From Leptolyngbya sp. NIES-2104 (lineage in GTDB: Bacteria; Cyanobacteriota; Cyanobacteriia; Leptolyngbyales; Leptolyngbyaceae): a stretch of 64,000 nt of DNA. The position numbers and the translations under genes were made by a program. Positions 1-64,000 of this stretch are shown piece after piece. Location: the NCBI RefSeq assembly GCF_001485215.1, contig NZ_BBWW01000003.1:62001-126000 (forward strand), in the 5' to 3' direction. The notes under the pieces are model-generated. The model made no database searches, was not told where the DNA came from, and saw only the letters and a list, made by a program, of their open reading frames with translations. The stretch's first letter is position 1; each line of letters opens with the position of its first letter.

Positions 1-10
1 GGGAGGGGGA

Positions 11-163
11 TCTAGAAGAATTGGGGAGTAGGGTCTAGAGCGTTTGGGGGTGACGCTCTAGAAGTTTTTCGGGGGTGCAGGTCTAGGGGCAGTTGTAATC
101 AGTTGTTTGGGTATGAGGTTCTAGAACAAGCTGTAATCAATTGTTTGGGGTGGGGGATCTAGA
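11..163. repeat. TCTAGA-headed direct-repeat array (putative origin iterons, class 1)
   Basis: TCTAGA (once TCTAGG) begins at 11, 34, 57, 82, 120 and 158, so the periods are 23, 23, 25, 38 and 38 bases. Each unit continues into a G-rich stretch such as TTGGGG or TTTGGGG. The last three units also contain TGTAATC in the same place, which explains the longer period. A regularly spaced array beside a Rep-like gene is the usual look of plasmid iterons, where Rep binds to start or limit replication. The array may continue to the left of the window. Function is inferred. Confidence 0.65.
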
Positions 164-393
164 CTCGTGTGTAATCGGCTAAGAGTTTCACCGTTAAAAG
201 GTTTGAGCGTTTTAACATGAGGTTGCATTCTCGATCTAATTTCAAGAAGATTCCTAAAATTAACAAGCAGAATGACGAGATAGAACGGCTTTGAAGCGTT
301 GTAATCACTTTGATGGATCGCCGATCGTGATTACAACGCTGTAATCACCTGTAATCAAATCTTGTAATCAAACGCTGTAATCATCTGTAATCA
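94..393. repeat. TGTAATCA direct repeats with inverted copies (putative origin iterons, class 2)
   Basis: TGTAATCA occurs at 94, 132, 170 (TGTAATCG), 300, 340, 350, 363, 376 and 386. The last five have spacings of 10, 13, 13 and 10. An inverted copy lies at 328-335. It forms a 14-base inverted repeat (295-308 with 327-340) and, alternatively, a 9-base hairpin with a 4-base loop (327-335 with 340-348). Mutually exclusive hairpins beside iterons suit an origin or a copy-control site. No DnaA box was recognised. The array lies just past the 3' end of the Rep-like gene. Confidence 0.65.
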
Positions 394-416
394 TCTCGAT
401 CGAATAACAAGCAAAA

Positions 417-1835
417 TTACAAGTCTTGCTCAAATAATTGCCGCAAAGTCTGTTCGTTTTCAGAACTAATCGATCGCTCTTCGTTCTCGATCAGCGAAAT
501 CAGCCCCTGACTCATGCCACTTAGTTGAGAGAGCTTGCGCTGACTCCATTTTTTTGACTGACGTAACATCTTGACCTGTTGCCCGGTCAATCTCTGATCT
601 TCAACGATCGTAGTCCCAGACTCTTCATGCTCTTCAACGGTTGTGGCTGTAATCGCTTCAGTTTGCCAATCTTCGGCAGGTGTGATCCAGAGTTTTGCGG
701 CGAGTAGTCGATCGAAGAAGCCACGAGGACGTTGAATCTCATCGCGCCCAAATCCAGGCGGCTGAAGCTCTAAAGGATAGGTTTCTGCATCAAACTGAAT
801 CGACCATCCACGATCGTGCAACGTCAGCAAATCTTCATCCCAAGTACTCGCTAATTTCTTGCGAAACTCACTGCCTTGTTTTGCTTGCTGGATTTTCTGA
901 TTGCCATATGCTACTTCCATCAGGGTTTGAACATTCAGCGGATCTTGACGATTGAACTGAGCTTTGAACAAAAGCCAAACAATCAATCGCGCTGCTCCTT
1001 CTCGATGCTGCCAAAGGCTCATGACACTTTCAAGCAAGGTTTGTGGCAGGTTTCCAAGCTGATGATACGCAGTGCGATCGCGCTTTCCTTCCTCGTTCAG
1101 AAAGTATCTCGCCCACAATCCCGGTTTAACAATAAACGTCATTCCCGTGAGTTCTTTATTGCCAAAGAGGTCTTGCTGATAGTGATAGCGTGTTCCCATA
1201 ATGTGCCACAGTCGCCCTTCTTCAACCGTGAACCCTTTGACTCGTCCTTGAGTGGGCAATGAAATGAAAGTAGTGATTTTACAAGGCTGTTTGACTAATT
1301 CCTCGATGAGCGCGAGCTTTTCCCTGCGGTTTTTATCAGTCCGTTTTTTCAGTCCCAAGTAAGCTTCGATTTGTCGATCGTCAATAATTAACTCTTGCTC
1401 CCAAGGGCGTTCTAACTGTGCTGCGTGTGCTGCGTAGATCAAGTGCATACAAGCTGCACGAATATCAAAGGTGTCAATCACTGCCAGCGCTGCCGCTCCT
1501 GCAAGCGTCGCGGGATGTTCGTCTTCTAGATTCTCTGTCACCCAGAAATGAATTGCACCCTGCCCATCTCCAATGTCTCGCGCATAGTACAGCTTGCCAT
1601 CTGGGTCGTTATCCCAAGGAAGATGCTTACGCTGAGTCAGAATGTTGCCTGCCTCCCAAATGGGTAGAGCCGATGCCATCCGGGTTGCGTGGTGTTCAGA
1701 AAAGAGATCCGGGCTAGTTTTCGGTCGCTCGACCGCACTGATTGGCTTCGGTTTCTGTTTTGCCTTTTGAGTTCGAGCAGGTTTTGGTACGGCAGAAGTC
1801 TCAGTTAATTTTGCATTCTTTTTTTGACGAGCCAT
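417..1835 (-). CDS. Plasmid replication initiator-like protein with C-terminal Xre HTH
   Basis: Predicted 472 aa. The N-terminal 45 residues are Lys/Pro/Ala-rich and probably disordered. The middle (about 50-390) resembles Rep-like proteins of cyanobacterial plasmids. It has winged-helix-like patches but no motif I can name with certainty. Residues about 418-470 form a clear Cro/C1-type helix-turn-helix (LTGQQVKMLRQSKKWSQRKL onward). The gene ends 3 bases after the TGTAATCA array and lies 28 bases downstream of the DUF3102-like gene, so the two form one unit. The origin position and HTH favour a replication or copy-control role. A plain transcriptional regulator is the alternative. Confidence 0.55.
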   Translation of the reverse strand: MARQKKNAKLTETSAVPKPARTQKAKQKPKPISAVERPKTSPDLFSEHHATRMASALPIWEAGNILTQRKHLPWDNDPDGKLYYARDIGDGQGAIHFWVTENLEDEHPATLAGAAALAVIDTFDIRAACMHLIYAAHAAQLERPWEQELIIDDRQIEAYLGLKKRTDKNRREKLALIEELVKQPCKITTFISLPTQGRVKGFTVEEGRLWHIMGTRYHYQQDLFGNKELTGMTFIVKPGLWARYFLNEEGKRDRTAYHQLGNLPQTLLESVMSLWQHREGAARLIVWLLFKAQFNRQDPLNVQTLMEVAYGNQKIQQAKQGSEFRKKLASTWDEDLLTLHDRGWSIQFDAETYPLELQPPGFGRDEIQRPRGFFDRLLAAKLWITPAEDWQTEAITATTVEEHEESGTTIVEDQRLTGQQVKMLRQSKKWSQRKLSQLSGMSQGLISLIENEERSISSENEQTLRQLFEQDL

Positions 1836-1863
1836 GCTGCTTCCCTCTTGAACTTGAAATCGA

Positions 1864-3186
1864 TCAGACTTTCGCTTTCAAACGCCGCTGGATCACTTTC
1901 TCAACTTTTTTTAACTCAGCCTCTGACAGTTGCTCTAGATACTGTAAAACAGTCTGTAAGTCGAGGTGATGAATCGCGTGATTTACTTTAGCATCAACTG
2001 ACTCAAGATCGAGCGACGTGGCTTTGACCTCGATCGTATTCACTGGTTGCGCTAGTGCGATTTCGCGTTGAACGAATTCTGCTTCTTTCAGCACAGGGTC
2101 TAATCGGGGCATTGCAGCAATACGCCATTTGCGGCAGTGTTGCGGCATGGCTTGGATGCGATCGTCTCCGAACGATTCTCGATAGTAGCTACACCATACG
2201 CCAAACTGATTTCCTTCATGAGTTGGATCGTGCCATTCACAAGTTCGACAAGTTGGCTTTTTCAACTGGAGTGAGCCATCAAGATCTTCTGGTGCGATCG
2301 TCGTTTCTGCATTGCGCTGGATTGAGGTCGTTTCAATGAATTGTTGAGTGAGTGCTTGCCCTTTTTCGTACCACCAGCGTTCGAGTGTGAGTGGATTCGG
2401 CGCAACGAAGCTCGTTGACTTTCCAGCAATTTCACAGCTTACATTGAGGCGATAAGGTTGTTTCGGCACGGGGCAATGCTCGATCGACCAATGCGGTGAG
2501 AGTAAAGCTTGTAGCTGTGAGAATTGTTCGCGAAAGGTTTGCACTTTCCAATCGCGATACTGATTCATCAGATCCTGATAGTTGCGGAAGAATCGTGCAA
2601 TATTTGTTCGATCGACTAAGTAGAACTTAAATCCTTCTTCGTCGTCTTCACACCGTTGCAATAGTCCCCAATTTTGCACGGCTTCCCGATAGTGTAAGAA
2701 TCGCTGACTCTGTTCGATATCTACCGTTTTTTGATGACGCTGAATCAGGGCTTCGACCCGCTCTAAATCGAGTGTTTCACCTTTGAGAACGCGATCGACA
2801 AATTCAGTCCGAGCCGATCTTGGTGTAATGTCGGCTGAAATTCGATACAACACTTTCGTTTCAACCTGGTTTAACACCGTGAGTGCATCTTGATTCTCAA
2901 ATGGTAAAAAAGCGCGTCCGACCGACATCATGCAGTAACACAAAGAAGTGCTTAACCCGGTTCTCTCGCGTGCCCAGACCAAAAACTCGCTGTTTTGCCC
3001 CCAACCAAATAAAGCTTTGACTTCGAGCAGTTCTTTTCCAGTTTCGTAAATATCATAGAAAAGTCGTCCGAAGCGGTTTTGAATGTTGCTGGCGATTTCT
3101 TCTAAGCGATCGCATTGAGCCGCAGATAAAGCCATTTGTGCAGTCGTTGTGGTGAGCGCGCGATCGTCTTGGGACGGTAAAGACAC
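1864..3186 (-). CDS. DUF3102-like plasmid protein with Cys-rich segment
   Basis: Predicted 440 aa, first gene of the two-gene unit with the Rep-like protein. Residues about 25-100 (LEEIASNIQ through GWGQNSEFLVWARERTGLS) look like the DUF3102/ParB-associated fold in which a short HTH follows a helix. Residues about 305-345 carry four cysteines in the pattern CxxC...WC...HC (CRTCEWHDP, VWCSYYRES, PQHCRKW), a likely metal site or iron-sulphur ligand set. The C-terminus is helical and charged. Such proteins are common on cyanobacterial plasmids beside rep genes. The function is unknown, and a partition or replication accessory role is inferred from position. Confidence 0.5.
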   Translation of the reverse strand: MSLPSQDDRALTTTTAQMALSAAQCDRLEEIASNIQNRFGRLFYDIYETGKELLEVKALFGWGQNSEFLVWARERTGLSTSLCYCMMSVGRAFLPFENQDALTVLNQVETKVLYRISADITPRSARTEFVDRVLKGETLDLERVEALIQRHQKTVDIEQSQRFLHYREAVQNWGLLQRCEDDEEGFKFYLVDRTNIARFFRNYQDLMNQYRDWKVQTFREQFSQLQALLSPHWSIEHCPVPKQPYRLNVSCEIAGKSTSFVAPNPLTLERWWYEKGQALTQQFIETTSIQRNAETTIAPEDLDGSLQLKKPTCRTCEWHDPTHEGNQFGVWCSYYRESFGDDRIQAMPQHCRKWRIAAMPRLDPVLKEAEFVQREIALAQPVNTIEVKATSLDLESVDAKVNHAIHHLDLQTVLQYLEQLSEAELKKVEKVIQRRLKAKV

Positions 3187-3330
3187 TAGAACTTAGCTCC
3201 GGTCTAGTTTTTTATATTATATCTAGAATTCTGGAAAAAATGCAGAATCTAAGATAGCTTTTCTGGCTTGATGTCTCAATGAGAAGTCGCTTGTATACTG
3301 GTAGATAGGTTAAAGGATGAGCCGTCGAAG
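3187..3330. promoter_or_regulatory. Divergent intergenic region with three CTAG boxes
   Basis: The spacer lies between the minus-strand rep unit and the plus-strand Xre gene. It has CTAGA at 3186-3190, TCTAG at 3203-3207 and TCTAGAATT at 3222-3230. This core is the same as in the array at 11-163. An A/T-rich stretch (TTTTTTATATTATAT) sits between two of the boxes. This fits operator sites for the Xre-type protein or the Rep-like HTH protein. A TATACT hexamer near 3294-3299 could be a -10 box for the rightward gene. The function is inferred. Confidence 0.4.
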
Positions 3331-3723
3331 ATGTACATTCTGAATGCACCAACGGGAATTAAAGCAGGTCGTCAATTGCTCGGCAGAATGGTTAGGGCTG
3401 CTCGTGCGATGCGCGGTTGGACGCTCGATGATCTCAAAGAGCAGATTGCTCAGAATGTCTCTTATCGAAGTGATTCTGGCATCGAGCCTTACATTGTGAG
3501 TAAATCCCAGTTGAGTGTTTTAGAACGCGGTCAGCCTGTGCTCGATCCGCTGTTGTTTGAGTCGATCGCGGTTCTAGAATTACTGAATCATCCGATCGAA
3601 CAACGCGCCCTTACGATCGAAGAAATTAAAGCGATTAACTGTGGACTGTTCGATCCAAAAACTGGCAATTGGCTCAATTCTGAGACTCCAAGAGTTTTGA
3701 CGCAATCCGCGATCGCAAGTTGA
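3331..3723 (+). CDS. Xre-type HTH-like regulator
   Basis: Predicted 130 aa. Residues about 14-70 (GRQLLGRMVRAARAMRGWTL, then KSQLSVLERG) have the helix pattern of a Cro/C1 DNA-binding domain with a longer than usual loop between helices 2 and 3. The C-terminal half has no recognised domain. The gene is divergent from the rep unit across a spacer with repeated CTAG boxes, so autoregulation and control of rep expression are plausible. It ends just before two strong hairpins at 3728-3814. Confidence 0.55.
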   Translation: MYILNAPTGIKAGRQLLGRMVRAARAMRGWTLDDLKEQIAQNVSYRSDSGIEPYIVSKSQLSVLERGQPVLDPLLFESIAVLELLNHPIEQRALTIEEIKAINCGLFDPKTGNWLNSETPRVLTQSAIAS

Positions 3724-3727
3724 ACGG

Positions 3728-3814
3728 TTTTATAAAAGTTTCCAGCGACGCAGAAACTTTCATAAATTTCAGTTGTTTTTATAAAAGTTTCCAATGACGC
3801 GGAAACTTTTATAA
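3728..3814. terminator. Tandem pair of A/T-rich hairpins between convergent genes
   Basis: Two 38-base copies lie at 3728-3765 and 3777-3814, 49 bases apart. Each reads TTATAAAAGTTTCC, a loop of about 8 bases containing TGACGC, then GGAAACTTTTATAA. The arms are 14 bases, perfect in copy 2 and with mismatches in copy 1. They sit where the Xre gene (plus) and the DUF1016 gene (minus) converge. A bidirectional terminator is the simplest reading. Two near-identical palindromes could also be protein-binding sites. Confidence 0.55.
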
Positions 3815-3817
3815 TTC

Positions 3818-4858
3818 TTAAGGTTCATCTTCAAGTACGGCTTCGATCTCTGACTCAAGCTGCTCAATCGAAGGCAAGCTATTTTTGAACTGCTCCGGTA
3901 AGCTATCCCAGATCTCGTGTGTAGAAACGCCGATCGGTCGTTTGATGCTGCGGAGGGCGTATTCCACGATCGTTTGGTTCTTTGACTTACATAAAATTAA
4001 GCCAACAGTTGGTTGATCATCAGGATGCCGCAATAGATCATCGACTACGGCTAAGTAGAAGTTCATCTTGCCGCTCATCTCCGGCGTGAATTCGGTCATC
4101 TTTAAGTCGATGATTACAAAGCACCGCAGTCTTAAATGATAAAAAACAAGGTCAATATAGTAATCTTCGTTGCCGACTTGAAGATGATACTGACTGCCGA
4201 CAAACGCGAACCCCACACCCAGTTCGAGTAAAAAGTCCCGAATGTGAGCAACTAGCGCGTTTTCTAAATCCCGCTCCTGTGCTTCTCGACCCAGCGAAAG
4301 AAAGTCAAAAGAATAGGGACTCTTCAGCAAGCTATTTGCAAGATCCGATTGAGGTTTGGGTAAAGTTTGCTCAAAGTTCGTAATCGCTTTACCTTGTCGA
4401 TCGCGCAGTCGAGTTTCGATTTGAATTACGAGAACATTACGACTCCAGCCGTTAGAGATGGTTTGCTGCGCGTACCAAAGACGGTCTTCTGTTATTTTCA
4501 GCTTTTCTAACAGTGCAAGATTGTGATACCAGGTAATTTGTGCAAGCACCTCTTGCACAATTGACAACTCTGGGTAAGCTTCTGCAAAGGTTCGCATATA
4601 CTTGAGATTGCGACTCGAAAAGCCTTTAACTTCTGGAAATTCTCGTCGCAAATCTTTCGAGAGTTGGTCAATCACTTTTGCGCCCCATCCGGCTTGGGCT
4701 TGACGATCGAGGATCATCTGTCCGATTTGCCAGTAGAGGAGCACTAGCTCACGATTGACCGAGACAGCAGCACGAACTTGAGCTGTCCGAATGCGGTCTT
4801 TCAAATCGCTCAACAGTTGGGAATAGCCTTCTGGCACTAAAGAAGAGGACTTTGCCAC
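3818..4858 (-). CDS. DUF1016 family PDDEXK nuclease (YhcG-like), copy 1
   Basis: About 346 aa from a GTG start at 4858, which is preceded by GGGAG and gives the family-typical N-terminus. An in-frame TTG at 4885 would add nine residues. The N-terminal DUF1016_N part (AAVSVNRELVLLYWQIGQMI, FSSRNLKYMRTFAE, ITWYHNLALL) is followed by the nuclease domain: FVGSQYHLQVGNEDYYIDLVFYH, with the acidic D in YYIDLVFY and the core IIDLKMTEF. These proteins belong to the PD-(D/E)XK superfamily and commonly lie inside restriction-modification islands. The gene is the last of the defence island. It is a paralogue of 11143-12198, but the two are clearly diverged. Confidence 0.85.
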   Translation of the reverse strand: MAKSSSLVPEGYSQLLSDLKDRIRTAQVRAAVSVNRELVLLYWQIGQMILDRQAQAGWGAKVIDQLSKDLRREFPEVKGFSSRNLKYMRTFAEAYPELSIVQEVLAQITWYHNLALLEKLKITEDRLWYAQQTISNGWSRNVLVIQIETRLRDRQGKAITNFEQTLPKPQSDLANSLLKSPYSFDFLSLGREAQERDLENALVAHIRDFLLELGVGFAFVGSQYHLQVGNEDYYIDLVFYHLRLRCFVIIDLKMTEFTPEMSGKMNFYLAVVDDLLRHPDDQPTVGLILCKSKNQTIVEYALRSIKRPIGVSTHEIWDSLPEQFKNSLPSIEQLESEIEAVLEDEP

Positions 4859-5142
4859 CGAACAATGCTCCCACTCTGAACACAAGTACGACTGAGCAAG
4901 TGTATCAAATTCAAGGTTCTCATCGTAATCCGAAGCTTGCCTGAGTCCATACGATGCTACTTTTCCAACTCACATTTGATTGAGCAGGCGAGTCTCAAAC
5001 AGGTGTCAAATCTGCAAAACTCTTTCGGGTTTCAAATACTGCGCGAGTAGTAAATCGCTTCTTCGGCTTGCTGCCAGCGATCGTATAATTTCGACTTCAG
5101 CTAAGTTAAATCAGTGAACCGAAAGCCATTTGTCACGATCTT
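4859..5142 (-). other. Spacer with coding-like remnants upstream of DUF1016 copy 1
   Basis: No intact gene. On the minus strand the frame of the DUF1016 gene stays open up to a TGA near 4968 and reads like protein (SYGLRQASDYDENLEFDTL), without a good start. Further upstream, near 5030-5105, another minus-strand frame gives KLYDRWQQAEEAIYYSRSI before a stop. These look like leftovers of a gene between the metallopeptidase and the nuclease, or an upstream extension of the nuclease lost by mutation. I do not recognise the family. Confidence 0.3.
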
Positions 5143-5880
5143 CTAAACCCAATGCTCATCTCCAAGTGGTTCTTGATTTAAGAGGTCGCGGTAGCGCTGC
5201 CATTGGGGAAGGTACTTGTTCATGTGCGTTTTGAAGCGATCGTTATGATGTCGCTCTAGTAGATGCACTAATTCATGCACGACAACATATTCTAGGCATT
5301 CGATCGGCTTTTTTGCTAGTTCTGAATTGAGCCAGATTCGACACTCACTGATGTTGCAGCTTCCCCATTTCGTTTTCATCCGCTTGATACCCCAGTCTGA
5401 TACTTGCTTGCCGATCACAGTTTGCCAGTGGTTGAGCAGGTCAGAAATTCGGTTTCTTAGTTGGTCGCGGTACCATTCGTTTAGGACAAGCGATCGATTC
5501 TTTGTTGAAGTGCCAGGATTCACAAATAGCTGTAGAGTGCTGTTGTTTTTGATCACGACTTCATGACGACCCCGGCGCTCGATTACTTCTAGCCGATAGC
5601 GTTTTCCGAATAGGTAATGACTTTCGCCTGTGACCATTTCTCGCGTGGACTGGCGCGGTTGTGCCTGGAAGTTTGCCTGCTGTTTTTTGATCCAGCTCAA
5701 ACGAGAAATGACCGCAAGCCGTATGTTGTCATCGGTCATATGTGAGGGGACTGCGACTCGGACGTGACCATCGGGTGGATAGACCGATAAGTGCAGGTTT
5801 TGAATGTCCTTGCGAACGACCTGGACTGGAATACCGCTGACAACGAAATGATTGGTAGCGACGGGGTTACTGATACTCAC
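5143..5880 (-). CDS. YgjP/SprT-like M48-type zinc metallopeptidase of an RM island
   Basis: 245 aa. The C-terminal half has the zinc-protease signature VVVHELVHLLERHHNDRF (HExxH at about 203-207, plus a downstream H), preceded by the family-typical KTKWGSCN and IWLNSELAKKP. The N-terminal half (IQNLHLSVYPPDGHVRVAVP, LSWIKKQQANF) matches the YgjP-like family (DUF45). The start overlaps the 3' end of hsdR by 14 bases, so the two are translationally coupled. This family is repeatedly found directly after type I hsdR genes. Its role there is not settled; turnover of the restriction enzyme is one idea. Confidence 0.88.
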   Translation of the reverse strand: MSISNPVATNHFVVSGIPVQVVRKDIQNLHLSVYPPDGHVRVAVPSHMTDDNIRLAVISRLSWIKKQQANFQAQPRQSTREMVTGESHYLFGKRYRLEVIERRGRHEVVIKNNSTLQLFVNPGTSTKNRSLVLNEWYRDQLRNRISDLLNHWQTVIGKQVSDWGIKRMKTKWGSCNISECRIWLNSELAKKPIECLEYVVVHELVHLLERHHNDRFKTHMNKYLPQWQRYRDLLNQEPLGDEHWV

Positions 5881-8800
5881 GTTGGTTCTTCACCAGTTCC
5901 AATACTTCAGTAACATTAATATTACGGTCTGCGATCGCAGTTCGGATCGCATTTGCAACTTCTCTTTGCTTAAATCGATGATTGATCCAGCCTTCTTTTT
6001 TGGTCACACGCACGGCTGTATCGATTTGTAGGGCTAACGCTTCATCTTGACCGAGATTGTCGTAGAGCGATCGTTTTGCTGGAGTATCGAGTGAAGCGGG
6101 ATAGTTTTGGCATTTGGTGCCGGGTTGATTGACTTGCTGAGCGAGTTGTTTGACTTTTTCGAGATAGTCTTGGTAGCTGATGGCTTGTTTACGGCGCTCT
6201 AAAATTAGTGCATCGAGCAAATTCGACATTTGATCGTAGTACTTGGGATTGACTGGGTTTTCATCAATGATGGTTCTGCGGATATTGTTCTCGATCGTTT
6301 CTGCCATTGCAGTAGGTTCTTTCAGTCCGGCAGGCAAAGCATCTAATGCACCGATGCCCTGTTTAACAATCAGTTCGACTAGTCCCAGGTCTTCAAATTT
6401 AGAGACGATCGTGCTTTCATCGGCGCGGATGTAGCTATCGAGTAAGTGACGCATGGCGGGTTCGTAGCGTTTCATGTCGAGGTAGTCGCCGCTGGCGTAT
6501 TTCACCTCATCGCGCATTTTGGTGTAGTGGGTGACTTCGGCTTTAATTTTGACGGCTTCTGCGGCTTCTAGTTCGTTAGCGATTTGGGCGTAGGCGCGGA
6601 TGAGAGCGGCGATCGCTTGATAGAGTGCAACTCGTTTCGGTTCGTTGTGGGCAAGGGTGTCTTGGTCGGTGGTGTCTGTAGTGCAGAAATAATGCAGATA
6701 GTTTTGGGTGTCGCGGGGAAGGGCAACGGGTTCGCAGAGTGCTTTGACAATTTCGAGGGTTTCTTCGAGTCGATCGCGGGATTTTTCGAGTCGATCACTG
6801 AGAAGTCCGGCGACATCTTCGGGGTCATAGCCATCGAGTGCACCGCTGGTGTAGTCGGTGATCGCTCCTTCAAGCCGTTTGAATAAGTCTTTGTAGTCTA
6901 CGATGTACCCATATTCTTTGTCGTCTCCGTCGAGGCGATTGACACGACAAATGGCTTGAAATAAACCGTGATCGCGCATTTGTTTGTCGATGTAGAGGTA
7001 GGTGGCAGAAGGCGCATCGAAGCCTGTGAGCAGTTTATCTACGACGATGAGCAGGCGCATTTGACCGGGTTCTTTAATAAAGCGATCTTTGACTTGTTTC
7101 TCGAATTCTTCGACCCGACTCATGGCTTGATCTTCGGATTCGTTGAAGTAGTCGGCTAACATCCGGCGGTAGATGGCGTATTGGTTCAGTTTTTCGGTGT
7201 ATCCCTCGCCGCTTTCTTCGCCTTTGATGTCAGAGCGAGCAGGTTTGTAGCTGGTGACGATCGCGCATTTTCCGGCGAGTTCGGTTTTGCTCAATAGCTC
7301 ATAGACTTTGCAGGCTTGATAGATGCTGGAACACACGAGCATTGCATTACCGCGCCCATCCATTAGGCGAGGTTTGGTGTCCATGTCGAAGAGGATATCT
7401 TTGACGATTTGATCGAGGCGCGATTGGCTGGAGAGAACTTTTTGCATCGTGCCCCACTTCTGTTTGAGTTGGGTTTTGGCAAGTTCAGATAAGCCGCGAG
7501 TTTTGGCTTCAAACCATTGATCGATTTTTTGCTGGCTGGTGAGGTGCTGATCGATGTCGCGGGCTTCGTAGCGCAGATCGAGGACAACCCCATCAGCGAC
7601 GGCTTCATCGAATTTGTAGGTGTGGAGATAGCGATCGAAGGTTTCAATACTTCTTTGTTTGTCGTCTCTGAGCAGCGGGGTTCCGGTGAAACCGATGAAG
7701 ACGGCTTTCGGCAGGAGGGTCTTCATGGCGGTGTGGAGTTTGCCGGATTGGGTGCGGTGGCATTCATCGACAAAGACAAAGAGGTTGCCTTTAGGGGTGA
7801 AGTTTTTAGGGATGTTGCGCTCTAAGTCTTGGATGAAGGCAGCGATCGCTTTTTCGGTGTTGTCTATGCCGAACTTGTGAATCAGAGAGCAGAGGAGCCA
7901 GGGAGTGGTTTGATTGAGTTTAGTGATCAGATCGTCGCCGCTTTGGGTGCGGTAGATTTCTTCGTCTACACCGAGGAAAACTTTTTCGATTTGTTCGTCT
8001 AGCTCGGTGCGATCAGTGATGATCAAAACTCGTGCATCGGTGAGGTGTTCCCGAATCCATTTGGCTAACCAGACCATAGTGAGGCTTTTTCCTGAGCCTT
8101 GGGTATGCCAGATGATGCCGCCTTGTTGCTGTGGGATGAATTGCTGGGCGGCTTTGATGGCGAAGTATTGATTGTGGCGGCAGGTTTTTTTGATGCCGGA
8201 GTCGAAGACGATGAAATCGTGGATGATTTCGAGGAAGCGGGATCGGTTGCAGAGGCGGGAGAGGGCACAATCGAGCGGATTATCGGATTGTTCGCAGGTG
8301 GAACCGGAAAGGTATTTTTGAGCTTTGGGATCGGCTTGGGGGTTGTAGTTGGGGTTTTCTTCTTTCCAGGTGAGATAGTATTTTTCGGGGGTTTCGATCG
8401 TGCCGTAGCGTAAGCCTTGGGTGTCGTTGCCTGCCATCACGAGTTGCATCGTGGTGAAGAAGGAACGAATAAAGGTCTTTTTCTGGTTGTCGAGATTTTG
8501 GCGGATGCCTTCACCGATCGAGACACTGGAGCGTTTGAGTTCGAGGATACCGAGGGCGATGCCGTTGATGTAGAGAACGAGATCGGGGCGTTTTTTGTGT
8601 TCGCCTTGGACGGTGACTTCTTCGGCGATCGCGAAATCATTGTTTTCTGGATCTTCCCAGTCGATCAGCCAAATGGTTTGATTTTGTTGTCCTGCGCCTT
8701 CTTTGACTTTGATGCCGTAGCGCAGGAGGCGATAAACGGCTTTGTTGGCATCGTAGAGGTTTTGTCCTTCTTTGAGGGTGGCGGCTTGGTCGAGTTCGCG

Positions 8801-8986
8801 GAGGGCTTTGGTGATCAGGGTGTCGGTGATGCCTTGTTTTTGAAGCCATGCGGTTAAGAGTGTGGCTTCGATGTTGCGATTGTTGGGGCGGGTTTCCCAG
8901 TTGCCGAGGTAGGTGTAGTTAAGTTGCTGAAATAGCTTGATGACACGGTTTTGGGTGACGCGCTCTTTTTGTCCAACGTTACTCAC
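5867..8986 (-). CDS. hsdR: Type I restriction endonuclease subunit R
   Basis: 1039 aa, the full length for the family. It is the ATP-driven motor and nuclease of a type I restriction complex (R2M2S). Visible parts: an N-terminal HsdR_N nuclease with PD at 134-135 and ELK at 149-151; helicase motif I TQGSGKS at 295-301; motif II DECH at 407-410; motif III TGTP at 434-437; a second RecA domain with LLIVVDKLLTGFDAP; and a helical C-terminus that docks on the methylase core. It is 111 bases from the small ORF upstream and overlaps the metallopeptidase downstream. It looks intact. Confidence 0.95.
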   Translation of the reverse strand: MSNVGQKERVTQNRVIKLFQQLNYTYLGNWETRPNNRNIEATLLTAWLQKQGITDTLITKALRELDQAATLKEGQNLYDANKAVYRLLRYGIKVKEGAGQQNQTIWLIDWEDPENNDFAIAEEVTVQGEHKKRPDLVLYINGIALGILELKRSSVSIGEGIRQNLDNQKKTFIRSFFTTMQLVMAGNDTQGLRYGTIETPEKYYLTWKEENPNYNPQADPKAQKYLSGSTCEQSDNPLDCALSRLCNRSRFLEIIHDFIVFDSGIKKTCRHNQYFAIKAAQQFIPQQQGGIIWHTQGSGKSLTMVWLAKWIREHLTDARVLIITDRTELDEQIEKVFLGVDEEIYRTQSGDDLITKLNQTTPWLLCSLIHKFGIDNTEKAIAAFIQDLERNIPKNFTPKGNLFVFVDECHRTQSGKLHTAMKTLLPKAVFIGFTGTPLLRDDKQRSIETFDRYLHTYKFDEAVADGVVLDLRYEARDIDQHLTSQQKIDQWFEAKTRGLSELAKTQLKQKWGTMQKVLSSQSRLDQIVKDILFDMDTKPRLMDGRGNAMLVCSSIYQACKVYELLSKTELAGKCAIVTSYKPARSDIKGEESGEGYTEKLNQYAIYRRMLADYFNESEDQAMSRVEEFEKQVKDRFIKEPGQMRLLIVVDKLLTGFDAPSATYLYIDKQMRDHGLFQAICRVNRLDGDDKEYGYIVDYKDLFKRLEGAITDYTSGALDGYDPEDVAGLLSDRLEKSRDRLEETLEIVKALCEPVALPRDTQNYLHYFCTTDTTDQDTLAHNEPKRVALYQAIAALIRAYAQIANELEAAEAVKIKAEVTHYTKMRDEVKYASGDYLDMKRYEPAMRHLLDSYIRADESTIVSKFEDLGLVELIVKQGIGALDALPAGLKEPTAMAETIENNIRRTIIDENPVNPKYYDQMSNLLDALILERRKQAISYQDYLEKVKQLAQQVNQPGTKCQNYPASLDTPAKRSLYDNLGQDEALALQIDTAVRVTKKEGWINHRFKQREVANAIRTAIADRNINVTEVLELVKNQREYQ

Positions 8987-9097
8987 AAGCTCTTTTCCTT
9001 TTGAATTTCAGAAGGGGGATCGTCGATCGCTAACGTCTTATTTATAACAACGGTTTTCTTTTGCGATCGCTTCCCCTGCCCAAAATTCAGCAGAATG

Positions 9098-9325
9098 CTA
9101 CTCAATGATTTCATCGTACTGGTCTGTATCTGTTTCCTGGCGCTGCCGCATCGATTCCAAGATTTCTTCTAGCGGTGTTTGGTCTAGCCACTGATGTCGA
9201 TCGCCGGTGTAATCTCCCTGCCCAAGCGTGAAATATTGAATAAATCGAATAGCATCCACCACTCCTAATGAGCTGATTAGGGCTTGATAACCTTGATTAA
9301 TAATTTCCTGCTGTGTTTTAGGCAT
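9098..9325 (-). CDS. Small acidic protein of unknown function downstream of the toxin
   Basis: 75 aa with a strongly acidic C-terminus (rich in Glu, Asp and Gln). It starts six bases after the stop of the PIN-domain toxin, so it belongs to the same transcript. I do not recognise the family. The N-terminal helix with IINQGYQALISSLGVVDAIR and the segment FIQYFTLGQGDY look folded. The size and position would suit a third component of the toxin-antitoxin operon, but no DNA-binding motif is visible. Confidence 0.55.
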   Translation of the reverse strand: MPKTQQEIINQGYQALISSLGVVDAIRFIQYFTLGQGDYTGDRHQWLDQTPLEEILESMRQRQETDTDQYDEIIE

Positions 9326-9331
9326 TGGAGA

Positions 9332-9721
9332 TTATGAGAATGTTTCGACACCTGAGTAGTCCAAGATCCTCTGATCTTGAGTCAATAGGGTTGAACCGTA
9401 GACTTTAGCTGTTGCAACGATGATCTGATCGGCTGGATCAGGATGAAATCCGGTCAGTCGAGTGGATTGGAGAACGATTGGAAGGCTGAGATCTAGTAGT
9501 TGTATGCCAGGATAAGCTAAAGCGAGTTCTAACCATTCGTCTACAGAGCAATCTAAGTTTAGTTTGTTTTTCTCAACCAATTTGGCAATTTCCCAGCAGG
9601 AGATAATGCTGATTCCAAGTCCACTCGATTGGTTTGCTTGAATGATTTCTAGATTTTGTGAAGAAAGTTTAGGATTCTCGTCAACCCACCAGATCCAAAT
9701 GTGTGTATCGAGGATGATCAT
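9332..9721 (-). CDS. VapC-type PIN-domain toxin
   Basis: 129 aa from ATG at 9721, which overlaps the antitoxin stop as ATGA. A longer in-frame start 15 bases upstream is less likely. PIN domains are Mg-dependent RNases; VapC toxins cut tRNA or rRNA until bound by their antitoxin. The acidic residues are in place: D5 in MIILDTHIWIW, E44 in SCWEIAKL, D98 in PADQIIVATA and D116 in LLTQDQRIL. The pair sits between hsdS and hsdR, so loss of the island could release the toxin. That addiction role is inferred. Confidence 0.88.
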   Translation of the reverse strand: MIILDTHIWIWWVDENPKLSSQNLEIIQANQSSGLGISIISCWEIAKLVEKNKLNLDCSVDEWLELALAYPGIQLLDLSLPIVLQSTRLTGFHPDPADQIIVATAKVYGSTLLTQDQRILDYSGVETFS

Positions 9722-9930
9722 GATGTTGCTTCCCAATCATCCGAGGCTACAGGTTCGTATGGATCGTCATATCGAAGTACTTTTCCTCTGAGAGATTTTT
9801 GTTCTGATGCGTTTTGTTTTGGAGAAGATTGTATGTCTTGCTTAAGAGAGTGCAAAATCATCTCAATGATGGCGATTCGATCCTGAACTGAGGATTTTTG
9901 CAGCTTTTCGAGGGTTTCTGAGTCGATCAT
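9718..9930 (-). CDS. VapB-like antitoxin
   Basis: 70 aa. It ends in an ATGA overlap with the PIN-domain toxin gene, the usual antitoxin-then-toxin order. The N-terminal helix (SETLEKLQKSSVQDRIAIIE) resembles short cyanobacterial antitoxins that precede PIN toxins. The C-terminal RYDDPYEPVASDDWEATS is acidic and likely wraps the toxin. No AbrB or RHH DNA-binding pattern is obvious. It starts 17 bases after the stop of hsdS, so it is probably co-transcribed with the RM genes. Confidence 0.75.
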   Translation of the reverse strand: MIDSETLEKLQKSSVQDRIAIIEMILHSLKQDIQSSPKQNASEQKSLRGKVLRYDDPYEPVASDDWEATS

Positions 9931-9947
9931 GGTTTGGTTTGATACGA

Positions 9948-11150
9948 TTATGCTTCAATTTTAAAGCGAATTCTTCCAGTAAGGAGTTGTTGCATCATGC
10001 CCTGTTTGATGGCTTGGGTTTTGGCGAGGCGGGTTTCGATCGCGGCGATTTCGGTATCCATGTCGGAGAGGATTTTTGCGATCGCGTGTTGTTCTTCTAG
10101 TCTAGGTACACTTAGCTCACATTTGGAAATCTGAGGAGCAGTTAGCTGCGGAACGCCTGTACTTTCATTAGCAAACTTGATTTGATGATTGATTAGTTCA
10201 GACAGAAAAAAGCTATCCACCTTACTTATGGGCTTTAGAACGATCAATCTACCAATCGCTACAAAAGGTGTAGCTCTGTAATATGAAACTCCAAGAGTGC
10301 CCCGCGCTGTTACAGTGATGCAATCGCCTTCGTACTCTTTAACTTTGCTATATCCGTAGATGCCACCATTGAATACAGAATTAGCGTAGATGGGATATGG
10401 ATGAATATCGTCATCAATTTCAGAATAATTACCTTTTACCAAATCTCTACCAGCGGTTATTTCAAATAAATCGCTAAGCCTCAATGTTTGCCATTCATCA
10501 CTAAATTCCAGCGATCGCTTTCTGCCTGTCAAAAGCTGCTGCATTGTGGCGGTTTTGAGGTGGCGCTTTTTGGTGATGAGAGAAGCGATCGAAGCAATCA
10601 GGGCATCGACATCAGAAAGGGCTTCGGCTATCGATCGTTGTTCGGAGAGTGGCGGAAACGGAACCCGTATGGATTTGATAATCAGCCCATTCAGATTTTC
10701 TTGATTTCCTGTATTGCTTAAAAGTCTAATTGTGTCGTACTGACTTACTAGATAATGAAATATGTAACCGTGATGTACATTTTGATTTAGTGCTATGGCT
10801 GCACAAGCTTGATTCGTTGACGCTTCAACACCAAGTCTTGCTATTTTCCCCCTAGTTTTACCTTGACCGTACATTGCCATTAGCAAAGTACCTGAAGGAA
10901 AGATCTTCGCTGCTGAGTTATTCAGTCCGTCTTGAGTAATGAATTGCTCTGCGCTGTGAATAGTATTGAAATCGATTTGAGTTGTTGTTATCCAAGGAAT
11001 ATCACCATTCCAATAAAGAGGATTAGTACGGCTAGGCGTTCCTCCTGAACTTACAAATCCAATATCACCAATGCTCTTTACTTCCCAATCTTCGGGAATT
11101 AGACCGATCGCCGTTTCTTTGTATCCTGTTCTTGCACGATCGCTACTCAT
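9948..11150 (-). CDS. hsdS: Type I restriction-modification specificity subunit S
   Basis: 400 aa. It has the two-TRD layout: first target-recognition domain about 10-165, central conserved helix 169-212 (LSEQRSIAEALSDVDALIAS, ATMQQLLTGRKR), second domain about 218-350, and a second conserved helix near the C-terminus (ILSDMDTEIAAIETRLAKTQ, MMQQLLTGRIRF). Each TRD reads half of a bipartite DNA site. The near-identical helix repeats can recombine to change specificity. The start overlaps the 3' end of the upstream DUF1016 gene by 8 bases. Confidence 0.95.
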   Translation of the reverse strand: MSSDRARTGYKETAIGLIPEDWEVKSIGDIGFVSSGGTPSRTNPLYWNGDIPWITTTQIDFNTIHSAEQFITQDGLNNSAAKIFPSGTLLMAMYGQGKTRGKIARLGVEASTNQACAAIALNQNVHHGYIFHYLVSQYDTIRLLSNTGNQENLNGLIIKSIRVPFPPLSEQRSIAEALSDVDALIASIASLITKKRHLKTATMQQLLTGRKRSLEFSDEWQTLRLSDLFEITAGRDLVKGNYSEIDDDIHPYPIYANSVFNGGIYGYSKVKEYEGDCITVTARGTLGVSYYRATPFVAIGRLIVLKPISKVDSFFLSELINHQIKFANESTGVPQLTAPQISKCELSVPRLEEQHAIAKILSDMDTEIAAIETRLAKTQAIKQGMMQQLLTGRIRFKIEA

Positions 11151-12198
11151 TCTCTTCCCCCTCCGATAACGCCGAATCTAACAACCGCTGCCAATCGTCG
11201 TCAGTTGGCAATAGCCCTCGATACTCCTCCGGTACCTCTGGATAAAGCTGATAGGTCGCCACACCGATCGGGTTCGCTTTCGACTTCAGACTAAACTCCA
11301 CTTCTAAGCGATCGCGCTCAGCACACAGAATGATCCCGATCGAAGGATTATCGTCCGGCGCACGTTCTCGATCGTTCAACACTTCTAAATAAAAATCCAT
11401 TTTGCCCGCATACTCAGGACGAAAACGCCCCGTTTTTAGCTCGATCGCTACCAAACACTTCAAAAAGCGGTGATAAAACAACAAATCCAAAAAATACTCG
11501 TTTTCTCCCAGCGTCAATCGATACCGACTACCTACAAAGCAAAATCCATAGCCCAACTCAACCAGAAAATCCTTCAACCGAGTGACTAACCCCCGTTCCA
11601 GCGCCCGCTCATACATCGGCTGAGTCACTTCTAAAAACTCTAGACTGTATTGACTTTTGAGCATTTCCTCAGCTTGTTCTGCGAAATGTTGGGGTAGCGT
11701 TGTCGAAAAATTATGGCTCTTATCTTGCAGGCTTACCTCATACGCTCCAGCCTTAATCTGGTTCAGCAGCACGTTCCTTGTCCAGCCAAGCCGAGCCGTT
11801 GCTTCTAGATAATAACGACGCGCTACTTCACCCTTGACCTTCTGCATAATCAGGATGTTATGACTCCAAGGAATTTCTGCGACAAGCTGTCGCAGAAATT
11901 CAGGCGCATCCGCATAGGTTTCATAAAACCGCTTAATATCCCAGAGATTTCGAGGTGAAAACCCAGTCATCTCCGGAAACTCGGTCTTTAGATCAGCCGA
12001 TAGCCGCTCTACGATCGCATTACCCCATCCCAACGCCTCTTGTCGATCGACCATCAGCTTCCCCAACGCCCAGTACAACCCAATCAGTGATCGATTAATC
12101 GATCGAGCCGCACTGATTCGACTTTGAACGACTTGGGCTTTAATCTCTCGCAAAAAGTCTTGATAAGCTGGATCAGAAGATGGAGTGATTGAACTCAT
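11143..12198 (-). CDS. DUF1016 family PDDEXK nuclease (YhcG-like), copy 2
   Basis: 351 aa, placed between hsdM and hsdS. The DUF1016_N region (ISAARSINRSLIGLYWALGK, FSPRNLWDIKRFYETYAD, IPWSHNILIMQK) is followed by the nuclease core FVGSRYRLTLGENEYFLDLLFYH, then LVAIELKTGRFRPEYAGKMD, with D and ExK in the expected order. Its stop overlaps the start of hsdS, and it begins 42 bases after hsdM. Insertion of this family into a type I operon is seen elsewhere. The acidic C-terminus and tight coupling suggest that it acts with the methylase complex or as a separate defence nuclease; the choice is open. Confidence 0.88.
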   Translation of the reverse strand: MSSITPSSDPAYQDFLREIKAQVVQSRISAARSINRSLIGLYWALGKLMVDRQEALGWGNAIVERLSADLKTEFPEMTGFSPRNLWDIKRFYETYADAPEFLRQLVAEIPWSHNILIMQKVKGEVARRYYLEATARLGWTRNVLLNQIKAGAYEVSLQDKSHNFSTTLPQHFAEQAEEMLKSQYSLEFLEVTQPMYERALERGLVTRLKDFLVELGYGFCFVGSRYRLTLGENEYFLDLLFYHRFLKCLVAIELKTGRFRPEYAGKMDFYLEVLNDRERAPDDNPSIGIILCAERDRLEVEFSLKSKANPIGVATYQLYPEVPEEYRGLLPTDDDWQRLLDSALSEGEENE

Positions 12199-12240
12199 TT
12201 TTTCTCCGATTTAATCGCATGATTCTCTCTGCAATGGGTT

Positions 12241-14682
12241 CTACCAAGTCAACCCCATCCGCCTCAAATGCTCATCTACCTTACTCGATAACGCTTCCAC
12301 CGTTTCCACAATCTGCGGCAACGGCTCCGCATACCTTTCTTCTAGCGTCTTCACCCGATTTGCTAACTGTTGCGTCACCCGCTCGATTTCAGACGCGATC
12401 GCTCCCTTTAAAGTCGCCTGCCATTTATCCTCAACTACCAGCGCTTTGATCTCGTCCCCGCTTAATCTCGGATACTGAGCAAACACCAATTGATCTAACT
12501 CGCTTTGGGCATCTTTTACCGCTTTCTTTGCCTCAGTTTCTCGATCGATGAATCCCAAACATTGCTTTAATACTGCCTGCTCCTCTTCTGCACTAACATC
12601 CCCTTTAATTTCCTTTAATCGCGCCATCACACTCGCTTTCGTTACCTTTCCCGCATCGGTTTGAGCCTCACTCAATAGCCCCTCTTCCCCGCTCTGTTCT
12701 TCGACCAGCGTTTCCAACTCCTGCGCGATCGCGTCCAACTCTGCCTGCAGTCGATCGAGTTCCTGCTGCTGTGGCTCAAAATACCGCTTCACAATCAAGC
12801 TCGGCGGAATCAAATCCGCTTTGTACTTATTCTTCTCAATGATCAAGTCCGGTGTCTCTTTCAGCTTCTCGCCTTTCTTCACTACCAATTGCCGCAACAC
12901 TTTACCCGCACTCCAGCCATCCTGCACCAACACATAAACATCATCCTGCATCGTCTCCGCCCAGTAATCCATCAAAATCTGATAGATGTCGTAGCGACTC
13001 AGCAAATCCGCCGCGACAAATCGATCGAGCAAATCTTCAGAAAGATGATAAATCAGTTCTTTGGGCTTATCTGCGATCGCAATTCCTTTTAAGCGATCGT
13101 CGTGATCGTTGCGCCAGTCTGTGTAAATTGCGAGAGTGCGATCGGCAAACTCGCTAAATTCCGAATGATTCAGAATCGTCGCTTTCACCTGACTCGCTTC
13201 GACCAAACTTTGGCTATATCCTTCTCGTCCACTGGGCGAAAACAACGTTTCCCGCAGATTTGGAAACACTCGCCAGTAAGCTTGTAGCGCATCGATATCG
13301 ACATTCGGAATTCCACCATTGAGATGAGCATCGAGATCATGCAAATCCTCTGGCTCACTCGAATCGATATAGCGCGGAATGTTGAGATTATAGTCATTCT
13401 TCTCGCTGGCAATCTCTTCGAGACTAATCGATCGACTGTAGCGCGGAATCTCAATCTGTCGAGTAAACACATCCACAATCTTGTGAATATCCTGGCTCCG
13501 CAATCGATTCTTATTGCCGTCTTTCATGAAGCCTTTACTCGCATCAATCATAAAGAGAGAAGTGCGATCGCTTGCTCCTGCCTTGTCAATCACAATGATG
13601 CACGCCGGAATCCCGGTTCCATAAAACAAATTCGCAGGCAGTCCAATAATCCCCTTAATGTATCCTTGCTGCACCAAGTTCCGTCGAATTCTGGCTTCTG
13701 CATTCCCACGAAATAGAACTCCATGCGGCAAAATCACCGCTGCCTTTCCTGTACTCTTGAGCGATTTAAGAATGTGCAGTAAAAAAGCATAATCGCCATT
13801 CTTATCCGGCGGAACACCATATTCAAACCGCTGAAACTCATCAGCGCTCAGATTCACGCCATTGCTCCAAGACTTATAAGAAAAAGGCGGATTCGCCACC
13901 GCAAAATCGAATGTTTTCAAGCCTCCATCTGCATTTTTCCAATACGGAGCCGCCAGCGTATTGTCCCGCCAAATCTCATGACTCGGATAGCCGTGCATAA
14001 ACATATTCATCCGCGCCAGCGCCCAAGTCGAGTTATCCATTTCTTGTCCATAAATGGTCAACCCACGCGGAGCCTCATCTGCCACCTTCAGCAACAGCGA
14101 TCCAGATCCACAAGTCGGGTCATAAACGGTCTGATCCTGCCGCGTCTCTTCCGTTATCCCGACCACCTTCGCCAGAATTCGCGAAACCTCTGCGGGCGTG
14201 TAGAATTGCCCCTTACTCTTGCCCGATTCCGTCGCAAAGTGCCGCATCAAATACTCATACGCATCGCCCAACAAATCATCGCCTTCCGCCCGATTTGCGC
14301 TCAAATCCATGCCATCAAAAATGGCGACCAGATTCGAGAGTCGATCGACCATTTCTTTCCCTTTGCCCAGCTTGTCCTCATCATTGAAGTCTGCAACATC
14401 AATCACGCCCTTCAGCCCGTTATCTTCTGCCAGTTCCCCAATAATCTTGTTAATCTTGTCACCAATTTCCTTGTCACCCTTCAGCGCCACCATATTCTTG
14501 AATGATCCGCCCTCTGGCACGACGATCATTCCATGCGGATCGCCTGCATACTTATCCGAGACATACTTCATGAACAACAGCGTCAGAACGTAATCTTTAT
14601 ACTGAGACGCATCCATCCCGCCACGCAGTTCATCGCAGCTAGACCACAGTGAGCGGTAAAGTTCAGTCTTCTTAACTGCCAT
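12241..14682 (-). CDS. hsdM: Type I restriction-modification DNA methyltransferase subunit M
   Basis: 813 aa, first gene of the island. HsdM_N helical domain at about 5-130. N6-adenine methyltransferase domain with AdoMet motif DPTCGSG at 188-194 and catalytic NPPF at 264-267. A long C-terminal region includes a coiled coil (QQELDRLQAELDAIAQELET) at about 640-720. It is longer than the classical subunit of about 520 aa because of this C-terminal extension, which may replace contacts normally made by HsdS. The end at 12241 (VDEHLRRMGLTW) is in frame and looks natural. Confidence 0.95.
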   Translation of the reverse strand: MAVKKTELYRSLWSSCDELRGGMDASQYKDYVLTLLFMKYVSDKYAGDPHGMIVVPEGGSFKNMVALKGDKEIGDKINKIIGELAEDNGLKGVIDVADFNDEDKLGKGKEMVDRLSNLVAIFDGMDLSANRAEGDDLLGDAYEYLMRHFATESGKSKGQFYTPAEVSRILAKVVGITEETRQDQTVYDPTCGSGSLLLKVADEAPRGLTIYGQEMDNSTWALARMNMFMHGYPSHEIWRDNTLAAPYWKNADGGLKTFDFAVANPPFSYKSWSNGVNLSADEFQRFEYGVPPDKNGDYAFLLHILKSLKSTGKAAVILPHGVLFRGNAEARIRRNLVQQGYIKGIIGLPANLFYGTGIPACIIVIDKAGASDRTSLFMIDASKGFMKDGNKNRLRSQDIHKIVDVFTRQIEIPRYSRSISLEEIASEKNDYNLNIPRYIDSSEPEDLHDLDAHLNGGIPNVDIDALQAYWRVFPNLRETLFSPSGREGYSQSLVEASQVKATILNHSEFSEFADRTLAIYTDWRNDHDDRLKGIAIADKPKELIYHLSEDLLDRFVAADLLSRYDIYQILMDYWAETMQDDVYVLVQDGWSAGKVLRQLVVKKGEKLKETPDLIIEKNKYKADLIPPSLIVKRYFEPQQQELDRLQAELDAIAQELETLVEEQSGEEGLLSEAQTDAGKVTKASVMARLKEIKGDVSAEEEQAVLKQCLGFIDRETEAKKAVKDAQSELDQLVFAQYPRLSGDEIKALVVEDKWQATLKGAIASEIERVTQQLANRVKTLEERYAEPLPQIVETVEALSSKVDEHLRRMGLTW

Positions 14683-14907
14683 TGAGTTTTAGCCCATTCA
14701 ACAAGAGTTCGAGATTCAGAGAACGCCCTCTAAAATCTTCAATCAAAGACTCTACCTTATTTCAATCGTTTTAGAGCAACAATCCCTGGCTTGGGACTCA
14801 TGGCGCAATCAATCCACAAATCTTGAAGCAAATTCTCGTATTTATGCCAAAATCTTTTATGATTTCACCAGCACGAGAAACGTTAACTTCCACCAAAAAT
14901 CTTCTAC

Positions 14908-14970
14908 TGATAACGTTGTCATTATTCGCAAAATTAGCGCCATAATTTTCTACTGACAACGTTGTCAGTA
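14908..14970. promoter_or_regulatory. Palindromes upstream of parA (candidate parS/operator)
   Basis: Two copies of the same box. TGATAACGTTGTCA at 14908-14921 has one mismatch between its arms. TACTGACAACGTTGTCAGTA at 14951-14970 is a perfect 20-base palindrome. The copies are 46 bases apart in the 366-base spacer between hsdM and parA. Palindromes before a parAB operon are typical of centromere sites (parS) or of the operator bound by ParB or ParA. A TCTAGAATT box, as seen near the rep genes, follows at 15025-15033. The rest of the spacer is A/T-rich with nothing else recognised. Confidence 0.6.
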
Positions 14971-15048
14971 CCTCAAATTTCTCACTCTAAAATCTTCCAT
15001 CAATCCTCTCAAAACCCTGAGCAGTCTAGAATTAGGAGCCTGTAGCCG

Positions 15049-15843
15049 ATGACCAAAATTATCGCGATCGCGAATCAAAAAGGAGGCGTTGCGAAAACCT
15101 CATCGACGATCGCAAATGCTTCTCTCATCAGTCAGAATAAGTCTTGTCTTGTGATTGACCTCGATCCACAAGGAAATCTCACAGACGGATTAGGAGTGCG
15201 CGAAATTTCAGATGACCAACTCACAGCTTACAACCTATTGGATCTGCGGCAAGACCCGAACGCCATTATTCTCTCAACTCCTTGGGGAATTGATCTGATT
15301 CCAACCGATATTGGACTCGCTCAGAAAGAATCCGAGCTAGTTGCCCTTCCTGACTCTCATTACATCCTAAAAGAGCAATTAAGCAAGCTAAATCAATACG
15401 ACTATATTTTGATCGATTGTCCCCCCTCACTCGGACGTTTAACTTACTCTGCTCTGACCGCTGCTGATCTCGTTCTTATCCCAGTTCAATGCCAGTATTT
15501 CTCAGCTAAGGGTTACAAACAGCTTCTCAGCACGATTCAAGCGGTACAGGCACGATCGAACCCCCAGTTAAGAATTCTCGGCGTTCTTCCCACAATGTCC
15601 GACAACACCAACATCAGTAAAGGTGCTTTAGTTTCACTCACAAAAGTTGAGGGCGTTAACGTCTTTCATTCCGTTCCTCGATCGATCAAATTCACCGAGT
15701 CACAGCTTGCGGGCGTTCCTATCGATCGTTACATTCAAGAGAATCACAGCACCAAGGAACGCGACGACCTAACTGAAAAGCTAATTGAACCGTACCAATC
15801 CGTCGTTGACCACCTATTGTCCCTAGAGGTGACTCATGCCTAA
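15049..15843 (+). CDS. parA: ParA family partition ATPase
   Basis: 264 aa. Deviant Walker A KGGVAKTS at 11-18 (MTKIIAIANQ just before it), Walker A' region VIDLDPQGNLTDGLG, and Walker B YDYILIDCPPSLG. This is a small ParA without an N-terminal HTH, of the type that forms dynamic ATP-bound gradients on the nucleoid to move ParB-bound plasmid copies. The ATG is preceded by AGGAG. The gene overlaps parB by 8 bases. The candidate parS/operator palindromes lie directly upstream. Confidence 0.95.
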   Translation: MTKIIAIANQKGGVAKTSSTIANASLISQNKSCLVIDLDPQGNLTDGLGVREISDDQLTAYNLLDLRQDPNAIILSTPWGIDLIPTDIGLAQKESELVALPDSHYILKEQLSKLNQYDYILIDCPPSLGRLTYSALTAADLVLIPVQCQYFSAKGYKQLLSTIQAVQARSNPQLRILGVLPTMSDNTNISKGALVSLTKVEGVNVFHSVPRSIKFTESQLAGVPIDRYIQENHSTKERDDLTEKLIEPYQSVVDHLLSLEVTHA

Positions 15844-16834
15844 GCCCAAGCTAGATATGTCCAATATGCTCGGAGACACCAAAACGATTCAGGTGCTCTC
15901 GGCATTAGAAGGTGGACTAAAAACAAAACAAGATCTCAATCAGGTTCTAACCCAAGTCGGTGTCTCGACTCAGGAAATCGATCCTCATCAGTTGCTATCC
16001 AGAGCAAAAAATCGCCCTCTTGATCCAGAAAAAATCAATGCTTTAATGCAGAGCATTAGAGAGATGGGAGTTTTGGAAGACCTAATTGCGAGACCCCATC
16101 CAACCGAAATCGGAAAATATGAGCTTCTAGCGGGTAGCCACCGCCGCGAATCCTGCATTCAGTTAGGAATTCTCGCTCCAACAAAAATTGTTCAGGTTGA
16201 TGATAAACTAGCCGCAAAAATTGCTGGCGCAACCAATGCCCACCGTAATCAGCTCAACGCGCTAGAAGAAGCGGACATGGTGCTAGAAGTACTGGCACTA
16301 GAACTAGAAATACCTGAAACAGAAGTAGAATCCCTACTCTGGCAGCACAGCAATAAAACGATCGACCCTGAAAGCTCCCAGTGGAAGGTGATCGAAACGG
16401 TTATGCCCACAGTGACAGGCGTAACGATTAACTCTTTCATTCGTCACTATCTCTCTTTAAGAAAACTGCCTCAAGATTTGCTTGATGCTGTTCGTTCTGG
16501 AAAACTGCATTACACCAAGGCGCAAAAGCTGATCCGACTGAAACAAAGCAAATTTGACCAAGAGCGGCAGGCGTTATTACAAGATGCGATCGCTGACAGC
16601 CTATCCATTAGTGATTTATCCGATCGCGTCGAGCAAGTCGTTTCCGCATTAGCATCTGACCAACCCCGCAAATCTGTCTCACCGCGTCGAGTAATGACTC
16701 GAAGAGTCAAAGCGATTTATCAACAAGTCGGACAGATTCAGCAGTGGGATGCAACCAGTCAGAAAGAAATAGAAAAGTTATTGACCAAACTAGAGGAAAA
16801 ACTTCACTCCTTGTCCAATTCAGCAAAAGACTAA
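15836..16834 (+). CDS. parB: ParB family partition protein
   Basis: 332 aa, translationally coupled to parA. The ParB N-terminal CTPase-type domain spans about 50-125 (RPLDPEKINALMQSIREMGV, then LLAGSHRRESCIQLGI, which replaces the classical GERR with GSHRR). A central helical DNA-binding segment (VTGVTINSFIRHYLSLRKLP, GKLHYTKAQKLIRLKQ) and a C-terminal helical dimerisation part follow. It binds parS and works with ParA to segregate the plasmid. Confidence 0.93.
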   Translation: MPKPKLDMSNMLGDTKTIQVLSALEGGLKTKQDLNQVLTQVGVSTQEIDPHQLLSRAKNRPLDPEKINALMQSIREMGVLEDLIARPHPTEIGKYELLAGSHRRESCIQLGILAPTKIVQVDDKLAAKIAGATNAHRNQLNALEEADMVLEVLALELEIPETEVESLLWQHSNKTIDPESSQWKVIETVMPTVTGVTINSFIRHYLSLRKLPQDLLDAVRSGKLHYTKAQKLIRLKQSKFDQERQALLQDAIADSLSISDLSDRVEQVVSALASDQPRKSVSPRRVMTRRVKAIYQQVGQIQQWDATSQKEIEKLLTKLEEKLHSLSNSAKD

Positions 16835-17203
16835 TGTTTCTGAAACAGGATCTTGGCTCCGTAAGGCTCTTTCGGCACTATAGTAGACCATTTCTCCAGA
16901 CAAAGTGGAGAGCAACTTCGATCCAAATCCAAGTGTGTAGGCATTGATTTAAATACGAGATCCGAAACTAAATCGATCGACCGTTTCTGAAAGTCTTGCT
17001 ATGAGCCGCCTTCAAAACCGCTCAATTACAAAATTTCTGCACGTTATTGGCTGAAATCTTTACAGGATAATTGTTTCACAGGATGATGTCGAAATAGATC
17101 GAGATCCGGAACTCAATCGACGAAACCCTATCTCCAATTTTGCTCAACCCGCCTTGTCATAGACCCTTATTCCGGCTGCTTACCAATGTGTAAAGTCAAC
17201 CTG
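16835..17203. other. Spacer between parB and the recombinase with an imperfect direct repeat
   Basis: No gene seen. GAGATCCGAAACTAAATCGA at 16957-16976 recurs imperfectly as GAGATCCGGAACTCAATCGA at 17101-17120, 144 bases apart. A small hairpin TCTCCA...TGGAGA lies near 16893-16911 and could end parB transcription, though no T-run follows. The repeats lie just beyond the 3' end of the recombinase gene, so a recombination site is possible. Confidence 0.3.
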
Positions 17204-18205
17204 CTACTGTTCTGAGCCTGGTTCCGTCTTGCGCTTGCGCCGCTTGGTTTCATAGAACGCCGCTTCCGCCGCCTGCTGGTCTGCTGCCTTCGTGTAGCGG
17301 CGAAAACTCTGCACCGACTTATGCCGCGTTAGCGTCATCACATGATACGGATTCATGCCGTCGAGCACCAAATTCGTCGCATAGGTATGCCGAAACTGAT
17401 GGGCGTGAAAGTCGATCCCCGTAATGTCGCGCAGTTGGCAGACGAGCTTATCGATCGTGTCATAGCCAATCCGTGCCCCCCGGTTGCGCCGCGAAGCCGA
17501 CACAAACAACGGACTCTCCGGCAGCAACACCTCTCCTTGACTCATTCGCCACCCCAAATACGCCTGAATCTTCTGTACCCCCTCCTCATCAAGCGGCACC
17601 ACCCCTTTACTACCGCCCTTGTCCTGACGCACCCACAAGCGCTGCCCATCAAAATCGCCCACATTCAACAACGTTGCGGCTTCGGCTCGGATGCCATGCT
17701 GCAAAACGGCAAACAGCGCCAGATTACGATCGCACAATTTCGTCCCTGCCACCGCTGCCAAAATCTTTTCGACTTGTTCATCGCTCAAATTATCGGCTTC
17801 CGGTTCTGCCAATTTGGGCAACTGCACTTCGATCGTCGGATCGCGATCGACATACCCACACCGCCACAACCAGCCATAAAACGCCTTCATTGTCCCTAAG
17901 ATCCGCTTCACCGTTGCATCCGACAACACCCGTTGCCCCTCTTCTTTTCTGACCAAATGCGTCTTAAACTGTGCAATTTGCCGTGCCGTCACCGCAGACC
18001 AAGCTTTGTCCGTCCAGCGCAAAAAGTGCTGTAGATCCTGCCGATAGGCTTTTTGAGTTTTCACCGCTAACGATCGCGCCTGCAAATACTCGTCAATTCT
18101 GATGGATCGCAAATCAACCCACGGCTCAGTTTTAGAAACTGCTGGAGAATAATCCGCCTCGATATGAAGCAGTCTGGGTTGTGGAACGCCCTGGTCACGC
18201 TGCAT
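17204..18205 (-). CDS. Tyrosine recombinase/integrase
   Basis: 333 aa. The N-terminal SAM-like core-binding domain is at about 33-120 (RIDEYLQARSLAVKTQKAYR) and the catalytic domain at about 135-310. Catalytic residues are visible: R173 (HGIRAEA), the HxxR pair H269/R272 (HAHQFRHTYAT), H295 (LTRHKS) and nucleophile Y304 (FRRYTKA). The C-terminus is very basic. On a plasmid such an XerC/D-like enzyme resolves multimers or integrates elements. It stands alone, convergent with parB. Its G+C content appears higher than that of its neighbours. Confidence 0.9.
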   Translation of the reverse strand: MQRDQGVPQPRLLHIEADYSPAVSKTEPWVDLRSIRIDEYLQARSLAVKTQKAYRQDLQHFLRWTDKAWSAVTARQIAQFKTHLVRKEEGQRVLSDATVKRILGTMKAFYGWLWRCGYVDRDPTIEVQLPKLAEPEADNLSDEQVEKILAAVAGTKLCDRNLALFAVLQHGIRAEAATLLNVGDFDGQRLWVRQDKGGSKGVVPLDEEGVQKIQAYLGWRMSQGEVLLPESPLFVSASRRNRGARIGYDTIDKLVCQLRDITGIDFHAHQFRHTYATNLVLDGMNPYHVMTLTRHKSVQSFRRYTKAADQQAAEAAFYETKRRKRKTEPGSEQ

Positions 18206-18438
18206 AATACATTTGCTCTGATTTTATATTCGAGATAATAACTCTTCTGCCGAATAAGATGAGTCTAAGACAACGTGGGAAGCCGTGGTAGGATTGAAGT
18301 AGAAAAAATTGCAAATTCTTGCTGCGTCTACCGTTCAGGTTTTTAATCAGGTCTATGCAGCCCGTTCTGAACGGTTAAAATTTGAGCGATCCCTCAGAAT
18401 TGAGGTCTCAGTTCGTTTCAACACATCAAGGTCAGCCG

Positions 18439-19233
18439 ATGTTTCCGCCTTTTCCTGGCATGGACCCTTATCTAGAATACGGCGTGTTCTGGTCGTCGTT
18501 TCACGGTCGCCTGATGGTGGCGATCGCGGATACGATCGCGCCTCAGATTTTACCCAAGTACTATATTGAAATCGAAACGCGCACCTATCGCGATGAAACC
18601 GATGGTGAACTGTTGGTCGGCATTCCTGATTTAATCATTTCAGACTCCAGCGAGTTTCAAGTGCTGCCAGAAACTGAAGTGATGGAATCTTCTGGGGTCG
18701 CGACTCAAAACCGCCCGCAGCAAGTTGAAATTCCGATGGGGTTGGAATTGAAGGAGCGCTTTTTGGAAGTGCGAGAGTTGTCCACCGATGCAGTAACCAC
18801 AGTGATCGAAGTGCTTTCACCGAAGAACAAACGCGCTGGAACGGGACGGTTAGCATACGAGGAAAAGCGTCAGCGGGTGTTAAGTAGCCCAGCGCACCTG
18901 ATTGAAATTGATTTGTTACGCGCCCATCCGCCGTTGCCGCTGCGCGGGGGGACAAGTTGGGATTATCGCATTGTGGTGAGTCACAGCGAGCAACGTCCTG
19001 CAGCAACGCTTTATGGTTTTGATTTAACCGAAGCCATACCCAGATTTCCGTTGCCGCTCAAATCTGAGGATGCGGATCTGGACGTGGATTTACAAGCGAT
19101 TTTTCGCGGGCTGTACGATCGAGCAGGCTATCAGTATCGGATTGACTATCGGCAACCCTTACCGCCACCGAAGTTGTCCCCTGCAAAGCAACAGTGGGTG
19201 GAGACGCTGTTAGCATCGGTACGGGGGCGGTAG
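18439..19233 (+). CDS. DUF4058 family protein
   Basis: 264 aa from ATG at 18439, giving the family start MFPPFPGMDPYLE; an earlier in-frame TTG at 18382 lacks family support. DUF4058 proteins are nearly confined to cyanobacteria. They show a restriction-endonuclease-like pattern (VGIPDLIISDS, then TTVIEVLSPKNKRAGTGR, then LIEIDLLR), but the function is unknown. The stop codon overlaps the GTG start of the next gene (TAGTG), so it heads a three-gene chain. Confidence 0.85.
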   Translation: MFPPFPGMDPYLEYGVFWSSFHGRLMVAIADTIAPQILPKYYIEIETRTYRDETDGELLVGIPDLIISDSSEFQVLPETEVMESSGVATQNRPQQVEIPMGLELKERFLEVRELSTDAVTTVIEVLSPKNKRAGTGRLAYEEKRQRVLSSPAHLIEIDLLRAHPPLPLRGGTSWDYRIVVSHSEQRPAATLYGFDLTEAIPRFPLPLKSEDADLDVDLQAIFRGLYDRAGYQYRIDYRQPLPPPKLSPAKQQWVETLLASVRGR

Positions 19234-19736
19234 TGGCGAAGTCGATTCCCTTGAAATGCCAAAAATGTGCGATGCTCGATGCGGCGCAGGCACAAGTTTT
19301 ACATGGGACAGAAGGCGATGGTTGCTGGAATCCGAAGGTCTGCTACAGTCGGCGCTCCTATGCCCGACATCGCGATCGTAAAAATCAGCAGCGCAATCGT
19401 TCTCGTCAAGAATCGGTGCTGAAGACCTTAGAAGTGGAGATTCCAGAATTTGCGTATCTTTACTATGCGGTGTTAGTGGTGTATCGAGTAGCCGGGGGCG
19501 ATACTCCGGTTCATGCGATTTCGGCGCAGGTTTGGCAGGGACAGCAACAGATTGCGATCGTCGAACCGATTCACTGTGTCGGCATGGTTCCGAGTCAAGT
19601 TCATCTGTATGTTCGTAAATTACTCGCATTGTTAGATGAAGAATACGGAATTCGTAAGTTTGCGAGTCTGGAACGGGTTGACCCGCAGCAATGCCCGATG
19701 CGTCCGTGTCTGCATCATCCGTTGGGGGTGGCATGA
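19233..19736 (+). CDS. Conserved cyanobacterial protein of unknown function with CxxC
   Basis: About 167 aa from a GTG at 19233 that overlaps the preceding stop. A longer reading from 19194 would overlap DUF4058 by 40 bases. The N-terminus has KCQKC and further cysteines (CWNPKVCYSRRSYARHRDR), which suggests a zinc-binding knuckle next to a basic helix. The middle (EFAYLYYAVLVVYRVAGGDT) looks like a beta-rich fold. I do not recognise the family. It is coupled to the next gene by ATGA. Confidence 0.6.
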   Translation: MAKSIPLKCQKCAMLDAAQAQVLHGTEGDGCWNPKVCYSRRSYARHRDRKNQQRNRSRQESVLKTLEVEIPEFAYLYYAVLVVYRVAGGDTPVHAISAQVWQGQQQIAIVEPIHCVGMVPSQVHLYVRKLLALLDEEYGIRKFASLERVDPQQCPMRPCLHHPLGVA

Positions 19737-20437
19737 GACAGCTTCAATTGCCGCTATGGAAGGTGCTAGAGGAAGCGGCTCAGTCACCAGAGACAGCAGA
19801 GTTGGATCAACTGTGGCGGGAGGTAGAAGCGTCGATCGTTGATTTAGAATGTGCGGGACAGTTGCAGGTGGCGGGAGAAGCAATCTCGCAGATTACCGCT
19901 GTGTTTGCAGCGCGATCTCAGCGAGCGTTTGAAGAGATTTTAGCGACGGCAAGCCAAGACGGTCCGATTATGAGTGAAGCCGCGTTTGATCAGTATGTGC
20001 GGCAGACGATGCAAATCGAGTTTGACGAGTACATCGAGCCATTGGATCGCTTGCCGCGCAAATCAATCTCGATCTCGGAGAACGAGTCACAGTCGATTGT
20101 GGCAGAAGTGGAGCCAGCCCGATTGATTGAGGCATTGCATGAAGTGATGCAAGTGGTTGATCCTGAAGTGGCATATGAACAAGCTTTAGCACTGGCGCAC
20201 GAAGAAGATGTTTCCCAGTGGGGAGCCGCAATTCAAGCTTGGCTGAGTCAACGAGATCAGGCAGTTCCATTGGTGCGACTTCAGCGATCGATCAAGATGC
20301 CGTTGGTGCAAGTGTGGTTGGCGCTATTATTGAATGGATTTGCGATCCAACAGCGTGGAGAGTTTTATGATCTTGAGCAGGTTTGGATTCTCCAGTCGAG
20401 CAGTCCGTCTGAAACGAGAGCATTGGAAAGTTCTTAA
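19733..20437 (+). CDS. Conserved protein of unknown function, helical and acidic
   Basis: 234 aa from the ATG in the ATGA overlap at 19733 (MRQLQLPLW). Mostly helical and rich in Glu, Gln and Ala, ending with a segment like a winged helix (IKMPLVQVWLALLLNGFAIQ). No family recognised. It forms a tight chain with the CxxC protein. The pairing and the DNA-binding-like C-terminus would fit a plasmid-borne regulatory or accessory pair, without direct support. The giant kinase gene starts 86 bases later. Confidence 0.55.
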   Translation: MRQLQLPLWKVLEEAAQSPETAELDQLWREVEASIVDLECAGQLQVAGEAISQITAVFAARSQRAFEEILATASQDGPIMSEAAFDQYVRQTMQIEFDEYIEPLDRLPRKSISISENESQSIVAEVEPARLIEALHEVMQVVDPEVAYEQALALAHEEDVSQWGAAIQAWLSQRDQAVPLVRLQRSIKMPLVQVWLALLLNGFAIQQRGEFYDLEQVWILQSSSPSETRALESS

Positions 20438-20445
20438 GAAATCCA

Positions 20446-20523
20446 CCAAGAAGCTTAATTTTCTGAAGTTTGGCAAGCGGTATACTTTGGGAGATGGCTG
20501 ACAGTCCTTCGGGGGAGAATTCC
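20446..20523 (+). promoter_or_regulatory. Conserved leader of kinase copy 1
   Basis: The stretch before the kinase start (AGAAGCTTAATTTTCTGAAG, TTTGGCAAGCGG, then TATACT at 20481-20486) recurs almost base for base at 42256-42340 before kinase copy 2. TATACT is a good -10 candidate, but no matching -35 is visible. A strong GGGGGAG ribosome site precedes the ATG at 20524. Conservation of the leader shows that the promoter was duplicated with the gene. Confidence 0.5.
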
Positions 20524-23500
20524 ATGATTACCCTGCCTGGAGTCACGATCCACAGCAAAGTCTATGAGAGTTTGGCTTCTTTGGTGTATCGGGGCATTAG
20601 AGAGCAGGAGAATTGTGCAGTAATTGCCAAGGTTCTCAAGCAGGATTATCCCTCTCCTCAAGAATTAACTCGCTATCGGCACGAATATGAAATTACTCGT
20701 TCCCTCAACATCGAAGGCGTAGTCAAGGCACACAGTCAGCAAGACTACCAGCGCACCCTGGTGATTCTCTTGGAAGACTTTGGTGGGGAGTCTTTAGAAT
20801 ACTGGATGCGGCAGCAATCTGACTTCTGTCCCATGCCTCTGTCGGTTTTTCTGGATGTCGCGATCGCCATTACTGATACTCTAGGCAAAATCCATGCGGC
20901 TCATGTCATCCACAAAGATATCAATCCTGGCAACATTGTCTTTAATCCGAAGACTGGCGTGGCCAAAATCATTGATTTTGGCATTGCCACTCGCTTCAGT
21001 CGCACCAATCCCACATTCAAAAGTCTCTATCTTCTAGAAGGAACCCCCGCCTATTTGTCGCCAGAGCAAACCGGACGAATGAACCGGATGCTTGACTATC
21101 GCACCGACTTTTATTCACTGGGTGCAACCTCCTACGAACTGTTGACGGGACAATTGCCGTTTCCCACCAGTGATCTCCTGGAAATAGTTCACTGTCACAT
21201 TGCTACACCGCCGATTCCCCCGCATGAATTGAATGCCACGATCCCCCAACCTGTTTCAAACCTGATTTTGAAACTGATGGCAAAAAATGCAGAGGATCGT
21301 TATCAAAGTGCCTGGAGCATTAAAGCAGATCTAGAGCGCTGTGCCCAACAACTGGCGGAAATGGGTCAGATTAACGCCATATCGTTGGGACTGCAAGATG
21401 TTTCTGAGCAGTTCCGCATTCCTCAAAAACTGTATGGGCGAGAAGTGGAGATTGCAGCATTATGGGTGGCGTTTGACAGAGTGGCAGGGAGTAAGGGAGT
21501 CCGTGAAATAATGCTGGTCTCTGGTTATGCTGGCGTTGGCAAAACAGCATTGGTACAGGAACTCTTTAAACCGATCACCGCAAAGCACGGCTATTTCATC
21601 TGGGGTAAATTTGACCAATTCAGGCGCAATGATCCCTACAGCGCGATCATCAATGCCCTGCAAAAATTGGTGCAGCAACTCTTGGGTGAACCCAATGAAC
21701 AGGTGGAAGTATGGCGATCGCGTCTACTCACTGCTTTGGGAAGCAACGGACAAATTATCATAGATGTCATTCCCGAAGTTGAGTTCATTATTGGCAAGCA
21801 GCCGCCTGTGCCCGAAGTTGGAGCAACAGAAGCACAGAATCGCTTCAATCTCACGTTTCAAAGGTTTGTGCGGGCGTTTTGTGCAAAAGAGCATCCCCTA
21901 GTCATTCTCTTAGACGATCTACAGTGGATCGATTCTGCGACGTTGAAGTTAATCGAACTCATCTTACTTGATAAGCAAATCCAGTATCTGTTTTTGATCG
22001 GAGCCTACCGAGATAACGAACTGACTCCAACGCATCCGTTGGTCTTAACGCTAGAGAGCCTGCAAAACCAGGGAGCAGTATTTCAGGAAATCATCCTGAC
22101 CCCCTTAACACTGGAACCGTTGAGTCAACTGATGGCTGAGACATTACATCACAATCCTGACATCGTTCGCTCCCTAGCCCAAGCTGTGTCACGTAAAACC
22201 GAGGGCAACCCTTTCTTTGTTGGTGAATTTTTGAAGCTGCTGCATAGCGAAAACCTGTTGACCTTTGATGCCCAACAGTTGAGTTGGCAGTGGAACCTAG
22301 CTAAGATTGAAGCTCAAGATATCACCGATAATGTGGTGGAGTTACTGCTGCGTCAGTTGCAAAAATTACCGGGAGCAACACAGCAAACTCTCTGCATCGC
22401 GGCTTGTGTCGGGGCTGAATTTGATTTAGAGACGTTAGCCATCATTTGCGAGAAATTACCGAAAGCAATTTTTCAGGATCTACTAGCAGCAATACAAGCG
22501 GGATTAATTCAACCTCTGTCTGAATTGGACGAAGATTTGTTGGTTCAAGAGTATAAGTTTCTGCACGATCGCGTTCAGCAAGCGGCTTATGCTTTGATTG
22601 ATGAATCGCAGAAACAGGTTGTTCATCTCCAAATCGGTCGCAATTTGCTCGAAAAAACTTCACTAGAGCAACGATCCGAGCGGTTGTTTGAAATCATCGA
22701 TCATCTCAATCAAGGACTTAAGCTAGTCACTGCTCGATCAGAACGAACTGAAATTGCCAGATTGAATTTAATGGCAAGTCAGAAAGCAAAGGCAGCAACG
22801 GCTTATGAAGCAGCACTTCAGTATTTCAATACAGGACTGAAACTCCTCAATCTAGAGAGTTGGCAAAGTGAGTGTGACCTTACCTTAGCGCTGTACTCAG
22901 AAGCAGCAGAAGCGGCGTATCTCTATGGTAACTTTGCCGAGATGGAACAATTCGTAGAAGTGGTAATCGATCGCGCTAAGACAGTCCTTGATAAAGTGCA
23001 GATTTACGAAAGCAGAATTCAAGGATATCTGTCACAGGGCAGCCTGAAAGAAGCCCTCAAAATTGGCTTAGAGGTGTTGAAGCTTTTGGGAGTAATCTTA
23101 ATCGAAACTCCAAATCAGTTAGACGTTCAGAAAGAATTAGAGAAAACATCTGCACGATTAGCTGAACGAGAAATCGAAGACTTGATTAATTTACCAGAGA
23201 TGACCGCACCAGAACCGCTGGCAGCAATGTCAATCCTGGCGGATATATTGGCTGCTGCATTTGTCGTGTCACCAGAACTGATGATACTGATTACTTGTAA
23301 AACGGTAAATTTATCCATTAGCTACGGTAATGCTACCTGGTCGCCACTGTACTATGCTACCTACGGGTTTGTTCTATGTGGAGTTGTTCAAGACATCGAA
23401 CTTGGTTATCAGTTCGGCAAATTGGCTCTCAGTTTGGTAGAACGATTGAATACCAAAAAAGGAAATGCGAAAGCATTAATGGCATCGAGTGCCCATGTCA

Positions 23501-26430
23501 TGCATTGGAAAGTGCATCTTAAGAACACAATACCAATGCTAGCTGATGCTTATCAGAATGGAGTGGAAACTGGAGACTTTGAATTTGCTGGTTATGCTGC
23601 ATATCACGTATGCTATCACTCGTACTTTGCTGGTGAGGAACTCACCCAATTGGAACAAAAAACAGCAACCTACAGCAAAGCGATCGATCACATCAGACGA
23701 GAAAGCCCTTCTAACTGGATTGCAATATTGTGGCAGGCAATTCTTAATTTGTTAGATCGGTCTGAAAATTCCAACCGCTTAATTGGTAAGCTATACAATG
23801 AAGAGCAGGCGTTACCACACGCAATTGCAGTTAAAGATGAAACTGCAATTCAAATGCTCTATCTACACAAAATTATATTATGTTATCTATTTGGAGAATG
23901 TCGTCAAGCCATACAAACCGCTGTTTTAGCAAGGCAACATTTTGAAGCGGTGACAGCAACAACGGTTTTACCTTTATTCTGTTTCTACCATTCTCTAGCG
24001 CTTCTGAGCTTACCGCTCGATGCTTCAAATTCTGAAAACTCAGCTTGGCTCAATTGTGTTAATGCCAACCAAGAAAAGATGCAAAAATGGGCAGGTTATG
24101 CCCCCATGAATTATTTACATAAGTTTCATCTAGTCGAGGCAGAGAAAGCGCGGGTCTTAGGGCAACTCTTTGAGGCTGAAGAGTTTTATGAACAAGCGAT
24201 CGCAGGTGCTGCTGAAAATGATTATATTCAGGAAGAAGCACTTGCTTATGAATTAGCGGCGAAACATTATCTGGCGCGAGGTCGAGAAAAAATTGCTCAG
24301 ACCTACATGAAAGAAGCCCATTACTGCTACGAGCGATGGGGCGCAGCGGCAAAGGTCAAAGACTTAGAAACTCGCTATCCACAGTTTTTCTCTCAGTCGT
24401 CTAGAGTCGCTCCTACGTCAATCCCCACCCCTTCTAAAACTACCGCTAATACCTCTCCCATTGCTTTCGATTTAGCGGCGGTGATGAAAGCTTCACAAGC
24501 GATTTCTCGTGAAGTTGAACTAGAGCCGTTGCTTCATTCGTTGATGCAGATCCTAATTCAAAATGCTGGCGCACAAGCTGGGTATCTAATCCTAGAAAAT
24601 TCAGGGGAATGGTTCGTTGAAGCTTCTTATGAACTCAATGATGGCGAAAATGGTTGTGCTACACAAGTACTGCGATCGACTCCGATCTCCAATCAACTTC
24701 CTGAATCGATTATTCAGTATGTCATTCGGACTCAGGAGACTATCACTTTAAGCAATGCGTCTCGCGAAGGAATATTTATCAATGAACCCTATATTCAACG
24801 TCACCGAACTCAATCGTTGCTCTGTTTGCCACTGCTCAATCAAGGTGAGCTAGTTGGCGTGTTGTATTTAGAGAATCAATTAGCGGCGGGAGCATTCACA
24901 CCAGAGCGATCGCAAATTCTCCACCTCCTCTCTACCCAAGCAGCGATCGCGATTGAAAATGCTAAACTCTACGCACAGCTACGCGCTAGCAAAAATGAAT
25001 TGATGCAATTTTTTGAAGCGGTGCCAGTGGGAATTGGAGTCGTGGACGCAACAGGTCGCCCCTACTATTGCAATCAGCGGGCAATTCAGCTACTAGGTAA
25101 AGGGATCGAGCCTACTGCAACACCGGATCAATTTGCGGAGAGTTATCAAATTTATGTCGCCGGAACCGATCAACCCTATCTGACTGAGAAAATGCCAATT
25201 GTGCGGGCGTTGAGTGGCGATCGCACGATGATTGATGATATGGAAATTCGTCGAAACAATGTAGCGACTCCAGTGGAGGCATGGGGAACACCCGTTTTTG
25301 ATGAACAGGGTGATGTGGCTTATGCGATCGCGACCTTTCAAGACATTACCAAGCGCAAACAAGCAGAGCAACTACTGGCTGATTACAACCAAACCTTAGA
25401 ACAACAGGTTACTGAACGAACACTAGAACTAGAGCGAGAACAAGAAGCACTACGACGCAGTGAAGCTACAAATCGAGCCATCATTAGTGCGATTCCTGAT
25501 CTGCTGATCCGCATGAGTCAAGATGGAACTTATCTGCAAGTGATGAGAAGTGGAAACTTTCAGTCGTTTAATCCTCAACTCTTGAAAGCTGGCATTAATG
25601 TTTGCGATGTTCTGCCCCTCAGTCTTGCTCAAACGCGATTGGAGTATACTCAGCAAGCGATTCAAACGGGTGAATTGCAGATTTATGAACAGCAAATTGT
25701 AGGTGACGATCATGTTTACGACCAAGAAGTTCGGGTTGTTGCAACTGGAGAAGACACGGTTCTGATGATGATTCGTGATATTCGCGATCGTAAACAAGCT
25801 GAAGAGGCTTCCATTCTAGAAGAACGTAACCGTATGGCACGCGAAATTCACGACACGCTCGCTCAAGCCTTCACAGGTGTCCTGGTTCACATGGGAGCCA
25901 TTTCTCGATTAGCAAAAACCAACCCAGAAGCAATACAATCACATATTCAAACCGTGCGCGATCTCGCTCGCAGCGGGCTGACAGAAGCTCGACGATCCGT
26001 TGCAGCACTGCGTCCCCGATTGCTCGAAGAGGGCAACTTGTGGACTGCGCTGGAGCGATTTGTCTCTAGTATGCAATTCTCAACCGAAATCCGCTTGAGC
26101 TGTGAAATTATTGGCACGCCCTATGCGTTACCCCCTCTCGCTGAGAATAACCTGTTGAGAATTGGACAGGAAGCATTTACGAATGCGGTTAAGTATGCCC
26201 AAGCGAACGAGATCCGGATTGAATTAGTCTATGAACCGACACAATGCTGCTTGCGAATTAGAGACGATGGACAAGGATTTGAAGTCAACAACACAACCCT
26301 AAGTCAAGGTTTTGGCTTACTGGGTATGTGCGAACGAGCGAAGCACATTGGAGCACAACTCTCAATCGATAGCCAGCCAGGACAGGGAACAGAAGTGAGT
26401 GTATCTGTACACCGGGAGGCAACCGTATGA
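20524..26430 (+). CDS. Giant Ser/Thr kinase-AAA-GAF-PAS-histidine multi-kinase, copy 1
   Basis: 1968 aa from ATG at 20524. Order of parts: Ser/Thr kinase about 1-270 (HKDINPGN near 130, DFG near 150, AYLSPEQTGRMNR); AAA/STAND ATPase about 290-560 with GYAGVGKTALVQ near 333 and LLDDLQWID; helical TPR-like region to about 1300; GAF about 1320-1480; two PAS domains about 1495-1757; NarL-type HisKA_3 with phospho-acceptor H1776 (REIHDTLAQAF); HATPase to the end. This is the HstK-type multi-kinase of cyanobacteria, cytosolic with no membrane segment. The stop overlaps the response regulator start. A second copy lies at 42341-48202. Confidence 0.93.
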   Translation: MITLPGVTIHSKVYESLASLVYRGIREQENCAVIAKVLKQDYPSPQELTRYRHEYEITRSLNIEGVVKAHSQQDYQRTLVILLEDFGGESLEYWMRQQSDFCPMPLSVFLDVAIAITDTLGKIHAAHVIHKDINPGNIVFNPKTGVAKIIDFGIATRFSRTNPTFKSLYLLEGTPAYLSPEQTGRMNRMLDYRTDFYSLGATSYELLTGQLPFPTSDLLEIVHCHIATPPIPPHELNATIPQPVSNLILKLMAKNAEDRYQSAWSIKADLERCAQQLAEMGQINAISLGLQDVSEQFRIPQKLYGREVEIAALWVAFDRVAGSKGVREIMLVSGYAGVGKTALVQELFKPITAKHGYFIWGKFDQFRRNDPYSAIINALQKLVQQLLGEPNEQVEVWRSRLLTALGSNGQIIIDVIPEVEFIIGKQPPVPEVGATEAQNRFNLTFQRFVRAFCAKEHPLVILLDDLQWIDSATLKLIELILLDKQIQYLFLIGAYRDNELTPTHPLVLTLESLQNQGAVFQEIILTPLTLEPLSQLMAETLHHNPDIVRSLAQAVSRKTEGNPFFVGEFLKLLHSENLLTFDAQQLSWQWNLAKIEAQDITDNVVELLLRQLQKLPGATQQTLCIAACVGAEFDLETLAIICEKLPKAIFQDLLAAIQAGLIQPLSELDEDLLVQEYKFLHDRVQQAAYALIDESQKQVVHLQIGRNLLEKTSLEQRSERLFEIIDHLNQGLKLVTARSERTEIARLNLMASQKAKAATAYEAALQYFNTGLKLLNLESWQSECDLTLALYSEAAEAAYLYGNFAEMEQFVEVVIDRAKTVLDKVQIYESRIQGYLSQGSLKEALKIGLEVLKLLGVILIETPNQLDVQKELEKTSARLAEREIEDLINLPEMTAPEPLAAMSILADILAAAFVVSPELMILITCKTVNLSISYGNATWSPLYYATYGFVLCGVVQDIELGYQFGKLALSLVERLNTKKGNAKALMASSAHVMHWKVHLKNTIPMLADAYQNGVETGDFEFAGYAAYHVCYHSYFAGEELTQLEQKTATYSKAIDHIRRESPSNWIAILWQAILNLLDRSENSNRLIGKLYNEEQALPHAIAVKDETAIQMLYLHKIILCYLFGECRQAIQTAVLARQHFEAVTATTVLPLFCFYHSLALLSLPLDASNSENSAWLNCVNANQEKMQKWAGYAPMNYLHKFHLVEAEKARVLGQLFEAEEFYEQAIAGAAENDYIQEEALAYELAAKHYLARGREKIAQTYMKEAHYCYERWGAAAKVKDLETRYPQFFSQSSRVAPTSIPTPSKTTANTSPIAFDLAAVMKASQAISREVELEPLLHSLMQILIQNAGAQAGYLILENSGEWFVEASYELNDGENGCATQVLRSTPISNQLPESIIQYVIRTQETITLSNASREGIFINEPYIQRHRTQSLLCLPLLNQGELVGVLYLENQLAAGAFTPERSQILHLLSTQAAIAIENAKLYAQLRASKNELMQFFEAVPVGIGVVDATGRPYYCNQRAIQLLGKGIEPTATPDQFAESYQIYVAGTDQPYLTEKMPIVRALSGDRTMIDDMEIRRNNVATPVEAWGTPVFDEQGDVAYAIATFQDITKRKQAEQLLADYNQTLEQQVTERTLELEREQEALRRSEATNRAIISAIPDLLIRMSQDGTYLQVMRSGNFQSFNPQLLKAGINVCDVLPLSLAQTRLEYTQQAIQTGELQIYEQQIVGDDHVYDQEVRVVATGEDTVLMMIRDIRDRKQAEEASILEERNRMAREIHDTLAQAFTGVLVHMGAISRLAKTNPEAIQSHIQTVRDLARSGLTEARRSVAALRPRLLEEGNLWTALERFVSSMQFSTEIRLSCEIIGTPYALPPLAENNLLRIGQEAFTNAVKYAQANEIRIELVYEPTQCCLRIRDDGQGFEVNNTTLSQGFGLLGMCERAKHIGAQLSIDSQPGQGTEVSVSVHREATV

Positions 26431-27054
26431 GTCAATCTGTAGCAATCCGTGTTTTGATTGTCGATGCTCACCCCATTGTCCGGCAAGGACTAGCCGCGAT
26501 GATTGAAAACGAGTCGGACATGACAGTAGTGGGGCAAGCGGGTAATGGGCAGGAGGCGATCGAGCAATATCGACAATTACAGCCCGATGTCACCTTAATG
26601 GACTTACGGATGCCGCAGATGAGTGGTGTTGATGCGACCGTAGCAATCTGTGCTGAATTTGCCCGTGCCCGCATCATTATGCTAACTACGTATGATGGTG
26701 ACGAAGATATCTATCGTGGATTACACGCCGGAGCTAAAGTATCTGCTCAAGGACGCTGAGCCAGATGCACTTCTCAATGCCATTCATATCGTTCACAGCG
26801 GGCAACAATATATCCCGCCTGAAGTTGCTGCCAAGCTGGTACAACGCATGAAAAATCCAGAGTTGACCCAGCGAGAGCAAGAGATCGTTCATCTAATGGC
26901 TGACGGATTAAGCAATCATGACATTGGTGCGGCTTTGAATATCACTGAAAGTACGGTCAAATTCCACATCAACCGAATTTTGAGTAAATTGGGCGTGAGC
27001 GATCGCACTCAAGCAGTCGTCACAGCGTTGAAGCGGGGACTCACCAATTTATAA
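26427..27054 (+). pseudogene. NarL-type response regulator, copy 1, frameshifted
   Basis: The receiver domain (phospho-acceptor D59 in LMDLRMP) is open from 26427 to a stop at 26757-26759. The rest, including the LuxR HTH, continues in the +1 frame to 27054. Aligned with the intact copy at 48202, GCTCAAGGCTATCTG has become GCTAAAGTATCTG near 26734, a two-base deletion. The usual acidic pair DD is DA here (IVDAHPIV). Unless recoded, no full regulator is made and the kinase of this cassette lacks its cis partner. A truncated receiver of about 110 aa could still act as a phosphate sink. Confidence 0.85.
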
Positions 27055-27232
27055 CTGAACTTAAGTTCGGTTGATGATTCGCTGTAGAGCTAGGTCGCAA
27101 CTGCTATTTTATCCCTTCAAACACTCAACTATAAGTTGGCGACAGCGCTGCATTAATTTCATAGGATGAAGTCATACCAATAACAGGACGAGGTTCAAAC
27201 ATTCCAGTCAACAAAAATCACAGGTATGAATC

Positions 27233-27841
27233 ATGGCATCAAGTGATTGCCATAAGAAATTCTTTTCGCTAAAAAGTTTGATGAGTCAAGATAGTAATTT
27301 TAATCAACTCTTTGTCCCACCCTCACAACGCGATCACTACCAGGGGATACTCAATGCCCCAGTCGTACTTGTGGAATATGGGAATTATCAATCTCCTCAG
27401 TGTGGGGAAGTGCATCGGTTGATTCAGGCAATTCAGCAACATTTCGACTCCGTATTTTCTGGGGAGAATCGGGTATGTGTCGTGTTTCGCCACTTTATCC
27501 AGAATTCAATCTACCCTCAAGCACAGAAGGCAGCAGAAGTAGCGGAAGCAGCAGCAGTGCAAGGTCAATTTTGGCAGATGCACGATATGCTGTTTCTCCA
27601 CCAGCAAGAGTTGGGAAACGGATATCTAGTGGAGTATGCCGATCGTTTAGGACTCGATATCTCCCAATTTCTGCAAGATTTATCAAAGCGCAGGCACGTC
27701 GATCGCATTAACGAAGATACTGCCAGTGGGCACCACAGCGGAGTAACAACTGTACCAGCACTGTTTATTAACGGAATTCGCTATCGCGATCGTTGGAGTG
27801 TTGAGCAATTAATCGCAACTATTGTTACTGCAAGTCATTAA
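27233..27841 (+). CDS. DsbA-family thioredoxin-fold protein with SPQC active site, copy 1
   Basis: 202 aa, no signal peptide. Thioredoxin fold of the DsbA/Thioredoxin_4 type: VVLVEYGNYQSPQCGEV, then helical insert (AAEVAEAAAVQGQFWQMHD, a family hallmark), then cis-Pro loop TTVPALFING. The active site normally reads CPxC; here it is S54-P-Q-C57, so the nucleophilic first cysteine is gone. It cannot be a normal dithiol oxidase. It follows the response regulator by about 180 bases, as its paralogue does in cassette 2, which keeps the other cysteine. Confidence 0.85.
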   Translation: MASSDCHKKFFSLKSLMSQDSNFNQLFVPPSQRDHYQGILNAPVVLVEYGNYQSPQCGEVHRLIQAIQQHFDSVFSGENRVCVVFRHFIQNSIYPQAQKAAEVAEAAAVQGQFWQMHDMLFLHQQELGNGYLVEYADRLGLDISQFLQDLSKRRHVDRINEDTASGHHSGVTTVPALFINGIRYRDRWSVEQLIATIVTASH

Positions 27842-27958
27842 GTTTCCCGATTCTTGCTCCCAATTCATATCTGACTTGTTTATTAGTGCTAGTAAGCTAT
27901 CTAGTTCTGATGGCTAGCTTTTGCCTTTTTGCTGAACAATATTACCAATTTTTGAACC

Positions 27959-28313
27959 ATGACGACAATTACAACGCCAACCATTGAATTTAAGAGCAGA
28001 GGCTTAACGCACAATCAATTGCAGCAAGCGATCGACTATATTCACACTCACCTGAATCGAGATTTATCCCTAGCTGAACTGGCAAGCGTGATCAGTATCA
28101 GCCCAACTTACTTCGCGAGTTTATTCAAACGAGCTACGGGAATTGCGCCACATCAGTACGTGATTCAACAGCGGGTAGAACGAGCGAGAGTGATGCTGTC
28201 GAAAACGAATTTGACGATCGCAGACATTGCTACACAAGTCGGCTTCTCCAGTCAAAGTCATTTGACGCAACAGTTTAAGTGAGTCACCGGACTGACACCA
28301 AAGCAAGTTCGCT
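27959..28313 (+). pseudogene. AraC-type HTH regulator with premature stop
   Basis: An AraC/XylS DNA-binding domain, about 107 aa to the stop at 28280: LTHNQLQQAIDYIHTHLNRD, LASVISISPTYFASLFKRAT, then IADIATQVGFSSQSHLTQQF. The frame then shows TGA where the family has an Arg codon (CGA). It continues VTGLTPKQVR to the natural-looking stop at 28311. So one C-to-T change probably truncates the second HTH by about 11 residues. The gene also lacks the usual N-terminal ligand domain, though such short forms exist. It directly precedes the conserved motif at 28340 and the cupin gene. Confidence 0.75.
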
Positions 28314-28339
28314 AACATTGTAAGACCTGATAAAGCGCC

Positions 28340-28386
28340 GTGAGAATCTGAAAGACGTTGAGCATTGGAACTTAGTACACTTTTTA
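28340..28386 (+). repeat. Dispersed motif (member 1) upstream of cupin
   Basis: The stretch contains GAGAATCTGAAAGACGTTGA followed by GCATTGGAACTTAGTACA. Related copies are at 38148-38195 and 42084-42128, and partial ones at 51609-51630 and 61998-62029. It lies after the AraC gene and 18 bases before the cupin ATG. TTGAGC with TTTAAT/TAATAT about 17 bases later could be a promoter; this is inference. Confidence 0.5.
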
Positions 28387-28403
28387 ATATCAGAGGTCAA
28401 ATC

Positions 28404-28967
28404 ATGAAACAGTCAGCAGATTTCTTTGTTCGTAGCGCGATCGTGGAGACCACTCGATCCTACATGGGCAGTCTCATGTCTTTTCTTGTGACATCTGCCG
28501 AAACCGAAAACCGCTTCTTCCTTCTGGAGCTTCGGATGAAACCGGGAAATGAGCCGCCGCCCCATCTCCACTATGACCAGGATGAGGTGTATTACATTCT
28601 AGAAGGCGAACTGGAGGTGTACTGCATGGGCGAAGTCCGAACAGTGCGAGCAGGCGAAACGATCTTCCTCCCCCGGAATCAGGCGCACGCATTCTACTAC
28701 CTGTCGCCCACCCTCCGGTTCCTCGCTCTGTTGCAACCGGGCGGTCCGGACGGGTATGGTCTGGACGGTTACTTTGAAGCGATGTCGAGTCCGTCCACCA
28801 GCATGGAACTCCCTGAGAACGCAACCACATATGCACTCTCCGATCCAGCTAGCGCGATCGCGCTAGCTGCCAAGTACGGAGTCAAGCTGCTGACCCCGGA
28901 AGAAACAGCGCAACTGTTGCCCCACTACCCCGGCTTCGGAGTAACGCGAAAGAGCCAGAGTCATTAA
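28404..28967 (+). CDS. Cupin domain protein
   Basis: 187 aa from ATG at 28404, preceded by AGAGGT. Single cupin barrel with motif 1 PGNEPPPHLHYDQDEVYYIL (HxH...E) and motif 2 PRNQAHAFYYL, and a C-terminal tail ending LLPHYPGFGV. The metal ligands are present, so a mononuclear-metal enzyme or small-molecule binder is expected; the substrate is unknown. A close paralogue follows at once but is split by an insertion sequence. Confidence 0.85.
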   Translation: MKQSADFFVRSAIVETTRSYMGSLMSFLVTSAETENRFFLLELRMKPGNEPPPHLHYDQDEVYYILEGELEVYCMGEVRTVRAGETIFLPRNQAHAFYYLSPTLRFLALLQPGGPDGYGLDGYFEAMSSPSTSMELPENATTYALSDPASAIALAAKYGVKLLTPEETAQLLPHYPGFGVTRKSQSH

Positions 28968-29377
28968 CGGCTGCGTAAATTGGCAGAAGTTTTTGCAACA
29001 GAATTAGTCATTAAGGAGAATGATGAAACAAGTTCAATCGGCATCATTAAAAGCATACAAGCGCACCTCTACGCTCGACTCGTCCATGTTTTACATGGGA
29101 AGTCTCATGTCGTTCTTTGCCAAAGGCGAGGACACTGGAGGTCGCTTTGCCCTGATGGAATACCAGGCGAAACCTGGCAATGAACCGCCGCCTCATGTCC
29201 ATGACTGGGAGCATGAGTTGTATTACGTGCTTGAGGGCGAGATGGAGTTCTACTGCGAAGACAAGGTTTTAGTAGCACATGCAGGGGAAACAATCTTCTT
29301 ACCTCAAGGCAAGCCGCACGCTTTTTATATTCGCTCCCCGTACCTCCGAACATTGATCCTGGTTCAAGCGGTGGGTG

Positions 29378-30701
29378 GGGTATGTCAATAGTTTTGTGTC
29401 AAAGCTCAAAATTAGCAATTTAAACGATCGCCAAATTCAATGGCAAATCGATTCAAAGCAGGCTTCCAATTCGGAATTGGCATTGTCCACTTTTTTGCAA
29501 CGTTGTGCATTGCCAAATAGATCACTTTGAGCGCCGATTCATCGGTCGGAAAGGCACGATGATTTTTGATGACTTTTCTCAAGGTCATGTTCAATGATTC
29601 AATGGCGTTCGTGGTGTAGATGGCACGTCGAATCTCATCTGGGAAAGCAAAGAATGGAATCACGCGATTCCAGTGATTCATCCAAGAGCGACTGATAATC
29701 GGATACTGCTTGTCCCATTTTTCAGCAAATGCCACCAATTGCTCTTCTGCCTGCTCTTCGGTTGCTGAAGTATAAATCATCTCAAGTCAGCAGCGACCTG
29801 TTTGCGGTCTTTGTAGGAGACATAGGAGAGCGAATTTCGCACCATATGCACAATGCAAAGTTGCACCTGCGTTTTGGGAAACACCGCTTCGATGGCATCA
29901 AGAAACCCAGTCAGCCCGTCACAGCAAGCAATGAAAATATCTTTGAGTCCGCGTTGCTGCAACTCAGTCAGAATTGACAACCAGAACTTGGCAGATTCGT
30001 TCTGCGTCATCCACATGCCGAGTAGCTCCTTGTTGCCCGCCAAATTGACTCCCAAAGCTAAGTGAATCGCTTTGTTGATCACTCTGCCGTCTTGCCGCAC
30101 TTTGACCACAATCGCATCCAAGTAGACAATCGGGTACACCCGGTCAAGGGCGCGATTTTGCCAGAGTTTGCGTTCTTCTTCCACCGCATCGGTGACTTTA
30201 GAAATCAAGCCAGGAGACACGTCCACCCCATATAAATCTTGCAGTTGCGCTTGGATATCGCGCACACTCATGCCACGTGAATAGAGTGACAAGATCTTGC
30301 CATCGAAGCCGTCAAATCGGGTTTGCCCTTTTGCCACAATCACTGGCTCAAATGCGCCATTGCGGTCTCGCGGAATCGAGATTTCGGCTTGCCCAAACTC
30401 GCCCTTAATCGTCTTTTTGCTATGCCCGTTGCGACGATTACGAGCGACATCTTCTTCAACTAGCTCAGCCCGTTCTTCTTCCAAATGGTGCTCCATTTCC
30501 GCATTTAGACAACGTTCTACGAGCGCTGCTGTTAGCTGTTTGAGAATGCCTCCTTCTCCTACTAAATCTTCGGGACTTTGATAGTTTTTCAGCAATTCAT
30601 CGAGCAATTCAGGTCGGAATGTCATATGTGTTGTGTTTTTGGTTCAAGGGTCTATTAGATCAAACTTTGGAACCTTTGACACAAAACATTTTATAAACCC
30701 G
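29378..30701 (-). mobile_element. IS256-family insertion sequence, 1324 bp, with 8-bp target duplication
   Basis: Flanked by GGTGGGTG at 29370-29377 and 30702-30709. The ends are imperfect inverted repeats: both start GGGT and share TTTTGTGTCAAAG further in. Length, 8-base duplication and mutator-type transposase all fit IS256. It sits inside a cupin gene, antisense to it. Confidence 0.93.
29412..30625 (-). pseudogene. IS256-family (mutator) transposase, frameshifted
   Basis: The first part, 30625-29777 (282 aa), has the DDE acids in VYLDAIVVKVR and IACCDGLTGF and the motif CIVHMVRNS. The rest, 29780-29412, holds the third acid in TTNAIESLNMTLRK. The join reads DLR-stop in one frame and MIYTSATEEQ in the next, where the family has a continuous DLRxIYTSA. 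This is a -1 shift near 29778 with no slippery heptamer, so I call it a one-base deletion. The element is probably not autonomous now. Confidence 0.85.
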
Positions 30702-30907
30702 GTGGGTGAACACGCGGTTGGGCTGGATCGCTACTTCGTTGAAATGGCTGAACCTGCAACAAGCATGAATCTTTCCACTGAGGCGATTACTTATATGATG
30801 GACGATCCTAACCATGCTATCCGCTTGGGTGCTGCAAACGGTGTTCGTTTCTTGTCGCTGGAAGAAACCGCCAAAGAACTGCCGCACTACCCCGGCTTTG
30901 GAGTACG

Positions 30908-31210
30908 ATGAAAAGACGTAACTTCCTTGTTAGCAGCGCCCTAGCAAGCAATGGCCATCTAATGCAGTCAGCGTCAGGTAAAGCTTAACATGCAAGTGCT
31001 TGGCTTCTGTTATTTGCTACCAATACTTTCCACGAAGAGGAGACTATCCTCAATCAGGTTTTGCAACGCAACGATGAACTACTCAGAATTTGGAATGACG
31101 ACTTAAATCAAACAACAGAGTGTTCACATCACTAACTCTTCAACAAACAAGAGAAAGGATAACTTGCATACCAATGAGTTATTCAATCTGCAATATGGAA
31201 AGGAGAAATC
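30908..31210 (+). other. Spacer with a Tat-like N-terminal remnant
   Basis: An ATGA overlap with the cupin stop opens a 26-codon frame (30908-30988) that starts MKRRNFLVSSALAS. This resembles a twin-arginine leader and stops early. It may be the stub of an exported protein formerly co-translated with the cupin. The remainder to 31210 shows no gene. An AAAGGAG ribosome site for the next gene is at its end. Confidence 0.35.
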
Positions 31211-31991
31211 ATGACAACAATGTATGGTCAGAGCAATACTTTGTTCAAAGATCTCGCAGCACTACTTACAGGACAGCTTTTTCTACCGGATGACACTGCC
31301 TATGAACAGGTACGCCAACTCTGGAGTGGCAGGGCGAAGACTCAACCCGCTGCGCGCTGCTCCGCAGATACCGCAAGGGTCGCTCGTTGTTTGACTGTGC
31401 AAGAGTGCGCTTGACATGGGTGAGGCAGCGAGCACGTACCCGTGTAGCGAAGCTATCGCTCCCTTACGAACCTTTGGCAATCTGCTAGTCGATCAGGTGC
31501 AACCTGTCACGTATGATGCACTGATTCATTCTATTGATGCGTTTGCACCGCACGGTCTCCACTATTACATTCAAACGCGATCGTTCAAGGAGTTCCAGGC
31601 TGAGATGATTGAGACGCTGATCGAACAAGGACTGCCCCTTCCTACTCTGTTTTCGACGATCAACATTCATCACTTTCATGGAGTCGCAAGTCGTGTGGGT
31701 GTATCCGAAACTGCTTTTGCGCTGCGTCAGGATCACCTCATGATGGAGATCATCGCAGCCTGGAACCCTCAGTCTCCCGACGAGCAGCGGCATCTCCGAT
31801 GGGCACAGCACATCTCACAGGCACTTAAACCTTATGCCTTCAACGGAGGATATATCAACCTCTTGGATCAGGAAGAGCAGGAACAAGTTCCGCTCGCTTT
31901 CGGGTCGAACTATGAACGATTGCTTGACCTGAAACGGAGGTATGACTCAGAGGATGTCTTTGATTCGACGATCGGGCATATCGCACCCTAA
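31211..31991 (+). pseudogene. VAO/BBE-type FAD oxidoreductase with internal deletion
   Basis: The N-terminal 60 codons (DLAALLTGQLFLPDDTAYEQ to TARVARCLTVQE) and the C-terminal part from 31416 (EAIAPLRTFG to GHIAP, including the berberine-bridge tail YINLLDQEEQEQVPLAFGSN) match the copy at 53876. About 650 bases encoding most of the FAD-binding domain are missing. The scar at about 31405-31450 holds a short cyanobacterial palindromic element (GCGAGCACGTACC...). No active flavoenzyme can be made. Confidence 0.88.
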
Positions 31992-32023
31992 TCATTAGGA
32001 GCAATGTACTGAAGGCTTGAACT

Positions 32024-32404
32024 ATGTTAACTGAAACCACTGAATTTTGCTCTACAGACCTCGACAAAGAGATTGTTCATTTGCTCGATTATGCAAGAAC
32101 TAAGCTACTGACCCAGATGCCACGACAGCTAAAAATGACATCCTATCTGCGACTCTGTTGCCTCTCCATTCGCAAGCTGTGCCAGAAGCCGGAATTAGCA
32201 GGCAAATCTAACCTGAACGAGACATTGGATGGCTCCTATTCGCAGTTACTGCAAGCACTTTGTCATCACAATTCTGAATGGTGGAGTCATTGCTGGAGTA
32301 GTGATCGCGGCATCCTTAAATCTGATGATCCAGCGATCAACAAACTACTGCAACCGCTGGAGCATTTCGTCGAAACCTACACTTGCAAGTACTCAAGCAC
32401 GTAA
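32024..32404 (+). CDS. Hypothetical protein, helical with several cysteines
   Basis: 126 aa, family not recognised. Helical throughout, with a CCLS pair and a C-terminal WWSHCWSSDRGILKSD segment. It lies between the broken FAD oxidoreductase and the SDR gene on the same strand, 20 bases before the SDR start, which would fit co-transcription. No membrane segment or signal peptide. Confidence 0.45.
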   Translation: MLTETTEFCSTDLDKEIVHLLDYARTKLLTQMPRQLKMTSYLRLCCLSIRKLCQKPELAGKSNLNETLDGSYSQLLQALCHHNSEWWSHCWSSDRGILKSDDPAINKLLQPLEHFVETYTCKYSST

Positions 32405-32424
32405 GTATTGAAGAGGAATACATC

Positions 32425-33180
32425 ATGAAACTTGAAAATAAAGTGACTTTGATTACGGGAGCAACTTCGGGAATTGACAAGGCAACCGCTAAAGCATTCG
32501 GTGTTGCAGGAGCTAAGGTGGTTTTCTCAGGACGGCGCGAACCAGAAGGTAAAGCAACGGAAGCTCAGCTACGAGATGCTGGCGTTGACTGTTTATTTGT
32601 ACGATCGGATGTCTCGAACGAAGCCGAGATAAAAGCACTTGTGCAAACCACCGTCGAGAAGTTTGGAAAGCTCGATTATGCCTTCAACAACGCGAGCATA
32701 GAGGCACTTCCAAAACCCTTGCACGAGCAATCGATCGAAGATTTTGACGAACTGATGGCGATTAACACACGGGGACTGTTCTTGTGCATGAAATATGAGA
32801 TTCAGCAAATGCCGACTCAAGGAACTGGGGCGATTGTTAATACCTCCTCGTTAGGAGGGTTGATTGCGTTTCCAGGGGCATCTCCATGTGTCGCGAGTAA
32901 ACATGCAGTCATGGGATTGACACGAGCGGCAGCGTTGGACTATGCCAAGCAGGGCATTCGGATTAATGCGGTTACTCCCGGTGCTACTGCGACTGAGACG
33001 CTCGATCGTAGCCTTGATCGAATGGGTCTCACAGCTGATGATTTCGCATCTACGGTTCCAATGGGGCGCATCGGACGGGTAGAAGAAATTGCTCAAGCTG
33101 TCGTTTTTCTTTGCTCTGATGCTGCCAGCTACATCACTGGACAACCCTTAGTGATTGACGGTGGATTTACAGTAAGCTGA
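32425..33180 (+). CDS. SDR-family protein lacking the catalytic tyrosine
   Basis: 251 aa from ATG at 32425 (AAGAGGA upstream). Classical short-chain dehydrogenase fold with intact length and C-terminal VIDGGFTVS. However, three hallmark positions are changed: TGATSGI is followed by D18 instead of Gly, NNA by S91 instead of Gly, and the YxxxK site is C155-VAS-K159. The tyrosine that donates the proton is therefore missing. The frame is undamaged, so the protein may have become a non-catalytic binder or be at an early stage of decay. Confidence 0.85.
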   Translation: MKLENKVTLITGATSGIDKATAKAFGVAGAKVVFSGRREPEGKATEAQLRDAGVDCLFVRSDVSNEAEIKALVQTTVEKFGKLDYAFNNASIEALPKPLHEQSIEDFDELMAINTRGLFLCMKYEIQQMPTQGTGAIVNTSSLGGLIAFPGASPCVASKHAVMGLTRAAALDYAKQGIRINAVTPGATATETLDRSLDRMGLTADDFASTVPMGRIGRVEEIAQAVVFLCSDAASYITGQPLVIDGGFTVS

Positions 33181-33209
33181 TCAAGACTATCAAGTCAGCA
33201 GTTTTTTAG

Positions 33210-33369
33210 ATGATTGTAGATGGCTATATCAATCGAGCGATCGCCTGCAAGCTTTATATTACTGCGAATACGGTGAAAGCCTGTCCACAACAACCTGCTT
33301 CAGAAACTTTGTGTTGAGGATCGCACACAAGCGGCAATTCGAGCATTCCGCTCTGGTCTGATTGACTAA
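33210..33369 (+). pseudogene. LuxR/NarL HTH remnant
   Basis: MIVDGYINRAIACKLYITAN followed by TVKA matches the recognition half of a NarL-type HTH. After a two-base loss near 33279 the frame continues as VHNNLLQKLCVEDRTQAAIR and ends AFRSGLID. The receiver domain is absent. It is probably the tail of a further response regulator related to those in the two kinase cassettes. Confidence 0.75.
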
Positions 33370-33424
33370 ACAATTAACTTAAACAAGCACATCACCAAGC
33401 TCAAACACTTCAAGGAGATTAACC

Positions 33425-34066
33425 ATGCAACTCCATAAACTCAGCGTTCGTATTCTTTTAGCAACTCTTGCCGTATCTGTGACGCAGTACGCGACCAGCA
33501 CGGATAAGCAATTGGCAACTCATGCTTTGACTACAGACAATTGGGTTGCTGAACAATCTGGGCTTCAAACCGCTCAGCTTCAGACCATCCAGCCCAAGCC
33601 ACCATCCAATCAAGCTAAACAAGCCTTTTTTAGTCATCCTCCCCGGATTCTTCGGGTTGCTGCCTCTGCAACCGGAGCCTTTGCATCCTCGACTTATGAA
33701 TTCACATTGACTGTCCCCAAAGATGCTGGACAACCGCTTAAAGCTGTAACGATCGCTCAAGCTGAAAATGTAGAAGTTGCCAAATTTGATGTTAGGAACA
33801 GTAAAGCTTCTCTCGGTGAGCGATTTGCAAGTAGGTCTGAAATTCGCTTAGCAAGCACTGGTGGACAACCCGCTCGTCCAGGTGAAATAACGCTTGTCTT
33901 TGATCAACCTGTGCAACCTGGTAGTACCGTCACAGTTGCACTAGCAGTTCAGCGGAACCCCAGTTGGGGCGGAGTGTACGAGTTTGGAGTGACTGTCTAT
34001 CCAATTGGAGAAAATGCACTAGGTCAGTTCTTGGGCTACCGACGCATTAACTTCTACAGCAGATAA
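33425..34066 (+). CDS. DUF2808 secreted protein
   Basis: 213 aa. The N-terminus (LHKLSVRILLATLAVSVTQY) is a likely signal peptide. The C-terminal two thirds are the DUF2808 domain: STYEFTLTVPKDAGQPLKAV, then GEITLVFDQPVQPGSTVTVA, then GGVYEFGVTVYP, ending LGYRRINFYSR. The family is found mainly in cyanobacteria and has no assigned function; a periplasmic or surface location is expected. AAGGAG lies before the ATG. Confidence 0.88.
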   Translation: MQLHKLSVRILLATLAVSVTQYATSTDKQLATHALTTDNWVAEQSGLQTAQLQTIQPKPPSNQAKQAFFSHPPRILRVAASATGAFASSTYEFTLTVPKDAGQPLKAVTIAQAENVEVAKFDVRNSKASLGERFASRSEIRLASTGGQPARPGEITLVFDQPVQPGSTVTVALAVQRNPSWGGVYEFGVTVYPIGENALGQFLGYRRINFYSR

Positions 34067-34094
34067 AATTTTAATCTACAGGAGCGATCTGATC

Positions 34095-34565
34095 ATGCAA
34101 TCTTTCTGGCTTTTTGGTCCTTACCTCACCATCCTTGCCGATCGCACCACGACTGGAGGACAGTACGATCTCATTGAAGGTTACTTTCCACCTGGGTCTC
34201 AGACTCCTCCTTATCGCCACATGCGCTATTCTGAACAACTCTATGTGCTGGAAGGAGAACTCACGATTTGGTCAGGTGAGAACAAGGTTGTACTCACCAC
34301 AGGTGAAAACTTCTTGATTCCGGTTGGTACACCTCACGTTGTTGCTGCAATTGGTGATCAACCCGCTCGTGGATTGATCCTTGCTGCGCCCAGTGCTTTT
34401 GCTCGGTTAATTGAAGCAACAGGAACGCAGAATAAGGTAGAAACACCGGACATGGCGCTGTTCGATTGCCTTTGGCAACAGCGAAGCTCCCGCATTTCTG
34501 CCGAGATTGGCGACGAGATTTTGGGACCACCCGGAACCTTACCCTCCGCTGCTACAAAAGCTTAG
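34095..34565 (+). CDS. Cupin domain protein (small, divergent)
   Basis: 156 aa. Cupin fold with GYFPPGSQTPPYRHMRYSEQ, LYVLEGELTIW and VGTPHVVAAIG. Motif 1 reads YRHMRYSEQ, so only one of the two histidines of HxH remains. It is unlike the two cupins at 28-31 kb. It lies 29 bases after DUF2808 and 52 bases before the hydrolase, all on one strand. Substrate unknown. Confidence 0.75.
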   Translation: MQSFWLFGPYLTILADRTTTGGQYDLIEGYFPPGSQTPPYRHMRYSEQLYVLEGELTIWSGENKVVLTTGENFLIPVGTPHVVAAIGDQPARGLILAAPSAFARLIEATGTQNKVETPDMALFDCLWQQRSSRISAEIGDEILGPPGTLPSAATKA

Positions 34566-34616
34566 TAAATCCATTGCAGACAGCAAAGCCATCCATCAAC
34601 TCAAGGAGTAATTTCT

Positions 34617-35324
34617 ATGTCCAAACCCTCGATCGTTCTGGTTCATGGTAGCTGGGCAGATGGTACATCCTGGCAGCATGTCATCTCACTGCTGATTCAG
34701 GATGGCTATCACGTAACCGCTGTGCAAAATCCGCTGATTTCTCTTCCAGATGATATTGCTATAACCAAGCGAGTGATTGATGCTCAACCGGGAGCTGTTG
34801 TTGCAGTGGGTCACTCCTACGGTGGAGCGGTAATCACAGGCGCAGCAGTTGGCAACCCGCAAGTGAAAGCCTTGGTTTACATTGCGGGTTGGGCATTGGC
34901 ACCAGGCGATAGCATTCGCCAGTTAATTAGCAAATATCCGCCCCCTCCACTGCTCACAGCAATTGTCCCAGATGCAGGTGGCTTCCTTTACATCGATCGT
35001 AAGAAGTTTCACGAGGTCTTTGCTCACGATGTATCGCCAGCCGAAGCACAGGTGCTAGCAGTCACACAAAAGCCTGCCGCCAGCATCACGTTTGAGCAAT
35101 CGGTGGAAAGCGCAGCTTGGCAGACTATTCCCTCATGGTATCTCTTAGCTCAGGAAGACCGAGCCATTCACCCTAAGCTTCAGCAATTCATGGCAAGCCG
35201 AATTGGTGCTAAGACAACTGAGCTTCAAGCCAGCCATGTGTCGTACATCTCCCATTCCAGAGAGGTTGCCAATTTGATTATTGAAGCAGCAAGCTCTGCT
35301 GTCGAGTCATCTCAACTTGTTTAA
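34617..35324 (+). CDS. Alpha/beta hydrolase
   Basis: 235 aa. Oxyanion loop VLVHGSWADGTSW, nucleophile elbow VGHSYGGAVITGAA (Ser near 67) and a C-terminal His in QASHVSYISH. The lid and length match small esterase-like hydrolases close to the salicylate esterase/methylesterase group. AAGGAG precedes the ATG. It is the intact relative of the frameshifted gene at 49915. Cytosolic, no leader. Confidence 0.87.
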   Translation: MSKPSIVLVHGSWADGTSWQHVISLLIQDGYHVTAVQNPLISLPDDIAITKRVIDAQPGAVVAVGHSYGGAVITGAAVGNPQVKALVYIAGWALAPGDSIRQLISKYPPPPLLTAIVPDAGGFLYIDRKKFHEVFAHDVSPAEAQVLAVTQKPAASITFEQSVESAAWQTIPSWYLLAQEDRAIHPKLQQFMASRIGAKTTELQASHVSYISHSREVANLIIEAASSAVESSQLV

Positions 35325-35344
35325 TTGATTTGGAGGAAAACAAG

Positions 35345-36034
35345 ATGAAAGTTTTAATTCGAGCGATCGTCAGTTTTTTCGTTTTCGTGGTGGATGGGGT
35401 GTACGGCAATCGTTCCTATGCTCGGTTTTATGTGCTAGAAACGATCGCGCGTGTGCCGTACTTCTCCTACCTATCTGTGCTGCATCTGTACGAAACGCTG
35501 GGTTACTGGCGCAAAGCAGACTGGTTAAAAGTTCACTTTGCTGAAACCTGGAACGAACTGCATCATCTATTAATCATGGAATCGCTCGGCGGCAATCGAC
35601 TGTGGATCGATCGCTTTGTAGCAGAACACATTGCAGTAGCATACTACTGGGTTGTCGTGCCACTCTACATGGTGTTACCCAAATATGCTTATTACTTGAT
35701 GGAACTGATCGAGAGCCACGCTTATCACACCTATGATGACTACTTGAACAACCATGAAGCAGCACTGAAAGAACAACCTGCTCCCCAAGTTGCGATCGAT
35801 TACTATCGAGATGGCGATTTATATATGTTTGAAGAATTCCAGACCACACCAGATTCTACCTTTCGCCGTCCTCATGTCGATACGCTCTATGACGTATTTG
35901 TGAACATTCGGGATGATGAGTGTGAACACGTGAAAACGATGGTGGCACTTCAGCAACCGGATGCGCGACTCACGTTCAAAAGTCCTCATACTCCCGTAAA
36001 AGTAGTTGCAACCAGCACAACTAACACAAATTGA
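35345..36034 (+). CDS. ptox: Plastoquinol terminal oxidase (alternative oxidase family)
   Basis: 229 aa from ATG at 35345 with GGAGG upstream. All six di-iron ligands of the AOX/PTOX family are visible: E32 (VLETIARVPYF), E71 and H74 (NELHHLLIMES), E123 (LIESHAYHTYDDY), E192 and H195 (DDECEHVKTM). The enzyme oxidises plastoquinol and reduces O2 to water at the membrane surface, relieving over-reduced photosynthetic electron transport. Its place in a redox gene run supports a stress role. A plasmid-borne copy is uncommon. Confidence 0.93.
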   Translation: MKVLIRAIVSFFVFVVDGVYGNRSYARFYVLETIARVPYFSYLSVLHLYETLGYWRKADWLKVHFAETWNELHHLLIMESLGGNRLWIDRFVAEHIAVAYYWVVVPLYMVLPKYAYYLMELIESHAYHTYDDYLNNHEAALKEQPAPQVAIDYYRDGDLYMFEEFQTTPDSTFRRPHVDTLYDVFVNIRDDECEHVKTMVALQQPDARLTFKSPHTPVKVVATSTTNTN

Positions 36035-36091
36035 TTTCAGTGACTCAAAGCATTTGTCAAAGTCATCGTAATTCCAGCGGAGGGTAAAGAA

Positions 36092-36571
36092 ATGACACTC
36101 ACAGCTACAAAACCAACGACTCAAGTAGAAAAGCTTGCCAAACTTTACCTCGAAGGCAAGCCAGCCGAAATTTCTGATGAAGCGATCGTGCAACTCTGTG
36201 ATTGGCTGATGGCAGAACTTCAGCAATTGCCACTGAATCTACAGTTCTCAGACTATATGCGTTATGCAGATGCCAAAGAAATGTTTGACGATATTGAGCG
36301 CGGGCAACTTTGGGTCGCTGCCGATAGCTATGATTCCATCCTTTATCCCAACCCGATTTACGGCTTCATTTTCCAAGGGATGCACGACTACGACCACTAC
36401 TTAAGCGATACAGATTTCAGCTTAGAAGGAGAAATCGCGGCGTATAACTTCACGGCAAAGCGAGTCCCCAGCTTGGAGATTCAAAAGATTCTTTACTCTG
36501 AAATTGTATTGCGATCGGCTGCCTATCTCTATCTCGGACACGCAGCAGATCCCAAGATTGCCTTTCCGTAG
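36092..36571 (+). CDS. Conserved protein of unknown function next to the terminal oxidase
   Basis: 159 aa, about 60 bases after ptox, likely the same transcript. It contains PLNLQFSDYMRYADAKEMFD, GFIFQGMHDYDHYLSDTDFS and LEIQKILYSEIVLRSAAYLY, with His/Asp/Glu-rich patches that could bind metal. Family not recognised. The same frame stays open for 51 codons beyond the TAG to 36727, so a nonsense change in a longer gene is possible. Confidence 0.6.
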   Translation: MTLTATKPTTQVEKLAKLYLEGKPAEISDEAIVQLCDWLMAELQQLPLNLQFSDYMRYADAKEMFDDIERGQLWVAADSYDSILYPNPIYGFIFQGMHDYDHYLSDTDFSLEGEIAAYNFTAKRVPSLEIQKILYSEIVLRSAAYLYLGHAADPKIAFP

Positions 36572-36719
36572 TGGTTTCAACAACAGTCTTTGATTTTGCA
36601 AATCTTGTCGATCGCAGCCACCCTGGAGGTCTCAAAGGCGGTAGTACAAGACGATACGTTACTCGACTCGATCGACGACTTCATTTTTCAGTTCTCTATG
36701 CTTAGTCAGGTTAATCCTA

Positions 36720-36851
36720 ATGTATGAATGCCCTTGCTGTTCTTACCCGCTATTACGGCATTTTCAGCACCACCAAATCTACTGGTTTTGCTCACACTGT
36801 TGGGCGGAGATGCCAATTCTACCTAGATCATTCCACAGTACTAAAGCGTGA
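36720..36851 (+). CDS. Tiny zinc-ribbon protein
   Basis: 43 aa from ATG at 36720: MYECPCCSYPLLRHFQHHQ, then WFCSHCWAEMP. Two CxxC knuckles about 20 residues apart make a compact zinc ribbon. I associate this CPCCS...WFCxHC...EMP pattern with short cyanobacterial proteins of unknown role. The tail after EMP may be altered, since a peroxidase-like fragment in another frame begins right there. An overlapping frame from 36724 is the less likely coding choice for this part. Confidence 0.55.
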   Translation: MYECPCCSYPLLRHFQHHQIYWFCSHCWAEMPILPRSFHSTKA

Positions 36852-37044
36852 TCCAGTGGCGGAAGTGTTGGTTGGAATTTTGCAAGAGGATGCGCGATCG
36901 TTCTTGGGACAGCAACCGGATTGGCAGCCGATTCTGCCTGCTAAGACGGCGGGAACCTTTACGATGGTGGACTTACTCAACTTTGTCGAAGACTTGAATC
37001 CCATTGGAGGTAAAGACAGTTCTAATCTCCGAACCGTTGCCTAA
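36850..37044 (+). pseudogene. C-terminal remnant, possibly of a haem peroxidase
   Basis: The frame reads RDPVAEVLVGILQEDARSFL, then QPDWQPILPAKTAGTFTMVD and LLNFVEDLNPIGG, ending at 37044. This resembles the C-terminus of animal-type haem peroxidases found in cyanobacteria, but no haem ligand region is present to prove it. No start of its own is evident, so it is probably the stump of a deleted gene. Confidence 0.4.
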
Positions 37045-37073
37045 ATCTCCGAACGACTCAACCTTTTTTTCAG

Positions 37074-38026
37074 TTGACTATGAATGCTTACGCTACGTCT
37101 GCTCTTTTAGATGTGATTATTGTGGGTGCAGGTCCGACTGGGCTAAGTGCTGCACTGATTTTAGGTCGATCTCTGGAGCAAGTCCTCGTGATCGACTCTG
37201 GCAAACCGCGCAATGCTGTCTCTCATTCAGCAAACGGCTTTTTCTCCAGAGATGGCATTTCCCCTTCAGAACTACTGCAACTCGGACGCGAACAGTTGCT
37301 GAAATATGAGACCGTCAGATTTAAGACGGGTAAAGTGGTTGAGGCTAAAGCTTTTGGGCAATCAGAAAAGCTCGATCGCTTTCAAATCACGCTCGATACA
37401 GGTGAACAAATCATCACACGAAAACTGCTGTTAGCAACTGGGATAACGGATCAATTACCAGCGATCGCAGGCTTTGCTGAACTTTGGGGAACTTGTGTAT
37501 TTCATTGTCCTTACTGCCACGGTTGGGAAGTTCGGGATCAACCGCTAGCAATTTATGGCAAAGGAGAAGCAAGCTTTGAAATGGTGCAACATCTAACAGG
37601 CTGGAGCCGTGATCTCGTGTTCTGCTCAGATGACGATTCGGCTTAACGGATGACCAACGGGAACAATTATCGATTTGGGACATTGAACTCCGCGAGGATA
37701 AGATTGCTCGATTGGAGCAGGAGAACGGAGCCTTGACTGGAATTGTGCTGACGACAGGCGACGTGATTCCTCGACGCGGGATTTTTGTGCAGCCTCAACT
37801 GCGCCAGCATAGCGATTTGGCAAAACAGTTAGGATGTAGCCTAGCTGACAATGGTGCAGTCCAAGTGAGTGAAGAGAAACAAACATCTGTTCCTGGAGTT
37901 TATGCAGCAGGAGATACAGTCACTCTTTTCACATCCATCAGTATTGTGGTCGCAGAGGGAGCAATGGCAGGCGTGTTCATCAATAAGGTACTGATTGCAG
38001 AAAATCTAGCACTGTTGAATCAGTAA
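37074..38026 (+). pseudogene. Thioredoxin reductase-like FAD oxidoreductase, frameshifted
   Basis: The N-terminal 190 aa have the FAD dinucleotide fold (VIIVGAGPTGLSAALILG) and a redox-active CPYC (FHCPYCHGWEV). A stop occurs at 37644-37646, and the protein continues one frame over from about 37650 (LTDDQREQLSIWDIELRED) to 38026, with the second FAD motif GVYAAGDTV. Restoring one base near 37643 gives a complete enzyme of about 317 aa. It would reduce a thioredoxin-like or other disulphide partner. A sequencing slip is an alternative. Confidence 0.85.
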
Positions 38027-38378
38027 CAGGTTGCTTCAAGATGCCCGCAGTCGCTCGATATTCTGGATAGGCGGTGCATCGAACATTCGGGATATTGAGC
38101 AACTAAACTGTGACGTACTTTTTATCCCACTCGGTAAGCCGATTAACGTGTAAGAATCTGAAAGAACTCAAGCATCAGAACTTAGTACAATTTAAACGGT
38201 AATGGAAGTCAACGATGAGCTTCTTTCCTCTTACTGCCCACTTCAGTGTCGGCAACACTAGAAAATTGTTAGCTAAATTGGTTAGAGAAGAGTCATGACC
38301 ATCATTTCAGTAACTTGGTTGTGGTTGTGATCGCTGCCGCAACCCTTCAAATAACCTTCAAGTTCTGAGCAGAATCTT
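38027..38378 (+). other. Spacer with an unrecognised ORF fragment and dispersed motif (member 2)
   Basis: A 39-codon frame at 38032-38151 reads very much like protein (SRSIFWIGGASNIRDIEQLN, CDVLFIPLGKPINV) but has no good start and no family I recognise. It runs into motif member 2 at 38148-38195 (TAAGAATCTGAAAGAACTCA, then GAACTTAGTACAATTT). A 27-codon frame begins at ATG 38215. No other signal before 38379. Confidence 0.4.
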
Positions 38379-38789
38379 ATGAATGACAACTCTACTGTTT
38401 CAGAAACACAATTGAATACGCTGCGATCGCAAATCGCTAGTAGCCTTGAAAAAGCACAAGCACAGAAGAATACACTCAAGCGTAAAAACACTCGCTACAT
38501 TACAACCAATATCATTCTCAGTGCCCTAGCTGCACTCTTAGCAGGCATGGCAGGAACGATCGGCAATGCCCGAAATTGGAAAGTTACCTGTCTTTTTGCA
38601 GCAGTCTGTTCGGCAGAAGTGACGGTGACGACAAAACTGCAAACGGCTGAACAATTAACTGAAGCCAGTGAATGTGTTGGACAACTCAAAGCATTGAAGG
38701 TTGAGACTGTGATTCCCACTTATGATTTAGAGCAAGTGAGCGGGAAGTACCAGCAAATTCTTTCCGAGTTTAGCGCGATCGATATTTGA
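38379..38789 (+). CDS. Small membrane protein, SLATT-like layout
   Basis: 136 aa. A basic N-terminal coiled segment (TLRSQIASSLEKAQAQKNTL) is followed by two hydrophobic helices, YITTNIILSALAALLAGMAG and WKVTCLFAAVCSAEVTV, then a second helical segment. The layout resembles SLATT-type small membrane proteins, which often serve as effectors in defence or stress systems, but the match is only by shape. Alone between the motif and the epoxide hydrolase. Confidence 0.6.
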   Translation: MNDNSTVSETQLNTLRSQIASSLEKAQAQKNTLKRKNTRYITTNIILSALAALLAGMAGTIGNARNWKVTCLFAAVCSAEVTVTTKLQTAEQLTEASECVGQLKALKVETVIPTYDLEQVSGKYQQILSEFSAIDI

Positions 38790-38926
38790 TTCAGTGTCAG
38801 AATACTGAGCCTCATCGAATTCATAGGAAACCTCTATGCCTTGCGCCACGATTAATCAAGCAAACTCTGTAAACATTATTTTCTGCAACAGGAAAGTTAA
38901 TGGGTACTCATCGAATGGAGGAAATG

Positions 38927-39907
38927 ATGCAATCGATCAATCATCGCTTCGTTGAGACGAACAACATCAAAATGCACATTGCGGAACAGGGGCAAGGCAA
39001 TCTTGTGATCCTGTGTCATGGATTCCCTGAATGTTGGTATGCTTGGCGACATCAAATTAGTGCGATCGCAGATGCCGGATTTCACGTGGTTGCACCAGAT
39101 TTACGAGGCTATGGACAAACTGACCAGCCTACGTCCGTTGAAGCATACAACATTTTGCAACTCACAAGCGATATTGTCAGACTGGTTTACGCACTGGATC
39201 ACGAACAAGCGATGGTCATTGGGCATGACCAAGGTGCGCCTTTAGCTTGGCATTGTGCATTGTTACGCCCCGATTTGTTTCGCGCGATCGGCTTACTCAG
39301 TGTTCCTTATCGTGCTAGAGCAGGGGATAGCAAACCTCCAACAGAAATCTTGAAACAAATGGCAGGTGAGCAACAGCTATACGTGTCCTACTTTCAAGAA
39401 CAAGGGGTAGCAGAGGCAGAACTAGAAGCCGACGTTCGTAAATCTCTTCGCATGATGCTTTATTCTGCTTCTGGAGAAGCCCCGCCTGAGAAAAGATGGA
39501 GATTGTCATTCGACAAATCAGAGAGCTTTCTGGACAGTTTATCTGAACCAGAGCAGCTTCCGAATTGGTTCAGCGATCGAGACCTTGATTTTCTCACTTG
39601 CGAGTTTGAGCGCACCGGATTTCGCGGCGGATTAGCTCGATATCGCAACTTGGACAGAGATTGGGAACTCACTGCCTTTTTGAGTGCTGCAAAGCTCCAG
39701 CAACCTGCTTTGTTTATCGGAGGAGAATTTGATATCGCTGCGGCGATGAATCAAGATCTGATCAATCAGCTAGAGACAACAATGCCGAATCTGAGAAAAG
39801 CAGTGATGCTGCCCAAGACCGGGCATTGGATTCAGCAGGAGCGCCCCACAGAAGTCAATCGATTGCTAGCTGAGTTTTTGTCGCAAGCGGTATCAGAGCG
39901 AGCTTGA
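38927..39907 (+). CDS. Epoxide hydrolase-like alpha/beta hydrolase
   Basis: 326 aa from ATG at 38927, placed 5 bases after GGAGG; earlier in-frame ATGs exist at 38900, 38915 and 38924. Oxyanion motif HGFPECWYAW near 31, nucleophile D101 in VIGHDQGAPLAW, cap domain about 130-250, and catalytic His in KTGHWIQQERP. An Asp rather than Ser nucleophile points to soluble epoxide hydrolases or dehalogenases, which act through an ester intermediate. This suits detoxification of lipid epoxides. Confidence 0.88.
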   Translation: MQSINHRFVETNNIKMHIAEQGQGNLVILCHGFPECWYAWRHQISAIADAGFHVVAPDLRGYGQTDQPTSVEAYNILQLTSDIVRLVYALDHEQAMVIGHDQGAPLAWHCALLRPDLFRAIGLLSVPYRARAGDSKPPTEILKQMAGEQQLYVSYFQEQGVAEAELEADVRKSLRMMLYSASGEAPPEKRWRLSFDKSESFLDSLSEPEQLPNWFSDRDLDFLTCEFERTGFRGGLARYRNLDRDWELTAFLSAAKLQQPALFIGGEFDIAAAMNQDLINQLETTMPNLRKAVMLPKTGHWIQQERPTEVNRLLAEFLSQAVSERA

Positions 39908-40005
39908 GAGCGGAATTTCGGTTGCCTTTATAGGTTGTGAAAAAACTGACTGAGCAAAGAAGTACAGCATCGAATCCTTGGCATCAATACTAAAGGAAGA
40001 AAATC

Positions 40006-42018
40006 ATGTCTAACACAGTAGAAACATCACAAGAAACGCCGAAACTATCACACATTGAAGTGGTGGCATCGAATCTGGATAGTCCACGAAAGCTCAGCTT
40101 TGGTCCTGATGGGGCACTTTATGTTGCCGAAACCGGACGCGGCGGAACGGGAGCCAGTCTTCCCTCTGCATCCATACCAGGCGCGTCTGTTTTCTATGGC
40201 GCAACGGGCGCGATTACTCGCATTCAAAACGGTGTAGCAGAACGAGTCGTCACTGGGCTTCCCTCACTGGCGCTACCAAATGGAACGGATGCAACAGGGG
40301 TGAGTGATATTGAGTTTGATGCCGATGGCAATGCTTATGCGATCGTCGGTTTTGGCAGCAATCCCGCCAATCGAGATACAATCCTGCAAGTGCCTGATTT
40401 TAGTTAGTTGATTGCGATCGATAGCTTTGAAAACGGTGGCTCTTGGACAAGACTAAGGGATTTTGGCGCATACGAGCAAGCGAACAACCCCGACGGGCAA
40501 AACGTCGATACGAATCTCTATGACTTGTTGATCAACGATAATACAGCTTACGTAGTCGATGCAGGGGCGAATGATTTGCTCAGTCAACGAGCGTTCAGCA
40601 GTGAAGTCAATTTGGAAGCTGTTTTGCCAACGCGGAAAGCGACAAATCCATTTACTGGGGAAGCGATCGTACAACAGTCTGTTCCGACCGCAACCGCCGT
40701 TGGACCCGATGGTGCTTTGTATGTGAGTGAATTGACGGGGTTTCCATTTCAACCTGAAACAGCACAAGTGTATCGCATCAATACAGAAGGTCAACCGGAG
40801 GTTTATGCAGGCGGATCTACAAACATCGTGGATCTTGCCTTTGATCAGTCTGGAGGTTTGTATGTGCTGGAATATGATGCGAATGGGCTTCTGAATGAAG
40901 GGGATGCGGGTGCATTGATCTATCTGTCTCCCGATGGGCAAATGCGATCGACAATCACAGATGATCTTGTTTCTCCCACAGGCTTAGAAATTGGTGCTGA
41001 TGGCGACCTTTACGTTTCTAACAAAGGTTTTGTGGCTGGACAAGGAGAAGTGCTGCGATTGAGCCTAGAAGGTAAAAGTTTCAATCCTGATCCGATCTGT
41101 GATCAAGTGAAATACTACACTACAACAATTTCAGCCGATGGTGATCCAGCCGATGTTTACTACCCGGTGTTGCCGAACTCCAACCCTGATCAACTCCCGA
41201 TTGCGCTGATGTTACAAGGTGCTTTAGTCGATAAAGCGGACTATTCCAGCTATGCAGAAGAGGTCGCAAGCTATGGATTTGTGGTGGTAGTTCCTAATAA
41301 TGAGCGCACCCTGACTGCACCTCCTGGATCTCCAGAACCATATATCACCGGATTTCTGGCAGACCAACAGCAAGTCACGGATGTGCTAGCACAGATGAGA
41401 ATCGAAGATACAGATACGAATTCACCCATTTCTGGAATTGTAGATACAAGCAAGCTTGGACTATTGGGACACTCATTTGGGGGATATGCAGGACTCGCCT
41501 CCATTCAAGATATCAATGATCCGGCTGTCTCTTCCGGGAACTACACGCGACCGTCTGAACTGAAAGCAGGAATCTTCTACGGTACGAACTTCCAAACTCC
41601 ACCAAGTAGCCGTGTATTTCCACCGATTGACAATCAAGACATTCCCGTGGGTTTGATTGCGGGAACGCTCGATGGTGTGGCTGATCTCGGTGAGGTTGCA
41701 TCAACCTATGTCAAGGTTCAAGATCCGTCGAAAGCGTTGATCACCGTTGAAGGTGCAAACCACTACGGCATTACAAATCAGGATAGCGATCGCGATTCTG
41801 TTTGTCCAACCTTGGATCAAGCCACTGCCAACGGAGCGACCCTTGCGGTATCTGCTTCGCAGCGCGGACGCTGGAGTGGATTGTTTTTGCGGGAGCTTCG
41901 CTGCACGGGTACGTGTTCGCATCTACTCGGCGACCCAGGCGCGTTCGATTACGTCTACAAGACAGGCGGCGACCTTAATCCGACCGTGAATGTCACGAGT
42001 CAAACTTCGGGAATATGA
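40006..42018 (+). pseudogene. ScyD/ScyE-type beta-propeller fused to alpha/beta hydrolase, in-frame TAG
   Basis: One frame of 670 codons broken only by TAG at 40405-40407, where CAG (Gln) would fit (DFS-stop-LIAIDSF). Residues about 15-370 are the ScyD/ScyE propeller (RKLSFGPDGALYVAETGRGG, repeated PDGxLYVSE motifs). Residues about 375-600 are a lipase/chlorophyllase-like hydrolase with nucleophile S490 in GHSFGGYAG. The C-terminus carries two in-frame insertions of repeat DNA. ScyD and ScyE belong to scytonemin (sunscreen) clusters; the hydrolase fusion is unusual. If TAG is real, the gene is dead or read through. Confidence 0.8.
41835..41920 (-). repeat. Two short palindromic repeat elements inserted in frame
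   Basis: AGCGACCCTTGCGGTATCTG plus CTTCGCAGCGCG (41835-41866) is the reverse complement of a stretch at 31348-31384 and 54010-54046. GCGGGAGCTTCGCTGCACGG plus GTACGTGTTCGC (41889-41920) is the reverse complement of one at 31428-31463. Both lie inside the hydrolase domain and add extra residues (about GATLAVSASQRG and ELRCTGTCS) to what otherwise reads as a continuous family sequence. They resemble REP-like elements of cyanobacterial genomes. Confidence 0.7.
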
Positions 42019-42340
42019 AATCTTAGAGAAGTATCTGTTGAAGTTGTCGGCTGCGTCACGCTGTTTTCAGGAAATTGACCAGCACCATAAGAATCTGAAA
42101 AGTCAAACATTGGAACTTAGTAAAGTTTGGATTGTTAGAGCCTTTCATACAGGAATTAGACACGATGAGGAAGCAACCTTTTACTGGCGATGAAGTCTCT
42201 CCAATGGGAGAAGCATCGATCGCGAGATCGTGTGGTCATTGGAACGCCCTTAAAAATCCACAAGAAGCTTAATTTTCTGAAGTTTGGCAAGCGGTATACT
42301 TTGGAGGACGGCTGACAACCCTTCGTCGGGGGAGCGTTCC
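42019..42340 (+). other. Spacer with dispersed motif (member 3) and conserved kinase leader
   Basis: No gene. Motif member 3 is at 42084-42128 (ATAAGAATCTGAAAAGTCAA, then CATTGGAACTTAGTAAAG). The stretch 42256-42340 repeats the leader of kinase copy 1, including TATACT at 42295-42300 and a GGGGGAG ribosome site. So the motif lies about 130-170 bases upstream of the likely kinase promoter. Confidence 0.5.
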
Positions 42341-45300
42341 ATGATTACCCTGCCTGGAGTCACGTTCCACAGCAAAATCTATGAGAGCTTGGCAACGCTT
42401 GTGTATCGCGGTACTAGAGAGCGGGAGAATTGCGCTGTGATTGCCAAAATTCTCAAGCAGGATTATCCCTCGCTTCAGGAATTAACTCGCTATCGGCAAG
42501 AATATGAAATTACCCGTTCCCTCAACCTTGAAGGTGTCGTCAAAACATACAGCCAGCAAGACTATCAGCGCACCCTGGTGATTCTCTTAGAAGACTTTGG
42601 TGGAGAGTCCTTAGAATACTGGATGCGGCAGCAATCGGACTTCTGCCCGATGCCGTTGTCGATTTTTCTGGATATTGCGATCGCGCTGACCGATACGCTG
42701 GGCAAACTCCATGCAGCTCACGTCATTCATAAGGACATCAATCCTGGCAACATTGTCTTGAATCCGACGACGGGCGTGGTCAAACTGATTGATTTTGGCA
42801 TCGCCACTCGCTTCAGCCGAACGAATCCCACGTTCAAAAATCTGCATCTGCTCGAAGGAACCCCTGCCTATGTTTCCCCAGAGCAAACCGGGCGGATGAA
42901 CCGGAGGCTCGACTATCGCACTGATTTTTATTCATTGGGTGTCACCTTCTATGAACTGTTAACGGGACAGTTGCCGTTTCCGACTCAAGACATTCTGGAG
43001 CTAGTTCATTGCCACATTGCGAGACCCCCGATTCCGCCGCACGAATTGAACGCGAGGATTCCCCAACCCATTTCAGACCTGATTTTGAAACTGATGGCGA
43101 AAAATGCGGAGGATCGCTATCAGAGTGCTTGGGGGATCAAAGCTGATCTCGAACGTTGCGCTCAACAACTAGAAGCAGTGGGTCGAATTGAGTCGATGCC
43201 ATTGGGAGTGCAAGATGTGTCTGAGCAGTTTTGCATTCCTCAAAAACTGTATGGACGCGCAGCCCAGATGGCAGCATTATTAGCGGCGTTTAACCGAGTA
43301 GCAGGAAGTGAGGGAGTCCGTGAAATGATGCTGGTTTCTGGTGATGCTGGCGTTGGCAAAACCGTATTGGTGCAGGAACTCTACAAACCCATCACTCAAA
43401 AGCGGGGCTATTTCATCTGGGGTAAATTTGACCAATTCCGACGCAATATCCCCTACAGCGCGATCGTCGATGCCCTACAAAAGTTGGTACAGCAACTCTT
43501 GGGAGAACCGGATGAGCAGTTGCAACAGTGGCGATCGCGGCTCCTCACCGCTTTGGGCAGCAACGGACAAGTCATCATTGATGTCATCCCCGAAGTGGAG
43601 TTCATTATTGGCAAGCAGCCATCCGTACCTGAAGTTGGAGCCACAGAATCGCAGAATCGCTTCAATCTGACGTTTCAAAAGTTTGTGCGGGTGTTTTGTG
43701 CAAAAGAGCATCCCCTCGTCATCTTCCTAGACGATCTCCAGTGGATTGATTCCGCGACGCTGAAGTTCATCGAACTGATCTTACTTGACGAGCAAGCTCA
43801 ATCTCTGTTTTTGATCGGAGCTTATCGAGCGAACGAAGTGTCTCCGACGCATCCCTTAATGTTGACCCTAGAGAGCCTGCGAAACCAGGGAGCAATGCTT
43901 CAGCACATCAATCTGACTTCCTTAACCTTAGAATCGTTGAGTCACCTGTTAGCTGAGACATTGCATCACACTCCTGGAACGGTTCACTCCCTTGCCCAAA
44001 CGGTGGCGCGTAAGACTGAGGGCAATCCCTTCTTTGTGGGTGAATTTTTGAAGCTGCTGGATGACGAAAATCTGTTGACCTTTGATGCCCAACAGTTGAG
44101 TTGGCAATGGAACTTGGCTGAGATTGAAGCTCAAGAGATCACGGATAATGTAGTGGAGTTGCTGCTGCGTCAGTTGCAGAAATTGTCGGATGCAACCCAG
44201 CAAATTCTCTCGATCGCGGCTTGTGTTGAATCTGAGTTTGATTTAGAGACATTGACGCTTAGCGCAGAGCGCGACTCCGAAGGAACCGTGTGTGAAAAAT
44301 CTCCTCAAGCAATTTCTCAAGATTTACTCGCAGCAGTCCAAGCTGGGTTAATTCAACCGCTGTCAGAATTAGATGAAAACTTGTTAGTACAGGAATATAA
44401 GTTTTCGCACGATCGCGTCCAGCAAGCCGCCTATGCCTTGATTGATGAGTCGCAGAAACAAGTGGTTCATCTCCAAATCGGTCGCAATCTACTAGAGAAA
44501 ACTTCACCAGAGCAACAATCCGATCGACTGTTTGCCATTGTGGATCATCTCGATCGGGGAATTGAGCTGGTTACAAATCGAGCAGAACGATCTGAGATTG
44601 CTAGACTGAATTTAATCGCAGGACAGAAAGCAAAAGCAGCAACGGCTTATGAAGCAGCTTCTCAGTACTTTACGACAGGGCTTAAACTCCTCGATACAGA
44701 CCGTTGGCTGAGTGAGTATGACCTTACCTTAGCGCTGTACTCAGAAGCAGCAGGAGCAGCGTATCTTCAGGGTTGCTTTGATGAAATGGAGCAGTTCGTA
44801 GAAGAAGTACTCAACAATGCGAAGACCGCGATCGACAAAGTGCAGGCTTACGATAGCAGAATTCAAGCGTTTTTGTCACAGGGCAACTTGGAAGAAGTGC
44901 TTAAAATTGGACTGGAAGTGTTAAAGCTTCTAGGAGTAATCCTATCAGAAAATCCAAGTCAGTTAGATGTTCAAAGCGAATTGGAGGAGACGACTGCACG
45001 ATTAGCTGGACGAGAAATTGCAAACTTAATTCATCTACCAAAGATGACAGCACCAAGACCGTTGGCAGCAATTTATATCTTAGGAAGCATTATATCTACT
45101 GCATTTTTTGTGTCGCCAGCACTGACGATACTGATTACGTGCAAAATGGTAAATTTGTCAATTAGCTATGGCAATGCTGTCTGGTCACCGGTAAGTTACG
45201 CGATTTACGGAAGTGTTCTGTGCAGAGTTATTCAAGATATTGAACTCGGTTATAAATTTGGCAAATTGGCTCTAAGTTTAGCGGAACGATCAAGCATTAG

Positions 45301-48202
45301 ACAAAGTAATGCTAAAGCATTAATACTGTCGGGTCTCCTGATCATGCATTGGAAGATACATCTCAGGGAAACAATACCAATGCTAGTTGAGGCTTATCAA
45401 AATGGAGTAGAAACTGGGGATTTTGAATTCGCTGGCTATGGTGCGTTTGGGGTGTGTCATCACTCATTTTTCGTTGGCGAGGAACTCGCTCAACTAGAAC
45501 AAAAAACGGCAGTCTACAGCAAAGCGATGGGGCAAATCAGACGAGAAATTCCCTCTAGTTGGACTGCAATGTTGTGGCAGACAATTCTTAATCTATTAGG
45601 TAGGTCTAAGAATCCTAGTCGCCTAATGGGTAGTGCCTACAATGAAGAAGCACTACCACAGATGATTGCTATTAAAGATGGAACTGGAGTAAACTACTTT
45701 TACTTATACAAAATTGTGTTGTGCTATCTGTTTGGGGAGTATCACCAAGCTGCACAAAATGCTGTTTTAGCTAGACAATATGTAGAAATGCCAACGGCAA
45801 TGATGGTACCCCTATTCTGTTTCTACCATTCTCTAGCGCTTTTGAGCCTATCGCTTGATGCTTCAAACGCTGAGAAAGCAGCCTGGTTAAGTTCTGTTAG
45901 TGCCAACCAAGAAAAGATACAAAAGTGGGCAGAACATGCTCCAACGAATTATCTCCATAAATATCATCTGGTTGAGGCAGAGAAAGCACGAGTCTTAGGG
46001 CAATTTCCTGAAGCTGAAGAGTTTTATGAACAAGCGATCGCAGGTGCTGCCGAGAATGAGTATATCCAGGAAGAAGCACTCGCTTATGAATTAGCGGCTA
46101 GACATTATCTGGCGCGAGGTCGAGAAAAGTTTGCTCAGACCTATATGAAAGAGGCGCACTATTGCTATGAACGATGGGGCGCGATCGCTAAAGTTAAAGA
46201 CTTAGAAACTCGCTATCCGCAGTTCTTTCCTCAATCATCGGGTGTGACCTACACGCCAATTCATACAACTTCTGGAACTACTTCTGCTCGCTTAGACAGC
46301 GCGATCAATTTGACGGCGGTGATGAAAGCGGCTCAAGCCCTCTCAGAAACAATCCGTCTTGATCAATTAATTGCCACGTTGATGCAGGTGGTAATAGAGA
46401 ATGTAGGAGCCGAAAGGGGCGCTCTGATTGTTCTGGAAGATGCTCAACTTACGGTAGTTGCTCAATGCAGCGGCAGTAGACAGTGTGATTCAGAAAAGCT
46501 GAATATTGCTGACTGTGCAACGATTTCTCTCTCCGTCATTCACACGGTAGAACGCACTCAAGCAACTTTAGTACTGGATGATGCCGTCAGCGAAGCGTCT
46601 TTTTCAACTGATCCTTATATTCAAACTCGACAGACGCGATCGCTGCTCTGTATGCCAATTCTCAAGCAAAGTCAGATGATTGGTATCCTTTATTTGGAGA
46701 ACAATCTTAGTCCTGGAGTGTTTACTAGCGATCGCTTACAAGTCCTCAAACTGTTGATGGTTCAGGCAGCGATTTCGCTGGAAAATGCTTGCCTATACGA
46801 ACAGCTAGAAGACTATGCCGAAACACTGGAACGGAAAGTAGAAGAGCGAACTCAAGCATTACAACGCAGTGAAGCCAAGTTCCGCAATATCTTTGAAAAC
46901 TCACAGGTTGGCATCTTCCGAAACCGCATCTCGGATGGATTAATTCTCAATGCCAACCAACGCCTTGCCAACCTGTTGGGCTTTGATTCACCAGAGGAGA
47001 TCATTGGGCTAGAACACAGCATCGACTATTTTGTAAATCCCAGCGATCGCCAACACGCCCATGAGTTGATGAAGCGGGATGGGGAACTGCGAAGCTATGA
47101 AGCACAACTGCGAAAACGAGATGGGACAGTTTTCTGGGGACTTACCTCTTCTTATCTGAATGCAGCCGATGGATACGTCGAAGGGGTGATTGCGGATATT
47201 ACCGATCTCAAACAAGCAGAAGTCGCGTTGCAAGCCTCTGAAGCAGAACTGCGGGCGCTTTTTTCAGCCATTCCCGACCCGCTTTTCATCTTCACCACTG
47301 AAGGGCAATTGGTCTGTGCAATCAAAGGGAATCCATCCTATGGAGAGTTGTTATGTAGGGAGGAGGGTATTGGCAAAACACTGCATCAACTTTATGCCAA
47401 GGAAGAAGCTGATAAATTCCTGAGTTATATTCAGCAGGTGGTGAAAACCCAACAGATACTCACCGTTGAATACAGTCTGTGGATCGCTGGACGAGAGATC
47501 TGGTTTTCGGCTCGCATTGCTCCGATTCGGCACGAGCAAGTGATTTGGCTGGCGCGAGATATTACATTGCAAAAGCAAGCGGAAGCAACCTCGATTGTGG
47601 AAGAGCGTAACCGCATGGCACGCGAGATTCACGACACACTCGCTCAGGCGTTTACAGGCATTCTCATCCAGGTTGATGCAGCCACTCAAGTGCTAGTCGA
47701 GGATGCAGAAGCAACCCTTGCTCATTTAGACACGATCGAGGAATTAGCCCGCACCGGACTGAGTGAGGCGCGTCGATCCGTGAGCGCACTGCGTCCCCAG
47801 TTGCTCGAAGACGGTGATTTATCGATTGCCTTTGAGCGTCTGGTGAACCAAATGCGAGTGGCGACCCATACGGCTCTCATTTACTCAGTTGAGGGGATCG
47901 CCTATTCCTTACCCGCCGAGGTGGAAAATCACTTGCTCCGGATTGGACAAGAAGCCCTAACCAATGCGATCAAGTATGCGAATGCCAATGAAATTAGCAT
48001 TGAGTTAGTCTATGAAGATGTCCAGTGTCGTTTACAGGTCAAAGATGACGGACAGGGCTTTGGCGTGGTTGGCATTCCGATGAGCGGCGGATTTGGATTG
48101 ATAGGCATGAGTGAACGGGCTGAGCGGATTGGGGCACATCTGACGATCGAGAGCCAGCCAGGGCAAGGAACAGAAATTATTGTGATTGTCGATCGAGGGT
48201 AA
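42341..48202 (+). CDS. Giant Ser/Thr kinase-AAA-GAF-PAS-histidine multi-kinase, copy 2
   Basis: 1953 aa from ATG at 42341. It is colinear with copy 1 through the Ser/Thr kinase (HKDINPGN, DFG), the ATPase (GDAGVGKTVLVQ) and the TPR-like region. The GAF (about 1323-1486) and the two PAS domains (about 1506-1743) are clearly different, so the input part has been swapped or has evolved fast. HisKA_3 with H1764 (REIHDTLAQAF) and HATPase follow. Relative to copy 1 it has a nine-residue insertion encoded by a repeat-like stretch at 44258-44286. It overlaps the start of its response regulator by one base. Confidence 0.93.
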   Translation: MITLPGVTFHSKIYESLATLVYRGTRERENCAVIAKILKQDYPSLQELTRYRQEYEITRSLNLEGVVKTYSQQDYQRTLVILLEDFGGESLEYWMRQQSDFCPMPLSIFLDIAIALTDTLGKLHAAHVIHKDINPGNIVLNPTTGVVKLIDFGIATRFSRTNPTFKNLHLLEGTPAYVSPEQTGRMNRRLDYRTDFYSLGVTFYELLTGQLPFPTQDILELVHCHIARPPIPPHELNARIPQPISDLILKLMAKNAEDRYQSAWGIKADLERCAQQLEAVGRIESMPLGVQDVSEQFCIPQKLYGRAAQMAALLAAFNRVAGSEGVREMMLVSGDAGVGKTVLVQELYKPITQKRGYFIWGKFDQFRRNIPYSAIVDALQKLVQQLLGEPDEQLQQWRSRLLTALGSNGQVIIDVIPEVEFIIGKQPSVPEVGATESQNRFNLTFQKFVRVFCAKEHPLVIFLDDLQWIDSATLKFIELILLDEQAQSLFLIGAYRANEVSPTHPLMLTLESLRNQGAMLQHINLTSLTLESLSHLLAETLHHTPGTVHSLAQTVARKTEGNPFFVGEFLKLLDDENLLTFDAQQLSWQWNLAEIEAQEITDNVVELLLRQLQKLSDATQQILSIAACVESEFDLETLTLSAERDSEGTVCEKSPQAISQDLLAAVQAGLIQPLSELDENLLVQEYKFSHDRVQQAAYALIDESQKQVVHLQIGRNLLEKTSPEQQSDRLFAIVDHLDRGIELVTNRAERSEIARLNLIAGQKAKAATAYEAASQYFTTGLKLLDTDRWLSEYDLTLALYSEAAGAAYLQGCFDEMEQFVEEVLNNAKTAIDKVQAYDSRIQAFLSQGNLEEVLKIGLEVLKLLGVILSENPSQLDVQSELEETTARLAGREIANLIHLPKMTAPRPLAAIYILGSIISTAFFVSPALTILITCKMVNLSISYGNAVWSPVSYAIYGSVLCRVIQDIELGYKFGKLALSLAERSSIRQSNAKALILSGLLIMHWKIHLRETIPMLVEAYQNGVETGDFEFAGYGAFGVCHHSFFVGEELAQLEQKTAVYSKAMGQIRREIPSSWTAMLWQTILNLLGRSKNPSRLMGSAYNEEALPQMIAIKDGTGVNYFYLYKIVLCYLFGEYHQAAQNAVLARQYVEMPTAMMVPLFCFYHSLALLSLSLDASNAEKAAWLSSVSANQEKIQKWAEHAPTNYLHKYHLVEAEKARVLGQFPEAEEFYEQAIAGAAENEYIQEEALAYELAARHYLARGREKFAQTYMKEAHYCYERWGAIAKVKDLETRYPQFFPQSSGVTYTPIHTTSGTTSARLDSAINLTAVMKAAQALSETIRLDQLIATLMQVVIENVGAERGALIVLEDAQLTVVAQCSGSRQCDSEKLNIADCATISLSVIHTVERTQATLVLDDAVSEASFSTDPYIQTRQTRSLLCMPILKQSQMIGILYLENNLSPGVFTSDRLQVLKLLMVQAAISLENACLYEQLEDYAETLERKVEERTQALQRSEAKFRNIFENSQVGIFRNRISDGLILNANQRLANLLGFDSPEEIIGLEHSIDYFVNPSDRQHAHELMKRDGELRSYEAQLRKRDGTVFWGLTSSYLNAADGYVEGVIADITDLKQAEVALQASEAELRALFSAIPDPLFIFTTEGQLVCAIKGNPSYGELLCREEGIGKTLHQLYAKEEADKFLSYIQQVVKTQQILTVEYSLWIAGREIWFSARIAPIRHEQVIWLARDITLQKQAEATSIVEERNRMAREIHDTLAQAFTGILIQVDAATQVLVEDAEATLAHLDTIEELARTGLSEARRSVSALRPQLLEDGDLSIAFERLVNQMRVATHTALIYSVEGIAYSLPAEVENHLLRIGQEALTNAIKYANANEISIELVYEDVQCRLQVKDDGQGFGVVGIPMSGGFGLIGMSERAERIGAHLTIESQPGQGTEIIVIVDRG

Positions 48203-48840
48203 TGATTATGACCAGTCACTCCACGCTCATTCGGGTTCTCATTGCTGACGATCATTCGATTGTTCGGCAAGGATTGGTCACAATCATCAACCGCGACCCA
48301 GAAATGATGGTGATTGCTGAAGCCGAAAATGGGCAACAGGCGATCGATCGTTTTCGAGAACACCAGCCCGATGTCACGCTGATGGATTTACGAATGCCCG
48401 AAGTCGGAGGAGTGGAAGCGATCCGCGCGATTTGTGCTGAATTTAAGCCTGCCCGGATTATCGTCCTCACTACCTACGATGGCGATGAAGATATCTACCG
48501 AGGATTGCACTCTGGCGCTCAAGGCTATCTGCTCAAGGATACGAAATCGCATGAGGTGCTGAATGCGATTCGCATCGTGGCGCGGGGTCAGCAGTACATT
48601 CCACCCGATGTGGGAGCAAAACTGGTGCAGCGCCTGAACAATCCAGAACTGAGGGAACGAGAGTTAGCGGTACTGGGCTTAATGGCGCAAGGCATGAGCA
48701 ATCTGGAGATTGGGACGGCTTTAAGTATCAGCGAGAATACGGTCAAAACCCACGTGAATCGAATTTTAAGTAAGTTGGGCGTGAGCGATCGCACTCAAGC
48801 TGTGATTGTTGCGGTGAAACGTGGGATTGTCAGTTTGTGA
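48202..48840 (+). CDS. NarL/FixJ-type response regulator, copy 2 (intact)
   Basis: 212 aa. Receiver domain with acidic pair in LIADDHSIV, phospho-acceptor D62 (LMDLRMPEVGG), conserved Thr (IIVLTTYDGDED) and Lys (YLLKD). LuxR-type HTH at about 145-210 (ERELAVLGLMAQGMSNLEIG, VKTHVNRILSKLGVSDRTQA). The start overlaps the kinase stop, so kinase copy 2 is its likely partner. With copy 1 broken, this may be the only working output for both kinases. Its targets are unknown; the nearby redox genes are the obvious guess. Confidence 0.93.
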   Translation: MIMTSHSTLIRVLIADDHSIVRQGLVTIINRDPEMMVIAEAENGQQAIDRFREHQPDVTLMDLRMPEVGGVEAIRAICAEFKPARIIVLTTYDGDEDIYRGLHSGAQGYLLKDTKSHEVLNAIRIVARGQQYIPPDVGAKLVQRLNNPELRERELAVLGLMAQGMSNLEIGTALSISENTVKTHVNRILSKLGVSDRTQAVIVAVKRGIVSL

Positions 48841-49024
48841 GCGAGTCATCCTTTAGTTTGACTCCAGAGACCCACCAGAGTGGGAGCGATGATGACATCG
48901 GAAGAGGGACTGATTCATCATTCGCTTGAGTTGCAAAAGTCGAAACTCTCAGGTGACGACAAGTGAGAGGGCAATTGCCTATATTTAGTTCTAGGCAAAC
49001 ACAAATAGCAATTGAGTTACAGCA

Positions 49025-49651
49025 TTGAGTTTGCTTGATCTAGATCGCAGAAAGAGGGTTGAATTGCTTGCGATTACCATTGCTTCCCTCAGAGGTGTTC
49101 AAGTGAATCAAGACCGAGACCGTAGTTTGTTATCTATTCCAGCTTCAACACAGGATCACATGCAAGGCGTACTCAATGCCGACGTGGTGCTGGTAATGTA
49201 TGGAGATTATCAATGCTCTGTCAGTGCAGACGTTTACAAGATGATTAAAGCGATCAAACGAGAGCTTAGTGCTGCTTTTGGAGAAGATTATTTATGCTTG
49301 ATCGTCCGTCATTTTCCGCAAGCACAGATTCATCTCCAAGCTCAACGGGCCGCTCAAGCTGCCGAAGCCGCCGCTGCTCAAGGACAGTTTTGGTTAATGC
49401 ACGACACTTTGTTTGCTCATCAACAGAAGTTAGAAAATGGTTATCTCGTAGAGTACGCCAACAATTTAGGGCTTGATATCCCTCAATTTCTTAAAGAGTT
49501 GTCTAAGCAGGTGCATATCGATCACATCAATGAAGATACTGAAAACAGTGGAATAACGACTGCTCCAGCCCTATTTATCAATAACATTCGATACACCGGG
49601 CGCTGGAGAATAACAGAGTTGACGGCAGCCATTGTTGCTAAAAGTCACTAA
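49025..49651 (+). CDS. DsbA-family thioredoxin-fold protein with CSVS active site, copy 2
   Basis: Up to 208 aa from TTG at 49025; GTG at 49103 (MNQDRDRSLLSIP) is an alternative start. Same fold and same place in the cassette as 27233-27841: VVLVMYGDYQCSVSADV, AAQAAEAAAAQGQFWLMHD, TTAPALFINN. The motif is C64-S-V-S67, so only the first cysteine remains, the reverse of copy 1. A monothiol role, or redox-independent binding, is implied. The helical insert and cis-Pro are intact. Confidence 0.83.
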   Translation: MSLLDLDRRKRVELLAITIASLRGVQVNQDRDRSLLSIPASTQDHMQGVLNADVVLVMYGDYQCSVSADVYKMIKAIKRELSAAFGEDYLCLIVRHFPQAQIHLQAQRAAQAAEAAAAQGQFWLMHDTLFAHQQKLENGYLVEYANNLGLDIPQFLKELSKQVHIDHINEDTENSGITTAPALFINNIRYTGRWRITELTAAIVAKSH

Positions 49652-49717
49652 GCTCTTTTCCATAACTCATCAACGTTGGCAATAGACGAAAACAGTTTCG
49701 TTGAAGGTAGTTCTATG

Positions 49718-49870
49718 ACGCATTTACGAGTACAAAGCAGAAATGATTCTGAGCATGAAGGTACACCTCAGACTGATTCTCTTCACGATTCTTCAGTGAA
49801 TCATACCCTGATTGCGATCGCACAAGAGGTAGCTGAGTTGCTGAAAACTTGCTTATCCAGTACAAGCTGA
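49718..49870 (+). CDS. Possible small hypothetical protein
   Basis: 50 aa from ATG at 49718 (MTHLRVQSRNDSEHEG to AQEVAELLKTCLSSTS); an in-frame start at 49676 is also possible. Hydrophilic, with one C-terminal amphipathic helix and one cysteine. Family unknown. It lies between the DsbA-like gene and the secreted hydrolase. The coding status is uncertain. Confidence 0.3.
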   Translation, partial: THLRVQSRNDSEHEGTPQTDSLHDSSVNHTLIAIAQEVAELLKTCLSSTS

Positions 49871-49914
49871 TAACACTGATTATCTGGAGTCAACAACCAA
49901 ATGAGGATCACACG

Positions 49915-50735
49915 ATGAACATTCTTAACTTCAGGAACAGCATCCGCCTGCTTCTGATTGTCACCCTCTTTTTAGGAACTCTTACCATCACTTCTCTAGG
50001 AGCTATCATGAGTACTGCAAATGCACAAGTCAACAAGCCCACGATCGTGTTCGTTCATGGTGCGTTCGCCGAGTCTGCTAGTTGGAACAGTGTATTGACG
50101 AAGCTAATCACGAAAGGTTATCCGATGGTTGCTGTGGCTAATCCTCTGCGCGGCGTGAAGAGCGACGCAGATTATGTTGCCAGCGCCCTTAAAGACATCA
50201 AGGGTCCGATCGTGCTGGTCGGACATTCCTACGGAGGCGCGGTCATTACCAATGCGGTCAATGGCAACAAGAACGTGAAAGCATTGGTCTACGTTGCTGG
50301 CTTGCTCCTGATACGGGTGAGACTGCCATTGAACTCTCAGGACGTTATCCGGGCAGCACACTCGGACCAACACTCGCGCCACCCGTTGAACTGCCCGATC
50401 GCGGCAAAGACCTCTACATTCAACAGAACAAGTTCCACGCCCAGTTTGCTGCGGATGTGTCCGCTAACGACGCGCAACTGATGGCTAGCACTCAGCGCCC
50501 GATCGCGGAAGCCGCGCTGAATGAAGCCTCCGGTGCGCCCGCATGGAAATCTACCCCGTCCTGGTTTATTTATGGCGATCGCGACTTGAACATTCCTCCA
50601 GCGGCACTGTCTTTCATGGCGAACCGCGCGAACTCAAAGGAGACCGTTGTGGTGAATGGCGCGTCCCATGTCGTGATGGTTTCCCATGCAGATGCCGTTG
50701 CTAAGCTCATCGATCGTGCTGCAACCGCGCCATAG
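49915..50735 (+). pseudogene. Exported alpha/beta hydrolase, frameshifted
   Basis: From ATG at 49915 the protein starts with a signal peptide (RLLLIVTLFLGTLTITSLGA) and has VFVHGAFAESASW and the elbow VGHSYGGAVITNAV. After VAG near 50305 one base is missing: the frame turns to LLIRVRL, while the correct frame resumes as PDTGETAIELSGRYPGSTLG and ends with the catalytic-His segment NGASHVVMVSH at 50735. Repair by one T gives a full enzyme of about 273 aa. It is a relative of the intact gene at 34617. Confidence 0.85.
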
Positions 50736-50808
50736 ACGAGGCGTAAACGCATCTGGCTACAAGCATCTTCTCATATTGGAACGCTGAATCACTTTAAGGA
50801 GCAATTCT

Positions 50809-51537
50809 ATGTCAACTTTTGTCTTAGTTCATGGCTCCTGGCATGATGGTTCTGCTTGGGCATCTGTCATCGATCAGCTAGAAGCCAAAGGACATCACGC
50901 TTTTGCTCCCACGATCGCGGGACATGGTAAAAGCGTAGATAAAAACGTTAACCATGCTCAATGTATGCAATCGATCGTCGATTACATTGTTGGCAAAGAC
51001 TTAATCGATATTGTTCTCTTAGGTCATAGTTTTGCCGGAACAATCATTGCGAAAGTTGCTGAAGCGATTCCTGATCGCATTCGACGGCTCATCTTCTTCG
51101 ATGCCTTTGTTCTTAACGATGGAGAGAGCCTTAGAGATAACGTTCCACCGCATCTTCAAACATTACTCGACGAGCTAGTTAGAGAATCAAACGATCAGAT
51201 GATGGTTATCCCTTTTGAGATGTGGCGAGAAGTGTTTCTCAACGATGCTGACCTCGAACTGGCTCGATCGAGCTACGCACAACTATCCCCTGAACCGTAT
51301 CAACCGTGGATTGACAAGTTGGACTTGAAGCAGTTTTACTCGCTGCCCATTCCTAAAAGTTACCTCTACTGTACAGAAGATAATGTCCTCCCTCAAGGCG
51401 AACAGTGGGGTTGGCATCCGAGAATGTCTAACCGCTTGGGGCTATTTCGGCTTCTACAAATGCCCGGTAGTCATGAGGTCATGTTTTCTAACCCGATCGA
51501 TTTAGCCGAAAAGATTATTGTGGCAGGACGTGACTAG
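50809..51537 (+). CDS. Alpha/beta hydrolase
   Basis: 242 aa. VLVHGSWHDGSAW, elbow LLGHSFAGTIIAKVA (Ser near 80) and a C-terminal His (MPGSHEVMFSNP). It belongs to the same esterase-like group as 34617 but is diverged. AAGGAG precedes the ATG. Cytosolic. Part of the serial run of hydrolases and oxidoreductases. Confidence 0.87.
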   Translation: MSTFVLVHGSWHDGSAWASVIDQLEAKGHHAFAPTIAGHGKSVDKNVNHAQCMQSIVDYIVGKDLIDIVLLGHSFAGTIIAKVAEAIPDRIRRLIFFDAFVLNDGESLRDNVPPHLQTLLDELVRESNDQMMVIPFEMWREVFLNDADLELARSSYAQLSPEPYQPWIDKLDLKQFYSLPIPKSYLYCTEDNVLPQGEQWGWHPRMSNRLGLFRLLQMPGSHEVMFSNPIDLAEKIIVAGRD

Positions 51538-51689
51538 CAACATTTATCTGTCTGTCGATCCAACAAACCGAGAATAGCAATAGGAGTCCCTCATGGAACG
51601 ATATTTAGGCGCATTGGAACTCAGTAAGCTGTAGACAAAGCCAGCATAGACAATACAGTCAACACTACCAATCAGGAGACTACATTAAC

Positions 51690-52277
51690 ATGGTCACAGA
51701 ACAAACTGTAAATCAAGCAGATAGTAGACAGGCAGATCCTAACCTGACACCTGCCCAGGAAGCCTTGCAAGCAGTCTGGGAAGCACATATACAGTCCGAG
51801 TTTGCCACTCACAGCACTGAAGATGCTCTCGCGACGATGGTTGAAGATGCTTACGTGAACCACATTCCGGTCATGACCGGAGGAGTCGGAAAACCAGCAG
51901 TGGGTGAGTTTTATTCCAAATCCTTCATTCCACAGATCCCGCCAGACTTCGAGCTAGTTCCAATTTCGCGCACGATCGGGATGGATCAACTGGTCGATGA
52001 AATGGTGGGTAAGTTCACTCATACGATTCAGATGGACTGGATGCTACCCGGTGTTGCTCCGACCGGGAAACGAGTTGAAGTCCCAACGGTTGCCATTATT
52101 CGATTTCGGGATGGCAAGGTCGCCCATGAACACCTCTACTGGGATCAGGCGAGTGTATTGGTTCAACTCGGCTTGCTCGATCCGGGTAGGTTACCCGTTG
52201 CGGGGATTGAAAGTGCACGCAAGGCACTCGATCCGAGCTTGCCTTCAAACGCACTGATCGATCGCGCGATCGAGTGA
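51690..52277 (+). CDS. SnoaL-like (NTF2-fold) protein
   Basis: 195 aa. SnoaL/NTF2-like cone fold: AHIQSEFATHSTEDALATMV, AYVNHIPVMTGGVGKPAVGE and VPTVAIIRFRDGKVAHEHLY, then the tail LLDPGRLPVAGIESARK. Family members include polyketide cyclases and dehydratases as well as simple binding proteins; the substrate is unknown. A partial copy of the dispersed motif (51609-51630) precedes it by about 60 bases. Confidence 0.82.
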   Translation: MVTEQTVNQADSRQADPNLTPAQEALQAVWEAHIQSEFATHSTEDALATMVEDAYVNHIPVMTGGVGKPAVGEFYSKSFIPQIPPDFELVPISRTIGMDQLVDEMVGKFTHTIQMDWMLPGVAPTGKRVEVPTVAIIRFRDGKVAHEHLYWDQASVLVQLGLLDPGRLPVAGIESARKALDPSLPSNALIDRAIE

Positions 52278-52291
52278 ACTCAAAGCCAGCC

Positions 52292-52364
52292 AGTAGGGTG
52301 GGCAGTGCCCACAAAACCTTAATGTGAAGGGTTTTACAAAATGGTGAGCGATGCCCACCCTACT
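52292..52364. repeat. MITE-like palindromic element
   Basis: AGTAGGGTGGGCA at 52292-52304 pairs with TGCCCACCCTACT at 52352-52364. Inner palindromic bits (GGGCAGTGCCC) give a complex fold. The total is 73 bases between the SnoaL-like gene and the quinone reductase. GTAGGGTGGGCA repeats of this kind are widespread in cyanobacterial intergenic DNA. It may also serve as a terminator. Confidence 0.75.
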
Positions 52365-52399
52365 ACTCAAACTACTCTGATGAAGTCAGGAGAAACACC

Positions 52400-53068
52400 G
52401 TGAAGGTTTTGATTATTTTTGCCCATCCGGAACCAAAAAGTTTCAATGGAGCATTGTTTCAGAGGGCGATCGACACACTTCAAAAGCTTGGACATGATGT
52501 ACAGTGTACCGATCTTTATGCTATGAAGTTTGACCCCGTATCCGATCGTCGCAACTTCACCTCAATGAAAGATCCTAACTACTTCAAACAGCAGATTGAA
52601 GAAATGTACGCGACTGAAGTTGAAGGTTTTGTCCCAGAACTTGAAATTGAACTCCAAAAACTAGAATGGTGTGATTTGATGATTTGGCAGTTTCCTTTAT
52701 GGTGGTTTAGTGTGCCCGCTGTTTTGAAGGGATGGGTCGATCGCGTCTTCGCAATGGGGCGGGTGTACGGTGGCGGGTATATTTATGAAACAGGACGGTT
52801 TCAAGGCAAGAAAGCAATGCTTTCGTTGACGCTAGGCGGAACAAAGGAGCATTATCTCAAGGATGGCTTCAATGGCGATATCCAGGCTATCCTGCGCCCT
52901 ATCCAACGTGGCATCTTTCAGTTTACTGGTTTTGATGTTCTTGCCCCTCATATCATTTATGCCCCCGTCCAACAAACTGATGAAGTTCGCCAGGAAATTT
53001 TGGATAATTTTTCTCGACGGCTGCAAGCTATTGAGAATGAGTTGCCGATCGCTGTTGGTAAGTATTAG
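52400..53068 (+). CDS. NAD(P)H:quinone oxidoreductase, flavodoxin-2 fold
   Basis: 222 aa from GTG at 52400 with AGGAG upstream. Flavodoxin_2 family: KVLIIFAHPEPKSFNGALFQ, the FMN/FAD loop FPLWWFSVPAVLKGWVDRVF, and LSLTLGGTKEHY. Such enzymes reduce quinones by two electrons and avoid semiquinone radicals. No leader; cytosolic. It fits the detoxification theme of the run. Confidence 0.88.
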   Translation: MKVLIIFAHPEPKSFNGALFQRAIDTLQKLGHDVQCTDLYAMKFDPVSDRRNFTSMKDPNYFKQQIEEMYATEVEGFVPELEIELQKLEWCDLMIWQFPLWWFSVPAVLKGWVDRVFAMGRVYGGGYIYETGRFQGKKAMLSLTLGGTKEHYLKDGFNGDIQAILRPIQRGIFQFTGFDVLAPHIIYAPVQQTDEVRQEILDNFSRRLQAIENELPIAVGKY

Positions 53069-53225
53069 ATCCGCTTTCTGACAAATCAATTTAGAGCCAG
53101 CTAATACTAGACCTGTTGGGAAATAACGAGAAAAATCGCTGAAATGCTTACATCAACTGTATTTCAAGGATTTTGATCAAAAATCGCTGAAATGCTACAG
53201 GAAGTTGCCTCTGAAGCTGCCTGAT

Positions 53226-53262
53226 CGTGTCTTTTCGATCGACGATCGGACATCTCGCACCC
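53226..53262 (+). pseudogene. Short remnant of an FAD oxidoreductase 3' end
   Basis: CGTGTCTTTTCGATCGACGA followed by TCGGACATCTCGCACC closely matches the last codons of the FAD oxidoreductase at 56709-56740 ([12 protein letters not shown]). No other part of the gene is seen nearby. It suggests a third gene copy lost by deletion. Confidence 0.45.
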
Positions 53263-53323
53263 CGTTCGCTCACACGGTAAGACTCTGAGGTATCTGGAAC
53301 ATTCACAATTACAGGAGATTCAA

Positions 53324-53800
53324 ATGACAATTTCAACTCAAACATCTTCAACTCTAGGCTCAAATCCTCTGAATTCGATGCAAATCGATCATGTTTGCTT
53401 GAATGTACCGAACTATGAGGAAACGCTTCAGTGGTATCAAGAAAAGCTAGATGCGACGATCGAGCGAGAATGGACATTTTTTGATGTCTTCCCCGACATG
53501 AAACTGGCTTATTTGCAAGTCTACGGATTTCGGATCGAAATTATCGGCAGCACTCAGTCACGCTCTGGGATGCCCGAAGCTAAAGACCTGGGTGAAGGAT
53601 TGCGCGCGAGTGGCATTGGACATTTTTGTTTCCGTGTTGATGACGTGGATGCGTTACTGGCTGAATTGAATCGACGGGGTGTGCCAACCTTTGTTGAATT
53701 GGGCAGCTACCCTGGTCCTGGAATTCGGCTCTGTTTGGTGAAGGACAATAACGGCAATCTCATTGAATTTGTCACTCCTTTGAAAGATTCTGCACAGTGA
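53324..53800 (+). CDS. VOC-family (glyoxalase/dioxygenase-fold) protein
   Basis: 158 aa. Paired beta-alpha-beta-beta-beta units: MQIDHVCLNVPNYEETLQWY in the first, GIGHFCFRVDDVDALLAELN in the second, and the C-terminal Glu in NNGNLIEFVTPL. Metal ligands H (IDHV), H (GHF) and E (IEF) are in the expected places, so it is probably an active metalloenzyme: glyoxalase, dioxygenase or a resistance protein. The substrate cannot be told from sequence. Confidence 0.87.
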   Translation: MTISTQTSSTLGSNPLNSMQIDHVCLNVPNYEETLQWYQEKLDATIEREWTFFDVFPDMKLAYLQVYGFRIEIIGSTQSRSGMPEAKDLGEGLRASGIGHFCFRVDDVDALLAELNRRGVPTFVELGSYPGPGIRLCLVKDNNGNLIEFVTPLKDSAQ

Positions 53801-55114
53801 TTCCTGGAGGAAATCCATCATGGCTCACGAGTCTACAAGACCTGCGATCGCCAATACCACTGAAAAGGAGAAATCATGACAACTACATACCGTCACAGTG
53901 CTGCTTTCAACGATCTCGCAGCACTGCTCACAGGACAGCTTTTTCTCCCTCAAGATGCTGATTATGAACCGGTGCGTCAACTCTGGAATGGCAAGGTGAA
54001 GACACAACCCGCTGCGCGCTGCTCCGCAGATACCGCAAGGGTCGCTCAGTGTCTCACGGTACAAGATGTGATTCATACGATTCGCTGGACACGATCGCAT
54101 AATCTACCTCTCTCGGTTCGAGGTGCTGGACATGAGATTTTTGGACGATCGCTGATCGAGAATGGTGTGGTGATCGATCTGTCCCAGATGCGAGCCGTCA
54201 CCGTTGACCCAGATACGCGCACAGCTCAGATTCAAGCTGGAGCAACAGCTAGCGACCTGATTGAAGCAGCACAGCAATACGGGTTAGCAACCGCCACAGG
54301 AACAATCTCTAGCGTGGGCATGACCGGACTGACTCTGGGGGGCAGCTATGGTCCTCTCAACGGTGCTTATGGACTGGCTGCTGATAATTTGCTGTCGGCA
54401 CAAGTGGTCACTGCTGATGGGCAGCTTATCACCGCAAACGCCGAGGAAAACGCCGACCTACTCTGGGGACTGCGCGGTGGTGGTGGCAATTTTGGTGTCG
54501 TTGTTTCCCTGGAGTTTCGCCTGCATCCGCTCACAACCGTGTTATCGGGTTTACTGCTCTATCCTTTGGAGCAGGTGAGAGAAGTGCTACACCGTTTCAA
54601 CGAGTTCATCGCAACAGCACCCGATGAATTGACAATTCGGTCTGGGTTCCTTCAGACACCCGATGGTCAGACGATGCTGTTTCTCTCACCCACCTACTGT
54701 GGTTCTATTGAAGCGGGTGAACAAGCTATCGCACCCCTGCGAACCTTTGGCACCGTACTGGTCGATCAGATGCAACCCATCTCGTATTACGAACTGATTC
54801 ACAGCCAAGATGCGTATACCCCGAAAGGTCGCCATGGCTACCTCCAAACCCGATCACTTCAAGGTCTACAAACAGAGACGATCGAGGCACTGATTGAACA
54901 GGGGCTACCATTACCCTCTCCATTCTCAGCGATTAACATCCATCACTTTCATGGGGCTGCAAGTCGCGTTGGTGTGTCCGAGACTGCTTTTGCACTGCGG
55001 CAGGATCATCTGATGGTTGAGCTAATTGCAGCTTGGGAGCCACAGGACGACGAGCAGCGGTATATCCAATGGGTACAGCACATCTCACAGGCACTAGCAC
55101 CCTACGCTTTCAAA

Positions 55115-56586
55115 CTACCCTGTACACACAACTCGGCTTAAACTACAAATGATCAAATTTCAGCGAGAAGACTAATGGAGAACCCAATTCTGATTCATGC
55201 TCGACAGACACGAGGAGCCGCATTTGGCGATGTGCGGTTGGAAAAAAGGGGGCGGCATTGTACGAATCGATGTGCGCCCACGAATCGGTGAACATCCGGC
55301 AGATTAGTGCAAGTCGAGCGGAACAGGTGGGATACTACCGATTTTTGGAGAATGAAGCGGTGAGTGTTGGAGAGTTAGTCAAAAGCCTTGCTGAACAGTG
55401 TGAGCAGCAAGTTGAAGGGCAGCATGTCCTCGCCATCAGTGACACGAGTGAGATTAACTTAAGCGCGAACGCGGGACGACTGAAACCCGATGACATCGGG
55501 TGGGTGGGCAATCACGAAGAACTCGGATTCTATATCCATCCGACCTTAGTGTTAAATGCGGGAAGTGGATTTCCACTCGGACTCAGTGCGGTGCAAGTCT
55601 GGCATCGTCCGACTGAACGACTCGATAAGCGCAGTCGCAAGTACAAACAGTTAGCGATTGAGGACAAGGAATCGTACAAGTGGGTCAAAGCCGCGACAGC
55701 AAGCAAGTCAGCGCTGCAAACTGCCACCGAGGTGACGGATATCGGCGACAGTGAATCCGATATCTATGAGGTGTGGAGTACGGTTACAACCGAAAAGACG
55801 CATTTGTTAATTCGGGCTTGCCAAGATCGCACCCTTGCGAATCAGGAGTTGATGTTGTTTGACTACTTGAGTCAGCAACCGTGTGAAGGCACGTACAATC
55901 TAAAGATTGCTGCTGATCCGCGACAAGGGCGCAAAGCGCGAGAAGCCTGGATCGCCGTGCGGTGTGCTTCGGTACATCTGCAACGACCTGCCCGATTACA
56001 CGGTAGCGAGTACCCACCTTCCACTCGCTTGTATGCGGTGGAAGCTCAAGAAATCCAACCGCCTGCTGGACAATCTGCTATCCACTGGCGCTTACTCACC
56101 ACGCATCCGGTGGTTTGCTTTGAGCAAGCCTTACAAATCATTGAGTGGTATCGGTGGCGCTGGTGGATTGAACAACTCTTTACGGTACTCAAACAACCCG
56201 GACTCCAGATCGAAGAGACTCAACTCGAATCGGGCAAAGCGATCCAGTGTTTGTGCGTGATGGCGCTCTCTGTGGCGCTGCGAGTGCTTCAGTTAGTCGA
56301 AGGTCGCCAAGACCAAACTCAGCCTGCTCATCGCGTACTGTCGGAGCCACAGCAGCAGTGTTTAGCTCAGATTGCACCCAAGCTTTCTGGACACACAGCC
56401 AAGCAGCAAAATCCGCATCCACCGATGACGCTGGCTTGGGCAGCGTGGTGCATTGCCCGTTTGGGAGGATGGTCAGGCTATCAAAGCCAGTCCCCGCCTG
56501 GAATTGCCACGATGCTACGCGGACTCCAACAGTTTGAATCGATTTTTCAAGGATGGAGGTTAGCACAAGATGTGTGTACAGGGTAG
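55115..56586 (+). mobile_element. IS4-family insertion sequence, 1472 bp, with 10-bp target duplication
   Basis: Perfect 16-base terminal inverted repeats CTACCCTGTACACACA (55115-55130, complement at 56571-56586). Target duplication CGCTTTCAAA at 55105-55114 and 56587-56596. The transposase stop codon TAG lies within the right repeat. Perfect ends suggest a recent arrival. Confidence 0.95.
55175..56586 (+). pseudogene. IS4-family transposase, frameshifted near the N-terminus
   Basis: ATG at 55175 opens MENPILIHARQTRGAAFGDV in frame 2. At the G-run 55248-55252 the protein moves to frame 1 and runs open from about 55255 to 56586 (over 440 aa). DDE residues: D in ISDTSEINLS, D in GDSESDIYE, and E in the YREK signature YRWRWWIEQLFTVLK. 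One missing G in the run, or -1 slippage there, explains the break. The main body alone could start at TTG 55258 or ATG 55270. Confidence 0.85.
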
Positions 56587-56781
56587 CGCTTTCAAAGGGG
56601 GATACATCAATCTTCTAGATGAGCAAGAACAGGAGCGCGTTCGGCTTGCCTTCGGGTCGAACTATGAGCGCTTGCTCGATCTTAAGCATAAATACGATCC
56701 AGATGATGTCTTCCGATCGACGATGGGACATCTCGCACCGTAATCAAATTTGTCATCCCTAAACTGAACCAGGAGAACACC

Positions 56782-57534
56782 ATGTCACAAAAACTCTCAG
56801 GAAAAGTTGCCCTCGTTACGGGTGGCAACAGTGGTATTGGGCTTGCCACTGCTAAGCAATTTGTTGCCGAAGGTGCCTATGTCTTTATCACGGGTCGTCG
56901 TCAGACTGAACTGGATGCGGCTGTCAACGAGATTGGTAAGAACGTCATGGGCATTCAGGGCGATGTCTCAAATCTGGCAGACCTCGATCGACTTTACGCC
57001 ACGATCAAGCAAGAGCAAGGTCGCCTGGATGTAATCTTTGCGAATGCTGGCGTTGGACAACCCCTCCCGCTCGGATCGATCACCGAAGAACACTTTGATA
57101 AAACCTTCAACATCAATGTCAAAGGTCTACTTTTCACGGTGCAGAAGGCACTGCCGCTGATACCAGAAGGCGCTTCCATCATCTTGAATGCCTCAACTAA
57201 TTCCATCATGGGTACCCCAGCCTTCAGCGTGTATGGCGCGACTAAAGCTGCCGTGCGATCGTTTGCCCGCAGCTGGACACTCGACCTTAAAGACCGCAAA
57301 ATCCGGGTGAATGCGATCAGTCCTGGTGTCACTCCGACTCCTGGTTACGATCAATTTGGATTCAGTGAAGAGCAGGCGAAAGAATTTGTGGAGAGCCAAG
57401 CTAAAAATATTCCATTGGGACGAGTTGGTACGCCCGACGAGATCGCCAAAGCCGTTGTCTTTCTCGCTTCCGATGACAGCAGCTTTGTCAACGGCATTGA
57501 GCTATTCGTCGATGGTGGCATGGCACAAATCTAA
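56782..57534 (+). CDS. SDR-family oxidoreductase
   Basis: 250 aa. Classical short-chain dehydrogenase with every hallmark: TGGNSGIG near 13-20, NAG near 88, catalytic Ser ([11 protein letters not shown]), YGATK (Tyr and Lys), and the C-terminal [11 protein letters not shown]. The Arg pair in TGRRQTEL suggests NADP(H). AGGAG precedes the ATG. Contrast the SDR at 32425, which has lost these residues. Substrate unknown. Confidence 0.92.
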
Positions 57535-57593
57535 ATGAGTGCTGTGTCCACAGCCAGCTAACCATTCAAATTCAACATTCATAGGAGATTGCA

Positions 57594-58427
57594 ATGCCTT
57601 ACGTTACTGTCGGTCAAGAAAATTCTGCAACGATTGATCTCTACTACGAAGATCTTGGGACAGGTCAACCGCTTGTTCTGATTCATGGATTTCCCCTCAA
57701 CGGTCATTCCTGGGAAAAACAGGTCTTAGTGCTGCTAAATGCGGGGTATCGAGTGATTACCTACGATCGCAGAGGATTTGGTGCTTCTAGCCAACCCTCA
57801 TTCGGCTATGACTACGATACCTTTGCAGCAGATTTGAACGTGCTGATAACCAAACTTGACTTGCATGACGCTGTGTTAGTCGGCTTCTCAATGGGAACAG
57901 GCGAAGTCACGCGCTATCTTGGCAAATATGGCTCAGAGCGGGTGCAGAAAGCCGTACTGATGGCTCCAGTGCCGCCCTTCCTACTGAAGACCGACGAGAA
58001 TCCTGAAGGTGTCGATCGAAGCGTTTTCGATGACATTATGAAAGCGATCATTGAAGACCGTCCCGCTTACTTTTCTGAATTTTTCAAAGCGTTCTTCAAT
58101 GTGGATGTGTTGCTGGGTAAGCGGATTAGCAATGAAGCAATTCAGGCAAGTTGGAATGTGGCGGTAGGGTCTTCTGCGAAAGCGACTTTAGATTGTGTCC
58201 CGTCCTGGCTCACCGATTTCCGCAATGATCTGCCCCGCATTGATGTTCCAACTCTGATCATTCATGGTGATGCCGATCGCATTTTGCCACTTGAGTCCAC
58301 CGCAGCAAGACTCCCGAAGCTGATTAAAAACAGTCAACTTGTGGTCATTCCTGACGGACCGCACGCTATTAACTGGACTCACGCTGATCAGGTCAATCCC
58401 TTGTTATTGAACTTTCTTCAGGGGTGA
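57594..58427 (+). CDS. Alpha/beta hydrolase, non-haem haloperoxidase/esterase type
   Basis: 277 aa. LVLIHGFPLNGHSWEKQVLV (oxyanion), YDRRGFGASSQP, nucleophile S99 in VGFSMGTGEVTRYL, acid in IIHGDADRILP and His in PDGPHAINWTH. This set is typical of the arylesterase/bromoperoxidase group, which hydrolyse esters and lactones and can also form peracids. TAGGAG before the ATG. Cytosolic. Confidence 0.9.
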   Translation: MPYVTVGQENSATIDLYYEDLGTGQPLVLIHGFPLNGHSWEKQVLVLLNAGYRVITYDRRGFGASSQPSFGYDYDTFAADLNVLITKLDLHDAVLVGFSMGTGEVTRYLGKYGSERVQKAVLMAPVPPFLLKTDENPEGVDRSVFDDIMKAIIEDRPAYFSEFFKAFFNVDVLLGKRISNEAIQASWNVAVGSSAKATLDCVPSWLTDFRNDLPRIDVPTLIIHGDADRILPLESTAARLPKLIKNSQLVVIPDGPHAINWTHADQVNPLLLNFLQG

Positions 58428-58465
58428 TTATCTATCGAGTCCTTTATTGCTAAGAGGGTTCTCAT

Positions 58466-59431
58466 ATGTTTTCTAGACTGATGATAGCGGTTGCAACCAC
58501 AGTGCTAACGATTGTGACCTCTTGTCTTTTTCCAGCAGTATCATTGGGAAAAAGTGAGATCGCTCAAGTGCCAGGTGTCTATCCATTCAAGTTAGGTGAT
58601 TTCACAATTACAGTCCTGAGCGACGGCACACTCCCCCAGGATCTCCATACGCTGCTGTCGAATACGAACCCAACAGAAACCGATCGCCTGCTTCAGAAAA
58701 ACTTTCTGACTAATCCTGTCGAGGCATCGATTAATGCTTTCTTGATCGACACTGGAGATCGACAAGTACTCGTGGACACGGGAGCCGGAACCTTTTTTGG
58801 TCCAAAACTGGGCGGCAAGCTTCAAACATCGTTAAAGGCAGCAGGCTACACGCCTAACGAGATTGATGCAATCCTCCTGACTCATATTCATACGGATCAT
58901 AGTGGGGGGCTGGTCGAAGCGGGTCAACGGGTGTTTCCTGCCGCCACGCTCTATGTTGGCAAGCCAGATGTCGATTTCTGGTTTGATCGAGCGAATGCCA
59001 CGCGCTTCAACGTTGCCAAAAAGTACTTTGACGAAGCCGCGAAAACGGTCAAACCTTATTTAGATGCAGGCAAGGTGAAATCGTTTTCTGGCAAGACAGC
59101 CCTGCTACCGGGAATCACCGCGCATCCCACACCCGGACACACTCCTGGTCATAGCTGCTACGTGGCGGCAAGCAAGGGCGAGAGCATCGAGTTTTGGGGC
59201 GATATTGTTCACTTTGCTTCGGTACAATTTCCCAAGCCAGAAGTTACAGTTGCTTATGATGTCGATGCCAATGCTGCTGCGGCACAACGCAAAAAACAGT
59301 TTGCGAGAGCAGAAGCATCCCGAATTTTGATAGCAGGCGCACATTTGCCCTTTCCTGGCGTTGGACACCTTCGAGCAGCAGATCAAGGTTATGCCTGGGT
59401 GCCAGTGGATTACCGCTGGCGTGAACCCTAA
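58466..59431 (+). CDS. Exported MBL-fold metallo-hydrolase
   Basis: 321 aa with an N-terminal leader (MIAVATTVLTIVTSCLFPAV). Metallo-beta-lactamase motifs: H140-I-H142-T-D144-H145 (LTHIHTDHSGG), H225/H229 (PGHTPGHSC), D246 (WGDIVH) and a late His (AGAHLPFPGVGHL). This order matches the AHL-lactonase-like MBL group, but substrate cannot be assigned. A Cys near residue 20 could also mark a lipobox. Confidence 0.9.
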   Translation: MFSRLMIAVATTVLTIVTSCLFPAVSLGKSEIAQVPGVYPFKLGDFTITVLSDGTLPQDLHTLLSNTNPTETDRLLQKNFLTNPVEASINAFLIDTGDRQVLVDTGAGTFFGPKLGGKLQTSLKAAGYTPNEIDAILLTHIHTDHSGGLVEAGQRVFPAATLYVGKPDVDFWFDRANATRFNVAKKYFDEAAKTVKPYLDAGKVKSFSGKTALLPGITAHPTPGHTPGHSCYVAASKGESIEFWGDIVHFASVQFPKPEVTVAYDVDANAAAAQRKKQFARAEASRILIAGAHLPFPGVGHLRAADQGYAWVPVDYRWREP

Positions 59432-59511
59432 AGGATTCATAGCAATCATTTTAGCAACTTGATGATAGTTGCGATCGCACCACAGTCAAACGTACTATAT
59501 AAAGGAACACC

Positions 59512-59913
59512 ATGAATCAGCCCAAGTTTTTTGTTACTCCCGGTTATGGCGAATACATGCTGAATGAATTGCATTTCTCGCAAGCCGTAAAAATTGGCGA
59601 TCGAGTGGAGACATCAGGACAAGGCGGCTGGGATGACGATCTACAAATTCCCGAATTGCTTGCGGACGAAATTGCTCAGGCATTTCGGAACGTAGAGCGA
59701 ACCTTGGCGACTGCTGATGCGGGTTGGGAGCATGTTGTCCACGTTAATTCTTACCATGTTGGCGGGTTTCCTTCGGAGGTTAACGATGTGATGGTCAAGC
59801 TATTTCGTCATTACATGCCTAACCACGCCCCAATTTGGACACAGGTAGGAGTTGCAGCGCTTGGACTCCCAACAATGCGGATTGAGATCCGCGTGACTGC
59901 AATCACGAGCTAA
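59512..59913 (+). CDS. RidA/YjgF-family protein
   Basis: 133 aa. RidA fold: HFSQAVKIGDRVETSGQGGW, AFRNVERTLATADAGWEHVV and the C-terminal MRIEIRVTAI, with the Arg that in RidA binds the carboxylate of reactive imines. Active members hydrolyse enamines and imines from PLP enzymes. Whether this one does is unproven. AAAGGA precedes the ATG. Confidence 0.88.
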   Translation: MNQPKFFVTPGYGEYMLNELHFSQAVKIGDRVETSGQGGWDDDLQIPELLADEIAQAFRNVERTLATADAGWEHVVHVNSYHVGGFPSEVNDVMVKLFRHYMPNHAPIWTQVGVAALGLPTMRIEIRVTAITS

Positions 59914-59932
59914 AACCGATGGAGAGACTCAG

Positions 59933-59998
59933 ATGTCAGAGCAAAATAAAGCAATTTTATTAGAGGCAAACGCGGCGATCGCGCTCAGACAACTATGA
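59933..59998 (+). pseudogene. N-terminal stub of a SnoaL-like gene
   Basis: 21 codons MSEQNKAILLEANAAIALRQ then stop. The start resembles SnoaL/NTF2-like proteins (ILLEANAAIA). The body is missing. It sits between ridA and the ADH gene; a further deletion scar in this region. Confidence 0.45.
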
Positions 59999-60083
59999 AG
60001 GATGAAACCAGCAGCGCGGCGTAAATGATCTGCAAAAATCAGGATGTATTTTAGCAAAACAAAGTGTCCCCAAGGAGGCTGAT

Positions 60084-61049
60084 ATGGAGTACATGAAAGC
60101 TGCGGTACTGACCGCTTTTGGTAGCGCTGAGGTGTTTGAATTTCAAACCATCCCGAAGCCAGTTCCAAAAGCGACCCAAGTTCTGGTGAGAGTATATGCA
60201 ACCTCGCTCAATCCCATTGATTATCAAACTCGTCGAGGTGACTACAAAGATTTAGTTCGTCTCCCTGCAATTATCGGAGTGGACGTTTCGGGTGTGATTG
60301 AAGCGATTGGAGAGGCAGTCACCCATTTCCAGGTTGGAGATGAAGTTTACTACTCACCCCAGATTTTTGGCGAGTTTGGTAGTTATGCTCAATACCACGT
60401 TGAAGAGGAAAGCATTGTTGCAGTTAAGCCGATTAATTTGACCCATGTTGAGGCAGCTTGCTTGCCGTTGGCAGGAGGAACCGCCTGGGACTGCCTGATA
60501 ACCAGAGGAAATTTACAAGTCGGTGAGACGGTTCTCATTCATGCTGGAGCAGGTGGCGTTGGTTCGATCGCAATTCAACTGGCGAAAGCAATGGGTGCTT
60601 ATGTATTTACGACATGCAGTGCCGAAAACTTTGACTTCGTTAAGAAGCTGGGTGCAGACTATCCCATCGACTACAAGCATGAAAATTATATCGAAGTGAT
60701 TGGGCGAGAAACGAATGGTCGCGGTGTTGATTTGGTTTTAGACACAGTTGGCGGCGATACGATTGGACGTAGCTCAGAGGTGATTCGTCCATTTGGCAAA
60801 CTTGTCACAATCGTCGATATTGCAACTCCTCAAACACTGCTTGATGCTTGGGGTAAGAATTTGACGATTCACTTCGTGTTCAGCCCTCAGTATAGGGACA
60901 AATTGGACACACTGAGGAACCTGATAGAACGCGACCAGATTCGACCCGTCATTGATTCAGTTCTGCCTTGGAGCGACATCGTTCAAGCTCATCAACGTTT
61001 AGAAAAGGGAGGAATGCGAGGCAAGATTGTCCTGCAATTGACTGAGTGA
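60084..61049 (+). CDS. Zinc-free NADP-dependent alcohol dehydrogenase/quinone oxidoreductase
   Basis: 321 aa from ATG at 60084 with AAGGAGG upstream. MDR superfamily: GroES-like N-terminus (VRVYATSLNPIDYQTRRGDY, IIGVDVSGVIEAIGE), NADP fold with AGAGGVGSIAIQLAKAMG, and C-terminal GGMRGKIVLQ. It lacks the zinc cysteines, so it is a quinone- or enone-reductase type. It probably reduces reactive alpha,beta-unsaturated carbonyls or quinones. Confidence 0.9.
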   Translation: MEYMKAAVLTAFGSAEVFEFQTIPKPVPKATQVLVRVYATSLNPIDYQTRRGDYKDLVRLPAIIGVDVSGVIEAIGEAVTHFQVGDEVYYSPQIFGEFGSYAQYHVEEESIVAVKPINLTHVEAACLPLAGGTAWDCLITRGNLQVGETVLIHAGAGGVGSIAIQLAKAMGAYVFTTCSAENFDFVKKLGADYPIDYKHENYIEVIGRETNGRGVDLVLDTVGGDTIGRSSEVIRPFGKLVTIVDIATPQTLLDAWGKNLTIHFVFSPQYRDKLDTLRNLIERDQIRPVIDSVLPWSDIVQAHQRLEKGGMRGKIVLQLTE

Positions 61050-61067
61050 TAAAAACGCGCTGCTATT

Positions 61068-61142
61068 TTTCTATGTTCTGATGCTACGAGCTACATCACA
61101 GGTCAGTCTTTAGCAATCGATGGCGGACATACAGCGAGTTAG
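61068..61142 (+). pseudogene. C-terminal remnant of an SDR gene
   Basis: The frame FLCSDATSYITGQSLAIDGG then HTAS-stop matches the end of the SDR at 32425 (FLCSDAASYITGQPLVIDGG). Nothing upstream fits the rest of the gene. This shows that the SDR was duplicated within the run and then lost here. Confidence 0.7.
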
Positions 61143-61197
61143 CTTAAGTTGCTGGCTTACTGTCTAGATGGCAATTGAAATTTCTGGTTAAGGCAAT

Positions 61198-61816
61198 ATG
61201 GCAAGCATTCTGCATGTTGATCCAAGTCCACGGGGAGATCGCTCCAAATCTCGCCAGTTGGCAAAGAAGTTTATCGATGCGTGGCAAGACCTACATCGTG
61301 ATGACGTGATCACCTATCGTGATTTAAGACAAACGCCAGTTCCTCACGTCACCGAAGACTGGATTGCGGCTTCTTTTACTGCGCCAGAAGCACTGACTCC
61401 AGAAATGACTGAACTGCTGAAGTTTTCTGATGAGTTAGTGAATGAGTTTTTGGCAGCCGATCGGTGTGTTTTCAGTGTGCCAATGTACAACTTCAGCATT
61501 CCGTCCAATTTCAAAGCCTACATTGATCAAGTGGTTCGTGTGGGTCGCACATTCACGGAGGAAGATGGTCAAGTCAAAGGACTTGCGAACGGTAAAAAAG
61601 TGTTGTTCATCACCTCGCGAGGTGTTGAGTTTGAAGCAGGGTCTCCTTACGAAGGATGGGATAGTCAGGAACCTGCGCTCCGGTATGCTTTTCAATACAT
61701 CGGTGTGAGCGACATTCAGTTCATTCACGCCAATGGTCTAGATATGGGAGGAGGCGCGAAAACGGGGGCTAGACGAAGCACAATCTAAAATTCAAGCGCT
61801 AGTTAATGGCTGGTAG
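61198..61816 (+). pseudogene. FMN-dependent NADH:quinone reductase/azoreductase with 3' frameshift
   Basis: The protein is normal to about residue 190: ILHVDPSPRGDRSKSRQLAK, VPMYNFSIPSNFKAYIDQVV and FITSRGVEF. At the G-run 61764-61768 one extra G sends it to an early stop (61786-61788). With four G it would end LDEAQSKIQALVNGW at 61816. Only about 17 C-terminal residues change, so the protein may still fold. Azoreductases reduce quinones and azo compounds. Confidence 0.82.
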
Positions 61817-61878
61817 CACTAGTCAGCGAATCAGTCGATATTGATGTTATCGGAAAACGGACTTAGCGATTACTTTGG

Positions 61879-61994
61879 GGGAACTTGCTTCGCAAACCAT
61901 AGACATTGCCTTACAAGTCGGTTTCTTCAGTCAAAACCATCTGACGCAACAGTTCAAGTACCTCACTGAAATGACCTCCAAGCAGGTTCGCTAA
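61879..61994 (+). pseudogene. AraC-family C-terminal remnant, followed by partial motif
   Basis: GELASQTIDIALQVGFFSQN followed by HLTQQFKYLTEMTSKQVR-stop is the second HTH of an AraC regulator, close to the copy at 28200-28313. The first half of the gene is missing. A partial dispersed motif (CATAAGGATCTGAAAGAAGT, 61998-62029) follows at once, as after the other AraC gene. The rest to 62255 holds no gene. Confidence 0.7.
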
Positions 61995-62255
61995 CCCCAT
62001 AAGGATCTGAAAGAAGTTGAGCGTTGACCATCATTACGCTCAAGTTAGATCAGACAAGAATTCAATACAGCTTCCATCAGACGGACAACAACAAAGATTG
62101 GCAAGCGATCGCAAACGATTACTCCGGCAATAATTGAGGACGCATTTTTAGGGCTGCAACCCCTGAAAATTCCAAACTCCTCTTCAAAACTTTCATTGAC
62201 GATTTAGCTAAGACGATCACTCAACCTATCAACTCAAATATTGAGAGAGAACATC

Positions 62256-62633
62256 ATGAAAGCATTCCTCACTCGTTCCGCAATTCTTCTGGCTTTGGTA
62301 ACTAGCACGACCGCTCATTTCGCCCTCTCTGCATCAGCCGATTCCACAGCTAGTTTGCTTCTCAGTTTGCAATGCGAAGGCGGATACAACGTCAACATCT
62401 GGAAAACTAGAACATCAGGAGAACTCCTTTATCGCGCAACCAGTTCCAATGGAAATTTGAGCTTGGGAAGAGGAACAAGCCGAGCCACGGAAGGCGTTCG
62501 AGTTTACAAGTTTCAGAATAGCAACTATGAATATTGGGTTTGGGATGGAACACTGAATAGTCAGCAAGCTGGAACACTAGAAGTGTACAAAAACAACAGG
62601 ATTCAACGGCAATATGCGTGTATGCAACGTTAG
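62256..62633 (+). CDS. Small secreted protein of unknown function
   Basis: 125 aa from ATG at 62256. Clear signal peptide (FLTRSAILLALVTSTTAHFA, cleavage likely near ALSASA). The mature part has two cysteines (LQCEGGYNVNIW, YACMQR) that could form one disulphide, and a beta-rich pattern (GELLYRATSSNGNLSLGRGT). It resembles small cyanobacterial exported proteins without assigned function. Confidence 0.65.
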   Translation: MKAFLTRSAILLALVTSTTAHFALSASADSTASLLLSLQCEGGYNVNIWKTRTSGELLYRATSSNGNLSLGRGTSRATEGVRVYKFQNSNYEYWVWDGTLNSQQAGTLEVYKNNRIQRQYACMQR

Positions 62634-62673
62634 TTCGACTTTGCTTACTAAAACACTTATCAGGGGGTTCCCA

Positions 62674-62931
62674 ATGAATCGGAAGCTTTTTTCAATCTCA
62701 GCGACAATTCTGTTCGGCGTACTCTTACTGTTCAATTTTCCGTCCTTGGCTCAAGTCTATCCGCAAGTGATTCCCAGAGTCGAAGTGATCAAAACTGCTT
62801 ACCGTTTGGTCATTAGCCGACCTCAAGACGATGTGTACGTCCTCTGTCCCACTGACTTCGAGCCTGAGTTGAACTATCTGCGGAATGTGAAGACGATTCA
62901 GTGTAAGCCCTTTTCCAGTCTTCAGAAGTAA
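62674..62931 (+). CDS. Small secreted protein of unknown function
   Basis: 85 aa from ATG at 62674 after AGGGGG. Signal peptide LFSISATILFGVLLLFNFPS with cleavage near SLAQ. The mature part of about 58 aa has two cysteines (YVLCPTDFEP, KTIQCKPF), likely a disulphide. 40 bases after the preceding secreted protein, so the two probably form an operon. Family not recognised. Confidence 0.55.
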   Translation: MNRKLFSISATILFGVLLLFNFPSLAQVYPQVIPRVEVIKTAYRLVISRPQDDVYVLCPTDFEPELNYLRNVKTIQCKPFSSLQK

Positions 62932-63177
62932 CTTCAAGCAAAATTAATGACTCATACGATCGCAGATGATCTGGATTGGTCGGAGCGGCACTGGCAGAGA
63001 AATCATCTCAATCGCACAGAACTCGATATGCGAGACGTTGTTGTGGGGCTGAGAGAAAATGCGATCTCATGGGTGCGGCTGTATGTAACTGTTCAGTGTG
63101 TCAATGGAAGAACGCGGTCAACAGCTTGGGTTACAACCGCTCGATTAGGTACAGTTGTCATTCTCTATCCTAGCATT

Positions 63178-64000
63178 ATGGGTGTCATGAAGCGGTTCAG
63201 AGATCGTCGTCAGCAGGCGCAACAATGGTATTCCGCTACTGATCTAGCTGGGTTGCTTGGACTGCCCACTGCGCCACACAATGTCACTCGCAAAGCTAAA
63301 CTCGAAGGCTGGCAATCGCGTCCACGTCAGGGGCGCGGAGGTGGTAATGAGTACGCGCTTAGCAGTCTGCCTGCGATCACACAAACTGCTTTAGCTGAGA
63401 GTAACGATCAAAAGGAGCAGAATTCTGCCACATCTTACCCGATCTCAACAGCCCAATCATCTCGGTTTGGATTGAGACCTGAAACAACTATCAGCGATCG
63501 CACTGATGCTTGGTTAGCAATCCTGAGATTGTACGAAACTGAGTTCAACCCTGCCCGCTCCAAAACCAAGTTAGAGCAAGATGTTGCATTTGTTGATGCT
63601 TATAATCAACAACAGTTAGACTTACCCGATTGGGTTTATGCGGTTCTGCCCAAACTCTCCCGCAGTTCACTCAAAGCCAAGCAGAAACTACGTCGTACCG
63701 CCGATCAAATCACAGCTCTCGGCGGCAAGTACGGGCATCGTCGCGGCACAGGCAGAATTGATGCAGACTCTGACCTTCAAGCTGCCATTAAAACCTGTCT
63801 TGCCGCAGGCGGAAAACATTGGGGCGCAAGCCAAATCTATGAAATCTTGCAGCTTGAGTTTGGGTTAGACCCCGGTGAGATTTCACTCGGTCAATTACGC
63901 GATTGGCTACGACGATTTCGTCTGAAACGTCCGCAGGAGTGGGCATTGTTCATGGCTCCAGACCGCGCTAAGGGATTAGTCAGCCCCGCATTTGGATCGC
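63178..64000 (+). CDS. Mu-type transposase (MuA-like), partial at window edge
   Basis: Open to the last base (274 codons visible). The N-terminal MuA-type DNA-binding domain is clear: QQWYSATDLAGLLGLPTAPH, then VTRKAKLEGWQSRPRQGRGG and EYALSSLP. The helical I-gamma-like part follows (RTDAWLAILRLYETEFNPAR, KAKQKLRRTADQITALGGKY). The DDE core must lie beyond the window. The frame is open upstream to an ATG at 62947, but that part does not resemble the family, so ATG 63178 or 63187 is preferred. It marks the start of a Mu-like transposon or prophage. Confidence 0.75.
   Translation, partial: MGVMKRFRDRRQQAQQWYSATDLAGLLGLPTAPHNVTRKAKLEGWQSRPRQGRGGGNEYALSSLPAITQTALAESNDQKEQNSATSYPISTAQSSRFGLRPETTISDRTDAWLAILRLYETEFNPARSKTKLEQDVAFVDAYNQQQLDLPDWVYAVLPKLSRSSLKAKQKLRRTADQITALGGKYGHRRGTGRIDADSDLQAAIKTCLAAGGKHWGASQIYEILQLEFGLDPGEISLGQLRDWLRRFRLKRPQEWALFMAPDRAKGLVSPAFGS

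What the first reader, a model, noticed from the sequence alone, without database searches (positions are those of the whole stretch)
28404..61816. A 33-kb same-strand run of small redox and hydrolase genes as one detoxification regulon
About twenty families act on reactive organic molecules, quinones, epoxides, esters or imines. Several are present in two or more copies (cupin, FAD oxidoreductase, SDR, esterase, SnoaL). All point the same way and are mixed with AraC/LuxR remnants and the shared motif. This is the best candidate for an undescribed system in the window: a plasmid-borne, kinase-controlled chemical-defence or stress island that grows by duplication.
Basis: inference. Interest (0 to 1): 0.75.

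Follow-up and report, generated by a model that had tools for sequence, protein, structure and literature searches.

The report
Cyanobacterial kinase-headed detoxification gene island
A cyanobacterial plasmid carries two back-to-back switchboards (a giant sensor kinase with its regulator), each followed by a one-way string of small redox and hydrolase genes, and the same arrangement recurs in other cyanobacteria with shared DNA control sites but varying cargo.

Summary
In detail: 33 of 35 ORFs of at least 120 aa between 26.4 and 62 kb lie on one strand; the other two are one split transposase. It is not a local oddity. Of 80 HstK-type kinase loci from other genomes, 33 have a NarL-type regulator right after the kinase. 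Their downstream genes are mostly same-strand and rich in SDR, alpha/beta-hydrolase, SnoaL, cupin and quinone-reductase families; control kinase loci without the regulator are not. Two DNA elements recur. A 16-bp dyad lies mostly 174-199 nt before dsbA, sometimes before the kinase (probable regulator operator). A ~70-bp element lies before cargo genes in 13 of the 33 loci (probable AraC operator/promoter); in genomes without this regulator 5 of 10 sites directly follow a full-length AraC gene. 'Grows by duplication' is not supported: the two regulatory heads fall in different clades, so the island grew by accretion, and it is decaying. The conserved 'DsbA' keeps CxxC in only 3 of 29 copies. 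Best reading: an undescribed, plasmid-prone family of two-tier regulated, variable-cargo islands acting on reactive organic compounds. Anatomy is well supported; inducer, binding and substrates are inferred.

The parts
15049..16834 (+). ParA and ParB (plasmid partition), upstream of the island
   Evidence: Pfam AAA_31, ParB_N
20470..26430 (+). kinA: Ser/Thr kinase + AAA_16 + GAF + PAS + HisKA_3/HATPase (HstK-type)
   Evidence: N-terminal 1500 aa 83% to L148/L149/L057, part after residue 1600 60% to L042
26427..27054 (+). rrA: NarL-type response regulator in two frames
   Evidence: pieces 89% and 95% identical to the L112 regulator
27055..27070 (+). dyad CTGAACTTAAGTTCGG, candidate response-regulator operator, 178 nt before the dsbA1 match
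27233..27841 (+). dsbA1: DsbA/thioredoxin_4-like, SPQC in place of CxxC
27959..28282 (+). short AraC (HTH only), ends about 11 aa before the end seen in relatives
28327..28383 (+). cargo element, upstream of cupin1
   Evidence: R1 E=7e-14
28404..28967 (+). cupin1
   Evidence: ORF from 28365
29020..30911 (+). cupin2 (29020-29391) and its tail (30633-30911), separated by a Mutator-type transposase on the - strand (29412-30625)
31211..31991 (+). FAD_binding_4/BBE oxidoreductase remnant (internal deletion relative to 53876-55141)
32383..33180 (+). SDR1
33425..34066 (+). DUF2808 protein
34095..34565 (+). cupin3
34617..35324 (+). alpha/beta hydrolase abh1
35330..36034 (+). alternative oxidase (AOX)
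   Evidence: Pfam PF01786 8e-33
37074..38026 (+). FAD/pyridine-nucleotide oxidoreductase in two pieces
   Evidence: both pieces match one gene in L148
38149..38200 (+). cargo element
   Evidence: R1 E=9e-12
38379..38789 (+). weak SLATT-like small protein
   Evidence: 23.5 bits, cut-off 41
38900..39907 (+). alpha/beta hydrolase, labelled epoxide-hydrolase-like by me
   Evidence: Abhydrolase_1
40006..42018 (+). two adjacent ORFs in one frame: a first piece without Pfam match, then PETase/chlorophyllase-like hydrolase
42070..42136 (+). cargo element upstream of kinB
   Evidence: R1 E=1e-9
42284..48202 (+). kinB: intact HstK-type kinase with HisKA_3
48202..48840 (+). rrB: intact NarL/LuxR-type response regulator
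48870..48885 (+). degenerate dyad ACCCACCAGAGTGGGA near the place where relatives have theirs
   Evidence: read from sequence; not a hit
49025..49651 (+). dsbA2: DsbA-like, CSVS in place of CxxC
49849..50735 (+). abh2, split into two frames (49849-50481, 50457-50735)
50809..51537 (+). abh3
51690..52277 (+). SnoaL-like
52400..53068 (+). nqo1: Flavodoxin_2, NAD(P)H oxidoreductase/KefF-like
53324..53800 (+). glyoxalase-superfamily protein
53876..55141 (+). FAD_binding_4 oxidoreductase; a sequence matching its end lies beyond a transposase gene (55258-56586) at 56588-56746
56782..57534 (+). SDR2
57594..58427 (+). abh4
58466..59431 (+). metallo-beta-lactamase fold, AidB-lactonase-like (196 bits, cut-off 360)
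59512..59913 (+). RidA family
60084..61049 (+). zinc-ADH, PIG3-type quinone reductase-like
61198..61788 (+). nqo2: Flavodoxin_2, azoreductase-like
61901..61995 (+). AraC 3' end remnant
   Evidence: 80% to 28222-28316; AraC-tail score 122 against a 99th-percentile control of 32
61984..62050 (+). cargo element after the AraC remnant
   Evidence: R1 E=6.5e-9

Best explanation
The region is a mosaic of two copies, from different lineages, of a recurrent cyanobacterial regulatory island. Each has a head (HstK-type Ser/Thr-His kinase, NarL-type response regulator, DsbA-like protein, in part of the islands a short HTH-only AraC) followed by a variable, mostly same-strand set of small redox and hydrolase genes. 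Proposed working: GAF/PAS-sensing kinase -> phosphorylated RR binds the AACT-N2-AGTT dyad before dsbA and, in some islands, before the kinase gene (induction of the head, autoregulation) -> the short, MarA/SoxS-sized AraC made from the same unit binds the ~70-bp element before cargo genes and switches on broad-specificity enzymes that reduce, hydrolyse or open reactive carbonyls, quinones, epoxides and esters. The cargo units derive at least in part from stand-alone [AraC - element - enzyme] modules that still exist on chromosomes. SHOWN by sequence: recurrence, same-strand order, both elements and their positions, AraC-element linkage, different ancestry of the two heads, loss of CxxC. INFERRED: which protein binds which element, activation rather than repression, inducer, detoxification.
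For: Recurrence: 33 of 80 kinase loci have the RR directly after the kinase and 27 of those 33 the DsbA-like gene; the contigs of L037, L039, L040 end within 0.9 kb of the RR. Search with another query: RR at E<=1e-75 in 17 of 386 phylum genomes; comparing the lists by hand, 18 of its 24 places have a same-strand DsbA within 15 kb downstream (some genomes overlap the first set). Cargo: of 149 downstream ORFs from 21 loci SDR 30, Abhydrolase_1 16, SnoaL_2 14, Rce1/CAAX 9, zinc-ADH 8, cupin_2 7, GMC 5, and intradiol dioxygenase, MOSC, pirin, RidA, glyoxalase 3 each; none of these is among the 25 families shown for 111 control ORFs, a list that ends at 2 members. Cargo element: 22 sites in 13 of 33 RR loci, 0 in the 47 other kinase loci; in the own genome 7 sites at E<=1.3e-5, 5 on this contig and 2 on the chromosome; 29 of 54 distinct sites follow AraC C-terminal coding within 220 nt; 5 of 10 sites in four genomes without the RR (at E<=1e-75) directly follow a full-length AraC gene; self-match peak at 21 nt; no RNA fold. 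Dyad: 55 in 957 kb, in 35 of 41 RR loci, versus 1 in 836 kb of the 47 other kinase loci; within 400 nt before dsbA in 29 of 35 loci, and 9 dyads before a kinase.
Against: No expression, binding or phenotype data. 20 of the 33 RR loci have no cargo element in the sequence held, and only 10 of 33 have the short AraC family; the other head lineages (L042, L050, L055, L056, L058, L076, L090, L112, L146, L150, L152) have neither, so the AraC tier is not general. In L041, L057 and L102 the dyad stays after the RR while dsbA lies nearly 1 kb on. In the window the short AraC lacks its last ~11 residues, rrA is frameshifted and the module B dyad is degenerate, so the window copy may be partly dead; an intact 118-aa AraC exists in a third, damaged copy on the same contig (L154). 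25 of 54 element sites have no AraC tail upstream. Several cargo genes (DUF2808, AOX, SLATT-like, CAAX proteases) do not fit simple detoxification. One plasmid (L150) has contractile-injection genes after the head and a cupin. L112 is mixed: its DsbA and RR side with module A, its kinase C-terminus with module B. kinA's C-terminus is a long branch (0.69) whose place the program calls unsure.
Confidence: 0.57

Rival explanations
1. The response regulator alone is the master: it binds both elements, or transcription runs through from the head, and the AraC genes beside the elements are decaying passengers.
For: The RR is in every island of the set by definition, the short AraC family in only 10 of 33; in the window AraC is truncated; islands of the other head lineages have the RR and mostly the dyad but no AraC or cargo element.
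Against: The cargo element occurs at E<=1e-9 in genomes without this RR at E<=1e-75 (G070, G076, G093, G296), where 5 of 10 sites directly follow a full-length AraC gene; dyad and cargo element share no sequence by eye.
Confidence: 0.2
2. The cargo is a catabolic or biosynthetic pathway (aromatics, terpenoid or oxylipin tailoring) rather than a stress response.
For: Intradiol dioxygenases, GMC oxidoreductases, SDRs and SnoaL recur, and an acyltransferase lies beside one element.
Against: Gene content changes from island to island with no fixed series of steps seen; repeated SDR, hydrolase and SnoaL genes within one island; stand-alone [AraC-element-enzyme] units on chromosomes.
Confidence: 0.2
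3. The same-strand run is a neutral accumulation zone of the plasmid: degraded regulators and enzymes trapped by transposons, without common function.
For: Two transposase genes, at least six broken genes, remnants of AraC and SDR.
Against: Relatives in many genera keep the same head, cargo families, strand order and positioned DNA elements.
Confidence: 0.1
4. The ~70-bp element is a recombination site by which cargo units are captured, as in integron cassettes, not a promoter.
For: It lies between genes, in several copies in some islands, and accompanies cargo that differs between islands.
Against: No conserved fold; its strand follows the gene after it, also for - strand genes; it often follows an AraC stop.
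Confidence: 0.07

Closest known systems
HstK-type dual Ser/Thr-His kinases of cyanobacteria (Alr2258; Pkn40/Pkn41 named beside it), PMC2176072 (passages read)
   Same: Protein kinase and histidine kinase in one polypeptide with a GAF sensor.
   Different: Here the kinase carries a HisKA_3 output and is followed by a NarL-type RR, a DsbA-like gene and cargo; the passages read do not mention such neighbours.
MarA/SoxS/Rob regulon (short AraC activators; regulon recalled)
   Same: HTH-only AraC with sequence similarity to MarA, Rob and SoxS; probably many small stress genes under a shared site.
   Different: Sits under a two-component head (recalled: MarR or SoxR in E. coli); the element is longer, with a 21-nt periodicity, and often lies right after an AraC gene.
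ECF41 sigma factors and their COE genes (PMC3426412, passages read)
   Same: A regulator linked to carboxymuconolactone decarboxylase, oxidoreductase or epimerase genes with a shared promoter motif.
   Different: ECF41 is described as controlling one neighbouring gene or operon; here a two-component/AraC head precedes many genes.
XylS/Pm (PMC5481539, passages read)
   Same: AraC-family activator on two direct repeats near a promoter.
   Different: Answers to benzoates on a catabolic plasmid; a kinase head is not part of the system as described in the passages read.

Membership tests
HstK-type dual kinase | Pkinase domain and histidine-kinase (HisKA + HATPase) domain in one protein | tested here: met
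   kinA and kinB: Pkinase, AAA_16, GAF, PAS, HisKA_3, HATPase_c
NarL/LuxR-type response regulator | Receiver plus GerE HTH in one protein | tested here: met
   rrB Response_reg and GerE; rrA has both but in two frames
DsbA thiol oxidoreductase | CxxC active site | tested here: not met
   Of 29 rows 3 keep both Cys (L038, L050, L055), 18 only the first, 2 only the second, 6 none; window copies SPQC and CSVS. DsbA-like family only; a monothiol activity is not excluded.
MarA/SoxS-type AraC activator | Stand-alone AraC HTH domain without a second domain | tested here: met
   L154 copy, 118 aa, only HTH_18/HTH_AraC; 11 family members of 75-163 aa as called; PDB matches include MarA, Rob, SoxS. Window copy lacks the last ~11 residues.
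MarA/SoxS-type AraC activator | Activates a set of stress genes from a shared binding site | not testable with these tools
   Element-AraC linkage is circumstantial
ECF41/COE system | ECF41 sigma factor beside the enzyme genes | tested here: not met
   No sigma-factor family match except weak region-4 HTH matches to the RRs among window ORFs scanned with Pfam; a SigJ gene is annotated near the L151 island
Integron gene-cassette array | Folded attC sites between cassettes | tested here: not met
   Element alignment has no predicted pairs
Integron gene-cassette array | Integron integrase | tested here: inconclusive
   A phage-integrase-family gene at 17204-18205 was not typed further
Anti-phage defence system (PADLOC) | Defence-family match beyond a kinase or HTH domain | tested here: not met
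   7 proteins tested: kinB's shown matches lie in its kinase domain (PD-T4-6 types and others; 25 of 34 shown), rrB matches weakly through its HTH, 5 have none
Detoxification/stress regulon | Genes induced together by reactive compounds and protective | not testable with these tools
   No expression data available here

The most novel reading that the evidence does not exclude
A mobile, plug-and-play chemical-defence platform of cyanobacteria: a conserved sensor head (dual kinase, regulator, and a DsbA-like protein without its dithiol as a possible sensor or adaptor) captures ready-made [AraC - operator - enzyme] modules from chromosomes and rewires them under one short AraC, so that each plasmid carries a different detoxification repertoire with the same control logic.
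Probability: 0.33. Interest if true: 0.78.

Novelty: new variant of a known kind. Interest (0 to 1): 0.62.

Why it matters
Large cyanobacterial plasmids hold many unexplained redox and hydrolase genes. This gives a defined, recurrent unit with two predicted operators, so that a regulon can be listed from sequence and tested in named strains (Trichormus variabilis ATCC 29413, Oscillatoria nigro-viridis PCC 7112, Gloeocapsopsis dulcis). It would also give a dual Ser/Thr-His kinase a concrete regulator, operator and target set, and raises the question why a DsbA-like protein that has mostly lost its CxxC is kept beside the regulator.

Tried and rejected
Tandem duplication: rejected, the two heads fall in different clades (DsbA: module A in a 5-row group 100/99, module B in a 19-row group 97/99; kinase C-terminus: 11 against 27 rows, 100/100); kinA is moreover chimeric by identity. 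Caveat: the kinA C-terminus is a long branch.

Known RNA element: no Rfam match in the window at gathering threshold; RNA fold of the element: none. Defence system: no match beyond kinase and HTH domains in the rows shown. Transfer of cargo judged from identity alone (much cargo 85-96%, kinase about 60-79% in most islands): not claimed, since sensor kinases may simply evolve faster; cargo trees were not built.

Exact-motif search of the own genome with the window's core motif gave only two hits, both in the window; the profile found seven, so the first impression that the motif is window-only was wrong.

Literature: six PMC full-text searches aimed at this cluster or its kinase listed no paper describing it; I judged by titles and abstract starts and opened passages of PMC2176072 alone from those lists. 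Searches looked for comparison systems. The library holds no preprints and few subscription papers.

Controls and their limits: strand and cargo controls are 28 of the 47 kinase loci without the RR (diverged kinases with at least 5 kb downstream); 111 of their 183 ORFs were given to Pfam, and the table shows only the top 25 families. Of the islands' 223 ORFs, 149 were given (21 loci, + strand, DsbA left out). The 47 include short contigs with high-identity kinases whose RR may lie beyond the contig (L052, L053, L088, L104). The element model was trained on 28 sites of islands incl. two in the window, so matches there are by construction; independent are the hits outside.
Full report
WHAT IS THERE. 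The window is bases 62001-126000 of a 263,280-base contig (C3) of a 6.4 Mb genome in 5 contigs, the main one 5.7 Mb. ParA/ParB genes at 15049-16834, a phage-integrase-family gene and a type I restriction system lie upstream, so C3 is probably a plasmid. From 20.5 to 62 kb there are two successive units. Unit A: kinA, rrA (frameshifted), dsbA1, a short AraC, then cupins, SDR, hydrolases, alternative oxidase and others. Unit B: kinB, rrB, dsbA2, then hydrolases, SnoaL, quinone reductases, glyoxalase, FAD oxidoreductase, SDR, lactonase-like protein, RidA and zinc-ADH. Of 35 ORFs of at least 120 aa between 26.4 and 62 kb, 33 are on the + strand and the other two are the parts of one transposase.

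RECURRENCE. A pattern scan of the species-genome collection with kinB gave 84 relatives, 80 kept. 33 have a response regulator (above 150 bits) directly after the kinase; 27 of these 33 have the DsbA-like gene and 10 the short AraC family. After the regulator, 196 of 223 ORFs of at least 120 aa are on the kinase strand; in 28 control loci (diverged kinases without the regulator) 78 of 183. Pfam on 149 of the 223 ORFs: SDR 30, Abhydrolase_1 16, SnoaL_2 14, CAAX protease 9, zinc-ADH 8, cupin 7, GMC 5, and intradiol dioxygenase, MOSC, pirin, RidA, glyoxalase 3 each. For 111 of the 183 control ORFs none of these is among the 25 families shown, whose last entries have 2 members; so SDR, for one, is at most 2 there.

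PLASMIDS. In the plasmid collection the regulator is at 60-80% identity in 14 of 105 matching records, all 14 cyanobacterial; seven of the 14 were opened. Five show kinase, regulator, DsbA (annotated or by tblastn) and redox/hydrolase cargo; no kinase gene is annotated before the regulator, though a kinase C-terminus match is there, and the cargo is present; the head and a cupin are followed by contractile-injection genes. A further record at 56% identity has another kinase and no such cargo after the regulator, though redox genes lie before the kinase, mostly on the other strand. Trichormus plasmid C and the Gloeocapsopsis plasmid also have ParA/ParB within about 10 kb of the kinase.

SECOND SAMPLE. 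In 386 genomes of the phylum the regulator occurs at E<=1e-75 in 17 (14 of 143 genera), the DsbA-like protein at E<=1e-20 in 18. Comparing the two lists by hand, 18 of 24 regulator places have a same-strand DsbA within 15 kb downstream; six do not. Some genomes are the same as in the first sample. Several islands are on main contigs, so the unit is plasmid-prone, not plasmid-bound.

ELEMENT 1, THE RR DYAD. Soon after the regulator's stop lies TCTAACTTAAGTTAGA or a variant (TCCAACT..AGTTGGA, CTGAACTTAAGTTCGG) whose arms change together. With at least two of three flanking pairs kept there are 55 in 957 kb, in 35 of 41 island loci (33 plus 7 plasmid records plus the window), and 1 in the 836 kb of the 47 other kinase loci. 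In 29 of 35 loci with a DsbA gene a dyad lies within 400 nt before the DsbA match (30 dyads, 22 of them at 174-199 nt), also where dsbA is 1-7 kb from the regulator (L044, L045, L051, L060, L115, L147, L076); nine dyads lie before the kinase; 16 are elsewhere, many right after the regulator. Against a strict link: in L041, L057 and L102 dsbA has moved nearly 1 kb without a dyad of its own. This fits an autoregulatory operator of the NarL-type regulator (inference). In the window it is at 27055 for unit A; unit B has a degenerate form at 48870.

ELEMENT 2, THE CARGO ELEMENT. An iterated profile gave 37 sites at E<=0.01; in the 80 kinase loci there are 22 in 13 of the 33 island loci and none in the other 47; 20 island loci show none. 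It lies mostly between genes, and its strand follows the next gene, also for - strand genes in L049, L057 and L154; it can precede the kinase (L047, L054, window kinB). Self-match of the alignment is highest at a shift of 21 nt (0.50; 20 and 22 give 0.32; the next best, 12, gives 0.44), as expected of two direct repeats on one face of the helix; XylS, an AraC-family activator, binds two direct repeats at Pm (PMC5481539, passages). It has no conserved fold. In the own genome the model finds seven sites at E<=1.3e-5: four in the window, one in a third damaged copy at 220 kb of C3, and two on the chromosome.

WHO BINDS ELEMENT 2. Four genomes with the element at E<=1e-9 but without the regulator at E<=1e-75 (G070, G076, G093, G296) hold 10 sites in the stretches fetched; five directly follow a full-length AraC gene (about 300 aa) and precede a hydrolase, a SnoaL or a TetR-CAAX unit. 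On the own chromosome both sites lie at the end of an AraC gene. Of 54 distinct sites, 29 have AraC C-terminal coding within 220 nt upstream (above the 99th percentile of 400 random segments), including remnants such as 61901-61995 of the window; 25 do not. The simplest reading is an ancestral [AraC - operator/promoter - enzyme] module, collected into islands where AraC was cut to its HTH domain or lost. Of 14 short AraC rows read, 10 share a start like MLTITTPTLEFK, so the short form looks like a real gene form; its solved relatives include AraC, MarA, Rob and SoxS. The window copy ends early; an intact 118-aa copy is at L154:15260-15616, next to a pirin gene, with luciferase-like monooxygenase, CAAX protease, hydrolase and a weak SnoaL piece.

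ORIGIN. The heads of units A and B are not sisters. DsbA: module A groups with L112, L042, L090, L152 (100/99), module B falls in a 19-row group (97/99). Kinase C-terminus: 11 against 27 rows (100/100), with kinA a long branch. The rrA pieces are 89% and 95% identical to the L112 regulator against 60% and 66% to rrB; kinA has an N-terminus close to L148/L149 and a C-terminus closest to L042. So accretion and recombination, not tandem duplication. L112 itself is mixed (DsbA and RR with A, kinase C-terminus with B). The trees mix distant groups (a Gloeobacterales bin beside Nostocaceae), in line with transfer.

DsbA-LIKE PROTEIN. Of 29 rows, 3 keep CxxC, 18 keep only the first Cys, 2 only the second, 6 neither. 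It sits at the best-supported dyad, yet most copies cannot be dithiol oxidases; a sensor or adaptor role is a guess and a monothiol activity is open.

MECHANISM AND LIMITS. Kinase -> RR -> dyad (dsbA and following AraC; sometimes the kinase) -> short AraC -> element 2 -> enzymes is the model. Shown: order, recurrence, elements, linkage. Inferred: binding, activation, signal, detoxification. Islands of the other head lineages lack AraC and element 2, so for them the second tier must differ. Expression was not tested. Known relatives: HstK kinases (PMC2176072, passages), ECF41/COE systems (PMC3426412, passages), MarA/SoxS (regulon recalled). Six literature searches listed no paper describing this unit.

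Noticed in passing
L150 (Nostoc sp. UHCC 0926 plasmid pn3), 22118-36636: The same kinase-RR-DsbA-cupin head is followed a few kb later by contractile-injection (phage-tail-like) genes on the same strand; the first of them matches Pvc16_N.
   Followed up: partly
L157:5022-17400 (own chromosome): A different GAF/PAS HisKA_3 kinase with an RR 56% identical to rrB, followed on the same strand by genes resembling GMC, porin, flavodoxin-type, SDR x3, glyoxalase and a hydrolase; no cargo element or dyad found: possible chromosomal cousin.
   Followed up: partly
L154:10345-16282: Third, damaged copy of the unit on the same contig: DsbA in two frames, intact 118-aa AraC, element, pirin, luciferase-like monooxygenase, CAAX protease, hydrolase, SnoaL-like piece.
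   Followed up: partly
window 3818-14682: Type I restriction genes (HsdR, HsdS, HsdM) with a YhcG/DUF1016 nuclease beside the island; a second ORF at 11143-12198 clusters with the nuclease.
   Followed up: no
window 35330-36034: Alternative oxidase gene inside the island.
   Followed up: no
L223:6176-7507: PapA/condensation-type acyltransferase next to a weak cargo element.
   Followed up: no
L148, L149, L225 upstream of the kinase: Divergent genes before the kinase that recur in some of these loci: DUF5996, UBP zinc finger, monooxygenase, isochorismatase-type hydrolase, WD40 protein; L057 (same contig as L225) has the cargo element before its divergent quinone-reductase-like gene.
   Followed up: no
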